Assembly (NCBI RefSeq): GCF_000310205.1
Contig: NZ_AMXE01000039.1
Location: 1-35,278, forward strand
Source: Thauera linaloolentis 47Lol = DSM 12138
GTDB taxonomy: Bacteria; Pseudomonadota; Gammaproteobacteria; Burkholderiales; Rhodocyclaceae
Direction: 5' to 3'
Length of the DNA: 35,278 nucleotides
Positions within the stretch are counted from its first letter, which is position 1; each line of letters starts with the position of its first letter. The translations under genes and the position numbers were made by a program. Positions 1-35,278 of the stretch are shown piece after piece. The notes below the pieces were generated by a model that searched no databases, had not been told where the DNA came from, and was given only the letters and a program-made list of their open reading frames with translations.

Positions 1-517
1 GGGCGAGCGCCTCGCCGCGCTCGCCCGCGCCCAGCAGGTGGCCCGTGTCGCGCAACTGGCGAGCGCTGTCGGCTAGGCGCCCGTCGATGAGTACATAGGG
101 AATGCCGGTCTGGCGGTGAATGCGCTCGGCGCTGGACAGGTAGTTGCCATCCACGGTTCCGGCATCGACGATGATGTCCGGCCCGAGTGCGACGAGGCGT
201 TCGAGCGGCATGGTGCTGCCGCGGCCGGCGAGGCGGCCGAGCACCGGCAGGGCGCGGGCCTGCGGGGCGAGCAGGGCGAGCGCGTCGGCGGACAGCGCCC
301 AGGGCCAGCCGAGCAGCTTGTCGGGCACGACGGCATGGACGAGCACGGCGGCGGGCGCGCCCGCGGCGAACACATGGCGAATGCGCTCCGGCGCCGGCAG
401 CGTGCCGAAGACGTACAGGCCGGGCACGGGCGCATGCGCGCTCCCCTTCGCCCGTGTCGTGCCTGCCGGCAGCCAGGCGGCGCAGGCCGCCAGCGCGAGG
501 AAGGTCCGCCGCTTCAT
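1..517 (-). CDS. ABC-type metal/siderophore periplasmic binding protein (partial, C-terminus off window)
   Basis: This minus-strand gene starts at the ATG at 517-515 and runs off the left edge, leaving 172 visible codons. The N-terminus (MKRRTFLALAACAAW) has a twin-arginine-like RRTFL motif and a hydrophobic core, so the product is probably exported to the periplasm. The rest looks like the class III (Fe-siderophore/cobalamin/molybdate) binding-protein fold: a GLYVFGTLPAPERI strand, a LVALGPDIIVDAG segment typical of this family, and GIPYVLID followed by a helix. The start lies 20 nt after the DUF2478 stop, so the two are probably co-transcribed. Class III binding proteins carry iron-siderophores, B12, heme or, in the MolA subgroup, molybdate/tungstate. 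The ModE-like boxes upstream of the receptor gene favour the last option, but that is inference. Confidence 0.75.
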   Translation of the reverse strand, partial: MKRRTFLALAACAAWLPAGTTRAKGSAHAPVPGLYVFGTLPAPERIRHVFAAGAPAAVLVHAVVPDKLLGWPWALSADALALLAPQARALPVLGRLAGRGSTMPLERLVALGPDIIVDAGTVDGNYLSSAERIHRQTGIPYVLIDGRLADSARQLRDTGHLLGAGERGEALA

Positions 518-537
518 CGGCAGGCCGTCTGGCGGCA

Positions 538-1086
538 TCACGATGCATGCCTCGCATGGGTGACGCCGACGAACCAGTCGTCCAGCGCGGCGCGCCTCGG
601 CGGCAGCTCGGCGCCCTGGCCGCCGGTGAAGTCGCGCCAGTCGGCGAGGTAGGCTTCGCTGACCACGGTCAGCAAGGGTTGGCCCTCGTTGATCAGGGCC
701 AGCATCTCGGCGGCCAGCCCGCTTCCGACCGCTTCCAGCGTGCCGAAGCGGTTCGCCACGGCAAGGTCGCTCCTGGTCTCGAGCGCCGTGCGCAAGGTGG
801 CGCTGGCGGCCATGATGCAGCCGGGGTCGGGGCTGCAGGCAAGCGACCAGCGGCCCGTCTGGTGGAAGAGCGGAAAGTGGAGGCCGGTATCGAGGTCGAT
901 CAGGGCGGCCTTGAGCCTGCGGCTGCCGCAATGGCGCTGGACGACGCCGTGGATGCGCCAGCCCGAGTCGCGCAGGTCGAGCGCGAAGCGCGCGAGCAGT
1001 TCGTCGGCCTGGTCGCCGCGGCGGTGAACGATCGCCGCCAGCGGGGGCGTGCTCGGGGCGGATGCGGTAGAAAAAGGCGCTTTCAT
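538..1086 (-). CDS. DUF2478 family protein
   Basis: A 182-residue cytoplasmic protein with no signal peptide. The segment LAAIVHRRGDQADELLARFALDLRDSGWRIHGVVQ resembles the nucleotide-binding-like N-terminus of DUF2478 proteins, followed by LIDLDTG and a C-terminal half with NRFGTLEAVGSGLAAEM. The family has no established reaction. From memory its members are often found beside molybdenum transport genes, which agrees with the ModE-like operators of this locus. It sits 82 nt after the TonB receptor stop and 20 nt before the binding-protein gene, so all three probably form one transcript. The start at 1086 is the first in-frame Met, and the family-like region begins about 15 residues into the protein. 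Confidence 0.75.
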   Translation of the reverse strand: MKAPFSTASAPSTPPLAAIVHRRGDQADELLARFALDLRDSGWRIHGVVQRHCGSRRLKAALIDLDTGLHFPLFHQTGRWSLACSPDPGCIMAASATLRTALETRSDLAVANRFGTLEAVGSGLAAEMLALINEGQPLLTVVSEAYLADWRDFTGGQGAELPPRRAALDDWFVGVTHARHAS

Positions 1087-1168
1087 GGCTTTTCCTCGGG
1101 TGCGGCGCTGCGCACGGGCGAACCGGCTGCGGGGCGGGCATTTCTGCCCGCTCCCATCGGCGCTGCCG

Positions 1169-3214
1169 TCAGTAGCGGAGACGGGCGGTCAGCACGAAAT
1201 TGCGTCCTTCCTGCGGATAGCCGTGCGTCAGTGCGTAGTCCTTGTCGAACAGGTTGCGCGCGTTCAGGGAAAGGTCGAACGCAGACGTTACCTGGTATGC
1301 GAGCTGCACGTTCACCAGGGTATGGGAACCGGTCCTGACATCCGGGCTGTTGGCCAGGGTGTTGGTGGACCAGCGGCTGCTCGCCGACTCGATGTAGGGC
1401 ATCACCGCGAGGCGGTGCATCGGCGTCCATTTGGCATACAGCATGCCGGCGTGGCGGGGGATCTCGTTGCGGCTCAGCGTGCTGTTGACCGCGCTCCGGT
1501 CCAGCTCGATGTCGACGTCGGTGTAGGTGTAGTTGCCGCCGATCTCGAGCGCCGGAGTGACGAAGCCGTTGAGCGACAGTTCGATGCCCTTGAACGTGCC
1601 CTGGCCGACGTTCTGGTTCTGCGTGTAGAAGCGCCCCGAGCCAGCCGGGTATTCGACGTCGACGCCTTGCATCAGGTCGTCGATCTCGTTGTGGAAGAGC
1701 GCGATCTCGCCAAACCAGCCATCCGCGATGCGGTCGGACAGCGCCAGCTCGAAGTTCAGCGCCTTCTCCGGCTTCAGCCCGGGGTTCGAGGTGGCGCCGC
1801 CGAAGCGCGAGCTGAAGCGGTGGAACATGGTCGGCATGCTGATCCTGCGCGACACCGAGAAATCCAGCCTGCCCGTGTCTCTGTAGCGCCAGATGAGCGC
1901 GCCCTGGTAATTCCAGGCCGACGCGTCCTTGGCGTCGTATTCGAAGAACTGGGGCGTCTGGCTGGCGCTGAACTGCTCGACCTTTTTCGTCTTGCGGTCG
2001 TCGTAGCCGATGCCGCCGACCAGGTCCAGCGCGGGCGTGATGTGGAAGGTGTCCTCGACGGCGAAGGACCAGGTTTCTTCTTCCGCGTCCTGCTTCGGCG
2101 TCTCGAACGGCGGCGCGTACTCCTTGTCCCACGCGGTGTGCTCGTCGCTGCGGTAATGCAGCGCGGCCTTCAGCGTGTGGCGGCTGAAGTAGGTCGTTCC
2201 GCTTTCCAGCGAGAAGCCGTAGGAGGTGTCGTCATACGTGCTGAGGCTGTTGAAGTTGTGCATCATCAGTTCGTTGTCGAACTGGTTGTAGAAGGCTTTC
2301 GTCTTCAGGTAGGCGGTGTCGGACAACTGCGTGTGGGACAGCCAGTACAGGCTCCAGACGTCCCATTGGGGCCAGTCCCAGTCGCGATCACGGTTGCTGG
2401 GGTGGGTGCTGAACACCGCGCTCTTGGTTCCTTCCTGGCGGACGAAATTGACGGAGTATTCGTCGGTGCCGTTGGGGGTGTAGCCGAGCTTCAGGTTGAG
2501 GCGCTTGTCGCGCGAGTCGGAGCGGTCGCGGTCGCCGCCGGCTTCGCGGCTGGTGGCGTCGTAGTCGCGCGACAGCCGCCAGTGGTCGATGTCGCGCTGC
2601 TCGAAGCTGGCCTGCCAGTACCAGTCCTGCTGCTTGCCGCCGACGTTGCCGTAGTAGGCCAGGCCGTTGCGCTGCCCGCCTTCGCCCATCAGCATCGACA
2701 GCCGGCCTTCGGCCTCCAGCGGCTTGACCGGCTTGCGGGTGACGAGGTTGATCGCGCCGCCCATGCCGCCGGGGCCGTTCAGGACCGAGACATAGCCTTT
2801 GGATACCTGGATCTCCGACAGGTCCGGGGTCAGGAAACGGCCGATGTCGATACGGTTGTCGTAGGGCAGGTAGAGGCGGATGCCGTCCATCATCAGCGGC
2901 ACGCGCCAGCTGTCGAAGCCGCGGATCCTGAAGTTGCCTTCGTTGCGCGAGCCGCTGCCCGGCGAGACGTTGACGCCGGGCAGCAGGTCTATCGCCTCGA
3001 GCAGGCCGTCCGTGCCGAAATCGTCCATCTGCGCGCGGCTTATCGTGCGGGTCGCGACCGCCTGCCCGCCGTCGTCGCGCTGCCCCGTCACCGTGATTTG
3101 CCCCAGTATGAACACGCGATCGCCGTCCTCCTCCCCGGGCTCGGTCTGCGCCATGGCAGGCTGCGCCATCGGCAGACACATCGCGATCGAACAGTACAGT
3201 GCTTTCTTTTTCAC
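1169..3214 (-). CDS. TonB-dependent outer-membrane receptor
   Basis: This encodes a 681-residue TonB-dependent receptor, an outer-membrane beta-barrel that imports scarce ligands using TonB energy. I chose the GTG at 3214-3212, which gives VKKKALYCSIAMCLPMAQPAMAQ, a clean Sec signal peptide ending AMA-Q. A GGGGG stretch lies about 8 nt upstream. The longer in-frame ATG at 3283 would add 23 residues before the signal peptide and lie upstream of the promoter. After a TonB-box-like segment (GQITVTGQ) comes a plug domain (LLEAIDLLPGVNV, NFRIRGFDSWRVPLMMDGIRL, VLNGPGGMGGAINLVTRKP). A long barrel ends in the typical NLFDKDYAL...LTARLRY with terminal aromatic. The gene has its own promoter with two ModE-like palindromes. 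The ligand cannot be read from sequence; molybdate, tungstate or a metallophore complex is suggested by the operators. Confidence 0.93.
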   Translation of the reverse strand: MKKKALYCSIAMCLPMAQPAMAQTEPGEEDGDRVFILGQITVTGQRDDGGQAVATRTISRAQMDDFGTDGLLEAIDLLPGVNVSPGSGSRNEGNFRIRGFDSWRVPLMMDGIRLYLPYDNRIDIGRFLTPDLSEIQVSKGYVSVLNGPGGMGGAINLVTRKPVKPLEAEGRLSMLMGEGGQRNGLAYYGNVGGKQQDWYWQASFEQRDIDHWRLSRDYDATSREAGGDRDRSDSRDKRLNLKLGYTPNGTDEYSVNFVRQEGTKSAVFSTHPSNRDRDWDWPQWDVWSLYWLSHTQLSDTAYLKTKAFYNQFDNELMMHNFNSLSTYDDTSYGFSLESGTTYFSRHTLKAALHYRSDEHTAWDKEYAPPFETPKQDAEEETWSFAVEDTFHITPALDLVGGIGYDDRKTKKVEQFSASQTPQFFEYDAKDASAWNYQGALIWRYRDTGRLDFSVSRRISMPTMFHRFSSRFGGATSNPGLKPEKALNFELALSDRIADGWFGEIALFHNEIDDLMQGVDVEYPAGSGRFYTQNQNVGQGTFKGIELSLNGFVTPALEIGGNYTYTDVDIELDRSAVNSTLSRNEIPRHAGMLYAKWTPMHRLAVMPYIESASSRWSTNTLANSPDVRTGSHTLVNVQLAYQVTSAFDLSLNARNLFDKDYALTHGYPQEGRNFVLTARLRY

Positions 3215-3231
3215 GGCCTCGCCCCCTGATT

Positions 3232-3255
3232 CGTAATATCTATTCGTATATAGCG
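3232..3255 (-). promoter_or_regulatory. ModE-like operator box 1 overlapping the receptor promoter
   Basis: The plus-strand sequence is CGTAATATC-N6-TATATAGCG, a 9-6-9 imperfect palindrome. It has the same architecture as the E. coli ModE operator (CGTTATATT-N6-TACATAACG, from memory). It covers the probable -10 of the TonB-receptor promoter (TTGCAA at 3262-3257, then TATTAC at 3238-3233 on the minus strand, 18 nt spacer). That position suits repression when molybdate is plentiful. Confidence 0.6.
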
Positions 3256-3262
3256 GTTTGCA
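3233..3262 (-). promoter_or_regulatory. Candidate sigma70 promoter of the TonB receptor
   Basis: On the minus strand, TTGCAA (3262-3257) and TATTAC (3238-3233) are separated by 18 nt and lie just upstream of the GTG start at 3214. The -10 lies inside the left arm of ModE-like box 1. The short leader that results still contains the GGGGG ribosome-binding stretch. Confidence 0.4.
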
Positions 3263-3323
3263 AAAAAACGCGGGCCGGCGCAATGGCTCGCTGCGTATAG
3301 GCGCCGTATTTCCCGCCGATGCG

Positions 3324-3347
3324 CGAAATATACGCTTGTATATTACG
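3324..3347 (-). promoter_or_regulatory. ModE-like operator box 2
   Basis: The plus-strand sequence is CGAAATATA-N6-TATATTACG, with only one mismatch between the two arms. Its centre is 92 bp from that of box 1. It lies upstream of the candidate -35 of the TonB receptor and downstream of the DUF333 gene stop. Two boxes of the same 9-6-9 design in one AT-rich island within very GC-rich DNA are unlikely to be chance. Confidence 0.6.
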
Positions 3348-3376
3348 AAATCAAGGCTGCTCCGGGGCCCGGCCCA

Positions 3377-3664
3377 TCAGCCCTCCGGGCGTGGATGGTC
3401 CTTGCGGAAGAGCGCCCATTCCTCGATCACGCTCCCGTCCGGCAGATGGCACATGCCGACCGCGTTGCCGTTCGCGTCCTTGCGGATCTCGAGCTTTCCG
3501 CCCTTGTCGATGCAGTGCGTCGATGCCGGGTTCGCCATTCCGACCGCCGCCGGTTCTTGTCCGGAGCCCGCCGTGCAGCCGATGGAAAGCAGGCAGATGG
3601 CCGAGATGGCGGGGAGGCCGATCCCGGGGGCGGTGCGTGTTTCTTTCGATGAAGTGTTCTTCAA
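3377..3664 (-). CDS. DUF333 lipoprotein
   Basis: A 95-residue protein with a hydrophobic N-terminal segment ending LLSIGCTAG, a plausible lipobox with the lipidated Cys after SIG. The mature part carries the DUF333 pattern: MANPASTHCIDKGG, then GNAVGMCHLPDGSVIEEWALFR. The paired cysteines (THC and GMC) and the DG-x3-EEW block are typical. DUF333 proteins are small envelope lipoproteins of unknown role, sometimes labelled putative hemolysin. The gene follows the VWA gene by 64 nt on the same strand, with a hairpin between them, so co-transcription is possible but not certain. Confidence 0.8.
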   Translation of the reverse strand: MKNTSSKETRTAPGIGLPAISAICLLSIGCTAGSGQEPAAVGMANPASTHCIDKGGKLEIRKDANGNAVGMCHLPDGSVIEEWALFRKDHPRPEG

Positions 3665-3693
3665 TTGCTGGCTCCTGTCGTGAGTCGATCAGA

Positions 3694-3714
3694 GGGCCAC
3701 GGCGGCAGTGGCCC
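3694..3714 (-). other. Hairpin between the VWA and DUF333 genes
   Basis: GGGCCAC (3694-3700) and GTGGCCC (3708-3714) form a perfect 7-bp stem with a 7-nt loop just downstream of the VWA gene. No T-tract follows on the minus strand, so it is not a canonical intrinsic terminator. It could attenuate or stabilise the transcript. Confidence 0.35.
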
Positions 3715-3728
3715 GTGCGGGGGTGCTG

Positions 3729-4907
3729 CTATTGCCGCTTCGATAGCCCCTGCATCGCGCGCGAGAGCCCGTCGAGCGTCATCGGGTACATGCGTTCCCT
3801 CATGATCTGGCGAATGATGTCGATCGACTGGCGGTATTCCCACAAGCGTTCCGGCTCGGGATTCAGCCAGGCGGCGGCGGGGTAGGCATCGAGCAGGCGC
3901 CGCAGCCAGGTGGCGCCGGCCTCGGCGTTCATGTGCTCGATGGAGCCGTGCGGATGCAGGATCTCGTAGGGGCTCATGGTGGCGTCGCCGACGAAGATCA
4001 GCTTGTAGTCCGGGCCGTACTTGTGGATGAGGTCGGGCAGCGGCGTGCGTTCGCTGTGGCGGCGGCGGTTGTCGCGCCACACGCCTTCATAGACGCAGTT
4101 GTGGAAATAGAAGTACTCGAGGTGCTTGAATTCCAGCCGGCAGGCGGAGAACAGCTCTTCACAGACCTTGACGTGGTCGTCCATCGAGCCGCCCACGTCG
4201 AGGAACAGCAGCACCTTCACCGCGTTGTGGCGCTCGGGCCGCATCAGCAGGTCGAGCCAGCCGGCGTTGCGCGCGGTGGCGGCGATGGTGCCGCCGAGGT
4301 CGAGTTCTTCGGCCGCGCCTTCGCGCGCAAAGCGGCGCAGCCGGCGCAGGGCGACCTTGATGTTGCGCGTGCCCAGTTCCACCGAATCGTCCAGGTTGCG
4401 GAATTCGCGTTTGTCCCACACCTTGACCGCGCTGCGGTTGCCCGCCGAGTCGCCGCCGATGCGGATGCCCTCGGGGTGGGTGCCGTTGTTGCCGAAGGGG
4501 GAGCTGCCGCCGGTGCCGATCCACTTGTTGCCGCCCTGGTGGCGGCCTTTCTGCTCGGTCAGGCGCTTGCGGAACGTGTCCATCAGCTTGTCCCAGCCGA
4601 GCTTTTCGAGCTTGGCGAGCTCTTCGGCCGTCAGGTGCTTCTTCGCCATCGCGCGCAGCCATTCCTCGGGCAGCTCGGCTTCCAGGCCGGGGATTTCGGT
4701 GACGCCCTTGAAGTACGTCCCGAAAGCCTGGTCGAAGCGGTCATAGAGCGATTCGTCCTTGACCAGGCAGGCGCGCGAGAAAACGTAGAAGTCGTCGATC
4801 GACGGCCCGCAGACATGGTTGCGCAGGCCTTCGAGCAGGGTCAGGAACTCGCGCGTGGACACCGGCAGTTTGTGCGCCTTGAGATGCAGGAAGAAGTCGA
4901 TCAGCAT
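3729..4907 (-). CDS. VWA domain protein, CoxE-like
   Basis: A 392-residue cytoplasmic protein of the CoxE-like von Willebrand A family. The N-terminal 120 residues are helical (MLIDFFLHLKAHKLPVSTREFL is a typical opening). A Gly-rich linker around 125-160 follows, with GGNKWIGTGGSSPFG. The VWA domain starts near 230 with LLFLDVGGSMDD, a variant MIDAS in which D237, G239-G240 and S241 replace the usual DxSxS. The YKLIFVGDATMSP block near the C-terminal part of the domain is also characteristic. The start has a GGAGG ribosome site 9 nt upstream. MoxR ATPases and VWA proteins usually work together as a chaperone-like pair for cofactor insertion or complex activation. The MoxR partner is two genes upstream. 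Confidence 0.88.
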   Translation of the reverse strand: MLIDFFLHLKAHKLPVSTREFLTLLEGLRNHVCGPSIDDFYVFSRACLVKDESLYDRFDQAFGTYFKGVTEIPGLEAELPEEWLRAMAKKHLTAEELAKLEKLGWDKLMDTFRKRLTEQKGRHQGGNKWIGTGGSSPFGNNGTHPEGIRIGGDSAGNRSAVKVWDKREFRNLDDSVELGTRNIKVALRRLRRFAREGAAEELDLGGTIAATARNAGWLDLLMRPERHNAVKVLLFLDVGGSMDDHVKVCEELFSACRLEFKHLEYFYFHNCVYEGVWRDNRRRHSERTPLPDLIHKYGPDYKLIFVGDATMSPYEILHPHGSIEHMNAEAGATWLRRLLDAYPAAAWLNPEPERLWEYRQSIDIIRQIMRERMYPMTLDGLSRAMQGLSKRQ

Positions 4908-4950
4908 CGCGGTAGCCTCCGCGGAATGCGCCCGCGCGCCGCAAGGCCGT

Positions 4951-6345
4951 TCATTGCTGGATGTCCATTGCCCATAGCAGCGCCTGTATGTGGCAATGGG
5001 AAGCCCGGTCCGGCGTCACGCCGCAGCGTTCGGCGGCCTGCTGCAGGTGTTCGCGATCGGCGTTGCCGCGCTCGCAGGCCATGGCGAGTTCGAGCAGGGG
5101 AGAGAGCGGGCCTTCGCCCTTTTTCAGTGCCAGCGTCACCTCGGGCGCGAGCGCCAGCGGCGCGAGCGCCTTGTCGAGCGGTACCTGCATGATCACGTCG
5201 GCGAGCGACAGCAGGCCGACGAGGAAGAGCGATTCGCGCCGCGCCAGTGGCTGCTCTTCGGCCAGCAGCTCCATCATGCGCGCGCGCACCAGTGCGGTCT
5301 CCAGCGCCGCCGCGGCGCGGCCGTTGCTGCCGTCGGTGCTGCAGGCGAGCAGCACCAGCCAGCGATAGAGGCGGTCGTGGCCGAGCATGGCGAGCGCGTG
5401 TTCGATCGAAGCGATCGGCTCAGGGTGGGTGCTGGCCGCCGAATTGACGTAGCGCAGCAGGCGCAGCGACAGGGCGCCGTCCTGCTTGAGCAGCGCGGAA
5501 ATCTCGCGCGTGTCGCCATCGGTGCGCAGGCGGCCGATCAGCGTCGCGATGCGCGCCGTGTTGGGGCCGAGGTCGCGCTCGGCCCAGTCCTCGCGGCTGG
5601 TGATGAATGGCCCCTGGAACAGGCTGGCGCCCATCTTGAAGGCGAAGCGGAAGTCCTCCAGCGACGGCAGGTCGCGCACCAGCAGGCGGGCCTGCGGCGC
5701 CGCGTCGGCGAGCAGGCGGCTGAGCTGAAGGCCGCGGCGGGCGTCCAGGGTCGGCGCGCGCAGGATGATCGCGTCCGCCAGCGGCAGCAGCGGTGTGAAC
5801 TCGCTGATGATCATCGGGTCGGGCAGGCCAAAACGGAAGCCCGCCTGGCGCAGGCGCGCCATCGTTTCGCCCAGCACCTCGATCTGGGGGCCCTTGTCTT
5901 CGGCATGGGGTGTGGGGACGAGCACGATGTTCTGCGCCGGCAGATCGGCCAGGCAGGGGTGTGACAGGAAGGAGTCGGGGACGTCGATGAAGGCCACGCG
6001 ATGGCCCAGCAGCCGGCCGATGTCGGCGCTGACGAGGTTGCGCACCAGCACCTCGGCATACAGGTGGTGCACCCGCCGGCTGCTGTGGCGGATGCGGTTG
6101 CGCGTGCCCTCGTGGAGCATGAATTGGTAGCCGGTGATGCGCTGGTCGCGGCCCAGGACGGCCTCGCGGCACAGGTAGGTGGCGATGGCGCCGCCGTCCT
6201 CGCCCTGGCCTTCGCCCGCCGCTGCTTCGCGCAGCGGCGCATTGCGGTTGAGCTGCTCGAAGTCCTGCGGGTCGGCGGCGCGCGCGCCTGCCCGCGCCGC
6301 GCCGTGGCGGCGCCCCAGCAGCCAGTCGAGAAAGGCCTTCAGCAT
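4951..6345 (-). CDS. EAL-HDOD (YuxH-type) signalling protein
   Basis: A 464-residue protein. Residues of about 55-250 form a degenerate EAL domain: it begins REAVLGRDQRITGYQFML, but the EAL catalytic signature is missing, so c-di-GMP hydrolysis is unlikely. Residues of about 260-440 form an HDOD domain (ISALLKQDGALSLRLLRYVNSA, IASIEHALAMLGHDRLYRWLVLLA). The N-terminus MLKAFLDWLLGRR is an amphipathic segment. Such proteins act as output or scaffold proteins in bacterial signalling. The gene starts 15 nt after the MoxR stop and ends 43 nt before the VWA start, so it is embedded in the moxR-VWA operon. Confidence 0.85.
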   Translation of the reverse strand: MLKAFLDWLLGRRHGAARAGARAADPQDFEQLNRNAPLREAAAGEGQGEDGGAIATYLCREAVLGRDQRITGYQFMLHEGTRNRIRHSSRRVHHLYAEVLVRNLVSADIGRLLGHRVAFIDVPDSFLSHPCLADLPAQNIVLVPTPHAEDKGPQIEVLGETMARLRQAGFRFGLPDPMIISEFTPLLPLADAIILRAPTLDARRGLQLSRLLADAAPQARLLVRDLPSLEDFRFAFKMGASLFQGPFITSREDWAERDLGPNTARIATLIGRLRTDGDTREISALLKQDGALSLRLLRYVNSAASTHPEPIASIEHALAMLGHDRLYRWLVLLACSTDGSNGRAAAALETALVRARMMELLAEEQPLARRESLFLVGLLSLADVIMQVPLDKALAPLALAPEVTLALKKGEGPLSPLLELAMACERGNADREHLQQAAERCGVTPDRASHCHIQALLWAMDIQQ

Positions 6346-6360
6346 TCGGTGTGCGCCCGT

Positions 6361-7212
6361 TCAGCGATTGTTGCGCGCCATCGTCACGAGGCGCTCGAAG
6401 AGGTGCATGTCCTGCTCGTTCTTGAGTAGCGCCCCGTGCAGCGGCGGCACCACGGTCTTGCCGTCCTGGCTGTGCAGGGCCTCGGGCGAGATGTCCTCGG
6501 CGACGAGCAGCTTGAGCCAGTCGATCAGTTCGGAGGTCGAGGGTTTCTTCTTTAGCCCTGGAATGTCGCGCAGGCCGAAGAAGACCTCCAGCGCCTCGCT
6601 CAGCAACTGCTTGCGGATGCCCGGGAAGTGCACGTCCACGATGCGCTGCATGGTGTCGCGGTCGGGGAAGCGGATGTAGTGGAAGAAGCAGCGGCGCAGA
6701 AAGGCGTCGGGCAGTTCCTTTTCGTTGTTCGAGGTGATGAAGACGATGGGGCGGTGGCGCGCGCTCACGGTCTGGCGCGTCTCGTACACATGGAATTCCA
6801 TGCGGTCGAGCTCGCGCAGCAGGTCGTTGGGAAACTCGATGTCGGCCTTGTCGATCTCGTCGATCAGCACCACGGTCGGCTCATCGGCCTCGAAGGCCTG
6901 CCACAGCACGCCCTTGACGATGTAGTTGGCGATGTCCTTGACGCGGTCGTCACCGAGCTGGGAATCGCGCAGGCGCGACACCGCGTCGTATTCGTACAGC
7001 CCTTGCTGGGCCTTGGTGGTGGACTTGATGTGCCACTGCAACAGCGGCAGCCCGAGCGCGCCGGCAACCTCCTCGGCCAGCATCGTCTTGCCGGTGCCGG
7101 GCTCGCCCTTGATCAGCAGCGGACGTTGCAGGCGGATGGCGGCATTGACCGCCAGCATCAGGTCGGGCGTGGCGACGTAGTCGCTCGAACCTTCGAAGCG
7201 CAGCGTGGACAT
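6361..7212 (-). CDS. MoxR-family AAA+ ATPase
   Basis: A 283-residue AAA+ ATPase. Walker A is GEPGTGKT (36-43) and Walker B is VVLIDE (114-119), followed by IDKAD. The sensor/arginine-finger region reads FITSNNEKELPDAFLRRC, as in MoxR ATPases, and the C-terminal lid is present. The length matches the family. A GAGGA ribosome site lies upstream of the ATG at 7212. It is the first gene of the leftward operon and is divergent from the cytochrome gene. The usual partner, a VWA protein, is encoded two genes downstream. The pair probably remodels or loads a metal cofactor into an unknown client. Confidence 0.93.
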   Translation of the reverse strand: MSTLRFEGSSDYVATPDLMLAVNAAIRLQRPLLIKGEPGTGKTMLAEEVAGALGLPLLQWHIKSTTKAQQGLYEYDAVSRLRDSQLGDDRVKDIANYIVKGVLWQAFEADEPTVVLIDEIDKADIEFPNDLLRELDRMEFHVYETRQTVSARHRPIVFITSNNEKELPDAFLRRCFFHYIRFPDRDTMQRIVDVHFPGIRKQLLSEALEVFFGLRDIPGLKKKPSTSELIDWLKLLVAEDISPEALHSQDGKTVVPPLHGALLKNEQDMHLFERLVTMARNNR

Positions 7213-7373
7213 GCGGGATTCCTCTGATTAATTCTTGGCGATTATAAGGCTAGCGTTACGGAAAACCGGCGGCGCGTCCGCTGGCCCGGCGGCGCGCATT
7301 CCGGCGCGGGGCGCCGGGCGAGGCGGGCGTGGTCGACAACGGCTTGTGCAGCACCCCCGACGGAGGGTTCGAC

Positions 7374-7982
7374 ATGCAGGGACGACATCTGGTTTGCGGC
7401 CTGGCGCTGGTGTTGGCAGGGCTGTCCGCAGGCGCCGCCGAGGGCGATGCCGACGCGGCCAAAGGCAAGATCTCCATGTGCATCGGCTGTCACGGCATCG
7501 AGGGCTACCGCACCTCCTTCCCCGAAGTGTACCGGGTGCCCAAGCTGGGCGGCCAGTATCCCGAGTACATCGTCGCCGCGCTGCAGGTCTACAAGTCGGG
7601 CGAGCGCAGCCACCCCACCATGCAGGGTGTCGCCGGCGGCCTGTCCGAACAGGACATGGCCGACCTGGCGGCCTACTACGGCGCACTGCCGGCCACATCC
7701 GCGCCCGAACCGGCGCAGGCGGCCGGCAGCCCGCTGCGCGGCAAGGAAAAATCCGAAGTCTGCGCCGCCTGTCATGGCGCCGACGGCAACAGTCCGCTGC
7801 CGACCTTCCCGCGCATCGGCGGCCAGCATCCGGACTACCTGTTGCAGGCCCTGCTCGACTACAAGGCGGGCAGGCGCAAGAACCCGATCATGGCGGCGCA
7901 GGTCGAGGCCTTGTCGAAGCAGGACATGGCCGATCTCGCCGCCTGGTACGGGGCGCAGCAGGGCCTGTACGTCAAGCGCTGA
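7374..7982 (+). CDS. Diheme cytochrome c (c4-like)
   Basis: A 202-residue exported cytochrome with two class I cytochrome c domains. The signal peptide MQGRHLVCGLALVLAGLSAGAAEG starts at the ATG at 7374 with a GGAGGG site 6 nt upstream; the in-frame ATG at 7329 would spoil it. Domain 1 has the heme motif CIGCH and domain 2 has CAACH. Each is followed by a PxxGGQ-type loop (VPKLGGQYPEY, FPRIGGQHPDY), and axial Met candidates follow (HPTMQGV, NPIMAAQ). This duplicated layout is that of cytochrome c4, a periplasmic electron carrier to terminal oxidases or denitrification enzymes. The methyltransferase gene follows by 34 nt. Confidence 0.9.
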   Translation: MQGRHLVCGLALVLAGLSAGAAEGDADAAKGKISMCIGCHGIEGYRTSFPEVYRVPKLGGQYPEYIVAALQVYKSGERSHPTMQGVAGGLSEQDMADLAAYYGALPATSAPEPAQAAGSPLRGKEKSEVCAACHGADGNSPLPTFPRIGGQHPDYLLQALLDYKAGRRKNPIMAAQVEALSKQDMADLAAWYGAQQGLYVKR

Positions 7983-8016
7983 CGGCGCCGTGCGCCGGTG
8001 CTACGATGCCGGCCCC

Positions 8017-9066
8017 ATGCGCATCGAAAACCTTCGCGCCCGCCTGCAGGCGCTGGGCGCAAAACCCTGTCATGAAGACCGCCTGATGCGGGCCTGGCTG
8101 CAAGGCCTGCCGCTCGGCGGCGGGCCGCGTCCGCAGCAGGATTTCCTGCCGCTGGCGGTGCGCCGGGCCCTGCCGGACATCGCCGCCGGCCTCGACGGGC
8201 TGGCGCGTCTGCGCTCGCAGCATCCGGGCGAGGACGGCTCGTCGCGCCTCCTGGTCGAGCTGGCCGACGGCCAGACGGTGGAGAGCGTGCTGCTGCCGCG
8301 CGACGGGCTGTGCGTGTCCACCCAGGTCGGCTGCGCGGTGGGCTGCCTGTTCTGCATGACCGGCAAGGACGGCCTGCTGCGCCAGCTCGGCAGTGCCGAA
8401 ATCGTTGCCCAGGTGGCGCTGGCGCGCAGCCTGCGCCGGGTGCACAAAGTGGTGTTCATGGGCATGGGAGAGCCGGCCCACAACCTCGACAACGTCGTCG
8501 AGGCGATCGAGGCGCTCGGCACCGACGGCGCGATCCCGCACAAGAACCTGGTGTTCTCCACGGTCGGCGACGCCCGCGTGTTCGAACGCCTGCCGCAGCT
8601 TCGGGTGAAGCCCGCGCTGGCGCTGTCGCTGCACACCACCCGCGCCGAACTGCGCGCGCAACTGCTGCCGCGCGCGCCGCGCATGGCGCCGGAAGAACTG
8701 GTCGAGCGCGGCGAAGCCTATGCGCGCGCCACCGGCTATCCCATCCAGTACCAATGGACGCTGATCGAAGGCGTCAATGACGGCGCCGAGGAACTCGAAG
8801 GCATCGTCCGCCTGCTTGCCGGCAAGTACGCGGTGATGAACATGATCCCGTTCAATGCCGTGGAAGGGCTCGCCTACCGGCGGCCGAGCTGGGAAAGGGC
8901 GGCCGAAATCGCGCGCTGGCTGCACCAGCACCGCATCCTGACCAAGCTGCGGCGCTCGGCCGGGCAGGACGTGGATGCCGGCTGCGGGCAACTGCGCGCG
9001 CGCGAGATCAAGCTCGGCTTCGTGGCGCGCCAGCAGCGGATCGTCCGGCGGGAGGCAGAGGCATGA
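8017..9066 (+). CDS. RlmN/Cfr-family radical SAM RNA methyltransferase
   Basis: A 349-residue radical SAM enzyme of the RlmN/Cfr family. The [4Fe-4S] motif is C106-x3-C110-x2-C113 in VGCAVGCLFCMTG. The family's additional cysteines are present: C99 in GLCVSTQVGC and C323 in DAGCGQLR, which carries the methyl group in the known mechanism. KVVFMGMGEPAHNLDNVVEA and LALSLHTTRAELR are further signatures. RlmN methylates C2 of A2503 in 23S rRNA and A37 of some tRNAs. At 349 residues this copy is shorter and more divergent than a typical RlmN, so it may be a paralogue; the true rlmN is probably elsewhere. The stop overlaps the next start as ATGA. Confidence 0.85.
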   Translation: MRIENLRARLQALGAKPCHEDRLMRAWLQGLPLGGGPRPQQDFLPLAVRRALPDIAAGLDGLARLRSQHPGEDGSSRLLVELADGQTVESVLLPRDGLCVSTQVGCAVGCLFCMTGKDGLLRQLGSAEIVAQVALARSLRRVHKVVFMGMGEPAHNLDNVVEAIEALGTDGAIPHKNLVFSTVGDARVFERLPQLRVKPALALSLHTTRAELRAQLLPRAPRMAPEELVERGEAYARATGYPIQYQWTLIEGVNDGAEELEGIVRLLAGKYAVMNMIPFNAVEGLAYRRPSWERAAEIARWLHQHRILTKLRRSAGQDVDAGCGQLRAREIKLGFVARQQRIVRREAEA

Positions 9067-10070
9067 GCACGGCGCCGGGCCGCCCGGGGGCAAGCTCCGC
9101 GGCCGAAGGCGTGCCGGGGAACCGGCTGCGCTGCCGTCTGCCGCTGCCTGCGGGTTTTCGCGCCGCGGACGTGCTCGCCTTCCACCGCCGCGACCCGCAG
9201 CAGATCGCCGAACGCATCCAGGACGCCGGTCCGGAGCCGGGGCTGGACAAGGCTTTCGTCTGGGCCGGACGCGCGGCCTGCGTGACCATCCGCTTCGAGG
9301 CCGCAGCGCTCGGGAACGGCATCACGGAACCAAGCCAGGTGCGGGCGGAGTGCGTCATCGACGGCGCATCCGGCGCGGCGGACGGATACGGTGATGCCGT
9401 GCAAGCCGATTTCGAACGCCTGGCGCGGCACATGCTCGGGCTGGCGCAGCCGGTCGAGGCGTTCGAGCGCGCCCATGCCGCCCACCCGCTACTGGGGCCG
9501 CTGATCCGGCGCAACGCCGGCCTGCGCGTGCCGCAGGCGGCGACGCCCTTCGAGGCCATCAGCTGGGCCATCCTCGGCCAGCAGATCAGCCTGAGCGCCG
9601 CGGTGGCGCTGCGCCGCCGGCTGATCCAGGCCGTCGGCCGCCGCCATTCGTCCGGCTTGCTCTGCTACCCGGATGCCACCAGCCTGCTGCAGGTCGACGC
9701 CGCCGCGCTGCGCGCCGCGGGTTGCTCGCAAGCCAAGGCCGACGCGCTGCTGGGGCTGGCGCGGGCCGTGGCGGACGGGCGGCTTCCGCTCGACGAATGG
9801 CTGCGAACACTGCCGGTGGACGACATCCGCGCCGGCCTGCTCGCCATTCGCGGCATCGGGCCGTGGACGATCAACTACGCTCTGCTGCGCGGTTTCGGCT
9901 CGCTCGACGGCTCGCTGCACGGTGACGTCGCCGTGCGGCGCGGACTGCAGCGGCTGCTCGGCAGGGCAGAGCCGGTCGGCGAGGCCGAAACGCGGCAATG
10001 GCTCGAAGCCTTCGCACCGTGGCGCGCGCTGGTGGCGGCGCATTTGTGGACGGTGAAGGCGGAAGGCTGA
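9063..10070 (+). CDS. AlkA-type DNA-3-methyladenine glycosylase
   Basis: A 335-residue HhH-GPD superfamily DNA glycosylase. The N-terminal ~125 residues match the AlkA_N-like domain. Residues of about 150-300 hold the glycosylase domain: FEAISWAILGQQISLSAA, the helix-hairpin-helix LLAIRGIGPWTINYALLRG, and the catalytic Asp D288 in SLHGDVAVRRGL. The enzyme removes alkylated bases. The ATG overlaps the methyltransferase stop by 4 nt, indicating translational coupling. An N-terminal tail of about 20 residues (APGRPGASSAAEG) is low in complexity. No Ada domain is present. Confidence 0.88.
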   Translation: MSTAPGRPGASSAAEGVPGNRLRCRLPLPAGFRAADVLAFHRRDPQQIAERIQDAGPEPGLDKAFVWAGRAACVTIRFEAAALGNGITEPSQVRAECVIDGASGAADGYGDAVQADFERLARHMLGLAQPVEAFERAHAAHPLLGPLIRRNAGLRVPQAATPFEAISWAILGQQISLSAAVALRRRLIQAVGRRHSSGLLCYPDATSLLQVDAAALRAAGCSQAKADALLGLARAVADGRLPLDEWLRTLPVDDIRAGLLAIRGIGPWTINYALLRGFGSLDGSLHGDVAVRRGLQRLLGRAEPVGEAETRQWLEAFAPWRALVAAHLWTVKAEG

Positions 10071-10364
10071 AGCCGCTTCCGGCGTGGAGCCCGGCAGGGA
10101 GCGCGGCGTAAAGGCGCAGCCGCCGAGCCTACTTTCGACGTCAGCGTGGGCGCTGCCATGCCGCTGCTGCGGACGTGGCAGCGGCGGGGCCGCCACGCCG
10201 ACCAGCCAATAGACGCAAGACGCCCGTTCCGCCCCCGAATAGCCTGAATGTCAAGACCGGAGCCGCCAAGCGCAGCGCCGAGGGCGTGTCCGCCTGTCCC
10301 GCGGATGCCGCTCCGCGACCCCCCACGAGTCGGTGCAAATCCGCGCATTCAGGAGACAGTGAAA
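10071..10364 (+). other. Intergenic region opening the catabolic cluster
   Basis: There is no gene in these 294 nt. A short inverted repeat (CCGCTGC at 10161-10167, GCAGCGG at 10178-10184) lies downstream of the glycosylase and has no T-tract. After it comes the first copy of the repeated promoter motif, and then a leader of about 110 nt with an AGGAGA ribosome site at 10351-10356. Confidence 0.6.
10204..10245 (+). promoter_or_regulatory. Regulon promoter copy 1 (SDR-kinase unit)
   Basis: The motif AGCCAATAGACGCAAGAC lies at 10204-10221. A -10 hexamer TAGCCT lies at 10240-10245, starting 24 nt after the start of CAAG (10216). Predicted transcription starts near 10252, about 110 nt before the SDR ATG. 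Confidence 0.75.
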
Positions 10365-11144
10365 ATGTCATCGATCTTTCCTACGCCGTCGTTCGAGCTC
10401 ACCGGCAAACTGGCCTTGGTGACCGGCGCCAGCCGCGGCATCGGCGAAGCAGTCGCGCACACGCTGGCCGCCAGCGGCGCGCAGGTGCTGGTGGCCAGCC
10501 GCAAGGCGGATGCCTGCGAGCGGGTGGCCGAGGCGATCCGCGAGCAAGGCGGGCTGGCGCGCGCCCTGCCATTCCACACCGGCGACGTGGAGCAGATCCA
10601 GCGCGCCTTCGAAATCGTCGCTGCCGACTACGGCCGGCTCGACATCCTGGTGAACAACGCCGCGACCAACCCGTACTTCGGCCCCATCGTCGACACCGAC
10701 CCGGCCGCGTTCCAGAAGACCATGGACGTGAACGTGCGCGGCTTCTTCTTCTGTTCCTCGCTGGGCGTCAGGCTGATGGCGCGCCACGGTAGCGGCAGCA
10801 TCGTCAATGTCGCCTCGATCAATGCCGTCGCGCCGGGGCCGGGGCAGGGCGTGTATTCGATCACCAAGGGCGCGGTGGTCACGATGACGCGCGCCTTCGC
10901 CGCCGAATGTGCGCCGCTGGGGGTGCGCGTCAACGCGCTGCTGCCCGGCGTGACCGATACCCGCTTCGCCGCGGCGCTGGTGGACGATCCGGCCTTGCTC
11001 GACGCCATGCTGGCGCGGGTGCCGCTCAAGCGTGTGGCACAGCCTTCGGAAATGGCGGGCGCGGTGCTGTATCTGGCCTCCGCCGCGTCGAGCTACACCA
11101 CCGGCGCCTGCCTCACGGTGGATGGCGGCTTCCTGGCCCATTGA
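10365..11144 (+). CDS. Short-chain dehydrogenase/reductase
   Basis: A 259-residue classical SDR. The start at 10365 has AGGAGA nearby and gives a normal N-terminus; an earlier in-frame ATG at 10248 lies at the predicted transcription start. The NAD(P) motif is TGASRGIG (20-27), the structural NNAA is 97-100, catalytic Ser is S151, and Y164-x3-K168 is the active site. The NPYFGPIVD stretch after NNAA resembles DHRS4-type SDRs. It could oxidise a hydroxyacyl-CoA or a terpenoid alcohol, roles given to AtuB/AtuG-type SDRs in acyclic terpene clusters. The substrate cannot be fixed from sequence. It is first in the unit driven by promoter copy 1, 53 nt before the kinase gene. Confidence 0.85.
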   Translation: MSSIFPTPSFELTGKLALVTGASRGIGEAVAHTLAASGAQVLVASRKADACERVAEAIREQGGLARALPFHTGDVEQIQRAFEIVAADYGRLDILVNNAATNPYFGPIVDTDPAAFQKTMDVNVRGFFFCSSLGVRLMARHGSGSIVNVASINAVAPGPGQGVYSITKGAVVTMTRAFAAECAPLGVRVNALLPGVTDTRFAAALVDDPALLDAMLARVPLKRVAQPSEMAGAVLYLASAASSYTTGACLTVDGGFLAH

Positions 11145-11197
11145 GCCATCGGCCCGGCAACCCACCTCCCTGCGAACCATTGACGCGGAGCGCGAAC

Positions 11198-12262
11198 ATG
11201 CGGAACGACTTTGTCGGCACGATGCCGATGCAGCAAAAACAGGCTTTCGAGGTCGAGCGGCTGGCGGCCTATCTGCGCGGGCACATCGCCGGCTTCGACG
11301 GCCCCCTGACGGTGGAGCAGTTCAAGGGCGGCCAATCCAACCCTACCTTCCTGCTCAGTGCCGGTGACGCGCGCTATGTGTTGCGCCGCAAGCCGCCGGG
11401 CAAGCTGTTGCCGTCAGCGCACGCGGTGGACCGTGAATACCGCGTCATCACCGCGCTGCGCGACAGCGCGGTGCCGGTGGCGCGTACCTACTGCCTGTGC
11501 GAGGACGACGGCGTGATTGGCACGCCCTTCTACGTGATGGAATACGTGGCTGGCCGGGTGCTGTGGGAGGGCGACCTGCCCGGCTTCGGCGTGGCCGAGC
11601 GCGGCGCGGTGTATGACGAGATGAACCGCGTCATTGCCGCCCTGCACCGTGTCGACCCGCAGGCGGTGGGGTTGGCCGACTACGGCAAGCCGGGCAACTA
11701 CTTCGAGCGCCAGATCGCGCGCTGGAGCCGCCAGTACCGCGCCTCCGAAACCGAGCGCATCGATGCCATGGAACGGCTGATCGCGTGGCTGCCGGCGCAT
11801 ATTCCGCCGGGCGAGGAAACCGCCATCGTGCACGGCGATTTCCGCCTCGACAATCTCATCTTCGCCGCCGACGCCCCGCGCCTGATCGCGGTGCTGGACT
11901 GGGAGTTGTCCACCCTCGGCCATCCGCTGGCGGATTTCTCCTATCACATGCTGCCGTGGTATCTGCGGCCGGACGAGTTTCGCGGGCTGGTGGGTTTCGA
12001 CCTGCCCGCCCTCGGCATTCCGTCGGCGGAAGACTATCTGGCGCGCTACTGCCAGCGCACCGGCCGCGTCGTCGAGCCCGAGGCCTGGCGCTTCTATCTG
12101 GCCTACAACCTGTTCCGGCTGGCGGCGATCCTGCAGGGCATCATGGCGCGCGCAGTCGATGGCACTGCGTCCAGCCAGCATGCGCAGACCACCGGCGCGC
12201 GCGCCCGCGTCGTCGCCGAAGCCGGCTGGCGCCAGGTCGAGCGCATCGGTCACGCCGGGTAG
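11198..12262 (+). CDS. APH-family phosphotransferase (ACAD10/11 kinase-domain-like)
   Basis: A 354-residue aminoglycoside-phosphotransferase-fold kinase. Visible motifs are GGQSNPTFLL (nucleotide loop), YVLRRKPPGKLLPSAHAVDRE (the Lys and following Glu region), the catalytic loop HGDFRLDN (212-219) and the metal-binding VLDWE (D234). The GKLLPSAHAVDREYRV and ELSTLGHPLAD stretches are typical of the acyl-CoA-linked subgroup fused to acyl-CoA dehydrogenases in mammalian ACAD10 and ACAD11. There the kinase phosphorylates 4-hydroxyacyl-CoA so that the dehydrogenase domain can remove the phosphate. A GCGGAG site precedes the ATG by 7 nt. The likely partner here is the acyl-CoA dehydrogenase at 18021, in the same regulon. 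Confidence 0.82.
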   Translation: MRNDFVGTMPMQQKQAFEVERLAAYLRGHIAGFDGPLTVEQFKGGQSNPTFLLSAGDARYVLRRKPPGKLLPSAHAVDREYRVITALRDSAVPVARTYCLCEDDGVIGTPFYVMEYVAGRVLWEGDLPGFGVAERGAVYDEMNRVIAALHRVDPQAVGLADYGKPGNYFERQIARWSRQYRASETERIDAMERLIAWLPAHIPPGEETAIVHGDFRLDNLIFAADAPRLIAVLDWELSTLGHPLADFSYHMLPWYLRPDEFRGLVGFDLPALGIPSAEDYLARYCQRTGRVVEPEAWRFYLAYNLFRLAAILQGIMARAVDGTASSQHAQTTGARARVVAEAGWRQVERIGHAG

Positions 12263-12350
12263 CGTGCCGCCCGTTGGGGGGCGGACGTAATGGGTTGCTG
12301 TAGCCAGGCGCCGACCCCCCCGATCGACCCACGCCCTCAACGCCCGACAC

Positions 12351-12392
12351 GACCAATTGACGCAAGCCCCCGGCCGCCCGCTTGGCTAAGGT
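12351..12392 (+). promoter_or_regulatory. Regulon promoter copy 2 (acyl-CoA dehydrogenase-FadB-thiolase unit)
   Basis: The motif GACCAATTGACGCAAGCC lies at 12351-12368. TAAGGT at 12387-12392 starts exactly 24 nt after CAAG (12363). Transcription would start near 12399, about 48 nt before the ATG at 12447, which has a GGGAG site. Confidence 0.75.
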
Positions 12393-12446
12393 GTCTGCCA
12401 TCGGCGCCGCCTGCTCTGGCGCGCCACCTTATCTCGGGAGAACGCC

Positions 12447-14336
12447 ATGGCCGGACTGCTGGACCGCCGCGAGCTGGATTTTCTGCTCTACGAATTGCTC
12501 GACACCGCCGCGCTGCCGGGGCGCCCGCGCTACCGCGAGCATTCGCGCGAGGTGTTCGACACGGCCATCGACTTGTTCGCCCGTATCGCCGCCGCGCAGT
12601 TCGCGCCCTACTACCGCAAGGGGGATGTCGAGGAGCCGCACTTCGACGGCGAGCGGGTGCATCTGATTCCGGAAACCCAGGTGGCCTGGGACACGCTGCG
12701 CGCCAGCGGTTTCCTCAAGGCCCACTGCGACGAGGCCGAGGGCGGCCTGCAACTGCCCGAGATCGTGCTGCGCGCCGCCATGGCGCACCTGATGGTGGCC
12801 AACGGGCCGGCCACCGCGTATCCGTTTCTCACGCTGGGGGTGATCAACCTGCTGCGCGCCTTTGGCAGCGAGGCGCAGAAAGCGCGCTACCTCGGGCCGC
12901 TGATGGACGGCGAATGCGCCGGCACGATGGCGCTCACCGAGCCGGATCAGGGCTCCGCGCTCGGCGACATCCGCACCCGTGCCGAGCCGCAGCCGGACGG
13001 CAGCTACCGCCTGTTCGGGCAGAAGATGTTCATCTCCGGCGGCGAGCACGAACTGAGTGCCAACATCGTGCACATGGTGCTGGCCCGCATTGCCGGCGCG
13101 CCGGCCGGTGCACGCGGCATTTCACTGTTCCTGGTGCCGAAATGGCTGCCGGGCGATGGGGACGGTGATATCGATGTCGAGGCGGCCGGCACCCCCGCCG
13201 CGCGTTCCGCCCGCCGCAACGACGTGGCGCTGGCCGGCCTGCTGCACAAGATGGGACAGCGCAATTCGGTCACCACGGTGCTCAACTTCGGCGAGGCCGG
13301 CGGCGCGGTGGGTTATCTGGTCGGTGCGGCCGGGCGGGGGCTGGCGTGCATGTTCCAGATGATGAACGAGGCCCGCATCGGCGTCGGCCTGAATGCCGCC
13401 GCCACCGCGCTGCGCGGCTACCGCTATGCGCTCGACTACGCCCGCAGCCGCAAGCAAGGCCGCCCGGCGTCGCACAAGCAGCCGCTGTCGCCGCAAGTGG
13501 CGCTGACCGCGCATGCCGACGTGCGGCGCATGCTGCTGGCGCAGAAAGCCTATGCCGAAGGCGGCCTGGCGCTGTGCCTGTATGCCAGCGCGCTTTTCGA
13601 GGATGAGCGTACCCACCCCGAGGCGGCGGCGCGGCAGCGCGCCGGCGAACTGCTGGACCTGCTCACCCCCGTGGTCAAGTCCTGGCCGGCCAAATATGGC
13701 TTCGCCGCCAACGACCTGGCCATCCAGGTGCTCGGCGGCGCCGGCTACACCCGCGAGCACCCGGTCGAGCAGTTGCTGCGCGACCAACGCATCAACGCCA
13801 TCCACGAAGGCACGGAGGGCATCCACGGCCTCGACCTGCTCGGCCGCAAGCTGCGCCAGCACGGTGGCGCCGGTTTCGGCCACCTGCGCGCCGAAGTGGC
13901 CGCAACCGTCGCCGCCGCGCGCGCCGAGGCGGTGCTGGCGCCGTTGGCGGTGGCGCTGGAAACCCACTGGCGCCTGCTCGACGACACCTCCACGGCACTG
14001 CTGGCGGCCCAGGCGGCCGATATCGACCGCGCGCTGGCCAATGCCACGGCTTATCTGGATGTCTTCGGCCGCGTGGTGATGGGCTGGCTGTGGCTGCGCC
14101 AGGCATGCATCGCGGTGCGGCGGCTGGCCGACCTGGGAGCGGGGGCCGACGGCGGTGACGGCGCCGGGGCTGAGGATGAACGCGAGGGCGCAAGCGAAGC
14201 CCATTTCTATCGCGGCAAGCTGCAGGCGGCGCGCTGGTATCTGGCCTGGGAACTGCCGGCCATCGTGCCGCTGTGCCGGCTGCTGGGCGACGGCGACACC
14301 GTGGCGTACGAGATGCGCGATGCGTGGTTTGGATGA
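12447..14336 (+). CDS. Acyl-CoA dehydrogenase with C-terminal extension domain
   Basis: A 629-residue flavin enzyme that makes 2-enoyl-CoA from acyl-CoA. It is about 200 residues longer than ordinary acyl-CoA dehydrogenases and belongs to the FadE5/DmdC-like group with an extra C-terminal domain. Visible blocks are MALTEPDQGSALGDIRT and KMFISGGEHELS (flavin/substrate region), FQMMNEARIGVG, and RINAIHEGTEGIHGLDLLGRKL, where E454 is the probable catalytic base. It is the first gene of the unit with FadB and thiolase. A branched or long terpenoid acyl-CoA is plausible given the neighbours; the DmdC substrate (methylmercaptopropionyl-CoA) cannot be excluded on family grounds. Confidence 0.9.
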   Translation: MAGLLDRRELDFLLYELLDTAALPGRPRYREHSREVFDTAIDLFARIAAAQFAPYYRKGDVEEPHFDGERVHLIPETQVAWDTLRASGFLKAHCDEAEGGLQLPEIVLRAAMAHLMVANGPATAYPFLTLGVINLLRAFGSEAQKARYLGPLMDGECAGTMALTEPDQGSALGDIRTRAEPQPDGSYRLFGQKMFISGGEHELSANIVHMVLARIAGAPAGARGISLFLVPKWLPGDGDGDIDVEAAGTPAARSARRNDVALAGLLHKMGQRNSVTTVLNFGEAGGAVGYLVGAAGRGLACMFQMMNEARIGVGLNAAATALRGYRYALDYARSRKQGRPASHKQPLSPQVALTAHADVRRMLLAQKAYAEGGLALCLYASALFEDERTHPEAAARQRAGELLDLLTPVVKSWPAKYGFAANDLAIQVLGGAGYTREHPVEQLLRDQRINAIHEGTEGIHGLDLLGRKLRQHGGAGFGHLRAEVAATVAAARAEAVLAPLAVALETHWRLLDDTSTALLAAQAADIDRALANATAYLDVFGRVVMGWLWLRQACIAVRRLADLGAGADGGDGAGAEDEREGASEAHFYRGKLQAARWYLAWELPAIVPLCRLLGDGDTVAYEMRDAWFG

Positions 14337-14388
14337 CACGGAGGCACCGCGTTCCGCACAGGCAGGCGTGCCGGAACGCGGCGAAACG

Positions 14389-16617
<2,229 letters not shown>

Positions 16618-16649
16618 ACCCCGCCGCCCCGCACTCTGGAGTCTGAACC

Positions 16650-17834
16650 ATGCGTGAAGCAGTCATCGTGTCCACCGCACGAACCCCGATCGGCCGTGCC
16701 TTCCGCGGCGCGCTGAACAACATCAAGTCGCCAACCCTGCTGGGCCACGCCCTGCGCCATGCGGTGGACCGCGCCGGCCTCGACGGTGGCGAGATCGAGG
16801 ACATCGTGCTCGGCAGCGTCCTCAGCGCCGGCACCGCCGGCATGAACCTGGCACGCACCGCCGGCCTCGCCGCCGGCCTGCCAGTCAGCGTGGCCGGCCA
16901 GACCCTCGATCGCCAATGCTCTTCCGGGCTGATGGCGGTGGCCACCGCCGCCAAGCAGATCATGGTGGATGGCATGGACGTGGTGGTGGCCGCCGGCCAC
17001 GAGAACATCTCGGCGGTGCAGAACCGCTACCTGGAATGGGTGGCGGCCGAAACCGACCCGCGCGTCATCGCGCGCGTCGCCCACGCCTACATGCCGATGC
17101 TGCAGACCGCCGAACACGTGGCGGCGAAATACGGCCTCTCGCGCGCGGCGCAGGATGCCTATGCGCTGCAATCGCAGCAGCGCACCGCGCAAGCGCAGCG
17201 CGACGGCCGTTTCGATGCCGAGATCGTGCCCATCGACACCGTGATGGCGGTGACCGACAAGATCACCCAGGCGGTCTCCTATCGTCCGGTGACGCTGGCG
17301 CGCGACGAAGGCAACCGCCCCGACACCACGCCGGACTCGCTGGCCGAACTGAAGCCGGTGCTCGACGGCGGCACCGTCACCGCCGGCAACGCCAGCCAGT
17401 TGTCGGACGGCGCCTCCGCCTGCGTGCTGATGGAGCGCAGCCTGGCCGAGCGCCGTGGGCTGGCGCCGCTGGGCCTGTACCGGGGCATGGCGGTGGCCGG
17501 CTGCGCGCCGGAGGAAATGGGCATCGGCCCGATCTATGCCATCCCCCGGCTGCTGCGCCGGCACGGCCTCACGGTGGACGACATCGGCCTGTGGGAGCTC
17601 AACGAAGCCTTCGCCTGCCAGGCGCTGTATTGCCGCGATTTTCTCGGCATCGACCCCGAGCGCTACAACGTCAATGGGGGTGGCATTTCCATTGGCCATC
17701 CCTACGGCATGACCGGCGCGCGCCAGGTCGGCCACGCGCTCATCGAAGGCAAGCGGCGCGGCGTGCGCTACGTGGTGATCTCGATGTGCGTCGGCGGCGG
17801 CATGGGCGCGGCCGGGCTGTTCGAGGTGGCGTGA
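16650..17834 (+). CDS. Acetyl-CoA acyltransferase (thiolase)
   Basis: A 394-residue degradative thiolase. The nucleophilic Cys is C90 in [13 protein letters not shown], the active-site His is H350 in [19 protein letters not shown], and the second catalytic Cys is C380 in [16 protein letters not shown]. The length is normal for the family. It cleaves 3-oxoacyl-CoA with CoA to release acetyl-CoA. It follows the FadB-like gene by 32 nt and is last in the unit started at promoter copy 2. In an acyclic-terpene pathway it would act after lyase cleavage on the 7-methyl-3-oxo-6-octenoyl-CoA-type intermediate and in later rounds; that assignment is inference. Confidence 0.93.
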
Positions 17835-17862
17835 GCCGCTTCCCGCCAAGGGGCCGGCCGGC

Positions 17863-17904
17863 AGCCACTAGGCGCAAGACCGGCGTCATGGCGGGTTTTA
17901 AGCT
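17863..17904 (+). promoter_or_regulatory. Regulon promoter copy 3 (second acyl-CoA dehydrogenase)
   Basis: The motif AGCCACTAGGCGCAAGAC lies at 17863-17880. TAAGCT at 17899-17904 starts 24 nt after CAAG (17875). The leader to the ATG at 18021 is about 110 nt and includes an AT-rich patch at 17941-17956 that could hold a second promoter. Confidence 0.7.
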
Positions 17905-18020
17905 GGAGCTGGAGCCGGTGCGATCGGCGGCAATGAATGCTTATATAAGATTTTAAGCGGCATTCGTCGATATTCACCTCGTTGTGCCGTTTTCTTTACC
18001 GACAGTCAGACGGAGATGCC

Positions 18021-19238
<1,218 letters not shown>

Positions 19239-19376
19239 CCCCTGCCCACACGGCCCGGCTAGGTCCGGCAGCCCGGAGGCCTGCGGCGGCGGCGCAGACC
19301 ATGCCACCGGCGCCGGGTAAAAAATACGGTGTCGCGCGCCCCCTCGGTGCGTCGCACAGGGGCGCGCGCGCGACGC

Positions 19377-19405
19377 TGGCGCCGTGCCGAATCGGCACGG
19401 CGCCA
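19377..19405. promoter_or_regulatory. Perfect 29-bp palindrome, candidate operator
   Basis: The arms TGGCGCCGTGCCGA and TCGGCACGGCGCCA are exact reverse complements around a single central A. It ends 5 nt before the candidate -35 of the ligase promoter. There is no T-tract, so an operator for a dimeric (for example TetR-type) regulator is a better fit than a terminator. As RNA it would be a hairpin with a minimal loop. Confidence 0.5.
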
Positions 19406-19410
19406 CGGCC

Positions 19411-19438
19411 TTGCCGCCGCTGCGGCAGGCGTTACAGT
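19411..19438 (+). promoter_or_regulatory. Candidate sigma70 promoter of the acyl-CoA ligase gene
   Basis: TTGCCG (19411-19416) and TACAGT (19433-19438) are spaced by 16 nt and lie directly downstream of the 29-bp palindrome. The predicted start near 19445 leaves a leader of about 95-120 nt. Confidence 0.4.
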
Positions 19439-19562
19439 GGCCGTCGCATCCGGCAGCGGGGTGCGGCAAATGGCCGGTGCTTGCAGCCCTGCTGTGTTTC
19501 GATGCCAGACAAAAAACAAGTAATGGAGGACCGGCGCAGTGCCGGCCACCGAGGAGACAGAC

Positions 19563-21200
19563 GTGCAAACGCAAACCCTGAGTGCGTTGATCCGCTCGCG
19601 GGCCCGCGAGCGGGGCGACGCCCCCGCGTTCGTGACCCCCGCGCGCACCTGGCGCTACGCCGACCTCGATGCTGAATCGAACCGCCTCGCCAATGGTCTC
19701 GCCGCGCTCGGCGTGGGCCCCGGCGACCGCGTCGGCTGCCTCACGCGCCACACCGCCGAATGCATCTGCCTGCTGCTGGCCTGCGCCAAGCTCGGCGCGG
19801 TGTGTGCCCCCTACAACTGGCGGCTGGCCGCCGGCGAGCTGGAATACGTCATCAACCACGGCGAAGCACGCGTGCTGCTGAGCGATGCCTTCATGCTGCC
19901 GACGCTGGCGCAGATCGCCATGCCCGACGTGCGCCGCATCCTGGTGATCGACGCCGCCGAGGCGCCCGATGCATCCGCCCCGCCCGGCGCTTCCGCCCAA
20001 GCCGATGCCGCAGCATCCCCCACCCGCATCGATGCCCTGTCGGCCTTCCGCGCCGGCTTCCCCGCCACCGACCCCGCCGGCCCGGCCCGGCCGACCGACA
20101 CGGTGCTGCAGTTGTGCTCTTCCGGCACCACCGGCCTGCCCAAGGGGGTGGAGCTGACGCACTTCGGGCTGCTGGAAATGTGCGGCTACCTGCGCATCCT
20201 GTTCGGCCAGGGGCAGGACATCGTGCAACTCAACGTGCTGCCGACCTTCCACGTCTCCGGCACCGTCAACGCGCTATGGACGGTGTTCGAAGGCGCCATG
20301 ACCGTGGCCTATCCCGAGTTCGACCCCGAACGCGTGCTGCAGGCCATTGCCGAACACCGTGTGCGCTGTGCCTTCCTGGTGCCGGCGATGATGCAGTTCC
20401 TGCTGCACAGCCCGGCCATCGGCAGCGCCGACCTGTCCTCGCTGCGCACCATCGGCTACGGCGGCTCGCCGATCGGCGAGCAACTGCTCACCGAGGTCAT
20501 GCAGGCCTTCGGCTGCGACATGGTGCAAGTCTATGGCGCCACCGAAGTGTCTGGCACCCTCACCGTGCTGTCGGCGCAAGACCACAACCCCTCGCCGGAG
20601 CGAGCCGACCTGCTGCGTTCGGCAGGTAAGCCCATCGCCGGGGTGGAATTGCGCATCGTCGACCTGGACACCTTTGCCGAGCAGCCCGAAGGCGTGGTCG
20701 GCGAAGTGTGGGTGCGGACCCGCACCCTGATGAAAGGGTACTTCCGCAACGACGACGCCACCCGCGAGGCCTTTCCGCTCGGCCGCGATGCCGACGGCTT
20801 CGGCGGCTGGTACCGCACCGGCGACGCCGGCTACCTGCGCGGCGGCTACCTGTACATCCACGACCGTGTCAAGGACATGGTGATTTCCGGCGGCGAGAAC
20901 ATCTACCCCGCCGAAGTCGAAAATACCGTTGCCCGCCACCCGGCGGTGGCCGAAGTCGCGGTCATCGGCGTGCCCGACCCGGTCTGGGGCGAATCGGTGA
21001 AGGCCTGCGTGGTGCTGCGCGATGGCGCGCAGGCCAGCGAGGCCGAGTTGCTGGCCTTCACCCGCGAGCGGCTGGCCCACTACAAATGCCCCAAATCCAT
21101 CGATTTCATGCCCGAACTGCCCCGCAACCCCAGCGGCAAACTGCTCAAGCGCATGCTGCGGCAGCGCTACTGGCCGGATGCGGCGAGGCCGATCGGGTAG
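19563..21200 (+). CDS. Acyl-CoA ligase (class I adenylate-forming)
   Basis: An AMP-forming fatty-acid-type CoA ligase of 545 residues from the GTG at 19563 (GAGGAG site about 6 nt upstream). A second GTG at 19539, preceded by TGGAGGA, would add eight residues. Motifs are LCSSGTTGLPKGVELTH (P-loop), VYGATEVSGT, GWYRTGDAGYL, DRVKDMVISGGENIYPAEVE (hinge and A8) and the catalytic lysine region PRNPSGKLLKR near the C-terminus. It activates a carboxylic acid to acyl-CoA with ATP. Given the downstream carboxylase, a geranic/citronellic-type acid is plausible. It differs from its neighbours in having a palindrome and sigma70-like promoter rather than the shared motif, though read-through from promoter copy 3 is possible. 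Confidence 0.92.
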   Translation: MQTQTLSALIRSRARERGDAPAFVTPARTWRYADLDAESNRLANGLAALGVGPGDRVGCLTRHTAECICLLLACAKLGAVCAPYNWRLAAGELEYVINHGEARVLLSDAFMLPTLAQIAMPDVRRILVIDAAEAPDASAPPGASAQADAAASPTRIDALSAFRAGFPATDPAGPARPTDTVLQLCSSGTTGLPKGVELTHFGLLEMCGYLRILFGQGQDIVQLNVLPTFHVSGTVNALWTVFEGAMTVAYPEFDPERVLQAIAEHRVRCAFLVPAMMQFLLHSPAIGSADLSSLRTIGYGGSPIGEQLLTEVMQAFGCDMVQVYGATEVSGTLTVLSAQDHNPSPERADLLRSAGKPIAGVELRIVDLDTFAEQPEGVVGEVWVRTRTLMKGYFRNDDATREAFPLGRDADGFGGWYRTGDAGYLRGGYLYIHDRVKDMVISGGENIYPAEVENTVARHPAVAEVAVIGVPDPVWGESVKACVVLRDGAQASEAELLAFTRERLAHYKCPKSIDFMPELPRNPSGKLLKRMLRQRYWPDAARPIG

Positions 21201-21332
21201 GGGGTAGTCCGGCTGACTCGGAAAGGCGAGCCAGGATCGCGACGACAACCGGCCGTGATAGAACGCTGTGTCGATCGACGCACTGACACGGATGCGCCTA
21301 GGAAAAAAGCGCCGGGTTCTTCCCCTTCCGCC

Positions 21333-21374
21333 AGCCACTTAACACAAGTCCCCACCCCATCCATCCCCTATAGT
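21333..21374 (+). promoter_or_regulatory. Regulon promoter copy 4 (small protein-crotonase unit)
   Basis: The motif AGCCACTTAACACAAGTC lies at 21333-21350. TATAGT at 21369-21374, the best -10 of the set, starts exactly 24 nt after CAAG (21345). The leader to the small gene is about 40-50 nt. Confidence 0.75.
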
Positions 21375-21432
21375 TCCGCAAACAACCCCACGCGGCTGGC
21401 TGGCGCATTGGGGGGCGCAGATGGAGGATGGC

Positions 21433-21816
21433 ATGGGGTGCTGTATTTTTGCGGTGATGATCGTCGGGCAGATCTTCGAGGGCTGGCGGCGCTTGAAGCG
21501 GTTCTTTGGCCTGGCGGCGGCGGATGACTTCGATGACGCGCGGGCGGGCGGGCCGTCGCTCAGCGAGCGGCTGCGCGGCTGGCTGCGGCGGCCGGCGTTG
21601 CGGGTGGCCTTGGGCATGGTGCTGGCCGGCGAGGCGGTGGCCCTGGGGTATTGGGTCGAGACCGAACATGGCGAGCACGTGCGCGGCGCGGTGGCGATGG
21701 TGGCGCGGGTGTTCGGCGCCGGCGGCGAGGGCGTGCCCGACGATGCGATCTGCAGGGCCGATCCGGAGGCGGTGGTCGCGGCGTTGCCGCTGGCGGCTTC
21801 CGCCACGGTGCGCTGA
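21433..21816 (+). CDS. Small protein of unknown function
   Basis: I do not recognise this protein. From the ATG at 21433 (GGAGG at 21423-21427) it has 127 residues; an in-frame ATG at 21421 with a G-rich site upstream would add four. The start MGCCIFAVMIVGQIFEGWRRLKRFFG is hydrophobic then basic, and a second hydrophobic stretch (VALGMVLAGEAVALGYWV) lies near 55-75, so membrane association is possible. The C-terminal part is acidic (ETEHGEHVRG, DDAICRADPEAV) and Ala-rich. The strongest evidence that it is real is that it is the first gene after regulon promoter copy 4. The crotonase gene follows about 110 nt downstream. Confidence 0.6.
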   Translation: MGCCIFAVMIVGQIFEGWRRLKRFFGLAAADDFDDARAGGPSLSERLRGWLRRPALRVALGMVLAGEAVALGYWVETEHGEHVRGAVAMVARVFGAGGEGVPDDAICRADPEAVVAALPLAASATVR

Positions 21817-21827
21817 GGGGGCAAGGC

Positions 21828-21929
21828 ATGAACAGTCCCGCAAGACGAATGCCGGCATGGCGAGCCACGCGCGGCGCCCGGCCTGTGCCGGGGTGGTGCT
21901 CGCCTCACGGCAGCGGAAGGGCGCGATGA
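21828..21929 (+). CDS. Possible 33-residue upstream ORF
   Basis: The ATG at 21828 has a GAGGGG site about 7 nt upstream. The ORF runs 33 codons and its TGA overlaps the crotonase ATG as ATGA. The peptide (Arg/Pro/Trp-rich, starting MNSPARRMPAWR) matches nothing I know. It may couple translation between the small gene and the crotonase, or be chance in high-GC DNA. Confidence 0.25.
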   Translation: MNSPARRMPAWRATRGARPVPGWCSPHGSGRAR

Positions 21930-22690
21930 GCGAGCACATTTTCACCGCGCGGGCAGACGGCGTGATGCGCATCGAGATCCGCCGGCCGCACAAGCGCAAT
22001 GCGCTCGACTTCGCCATGTATGCAGCGCTGCATGCGGCGCTCGAACAGGGCGACGCCGATCCGGCGGTGCGCGTGATGCTGTTGTGCGGGCAGGCACAGG
22101 TTTTCAGCGCCGGCAACGACCTCGACGATTTTTTCGATCCGCGCACGCTGTCGCTGGACAGTCCGGTGTGGGCCTTCATGCGCACCATTGCGGCGGTCGG
22201 CAAGCCGCTGGTAGCGGCCGTCGCGGGTAATGCCATCGGGGTCGGCACCACGTTGCTGCTGCACTGCGATCTGGTCTACGCGGCCGAGTCGGCGCGTTTC
22301 CGCCTGCCTTTCGTGCCGCTGGGCATTTGTCCGGAATTCGGTTCGTCGAGCTTGCTGCCGCAGCGCATCGGCCATGCGCGCGCCGCCGAACTGCTGTTTT
22401 TCGGCGAGAGCTTCGATGCGCACACCGCCTGGCGGTTCGGGCTGGTGAATGAGGTGTGCGGCGAGGCCGAGCTGATGCCGCGTGCGCATGAGCGCGCCCG
22501 CACGCTGGCCGACCTGCCGCAGGCGTCGCTGCGCCTGGCCAAGCATTTGCTCAAGGCGCCCGGTGCGCGGCAGACGCAGCAGATCATGGACGACGAGATG
22601 TGGCACTTCATGACGCGGGTGCGCAGCGACGAGGCGCGCGCGGCGTTCCGGCGCCTGGGGGCGGGGGCGGCGTCCCGTCCCGCCGGATAG
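21926..22690 (+). CDS. Enoyl-CoA hydratase/isomerase family protein (crotonase fold)
   Basis: A 254-residue crotonase. The oxyanion-hole regions are QVFSAGNDLDDF and AGNAIGVGTTLLLHCDLVYA. The first hydratase glutamate position (GGGxE in true hydratases) is GVGTT here, while PLGICPEFGSSSLLPQRIG keeps one acid. This one-acid arrangement and the GNDLDDF form resemble delta3,delta2-enoyl-CoA isomerases (ECI2/PECI-like) rather than a two-Glu hydratase. An isomerase would be useful for the double bonds of terpenoid acyl-CoAs. The ATG at 21926 has a GGAAGG site 5 nt upstream. Confidence 0.85.
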   Translation: MSEHIFTARADGVMRIEIRRPHKRNALDFAMYAALHAALEQGDADPAVRVMLLCGQAQVFSAGNDLDDFFDPRTLSLDSPVWAFMRTIAAVGKPLVAAVAGNAIGVGTTLLLHCDLVYAAESARFRLPFVPLGICPEFGSSSLLPQRIGHARAAELLFFGESFDAHTAWRFGLVNEVCGEAELMPRAHERARTLADLPQASLRLAKHLLKAPGARQTQQIMDDEMWHFMTRVRSDEARAAFRRLGAGAASRPAG

Positions 22691-22792
22691 GCACAACCGC
22701 GCACCTGCACCCGCTTCGCTTGCTCATCGAACGGCGCTGCATCGCACCGCAGGCCGTTGCCTCACGAACCCACTCACGCCTCAGGAGGCCCC

Positions 22793-23584
22793 ATGCGCGA
22801 CCTGTGCGCCGATCTGCTGGCCGAATACATCGAACTGGTGGCCCTGGCCGAAACGCTGACGCCGGCGCAGTGGTCGCTGCCGACCGATTTCCACGGCTGG
22901 ACGGCCTTCGACGTCATCGGCCATCTGTGCTTTTTCGATCAGGCCGGCTTGCTGGCCGCCACCGATGCCGATGCCTTCGCCCGCGATTGTGCCGTGGTGA
23001 TGGGCGAGCTGGCGTGCGGTCGCCAGATCAGCGAAATCACCCGCGCGCGCTACGGCCACCTGAGCGGTGCCGAGCTGCTGGCAGCGTGGCGGGCGCAGTT
23101 CGGCGAACTGGTGGCGGTGCTGGCCGCCCGCGACGCCAAGGCGCGCCTGCCGTGGTACGGACCGAGCATGAGCGCGCGCTCCTTCGCCACCGCCCGGCTG
23201 ATGGAAACCTGGGCGCACGGGCAGGACGTGTACGACGCGTTGCGGCGGCGCCGGGCGCCCACTGCGCGTCTGAAGCACATCGCCCATCTGGGCGTGTCCA
23301 CCTTTGGCTGGAGCTTCGTCAATCGCGGCCTGGCGGTGCCCGAGCCGCCGCCCCAGGTGAGCCTCAACGCCCCCGACGGCGGCGTGTGGACCTGGCAGGG
23401 GCCGTCGGCCCGCGAGTACCTGCGCGGCACGGCCGAAGACTTCTGTCTGCTGGTGACGCAACGCCGCCACCGCGACGACCTGGCGCTGGAGCATGGCGGT
23501 CCGGCCACCACGGCGTGGCTGGCGATTGCGCAATGTTTCGCCGGCCCGCCGGCGGACGGCCCGGCGCCGGGGCGGCGTGGCTGA
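22793..23584 (+). CDS. TIGR03084-family DinB/MDMPI-like protein
   Basis: A 263-residue protein starting at 22793 with AGGAGG 4 nt upstream. It matches the TIGR03084 family of putative metal-binding proteins with a DinB-like (mycothiol-dependent maleylpyruvate isomerase) four-helix fold. The pattern is LVALAETLTPAQWSLPTDFHGWTAFDVIGHLCFFDQ with H44, then ARSFATARLMETWAHGQDVYDAL, whose His and Asp are the likely remaining metal ligands. A C-terminal beta-rich domain contains WTWQGPSAREYLRGTAEDFCLLVTQRR. The biochemical role is not known; members often occur in acyl-CoA degradation clusters. Its end overlaps the next gene by 8 nt. Confidence 0.8.
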   Translation: MRDLCADLLAEYIELVALAETLTPAQWSLPTDFHGWTAFDVIGHLCFFDQAGLLAATDADAFARDCAVVMGELACGRQISEITRARYGHLSGAELLAAWRAQFGELVAVLAARDAKARLPWYGPSMSARSFATARLMETWAHGQDVYDALRRRRAPTARLKHIAHLGVSTFGWSFVNRGLAVPEPPPQVSLNAPDGGVWTWQGPSAREYLRGTAEDFCLLVTQRRHRDDLALEHGGPATTAWLAIAQCFAGPPADGPAPGRRG

Positions 23585-24500
23585 GGGCGCGGCGGCAGTC
23601 TTGGCGGAGGCCGAGCCCTTATGCCCGTCGCAGGCGGACTGGGTCGAGGCCCGTTTGCGGCCGCTGCGGGCGGCACAAGGGGAGGGGTGCCCGGCCGAGT
23701 ACTGCTTTTCCAACCTGTACCTGTTCCGCGCGGCGCATGACTACCGCCTGATCCGCGACGCGGCGCTGCCGTGCATCGTCGGCCGCACCTACGATGGCGA
23801 GGCTCACGTGCTGCCGCTGTTCGACGTCGCCGCTGCCGATCCTAGCCAGTTGGCGATGCTGGTGGCCCGCCAAGGCCCCTTGTATCCGCTGTCCGGGCAG
23901 ACCGTGGCCGGGCTGGATACGGCACGCTTCGTGGCGCGGGCGGTGCGCGACGATGCCGACTATGTGTATCGGACTGACGAGTTGTGCGCGCTGAATGGCT
24001 CGCGGCTGCGCAAGAAGCGGGCGCAGATCCGGCAGTTGCTGGACACGCACCGGATGCGCTGCTGCCCGCTTGGCGGAGTTGGCGGGGCCTCCGCCGCTGC
24101 CTCCACCGCGCGCGACGATGCGTTGCGCGTGCTGGACGGCTGGATGGCCGAAAAGGGCAAGGCCGCCGGCGAGGCCGACCACGTCGCCTGCGCAGCGGCG
24201 CTGCGAGCGCCGTGGCTGGCCGCGCATGAAGGCTGGCTGTGGTACGCCGACGACCGGCCGGCGGGCTTTCTGTTGGCGCAGCGGCTCAACGCCGAGGTGA
24301 TGGTGGTGCGTTTCGCCAAGGGGCTGGCGGCCTATGCGGGCGTTTTCCCGCTGATGTTCCACGCCCTGGCGCAGCGTACCGATGCGCCGTGGATCAACTT
24401 CGAGCAAGACCTTGGCGTGGCCAACTTCCGCCGCGCCAAGCTGGCCTATGCGCCGGCCATGCTGTTGGCGAAGTACCGCGTGGACCTGCGGCCGGGTTGA
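23577..24500 (+). CDS. DUF2156-type protein (GNAT-like, phosphatidylglycerol lysyltransferase C-terminal fold)
   Basis: About 307 residues from a GTG at 23577 that overlaps the previous gene by 8 nt; the longer ATG at 23493 would overlap it by 92 nt. The DUF2156 pattern is clear: CFSNLYLFRAAHDYRLI, DYVYRTDELCALNGSRLRKKRAQIRQLL, and a C-terminal INFEQDLGVANFRRAKLAYAPAMLLAKYRV. This is the double-GNAT fold also seen at the C-terminus of MprF lysyltransferases, but there is no membrane domain, so it is a soluble protein. Its acyl donor and acceptor are unknown. Linkage to TIGR03084 and crotonase genes suggests a role in acyl-CoA metabolism, but that is only context. Confidence 0.75.
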   Translation: MAEGAAAVLAEAEPLCPSQADWVEARLRPLRAAQGEGCPAEYCFSNLYLFRAAHDYRLIRDAALPCIVGRTYDGEAHVLPLFDVAAADPSQLAMLVARQGPLYPLSGQTVAGLDTARFVARAVRDDADYVYRTDELCALNGSRLRKKRAQIRQLLDTHRMRCCPLGGVGGASAAASTARDDALRVLDGWMAEKGKAAGEADHVACAAALRAPWLAAHEGWLWYADDRPAGFLLAQRLNAEVMVVRFAKGLAAYAGVFPLMFHALAQRTDAPWINFEQDLGVANFRRAKLAYAPAMLLAKYRVDLRPG

Positions 24501-24582
24501 GGCGAGATCAAGGCAGGGGCACGCTGCCATCGACCTCCCCGCGCAATCGCCATGGCATGCCCCATGCCGGCGCCGGGCGACC

Positions 24583-24625
24583 AGCCAATTGACACAAGAC
24601 CACCGCGCGGCGGCGCCGTTAGGCT
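24583..24625 (+). promoter_or_regulatory. Regulon promoter copy 5 (carboxylase unit)
   Basis: The motif AGCCAATTGACACAAGAC lies at 24583-24600. The -10 is TTAGGC at 24 nt or TAGGCT (24620-24625) at 25 nt after the start of CAAG (24595). The leader to the carboxylase ATG is about 55 nt. Confidence 0.75.
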
Positions 24626-24687
24626 GTGCTCATGCGGTGGCCGGCGTGGCCGGCACCGCCGGCAACGACCCAACGGGATGGTGAAAC

Positions 24688-26325
24688 ATGCAACGAATCG
24701 AATCGGATATCCAGACGAGCGGCGACGCCTTCCGGGCCAACCGCGACAGCATGCTGGCGCTGGTGGCGCGCGTGCGCGAGCTGGAAGCCCGTACCCACCA
24801 GGCCTCGGCCGCGTCCAAGCCGCGTTTCGAGCGCCGCGGGCAGTTGCTGCCGCGCGAGCGGCTGGCGCTGCTGCTCGATGCGGGCAAGCCGTTCCTCGAA
24901 TTGTCCACGCTGGCCGGCTATGGCCTGGATACGCCCGACCCGGACAAGAGCGTGCCGGGTTGCGGCGTGATCTGCGGCATTGGCTACGTGTCCGGGGTGC
25001 GCTGCGTCATCAATGCCTCGGATTCCGGCATCGACGCCGGCGCGATGCAGCCGATGGGGCTGCCGAAAGTGCTGCGCGCGCAGGAATTGGCGCTGGAAAA
25101 CAAGCTGCCCTATGTGCAACTGATCGAGAGCGCCGGCGCCAACCTGCTGCAATATCGCGTCGAGCATTTCGTACACGGCGGCAACATCTTCCGCAACCTG
25201 GCGCGCCTGTCGGCGGCCGGACTGCCGGTGCTGGCGGTGGTGCATGGCTCGTCGACCGCCGGCGGCGCCTACATCACCGGGCTGTCGGACTACATCATCA
25301 TGGTGCGCAACAATGCGCGCGCCTTCCTCGCCGGCCCGCCGCTGCTCAAGGCCGCCACCGGCGAGATCGCCACCGAGGAAGAACTCGGCGGCGGCGAAAT
25401 GCACACCACGGTGTCGGGGCTGGGCGATTACCTGGCCGAGGACGACCGCGACGCCATCCGCCTGGCGCGCGACGTGATGGCCCGCCTCGACTGGAACCGC
25501 GACCTGCCGCCGCCACCGGCCGTGGCGAACCCGGCGCGCGCGGTGCGCCCGCCGCGCTACAGCGGCGAAGAGCTGCTGGGCATCATGCCCACCGACCCCA
25601 AGCGCCCGGTGGACATGCGCGAAGTGCTGCTGCGCGTGGTCGACGATTCGGACTTCCTCGAATTCAAGCCCGGCTACGGCCCGGCCACCGTGTGCGCCCA
25701 CGCCGCCATCGACGGCCACCCGGTCGGCATCATCACCAACAACGGCCCCATCGACCCGGCCGGCGCCACCAAGGCCACGCACTTCATCCAGGCCTGCTGC
25801 CAGGCGCGCATCCCGCTGCTGTACCTGAACAACATCACCGGCTTCCTGGTCGGCCGCAGCGTCGAAGAGGCCGGCATCATCAAGCACGGCTCGAAGATGA
25901 TCCAGGCCGTCTCCAATGCCACCGTGCCGCAGATCACGCTGTACTGCGGCGCCTCCTTCGGCGCAGGCAACTACGGCATGTGCGGCCAGGGCTTTCATCC
26001 GCGCTTCTGCTTTTCGTGGCCCAACGCCAAGACGGCGGTGATGGGCGGCGAGCAGGCGGCGCAGACCATGGCGATCGTGGCCGAGGCGGCGATGAAGCGC
26101 AAAGGCCAGGCGGTGGATCAGGCCCGGCTGGACGGCATGCGGCAGCAGATCATCGACACCTTCGAGTCGCAGATGAGCGCCTTCGCCACCAGCGCGCGCC
26201 TGCTCGACGACGGCGTGATCGACCCGCGCGACACGCGGGCGGTGCTGTCCTTCGTGCTGGCCACCTGCCGCGAGGCCGCGCTGCGCCAGCCGCAGCCGAT
26301 GCAGTTCGCGGTGGCGCGCCCCTGA
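24688..26325 (+). CDS. atuC-like: Acyl-CoA carboxylase carboxyltransferase (beta) subunit, geranyl/methylcrotonyl type
   Basis: A 545-residue carboxyltransferase of the methylcrotonyl-CoA/geranyl-CoA carboxylase class. The N-half has INASDSGIDAGAMQPMGLPKVLRAQELALENKLPYVQLIESAGANL and HGSSTAGGAYITGLSDYIIMV. The C-half has GIITNNGPIDPAGATKATHFIQACC and LYCGASFGAGNYGMCGQGFHPRFCFSWPNAKTAVMGGEQAAQTM. Biotin-borne carboxyl is passed to a 3-methyl-2-enoyl-CoA. Substrate (C5 or C10) cannot be set by eye. The adjoining Ldi-family gene under the same motif makes geranyl-CoA attractive. The ribosome site is weak. The alpha subunit follows by 71 nt. Confidence 0.88.
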   Translation: MQRIESDIQTSGDAFRANRDSMLALVARVRELEARTHQASAASKPRFERRGQLLPRERLALLLDAGKPFLELSTLAGYGLDTPDPDKSVPGCGVICGIGYVSGVRCVINASDSGIDAGAMQPMGLPKVLRAQELALENKLPYVQLIESAGANLLQYRVEHFVHGGNIFRNLARLSAAGLPVLAVVHGSSTAGGAYITGLSDYIIMVRNNARAFLAGPPLLKAATGEIATEEELGGGEMHTTVSGLGDYLAEDDRDAIRLARDVMARLDWNRDLPPPPAVANPARAVRPPRYSGEELLGIMPTDPKRPVDMREVLLRVVDDSDFLEFKPGYGPATVCAHAAIDGHPVGIITNNGPIDPAGATKATHFIQACCQARIPLLYLNNITGFLVGRSVEEAGIIKHGSKMIQAVSNATVPQITLYCGASFGAGNYGMCGQGFHPRFCFSWPNAKTAVMGGEQAAQTMAIVAEAAMKRKGQAVDQARLDGMRQQIIDTFESQMSAFATSARLLDDGVIDPRDTRAVLSFVLATCREAALRQPQPMQFAVARP

Positions 26326-26396
26326 GTACCGGCGCGGGCCGCGCCCTGCGGCGGGCCGCGACGGCTTTCCCCGACAGCGAGAGCAGACGTCACACC

Positions 26397-28514
26397 ATGA
26401 CCGACAAGACCCCCTTCACCAAGATTCTCATCGCCAACCGGGGCGAGATCGCGTTGCGCGTGATGCGCACCGCGCGCGCGCTCGGCTACCGCAGCGTGGC
26501 GGTGTATTCCAGCGCCGACCGCCACGCCCGCCACGTGCGCGACGCCGACCAGGCGGTATGCATCGGCGAGGCGCTGCCGGCGCAGTCCTACCTCAACATC
26601 CCCGCCATCATCGACGCGGCACGCCGCAGCGGTGCCGACGCGGTGCACCCCGGCTACGGCTTCCTCGCCGAGAACGCGGACTTCGCCCAGGCCTGCCGCG
26701 ACGCCGGGCTGGTGTTCATCGGCCCGTCGCCGGCGGCCATCGTCGCCATGGGCAACAAGGCCGGCGCCAAGCGGCTGATGCTGGCGGCCGGGGTGCCGTG
26801 CATTCCCGGCTACCAGGGCGACGACCAGCGCGACGACACGCTGGCGGCGGCGGCGCGCGAGATCGGCTTTCCGCTGATGATCAAGGCCACCGCCGGCGGC
26901 GGCGGGCGCGGCATGCGGCTGGTGCAGGGCGAGGCGCAGTTCGCCGCCGAGCTGCGCAGCGCCCGGTCCGAGGCGCACAGCGCCTTCGGCAGCCCGGAGG
27001 TGATTCTCGAGCGTGCCATTCTCGAACCGCGCCACATCGAGATGCAGATCTTCGCCGACCGCCACGGCAACGTCATCCACCTGGGCGAGCGCGACTGTTC
27101 GGTGCAGCGCCGCCACCAGAAAGTCATCGAGGAGGCGCCGTCGCCGGCCGTGGATGCCGCGCTGCGCCAGCGCATGGGCGACACCGCGGTCGCGGCGGCG
27201 CGCGCCATCGGCTACGAAGGCGCCGGCACGCTGGAATTCCTGCTCGATGCCGAGGGCCGCTACTACTTCATGGAGATGAACACGCGGCTGCAGGTGGAGC
27301 ACCCGGTCACTGAACTGATCACCGGGCTGGACCTGGTCGAACTGCAGTTGCGCGTGGCCGCCGGCGAAGTCCTGCCGCTGACGCAGGCGGCGGTGCGCTT
27401 CAGCGGCCACGCGGTCGAGGTGCGGCTGTGCGCCGAGGCGCCGTCGCAAGGCTTCATGCCGCAAAGCGGCACCATGCACGTATGGCAGATGCCGGCCGAG
27501 GTGCGCGTGGAGCACGCGCTGGCCTCCGGCGAGGCGATTCCGCCGTTCTACGACTCGATGATCGCCAAGCTCATCGCCCACGGCGAAAACCGCGAGGCCG
27601 CCTGCCGCAAGCTTGCCCGCGCGCTCGACGACGCGGTGGCGCTGGGCGTGCCGACCAACCAGCACTATCTGGCGCGCTGCCTGCGGCACCCAGTGTTCCT
27701 GGCCGGCCACGCCACCACCGCCTTCATCGCCGCGCATGGCGAGGCCTTGCTGCAGGCCGGCCCGTTGCCGGCCGTCAGTGAAGCGCCCACTTCGCATCCT
27801 TCACAGACATCGCCCATCTCGCACACCTCACAGCGCGCGGGCGCGCCGACGGGTGCACAAGCCCTGGCGACGCTGCTGCTGCATGTGACGGCCGGTGAGG
27901 CCGGTCCGGCCATGGCGGCGAGTCTGTCCGCCGTGCCGGCCGGCTGCGACATCACCCACCGCCTGCCGATCGACTACCGCTTCACGCTGGACGGCGCCGC
28001 GTGCGCCACCCGGCTGCTCGACCTCGGCGCCGGCCGCTTTGCCGTGACGGTGGCGGGCGAGGAACAGGTCCTGAGCCTGGCCGGCCGCAGCGGGCACGCA
28101 CTGCGCTACCTGCATGACGGCCTGCTGCAACGCGCCGCCTGCGTGCGCGACGGCGCCAGCCTGTGGTTCGACGACGGCGCCGCCGCCTACCATGTCGAGG
28201 ACAGTACCCACGCGGCGGCCACGCGCAACGATGGCGGCGATGCCGACGGCCGCATCCGCGCGGCGATGAATGGCCGCGTGGTGGCGGTGCATGTGGCGGT
28301 AGGCGACACCGTCGCGGCGGGCCAGCCGGTGCTGACCCTCGAAGCAATGAAAATGGAATACGTGCACCCGGCGCCGCTGGCCGGCCGGGTCGGCGCGCTG
28401 CATGCCGAGGTGGGCGGGCAGGTGGCGGCCTACCGCGTGGTGGCGGAAATCGCACCCGAGCCGGCCGTGGGGCAGGGCGAAGCGCCGGCCGTGGCACGCC
28501 AGGAGGTGGCATGA
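26397..28514 (+). CDS. atuF-like: Acyl-CoA carboxylase biotin carboxylase/BCCP (alpha) subunit
   Basis: A 705-residue alpha subunit. Residues of about 8-450 are biotin carboxylase: ILIANRGEIALRVMRTARALGY, HPGYGFLAENADFAQAC, the ATP-grasp loop KATAGGGGRGMRLV and YYFMEMNTRLQVEHPVTE. A low-complexity Ser/Thr/Pro linker (SHPSQTSPISHTSQ) at about 465-480 separates it from a BT-like domain. The biotinyl domain is at the C-terminus, with K652 as the biotinylation lysine in LEAMKMEYVHP. The protein is somewhat longer than typical alpha subunits of about 660 residues, partly because of that linker. It uses ATP and bicarbonate to carboxylate its own biotin for the beta subunit. The stop overlaps the next gene (ATGA). 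Confidence 0.92.
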   Translation: MTDKTPFTKILIANRGEIALRVMRTARALGYRSVAVYSSADRHARHVRDADQAVCIGEALPAQSYLNIPAIIDAARRSGADAVHPGYGFLAENADFAQACRDAGLVFIGPSPAAIVAMGNKAGAKRLMLAAGVPCIPGYQGDDQRDDTLAAAAREIGFPLMIKATAGGGGRGMRLVQGEAQFAAELRSARSEAHSAFGSPEVILERAILEPRHIEMQIFADRHGNVIHLGERDCSVQRRHQKVIEEAPSPAVDAALRQRMGDTAVAAARAIGYEGAGTLEFLLDAEGRYYFMEMNTRLQVEHPVTELITGLDLVELQLRVAAGEVLPLTQAAVRFSGHAVEVRLCAEAPSQGFMPQSGTMHVWQMPAEVRVEHALASGEAIPPFYDSMIAKLIAHGENREAACRKLARALDDAVALGVPTNQHYLARCLRHPVFLAGHATTAFIAAHGEALLQAGPLPAVSEAPTSHPSQTSPISHTSQRAGAPTGAQALATLLLHVTAGEAGPAMAASLSAVPAGCDITHRLPIDYRFTLDGAACATRLLDLGAGRFAVTVAGEEQVLSLAGRSGHALRYLHDGLLQRAACVRDGASLWFDDGAAAYHVEDSTHAAATRNDGGDADGRIRAAMNGRVVAVHVAVGDTVAAGQPVLTLEAMKMEYVHPAPLAGRVGALHAEVGGQVAAYRVVAEIAPEPAVGQGEAPAVARQEVA

Positions 28515-29344
28515 TGCAGCCCGATTCGCTGACTACCGCCGACGTTGCCGATGCCGCCATGGAGGCGGTGGCGGACGGCGCGGTGCTGCTGCGCAAGCAC
28601 GCCGCCGCGCTGTGGATCACCCTCAACCGCCCGGACAAACGCAACGCCCTCAACCCGCAGGTGATCGAAGGCATCGGCGAGGGCTACCGCCGCGCCCATG
28701 CCGATCCGTCGGTGCGCGCCATCGTCCTGACCGGCGCCGGCGACAAGGCCTTTTGCGCCGGTGGCGACCTGCAGCCGGGGCAAGGCTTCGTCTTCGATCA
28801 TGCCCGCCCCAACGTGCCCTATGCCGATCTGCTGCGGCTGGCGGCCAATGCCACGCTGCCGTCGATCGCGCGCATCAACGGCACCTGCATGGCCGGCGGC
28901 ATGGGCTTGCTGGCGATGGCCGACATGGCGGTGGCGGCCGACCATGCGCTGTTCGGCCTGCCGGAAGTCAAGATCGGGCTGTTCCCGATGCAGGTGCTGA
29001 GCCTGTTGCAGCATCTGGTGCCGCCGCGCCTGCTGCGCGAATGGTGCTTCAGCGGCGAGCCCTTCGATGCCGCCACGGCGCGCGACAGCGGCCTGCTCAA
29101 CCATGTGGTGCCGGCCGCCGAGCTGGATGCCAAGGTGGCGTGGCTGCTGGCACGCCTCACCGACAAATCGCCCACCGCGATCCGGCGCGGCCGCTACGCG
29201 ATGCGGGCGATGGCGGCGATGAGCTTCGACGAGGCCATCGCCTATACCGAAGGCCAACTGGCGTTGTTGAGCCAGACCGAAGACGCGCAGGAAGGGCTGG
29301 CCGCCTTCAACGACAAGCGCCGCCCGGTGTGGCGCGGCCGCTAG
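28511..29344 (+). CDS. atuE-like: Crotonase-family hydratase (candidate AtuE-like)
   Basis: A 277-residue crotonase with an unusually long acidic N-terminal tail of about 25 residues before LLRKHAAALWITLNRPDKRNALNP. Oxyanion-hole segments are KAFCAGGDLQPGQG and INGTCMAGGMGLLAMADMAVAA. The first hydratase Glu position is Gly (AGGMGLLAM), while GLPEVKIGLFPMQVL retains the second. Coupling to the carboxylase (ATGA overlap, AGGAGG site at 28501-28506) suggests it hydrates the carboxylated product, as AtuE does with isohexenylglutaconyl-CoA, or a methylglutaconyl-CoA homologue. That function is inferred from position. Confidence 0.85.
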   Translation: MMQPDSLTTADVADAAMEAVADGAVLLRKHAAALWITLNRPDKRNALNPQVIEGIGEGYRRAHADPSVRAIVLTGAGDKAFCAGGDLQPGQGFVFDHARPNVPYADLLRLAANATLPSIARINGTCMAGGMGLLAMADMAVAADHALFGLPEVKIGLFPMQVLSLLQHLVPPRLLREWCFSGEPFDAATARDSGLLNHVVPAAELDAKVAWLLARLTDKSPTAIRRGRYAMRAMAAMSFDEAIAYTEGQLALLSQTEDAQEGLAAFNDKRRPVWRGR

Positions 29345-29371
29345 CGGCGGGGGCGGGCCGGCGCCGTTGCT

Positions 29372-29413
29372 AGCCAATAAACGCAAGTGTGGTGCGGGGG
29401 CCGCCGGTATGGT
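29372..29413 (+). promoter_or_regulatory. Regulon promoter copy 6 (Ldi-family gene)
   Basis: The motif AGCCAATAAACGCAAGTG lies at 29372-29389. TATGGT at 29408-29413 starts exactly 24 nt after CAAG (29384). The leader to the ATG at 29511 is about 90 nt. Confidence 0.75.
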
Positions 29414-29510
29414 GGTATCGGGGTAGCGCACGCACCGCGCACGCCGCACGTGTTGCAAATGCCGCCATGACATAACGACCGGAAGGCGCGACCTTTCGAA
29501 GGAGGAGACA

Positions 29511-31454
29511 ATGAGCAATATGGAATCGACCCGCATGCTGCGGCAGCCGATACAGTTGTTGCAGGGGCACAAGGGACCGGTCACGGCCTCGCGCCACCGC
29601 CGCAATGCCGTGGTGTATGCACTGCTGTGCCTGCTGGCGCTGCTACCGGTGGCCACCGGCCAGTCGGCGGCGTGGCAGGCCGCCGGGCTGGGGCTGTTCA
29701 TGCCCGGCGCCGGTTTCCTGGCGCTGGGTGGCGCCTGGGCGTTGCTGTTCCCGCTGACGGTGTTCGTCTTCTGGCTGGCGGTCATTGCCTGGTTCTGGTC
29801 GGGCATGGTGGTGGCGCCGCTGACCCTCTGGCTGGGCACCGCCGCGCTGGCCGGCTGGCTGGCGGGCGAGGCGATCTGGCCGCCGGCGGTGTATCTGGCG
29901 CCGGCCGCCGCCGCCGCCACCTTCCTGTTCTTCCAGTATCGCGGCGCCAAGCGGCGGGCCAAGGACCGCGAGCACTTCAAGTTCCGCCAAAGTTTCTTCG
30001 CCGAGTCGCTGGCGGAGGTGCACCAGCGCGCCGCCACCGAACCGGAGCCGGGCGAGCGCGAACTGACGCCGGACCAGTTGCAGGGCGTGCGCTACCTGCT
30101 CGAGCTGGCCTTGCAGCCGGTCGGCCAGTACAAGGGCTACACCATCATCGACCAGTTCCAGCCGGCCGCCCTGCGCTACCAGCTCAACCACATCGGCTTC
30201 GCGCTGGGCATGGTGCAAGGGCATTACACGCCCAACTTCCAGGGCTATCTGGGCCAGGCGCAGCGCAACGTGATCGACACTTACCGCGAGCGCAAGGTGT
30301 GGGGCTACTGGGTGTACGAGTCGATGTGGGGGCATTTCAACTTCTCCGACTTCGATCCCGCCCGCAAGGACAACATCATGCTCACCGGCTGGTACGGCAT
30401 GCATGTGGGCCAGTACATGCTCAATGCCGGCGACACCCGCTACAGCCAGCCCGGCAGCCTGAGCTTCCGCCTCAACGACAAGACCTGCTACCACCACGAC
30501 ATCCATTCCATCAACCAGTCGGTGCGCGAGAACTTCCAGAGTTCGGACTTCTGCCTGTATCCGTGCGAGCCGAACTGGGTGTACCCGGTCTGCAACATGT
30601 ACGGCATGTCCTCGCTGGCGGTGTATGACACGCTGTTCGAGCGCCGCGACACCGCCCAGGTGCTGCCCAAGTGGCTGCACATGCTGGACACCGAGTTCAC
30701 CGACCAGAAAGGCTCGCTGGTCGGCTTGCGCTCATACTGGACCGGGCTGGAAATGCCGTTCTACACCGGCGAGGCGGGCTTCGCCTTCTTCGCCAACATC
30801 TTCTCGACCGATCTGGCGCGCAAGCTGTGGGCGGTGGGGCGCAAGGAATTGTCGATGTGCCTGACGCAGGACGCCGAGGGCCAGACGCGGCTGACTCTGC
30901 CGAAGGAGGCGCTGGCCTTCTTCGACACCATCGACGCCGGCAACTACCGGCCGGGCAAGCTGTTCGCCTATGTGGCGGTGCAGATGTGCGCGCGCGAGTT
31001 CGGCGACGACGAACTGGCCGAGGCGGCACGCCGCTCGATGGACCAGGATTGCGGCCCGGTGGTCGAGAACGGCGTGGCGCGCTACACCAAGGGCTCGACG
31101 CTGGCCAACATCTGGGGCGTGGAGGGACGGCTGATGCGCACCGGCGATTTCCGCAACAGCTTCGTCAAGGGGCCGCCGTCGTCGGTGTTCGACGGTCCGC
31201 TGCTGGGTGATGCGCGCTATCCGGAAATCCTGGTGGCGAAGGCCTTCAGCCGTGGCGACGACCTGGAACTGGTGCTGTACCCGGGGGCCGGCGACGGGCC
31301 GCAGACGCTGGGCTTCGAACGCCTCAAGCCCGGCGTCCGCTATGTGGTCGAGGGCGCCGCCAGTGGTGAGTTCACCGCCGACGCGGATGGCCGTGCGTCG
31401 CTCGCGGTCACGCTCAGCGGGCGCACTGCGCTGCACATCAAGCCGGGCCACTGA
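29511..31454 (+). CDS. lis: Membrane-anchored linalool dehydratase/isomerase-family enzyme (linalool isomerase-like)
   Basis: A 647-residue protein with four to five membrane segments in residues ~32-143, then a basic stretch ([13 protein letters not shown]) that should place the large C-terminal domain in the cytosol. That domain resembles linalool dehydratase/isomerase (Ldi) of Castellaniella defragrans: RKVWGYW then DNIM (286-290), the cysteine pair C352-x8-C361 in [10 protein letters not shown] (Ldi C171/C180), D214 in IIDQFQP (Ldi D39) and Y418 (Ldi Y240). The size and N-terminal membrane anchor match linalool isomerase of Thauera linaloolentis (known, about 644 residues, four helices), which interconverts linalool and geraniol. 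At the Ldi H129 position this protein has W294. A GGAGGAG site precedes the ATG. Alignment was by eye against a remembered sequence. Confidence 0.85.
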
Positions 31455-31678
31455 GGCGCCGGGCCGTTTCAGGGCGCCGGCTTCGCCGCGGGTCCCACAA
31501 GGACGGGTAAGGTCGGGCGCAGGCCTGCCGCCTGCCATGCCGGGATCCGATTCCCTTCCTTCTCACTGGAGAGGGGGAGGTTGGACGAACACACGCCGCC
31601 GGCACAATTTTGCGTCTCTGTGGGGGCCCTCCCTCTCCCCGGCCCTCCTCCACAAGGGGGAACTCCACATGAACGCAT

Positions 31679-31717
31679 CCGGCACCCCGCCGCTGGCGGG
31701 GTGGCCGGTTTTTTTTC
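31679..31717 (+). terminator. Rho-independent terminator after the Ldi-family gene
   Basis: CACCCCGCC (31683-31691) pairs with GGCGGGGTG (31695-31703) around a GCT loop, and outer CCGG arms extend the stem with one bulge. A run of T residues (about 31709-31716) follows, then another T-rich stretch. It ends the transcript about 225 nt after the stop codon at 31454. Confidence 0.88.
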
Positions 31718-31785
31718 GTTTTTTTGTTGTGCCGCCGCTATGCGGCGTGCTGCAGGCACGCGGGGTAAACGGCTCCGCCGCACAC

Positions 31786-31827
31786 AGCCAATTGACGCAA
31801 GACGCCCCCCGCTGCCCTGCCTATCTT
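31786..31827 (+). promoter_or_regulatory. Regulon promoter copy 7 (DUF1302-DUF1329 unit)
   Basis: The motif AGCCAATTGACGCAAGAC lies at 31786-31803. TATCTT at 31822-31827 starts exactly 24 nt after CAAG (31798). It directly follows the terminator of the previous unit, so the next operon must rely on it. Confidence 0.8.
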
Positions 31828-31932
31828 TACTCACACCTCGTCGCGTTGCGGCCGCTTGCAGGCGGCTCGGCCAGATGAGGCGGGCGCAGCAGACCGCGCG
31901 ACGAGCAGGTAAGAATAATTCGGAGGAGTCAG

Positions 31933-33580
31933 ATGAACCATGCTTCGGTATCGGGCGCAAGCGTCAAGCGTGCCCTGAATAAAACCGCGCTGGCGGTAGC
32001 CTGCGCGATGACGGCCAGCGGTGCGGCGCAGGCTTTCAACATCGACACCGGCAACCCGGATCTTTCGATCCGGCTCGACAACAGCGTGCGCTACAACCTG
32101 GGCGTGCGCACCGAAGGGCGTAACGCGAAGATTGCCAACAACCCGAACTTCGACGAATCCGACGCCAGGTTCGATCGGGGCGACATCGTCACCAACCGCC
32201 TCGACCTGCTGTCCGAGCTCGACATCACCTACAAGCGCAACTTCGGCCTGCGCGTCAGCGGGGCGGCCTGGTACGACCACGCCTACCGTGACACCTCGGT
32301 GAGATCCAGCCCGGCGGTGGCCGCGCAGGGCTACCAGAGCAGCTACGACGGCGACCGTTATTCCAGCCATACCAAGCGCTATCACCGCGGCCCGTCGGGC
32401 GAGATTCTCGATGCCTTCGTGTTCGCCAACTTCGACGTCGGCGAGGTGCCGGTCAACTTCAAGGCCGGGCGGCACACCATCTACTGGGGCGAGTCGCTGC
32501 TGACCGCCGCGCACGGCATCGCCTATTCGCAGCAGCCGGTGGATTTCCTCAAGGCGCTCAACAACCCCGGCTCGGAAGTGAAGGAGCTGTACAAGCCGCT
32601 GGGGCAGATCTCGGCGCAGCTCGGCCTCACCGACACGCTGTGGGTGGCCGGCCAGTATTACCTGGAGTGGGACCCGTTCCCCTTTCCCGAGGGCGGCACC
32701 TACCTGGGGCTGATGGACGGGCTGCTGGAAGGGCCGACCCGCCTGTCGCTGGCGCCCGGGTTCTCGGTGCCGCACAGCAAGGACCTGAAGCCCAAGGACC
32801 GCGGTAACTGGGGGGGTGATGGCGCGCTGGAGCCCGGCCTGGCTCGAAGGCACGCTCGGCTTCTACTACCGCAAGTACGACGAGAAGATTCCCTGGCTGA
32901 CGCTGGGTGGCAATCCGGCCGATCCGGCCAGCCAGCACTACCGCTGGAGCTACGCCCAGGATGTGGAACTGTACGGCATCAGCCTGAGCAAGGAAATCGG
33001 CGGCGTCAGCGTCGGCGCGGAAGTGTCCTACCGCAAGAACGGCGCCTTCAACAGCGCGGCCGGCTTCTCCGAGGAGGGTGCGCGCGGCAACTCGCAGCAC
33101 GTGGTGATCAACGCGATGGGCCTGATCGGCCAGACGCCGCTGTTCGACACCGCATCGTACCTGGCCGAATTCACCTATGCGCGCTGGGACAAGGTCACCA
33201 AGAACCCCGAGCTGTTCAACGCCATGGGCTTTGCCCCGTGTGCCGGCAAGAGCAAGACCGACGGCTGCATCACCAAGGACTACTACGGCATCGGCATCAA
33301 CTTCACCCCGACCTGGTTCCAGGTGCTGCCATCGCTCGATCTGAAGATGCCGATGACCTACTCGGTGGGCCTGAAGGGCAACGCCGCCAACCGTGCCGGC
33401 GGCTACCAGGGGCAGGGTGACTGGAGTATCGGCCTGAGCGCCGACTGGAAGCAGAAATACAACTTCACGCTCAAGTACGTTGATTACCTGATCAAGGTGA
33501 AGGACGAAACCACCGTGAATGGCGAGCAGCCGATCAGCGACCGCGGCTGGCTGGTGTTCACCTTCAAGACCTCGTTCTGA
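31933..33580 (+). pseudogene. DUF1302 outer-membrane protein gene, frameshifted in a 7-G run
   Basis: The 5' part (31933 to about 32810) and the 3' part (about 32816 to 33580) are in different frames of one DUF1302 gene. The join is a run of seven G at 32810-32816. With six G the product reads RGNWGVMARWSPAW and continues to a 548-residue protein of normal length. With seven G translation leaves frame and continues out of frame to 33420. The N-terminus has a signal peptide (ALAVACAMTASGAAQAF). The mature part is rich in beta strands (LSIRLDNSVRYNLGVRT, VSVGAEVSYRKN) and ends WLVFTFKTSF, as expected for an outer-membrane barrel. DUF1302 proteins are common in hydrophobic-substrate degradation clusters, with presumed uptake roles. 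The cause may be sequencing error, slippage or real mutation. Confidence 0.85.
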
Positions 33581-33613
33581 CGCGGGCGCAACCGGACAAA
33601 GGAGCAGACACAC

Positions 33614-34972
33614 ATGGCATTCCCGAAGACTTTCATCGCCCTCGGCGTGGCGGCGGCCCTGGCCGGGCCGGTACAGGCCGAAGTGACGCCGGAGGAAGCG
33701 GCGCAGCTCGGCACCACGCTGACCTGGATCGGCGCCGAGCAGGCCGGCAACGCCGAGGGCACGATTCCGGCCTACACCGGCGGGCTGACCACGCCGCCGG
33801 CCGGCTATGATCCGAAGCAGCCAGGGCAGCGGCCAGACCCGTTCGCCGGTGAAAAACCGCTGTTCTCCGTCGATGCCGGCAACATGGCGCAATACGAGGA
33901 CAAGCTCACCGAGGGCACCAAGGCGCTGATGAAGAAGTTTCCCAGCTTCCGCATCGACGTCTATCCCACTCACCGCACCGCTGCGGTGCCACAGTACGTG
34001 CGCGACAACACCGCCAGGAACGCGGTCGACTGCAAGACCACGCACGGCGGCGAGGGGGTGGACGGGTGTTTCGGCGGCATTCCGTTCCCGATTCCCAAGG
34101 ACGGCTACCAAGCCATGTGGAACCACCTGCTGCGCTTCGGCGGGTTCTCGTACTACGTCACGCAGCGCAGCTACTACGTCGATAGCGCCGGCAGCAAGGT
34201 GATGACCGGACAGAACGAGATCTACCAGGAGTACCCCTACTACGACCCCAACAAGACCAGCGCCGACAAGTACTGGATGCTGGCCTACACCGCCACCGCG
34301 CCGGCCCGCCTGGTGGGCGAGCAGACGCTGATGATCGACCCGCTCAACTGGGCCAAGGACAACCGCCGCGCGTGGCAGTACCTGCCGGGCCAGCGGCGCG
34401 TCAAGCTGGCGCCGGAAATCGCTTACGACACGCCCAACTCGCAGTCCGCCGGGGCCAACACCTACGACGACACCGCGCTGTTCTCCGGCAAGATGGACCG
34501 CTTCGACTTCAAGCTGGTCGGCAAGAAGGAAGTCTTCATCCCCTACAACCTGTACAAGTTCAGCGACCCCAAGCAGTGCCCGGACGAGGTGCTGGTGACG
34601 CCCAACCACCTCAACCCCGATTGCGTGCGCTGGGAACTGCACCGCGTGTGGGTGATCGAGGCCACCCTCAAGTCCGGCAAGCGCCACGTGTATTCCAAGC
34701 GGGTGTTCTACTGGGACGAGGACAGCTATTCGGCCGGCGCGTCCGACCAGTATGACGCCAGCGGCAAGCTGTACCGCATCGGCTTCGCCTACATGACGCC
34801 GCGCTACGAAGTGCCGGCGCCCACCGCCGACGTGTATGGCCACTACGACCTCGCCAACGGCATCTACGTGATCAACAGCATCGGCACCGAAACCGGCGGC
34901 TACTACGACGTGCCGGCGAACCCGTCGCGCTGGTGGACGCCGGAAGCGATGGCCGGGCGCGGCGTGCGCTGA
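33614..34972 (+). CDS. DUF1329 (LolB-fold) envelope protein
   Basis: A 452-residue exported protein with signal peptide MAFPKTFIALGVAAALAGPVQAEV. The mature part starts TPEEAAQLGTTLTWIGAEQAGNAEGTIPAYTGG, the hallmark opening of DUF1329. Further blocks are NAVDCKTTHGGEGVDGCFGGIPFPIPKDGYQAMWNHLLRFGG, WQYLPGQRRVKLAPEIAYDTPN and YYDVPANPSRWWTPEAMAGRGVR. The fold resembles LolB-type lipoprotein-binding barrels, so it may bind a hydrophobic ligand in the periplasm or at the outer membrane. It follows the DUF1302 gene by 33 nt and shares its promoter. The two families are almost always paired. Confidence 0.9.
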   Translation: MAFPKTFIALGVAAALAGPVQAEVTPEEAAQLGTTLTWIGAEQAGNAEGTIPAYTGGLTTPPAGYDPKQPGQRPDPFAGEKPLFSVDAGNMAQYEDKLTEGTKALMKKFPSFRIDVYPTHRTAAVPQYVRDNTARNAVDCKTTHGGEGVDGCFGGIPFPIPKDGYQAMWNHLLRFGGFSYYVTQRSYYVDSAGSKVMTGQNEIYQEYPYYDPNKTSADKYWMLAYTATAPARLVGEQTLMIDPLNWAKDNRRAWQYLPGQRRVKLAPEIAYDTPNSQSAGANTYDDTALFSGKMDRFDFKLVGKKEVFIPYNLYKFSDPKQCPDEVLVTPNHLNPDCVRWELHRVWVIEATLKSGKRHVYSKRVFYWDEDSYSAGASDQYDASGKLYRIGFAYMTPRYEVPAPTADVYGHYDLANGIYVINSIGTETGGYYDVPANPSRWWTPEAMAGRGVR

Positions 34973-35151
34973 ACGACCTGACCGTGCCCGCCGCAGGCGA
35001 GGGTGGCGGCGGGCGCGGGTACGGGCGAGTAAGTACTCCATGCAAACGATGTCAGCGCGGCTTCAACCCCCTGAGTGCGCCCCAGCCCCTCACCCCACAT
35101 CACCACATCAACCACCATCGCCGCCGACGCGCGCGGCGACAAGGAACGCCC

Positions 35152-35278
35152 ATGCAACGCCTCATCTTCCGGCCGCGAGGCGGCGTCGCTGCGCTGCTGG
35201 CGGCGCTGCTGACCACGCTGTGCGCGGCACCGACGAGCGCCGCCACGCCGGCGGCTGCGGCACGCCCTGCCGCCCCGG
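35152..35278 (+). CDS. Start of an exported protein, cut by the window end
   Basis: The ATG at 35152, with an AAGGA site about 6 nt upstream, opens MQRLIFRPRGGVAALLAALL, and the next residues end in an APTSAAT cleavage region, a Sec signal peptide. Only 42 codons are visible. In related clusters the gene after DUF1329 often encodes a YCF48/BNR-repeat exported protein followed by an RND transporter, so that is the likely identity. Nothing in the visible part proves it. Confidence 0.6.
   Translation, partial: MQRLIFRPRGGVAALLAALLTTLCAAPTSAATPAAAARPAAP

What the first reader, a model, noticed from the sequence alone, without database searches (positions are those of the whole stretch)
10204..31827. 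Seven copies of one promoter motif with near-invariant spacing define a dedicated catabolic regulon
Copies at 10204, 12351, 17863, 21333, 24583, 29372 and 31786 fit AGCCAMTWGACGCAAGWC. In six, the -10 hexamer (TAGCCT, TAAGGT, TAAGCT, TATAGT, TATGGT, TATCTT) begins exactly 24 nt after the first base of CAAG; in copy 5 it is 24 or 25 nt. Each copy precedes a transcription unit. A 17-nt spacer would put the -35 at the weak AAGACC-like bases inside the motif, so the motif probably binds a class II activator overlapping -35, or is an alternative -35 element. No regulator gene is in the window. I do not recognise the motif as any named family's site.
Basis: seen in the sequence. Interest (0 to 1): 0.88.

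Follow-up and report, generated by a model that had tools for sequence, protein, structure and literature searches.

The report
AraC-controlled regulon for terpene breakdown
Seven matching promoters in this bacterial DNA, plus three more on a neighbouring piece, most likely form one switch system in which a single activator protein of the AraC family turns on the genes for eating plant terpenes; we found no description of this protein or its DNA box, although switches of this general type are well known.

Summary
All seven boxes are present (0-3 mismatches; 0.03 expected), and a TAnnnT hexamer starts 24 nt (copy 5: 25 nt) after CAAG. The window is a contig of a Thauera-like genome with an acyclic monoterpene cluster including linalool dehydratase/isomerase. 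The likely regulator is not in the window: it is an AraC-family protein on contig C121, about 10 kb past the right end by synteny with Thauera sp. Sel9. C121 carries three more boxes, one before the regulator gene. All ten occur in Sel9 (nine aligned pairs: box 98%, -10 95%, far upstream 39%). In 11 other loci fetched by protein, a box-only matrix gave 12 hits, 9 with TAnnnT in the same register; 60 shuffles gave none in register. Eleven loci with a distant or no homologue gave no hits. The box is asymmetric (GCC-N9-AAG, the spacing of a marbox GCA-N9-AAA), forward, and overlaps -35, as at class II MarA promoters. Best reading: a class II activator of an apparently undescribed AraC subfamily, with its regulon. 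Against: a Nevskia locus has the regulator but no box, G463 is unclear, and genus g302 has boxes without TAnnnT in register. Binding and inducer are untested.

The parts
10204..10245 (+). Regulon promoter 1: box 10204-10221, TAGCCT 10240-10245; before SDR (ATG 10365) and an APH-type kinase-like gene
12351..12392 (+). Regulon promoter 2: box 12351-12368, TAAGGT 12387-12392; before acyl-CoA dehydrogenase (ATG 12447), 3-hydroxyacyl-CoA dehydrogenase/enoyl-CoA hydratase, thiolase
17863..17904 (+). Regulon promoter 3: box 17863-17880, TAAGCT 17899-17904; before acyl-CoA dehydrogenase (ATG 18021) and acyl-CoA ligase
21333..21374 (+). Regulon promoter 4: box 21333-21350, TATAGT 21369-21374; before a 131-aa ORF, enoyl-CoA hydratase, TIGR03084 protein, LPG_synthase_C-domain protein
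24583..24625 (+). Regulon promoter 5: box 24583-24600, TAGGCT 24620-24625 (one base further than the others); before geranyl-CoA-carboxylase-type subunits and enoyl-CoA hydratase
29372..29413 (+). Regulon promoter 6: box 29372-29389, TATGGT 29408-29413; before linalool dehydratase/isomerase (ATG 29511)
31786..31827 (+). Regulon promoter 7: box 31786-31803, TATCTT 31822-31827; before DUF1302 (ATG 31933) and DUF1329 genes
10365..12262 (+). SDR oxidoreductase and APH-family gene (transcription unit 1, extent inferred)
   Evidence: Pfam
12447..17834 (+). Acyl-CoA dehydrogenase, 3HCDH/ECH fusion, thiolase (transcription unit 2, extent inferred)
   Evidence: Pfam
18021..21200 (+). Acyl-CoA dehydrogenase and AMP-dependent acyl-CoA ligase (transcription unit 3, extent inferred)
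   Evidence: Pfam
21421..24500 (+). Small ORF, enoyl-CoA hydratase, TIGR03084 protein, LPG_synthase_C protein (transcription unit 4, extent inferred)
24688..29344 (+). Carboxyltransferase and biotin carboxylase subunits (AtuC/AtuF type by context), enoyl-CoA hydratase (transcription unit 5, extent inferred)
   Evidence: Pfam
29511..31454 (+). Linalool dehydratase/isomerase (transcription unit 6)
   Evidence: Pfam PF18566, E 1.4e-94
31933..34972 (+). DUF1302 and DUF1329 genes (transcription unit 7, extent inferred)

Best explanation
The seven boxes, plus three on neighbouring contig C121, are binding sites of one AraC-family transcription activator (G000:C121:5777-6607, minus strand). Each 18-19-bp box, (C/T)AGCCAnTnGACGCAAGAC, is read by one regulator molecule: HTH1 on the distal AGCC block and HTH2 on the proximal CAAG block about one helical turn away. 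The box overlaps a degenerate -35 region and sits at a nearly fixed distance from a sigma70-type TAnnnT -10, so bound regulator helps RNA polymerase at a promoter that lacks a good -35 (class II activation). A box also precedes the regulator's own gene, so positive autoregulation is likely. The inducer is probably an acyclic terpenoid acid or its CoA ester, because clusters with the regulator in whose fetched stretches no Ldi gene is found (G384, Tistrella, genus g302) still share carboxylase and acyl-CoA steps. Shown: the boxes, spacing, conservation, the regulator gene's location, its co-occurrence with the box, and the pathway genes. Inferred: binding, the HTH assignment, one molecule per box, activation rather than repression, and the inducer.
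For: (1) Seven boxes with 0.03 expected; all five genome-wide matches at <=1 mismatch are in C39 or C121. (2) AraC-family gene in Sel9 with a 93% identical copy on C121; C121 and C39 align to one Sel9 contig with about 4 kb between them. (3) Three further boxes on C121 with -10 in register, one before the regulator gene. (4) Nine orthologous promoter pairs: box 98%, -10 95%, spacer 86%, upstream -60 to -21 39% (ungapped). (5) Box-only matrix on 11 loci fetched by Ldi or AraC protein: 12 hits >=16 bits, 9 with TAnnnT at offset 36/37; 60 shuffles: mean 0.77 hits, 0 with TAnnnT in register; 11 loci with a distant homologue (8) or none (3): 0 hits. (6) Of 200 relatives, only own, Sel9 and G030 carry a close regulator copy; these have 6, 6 and 7 box matches at <=1 mismatch (control 0, 1, 1); every other genome has <=3 except G187, which has 8 copies of one repeated sequence. 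(7) 28-site profile: conserved columns -1 to 17 (except 5) and mainly 36, 37, 41. (8) Both recognition helices are conserved in the box clade, while HTH2 differs in the distant homologues without boxes. (9) Geometry matches a class II marbox.
Against: The Nevskia MAG locus L028 has a 45% identical regulator with very similar recognition helices but no box (best 9.6 bits); that locus is only 13 kb and cut by a contig end. G463 has the regulator (46%) but no convincing composite site: 7 hits, all at 3 mismatches, against 16 in the control. Variovorax has one box (15.4 bits) without TAnnnT. In genus g302 the boxes (6 hits >=16 bits in 5 loci) have no TAnnnT at 36/37. At <=3 mismatches neither the box nor the composite pattern exceeds its reversed control in the own genome (13 against 17; 14 against 17). 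Within 10 kb of the regulator, shuffled sequence reaches 13-20 bits, so single hits mean little. Several loci were fetched with the AraC protein, so its presence there is by construction. The tree split between box clade and the rest has only moderate support (69/91).
Confidence: 0.85

Rival explanations
1. The box is an alternative -35 element of a dedicated sigma factor rather than an activator site.
For: Nearly rigid distance to the -10 (9 of 12 hits at offset 36/37); the canonical -35 is poor.
Against: The conserved block is 18-19 bp in two parts about one turn apart, long for a -35 element. It co-occurs with an AraC homologue in alpha-, beta- and gammaproteobacterial records. The -10 is a TAnnnT of ordinary sigma70 type. 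No sigma factor was among the ten genes typed in each of Sel9 and Steroidobacter; not all genes were typed. In genus g302 the box persists without that -10.
Confidence: 0.05
2. The box is bound by another regulator; the AraC gene is a passenger of the catabolic cluster.
For: Other regulators lie near some loci: a CusS-type kinase in Sel9, TetR in Steroidobacter, IclR and a response regulator in Tistrella, two-component genes in Haematobacter, LysR and Lrp types in Variovorax.
Against: No other regulator family was seen in all of these loci, although typing was partial, whereas the AraC homologue is in each. The box layout is that of an AraC-type site and a box precedes the AraC gene itself in both Thauera genomes. 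Caveat: several loci were fetched with the AraC protein, so its presence there is by construction; only Sel9, G030, Steroidobacter, Nevskia, G039 and L029 were fetched by Ldi.
Confidence: 0.07
3. The protein represses from the box by covering -35 and is released by the inducer.
For: The box overlaps the -35 position.
Against: Without help these promoters have a very poor -35 (AAGACn at 17-bp spacing in most copies), and forward-oriented sites overlapping -35 are activating class II sites for MarA (PMC12052159, passages).
Confidence: 0.06

Closest known systems
MarA/SoxS/Rob/RamA class II promoters (marbox)
   Same: Asymmetric box with two blocks at the same distance (marbox gcannwwntgnnaaa, that is GCA-N9-AAA; here GCC-N9-AAG), forward orientation, overlapping -35, centre near -40 if the start is about 7 nt after the -10 (RamA at micF about -41) (PMC8811837, PMC12052159; passages read)
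   Different: Here the regulator has about 180 residues before its HTH domain, a different box sequence, a catabolic regulon, and its own gene in the cluster
E. coli AraC
   Same: Nearest solved DNA-binding domain (2k9s, 47 bits); HTH1 matches (LSxSRxxHLF in both); the AraC half-site TAGC-N7-TCCATA (recalled, from no call) has comparable block spacing
   Different: No direct-repeat half-site is seen upstream in the 28-site profile; the units carry no arabinose genes; far below the NCBIfam AraC cut-off (42 against 208 bits)
AtuR of Pseudomonas (acyclic terpene utilisation)
   Same: Controls the same kind of pathway
   Different: A TetR repressor binding two 13-bp inverted repeats, AGCAAGCGCTTGG/CCAAGCGCTTGCT (PMC9973270, passages); here an asymmetric box and an AraC protein. 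Thauera linaloolentis 47Lol has a TetR protein 38% identical to AtuR whose role the authors call unclear (PMC4847356, passages)
Castellaniella defragrans monoterpene island
   Same: Anaerobic monoterpene degradation with linalool dehydratase/isomerase
   Different: Regulators named in the passages read are MarR and LuxR types; AraC occurs 0 times in the main text (PMC4109377)
GliR (PA3027) of Pseudomonas aeruginosa
   Same: AraC-type activator of lipid genes with one site overlapping -35
   Different: Binding motif YYGGCGHTDTYSGMC (PMC8151288, passages), unlike this box

Membership tests
AraC/XylS family of regulators (C121 protein) | C-terminal domain with two HTH motifs (HTH_18) | tested here: met
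   Sel9 copy PF12833 47.7 bits, cut-off 33.6; own copy 93% identical; profile hits the AraC DNA-binding domain 2k9s
AraC/XylS family of regulators (C121 protein) | Binds an asymmetric site of two blocks about one turn apart | tested here: inconclusive
   Box shape fits and co-occurrence supports it; binding not measured
Named NCBIfam AraC-type equivalogs | Score above the curated cut-off | tested here: not met
   Best is AraC, 42 bits against a cut-off of 208
Class II activator-dependent sigma70 promoter | Site overlaps -35 in forward orientation at a fixed distance from -10 | tested here: met
   criteria. Met in Thauera and in most hits of the other beta/gamma/alpha set; not in genus g302 (no TAnnnT in register)
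Class II activator-dependent sigma70 promoter | Transcription from these -10 hexamers depends on the activator | not testable with these tools
   Needs RNA and mutants
MarA/SoxS/Rob-like monomeric activators | One monomer per promoter, no second repeat | tested here: inconclusive
   No upstream conservation in 28 sites; one Steroidobacter promoter has a second, weaker copy (12 bits) 18 bp upstream
AtuR regulon | TetR regulator with 13-bp inverted repeats | tested here: not met
   The box is asymmetric and unlike the AtuR repeats, and the regulator found is AraC-type; whether an AtuR gene exists elsewhere in this genome was not tested

The most novel reading that the evidence does not exclude
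An undescribed AraC subfamily, found in alpha-, beta- and gammaproteobacterial records and on plasmids, has kept one DNA code (AGCC...CAAG) and mostly one promoter register while the genes it controls changed from linalool/myrcene degradation to other branched or isoprenoid acid pathways. Regulator and boxes would then move between genomes as a portable class II switch, with the box serving as a marker to find new terpenoid-catabolic clusters.
Probability: 0.6. Interest if true: 0.6.

Novelty: new member of a known kind. Interest (0 to 1): 0.5.

Why it matters
It assigns a candidate regulator and a ten-promoter regulon to an acyclic monoterpene pathway, where the passages read here name TetR, MarR, LuxR and ModE types. 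It gives a testable inducible promoter set and a sequence signature that flagged related regulons in other genomes (for example five promoters in G384). It also offers a comparative case of an AraC-family box and recognition helices that stay fixed while the controlled pathway changes.

Tried and rejected
Alternative sigma factor (-35 element): disfavoured for the length and bipartite shape of the box and its link to the AraC protein. Second direct repeat upstream: not seen in the 28-site profile. Motif as a genome-wide element: rejected for good matches, which cluster in C39/C121; weak matches (3 mismatches) are at chance level. The five other box matches in the own genome (C37, C1, C12, C22, C141) were read on their own strand: 0 of 5 have TAnnnT in register; not pursued further. 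Distant AraC homologues (<=34% identity): no box >=16 bits within the stretches read. Structure prediction not run: the regulator is not in the window, and most of its relatives come from sources that the tool does not accept. Literature: the searches listed no paper that by title or start of abstract describes this regulator or box; six papers were opened for passages, the others were seen as listings only. One search (AraC, monoterpene, degradation, Thauera) gave one paper, a hydratase review not opened. Most subscription papers are not in the library, so earlier description cannot be excluded. The host species was not established: the genus is inferred from the Sel9 contig match.

Counts with rows left out: the 28 sites of the profile were picked by hand, some (three in L110, L048:6066, L055:5632) because a -10 was in or near register, so its -10 columns are partly by construction; the statistical test uses the box alone and leaves out the own, Sel9 and L110-L112 loci. 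One search compared 15 box-clade rows (G030 twice) with 8 distant rows: 12 of 15 and 0 of 8 have a hit >=16 bits within 10 kb. The G463 hit among the 12 lacks TAnnnT and looks like chance. Nevskia was found later and is not in those 15; counting each genome once, without own and Sel9, with the G463 hit taken as a miss and Nevskia added, gives 8 of 13 against 0 of 8 (Fisher p 0.006). Relatedness of the rows (five from one genus) is not corrected. An earlier count said 11 of 15; the output gives 12. In G384, 5 of 6 composite matches at <=2 mismatches have TAnnnT; the sixth (C1:588182) was not counted as a promoter. In genus g302 five of nine regulator loci were read.
Full report
Observation. A TAnnnT hexamer begins 36 nt after the box start in six copies and 37 nt in copy 5. 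Six of seven are followed by a gene with a clear ATG. The fourth is followed by a 131-aa ORF of unknown function and then an enoyl-CoA hydratase. I therefore treat the observation as confirmed, with the note that only two copies fit the consensus exactly.

Setting. The window is the whole of contig C39 of a 4.2-Mb, 220-contig genome. Its genes from 10365 on look like an acyclic monoterpene degradation cluster: SDR, APH-type protein, acyl-CoA dehydrogenases, 3-hydroxyacyl-CoA dehydrogenase/hydratase, thiolase, acyl-CoA ligase, carboxylase subunits, hydratases, linalool dehydratase/isomerase, DUF1302 and DUF1329. The left third of the window (TonB receptor, CoxE, HDOD, AAA, radical SAM and DNA glycosylase genes) has no boxes. 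Of 21 window ORFs scanned with Pfam none hit a transcription-regulator DNA-binding family; small ORFs were not scanned.

The regulator. In Sel9 the same contig continues past the DUF1302/DUF1329 region through BNR, MMPL, alcohol dehydrogenase, aldehyde dehydrogenase and AtuA genes to an SDR gene, an AraC-family gene and an MBL-fold hydrolase gene. The own genome has the regulator on contig C121, 93% identical. C39 and C121 align to Sel9 with a gap of about 4 kb, which places the regulator roughly 10 kb beyond the window's right end. C121 adds three boxes: at 6904+ before the MBL-fold gene, at 6846- before the regulator gene, and at 5695- before the SDR gene. Each has a TAnnnT in register (at 37 for the first). 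With the composite box plus -10 pattern, 9 of 10 own-genome matches at <=2 mismatches are in C39/C121; at <=3 mismatches it is 10 of 14, with 17 in the reversed control. The five other box matches in the genome have no TAnnnT in register (0 of 5).

Conservation. All ten promoters are found in Sel9. For the nine pairs aligned, ungapped identity is 98% in the box, 95% in the -10, 86% in the spacer, 67% in the 20 nt upstream, 39% in the 40 nt beyond that, and 65% downstream.

Independent test. A matrix made only from the 18-bp box of eight own sites was run on 11 loci from G030, a Steroidobacter MAG, Variovorax, Tistrella and Haematobacter plasmids, G384 and G463, all fetched by Ldi or AraC protein. 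It gave 12 hits at >=16 bits, and 9 of these 12 have TAnnnT at offset 36 or 37. Sixty Markov shuffles gave 0.77 hits on average (at most 3) and none with TAnnnT in register; 11 loci with a distant homologue (8) or none (3) gave no hit in 206 kb. Examples: the Tistrella box lies just before an acyl-CoA carboxylase operon. G384 has five promoters with TAnnnT: before carboxylase subunits and AtuA, an SDR gene, an acyl-CoA ligase, a periplasmic binding protein, and an acyl-CoA-dehydrogenase-like gene followed by an APH gene. A genus (g302) outside the order has a regulator about 40% identical in 9 genomes; five of the nine loci were read. A box precedes an acyl-CoA dehydrogenase gene in all five (14.4 bits in the weakest), and in three a second, divergent box faces an acyl-CoA ligase gene; none of its hits >=16 bits has TAnnnT in register. 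No Ldi gene was found in the fetched stretches of G384, G463, Tistrella, Haematobacter, Variovorax or g302 (13 loci).

Co-occurrence across genomes. Of 200 relatives, 10 have any homologue at E <= 1e-10 and only own, Sel9 and G030 have a close one. In a search of 200 relatives these three have 6, 6 and 7 box matches at <=1 mismatch. All others have at most 3, which is also the control's maximum, except G187, which has eight copies of one identical repeated sequence. Seven Ldi-bearing loci or genomes were compared: own, Sel9, G030 and Steroidobacter have regulator and box; G039 and L029 have neither in the stretches read; the Nevskia MAG (L028) has the regulator but no box. Nevskia is a counterexample unless its boxes lie outside the 13 kb held.

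Shape of the site. The 28-site profile shows a (C/T)AGCCA block and a CGCAAGAC block, then 18 variable bases and TAnnnT, and nothing conserved upstream. The site is asymmetric. GCC-N9-AAG has the spacing of a marbox (GCA-N9-AAA), it points forward, and with a start about 7 nt after the -10 its centre is near -40, which is the class II arrangement (PMC12052159 and PMC8811837, passages). The AAGACn bases at a 17-bp spacing are a poor -35. The AraC proteins of the box clade conserve HTH1 (SRFxHLF) and HTH2 (THFSHSIR-like). HTH1 is largely shared with the distant homologues and with E. coli AraC, while HTH2 differs in the distant homologues, which fits their lack of this box. That HTH1 reads the distal block and HTH2 the proximal one is inferred from MarA and AraC (recalled). 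In the tree the box clade falls on one side of a branch with moderate support only (69/91).

Mechanism. Most likely the regulator, bound with an isoprenoid acid or its CoA ester, sits on the box as one molecule per promoter and helps sigma70 polymerase use promoters that lack a good -35. It probably also activates its own gene. The regulator gene's location, the box, the register and the co-occurrence are shown; binding, ligand, stoichiometry and direction of control are inferred.

Known or new. No NCBIfam family reaches its cut-off on this regulator (best 42 bits against 208). The paper searches listed no description, though most papers were seen as listings only. AtuR of Pseudomonas, the known regulator of this kind of pathway, is a TetR protein with a different site. 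The kind of system, an AraC-family class II regulon, is well known; the regulator-box pair and its regulon appear new.

Noticed in passing
window 32681-32814: The DUF1302 gene changes reading frame relative to the 548-aa Sel9 protein (two overlapping matches in frames 1 and 2); a real frameshift or an assembly error.
   Followed up: partly
L027 16636-16671: The Steroidobacter promoter before a TonB receptor gene has a box with a second, weaker copy directly upstream, 18 bp apart, unlike the single boxes elsewhere.
   Followed up: no
L023 and L022 (genome G030): G030 carries two Ldi loci (one given as two matches) and two copies of the AraC regulator, each about 50% identical to that of Sel9.
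   Followed up: partly
L030 6971-7453 and L020 3768-5018: An MBL-fold hydrolase gene carries a regulon box, divergent from the regulator gene; an MBL-fold gene also sits beside a box-bearing acyl-CoA dehydrogenase gene in Haematobacter (L055) and beside a distant AraC homologue in Sinorhizobium (L128). Its role is unknown.
   Followed up: no
L129 13943 and 8793: An identical stretch of at least 46 bases resembling the box occurs twice in the Paraburkholderia plasmid region, once inside a thiolase gene; probably a duplicated fragment, not a promoter.
   Followed up: no
G187 contig C1 154167-156452 and 2304943-2504557: Eight copies of one identical box-like 18-mer, mostly spaced by multiples of 252 bases, look like part of a longer repeat rather than regulatory sites.
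   Followed up: no
window 21421-21816: A 131-aa ORF lies first behind promoter 4, before the enoyl-CoA hydratase; it was not scanned against any family library.
   Followed up: no
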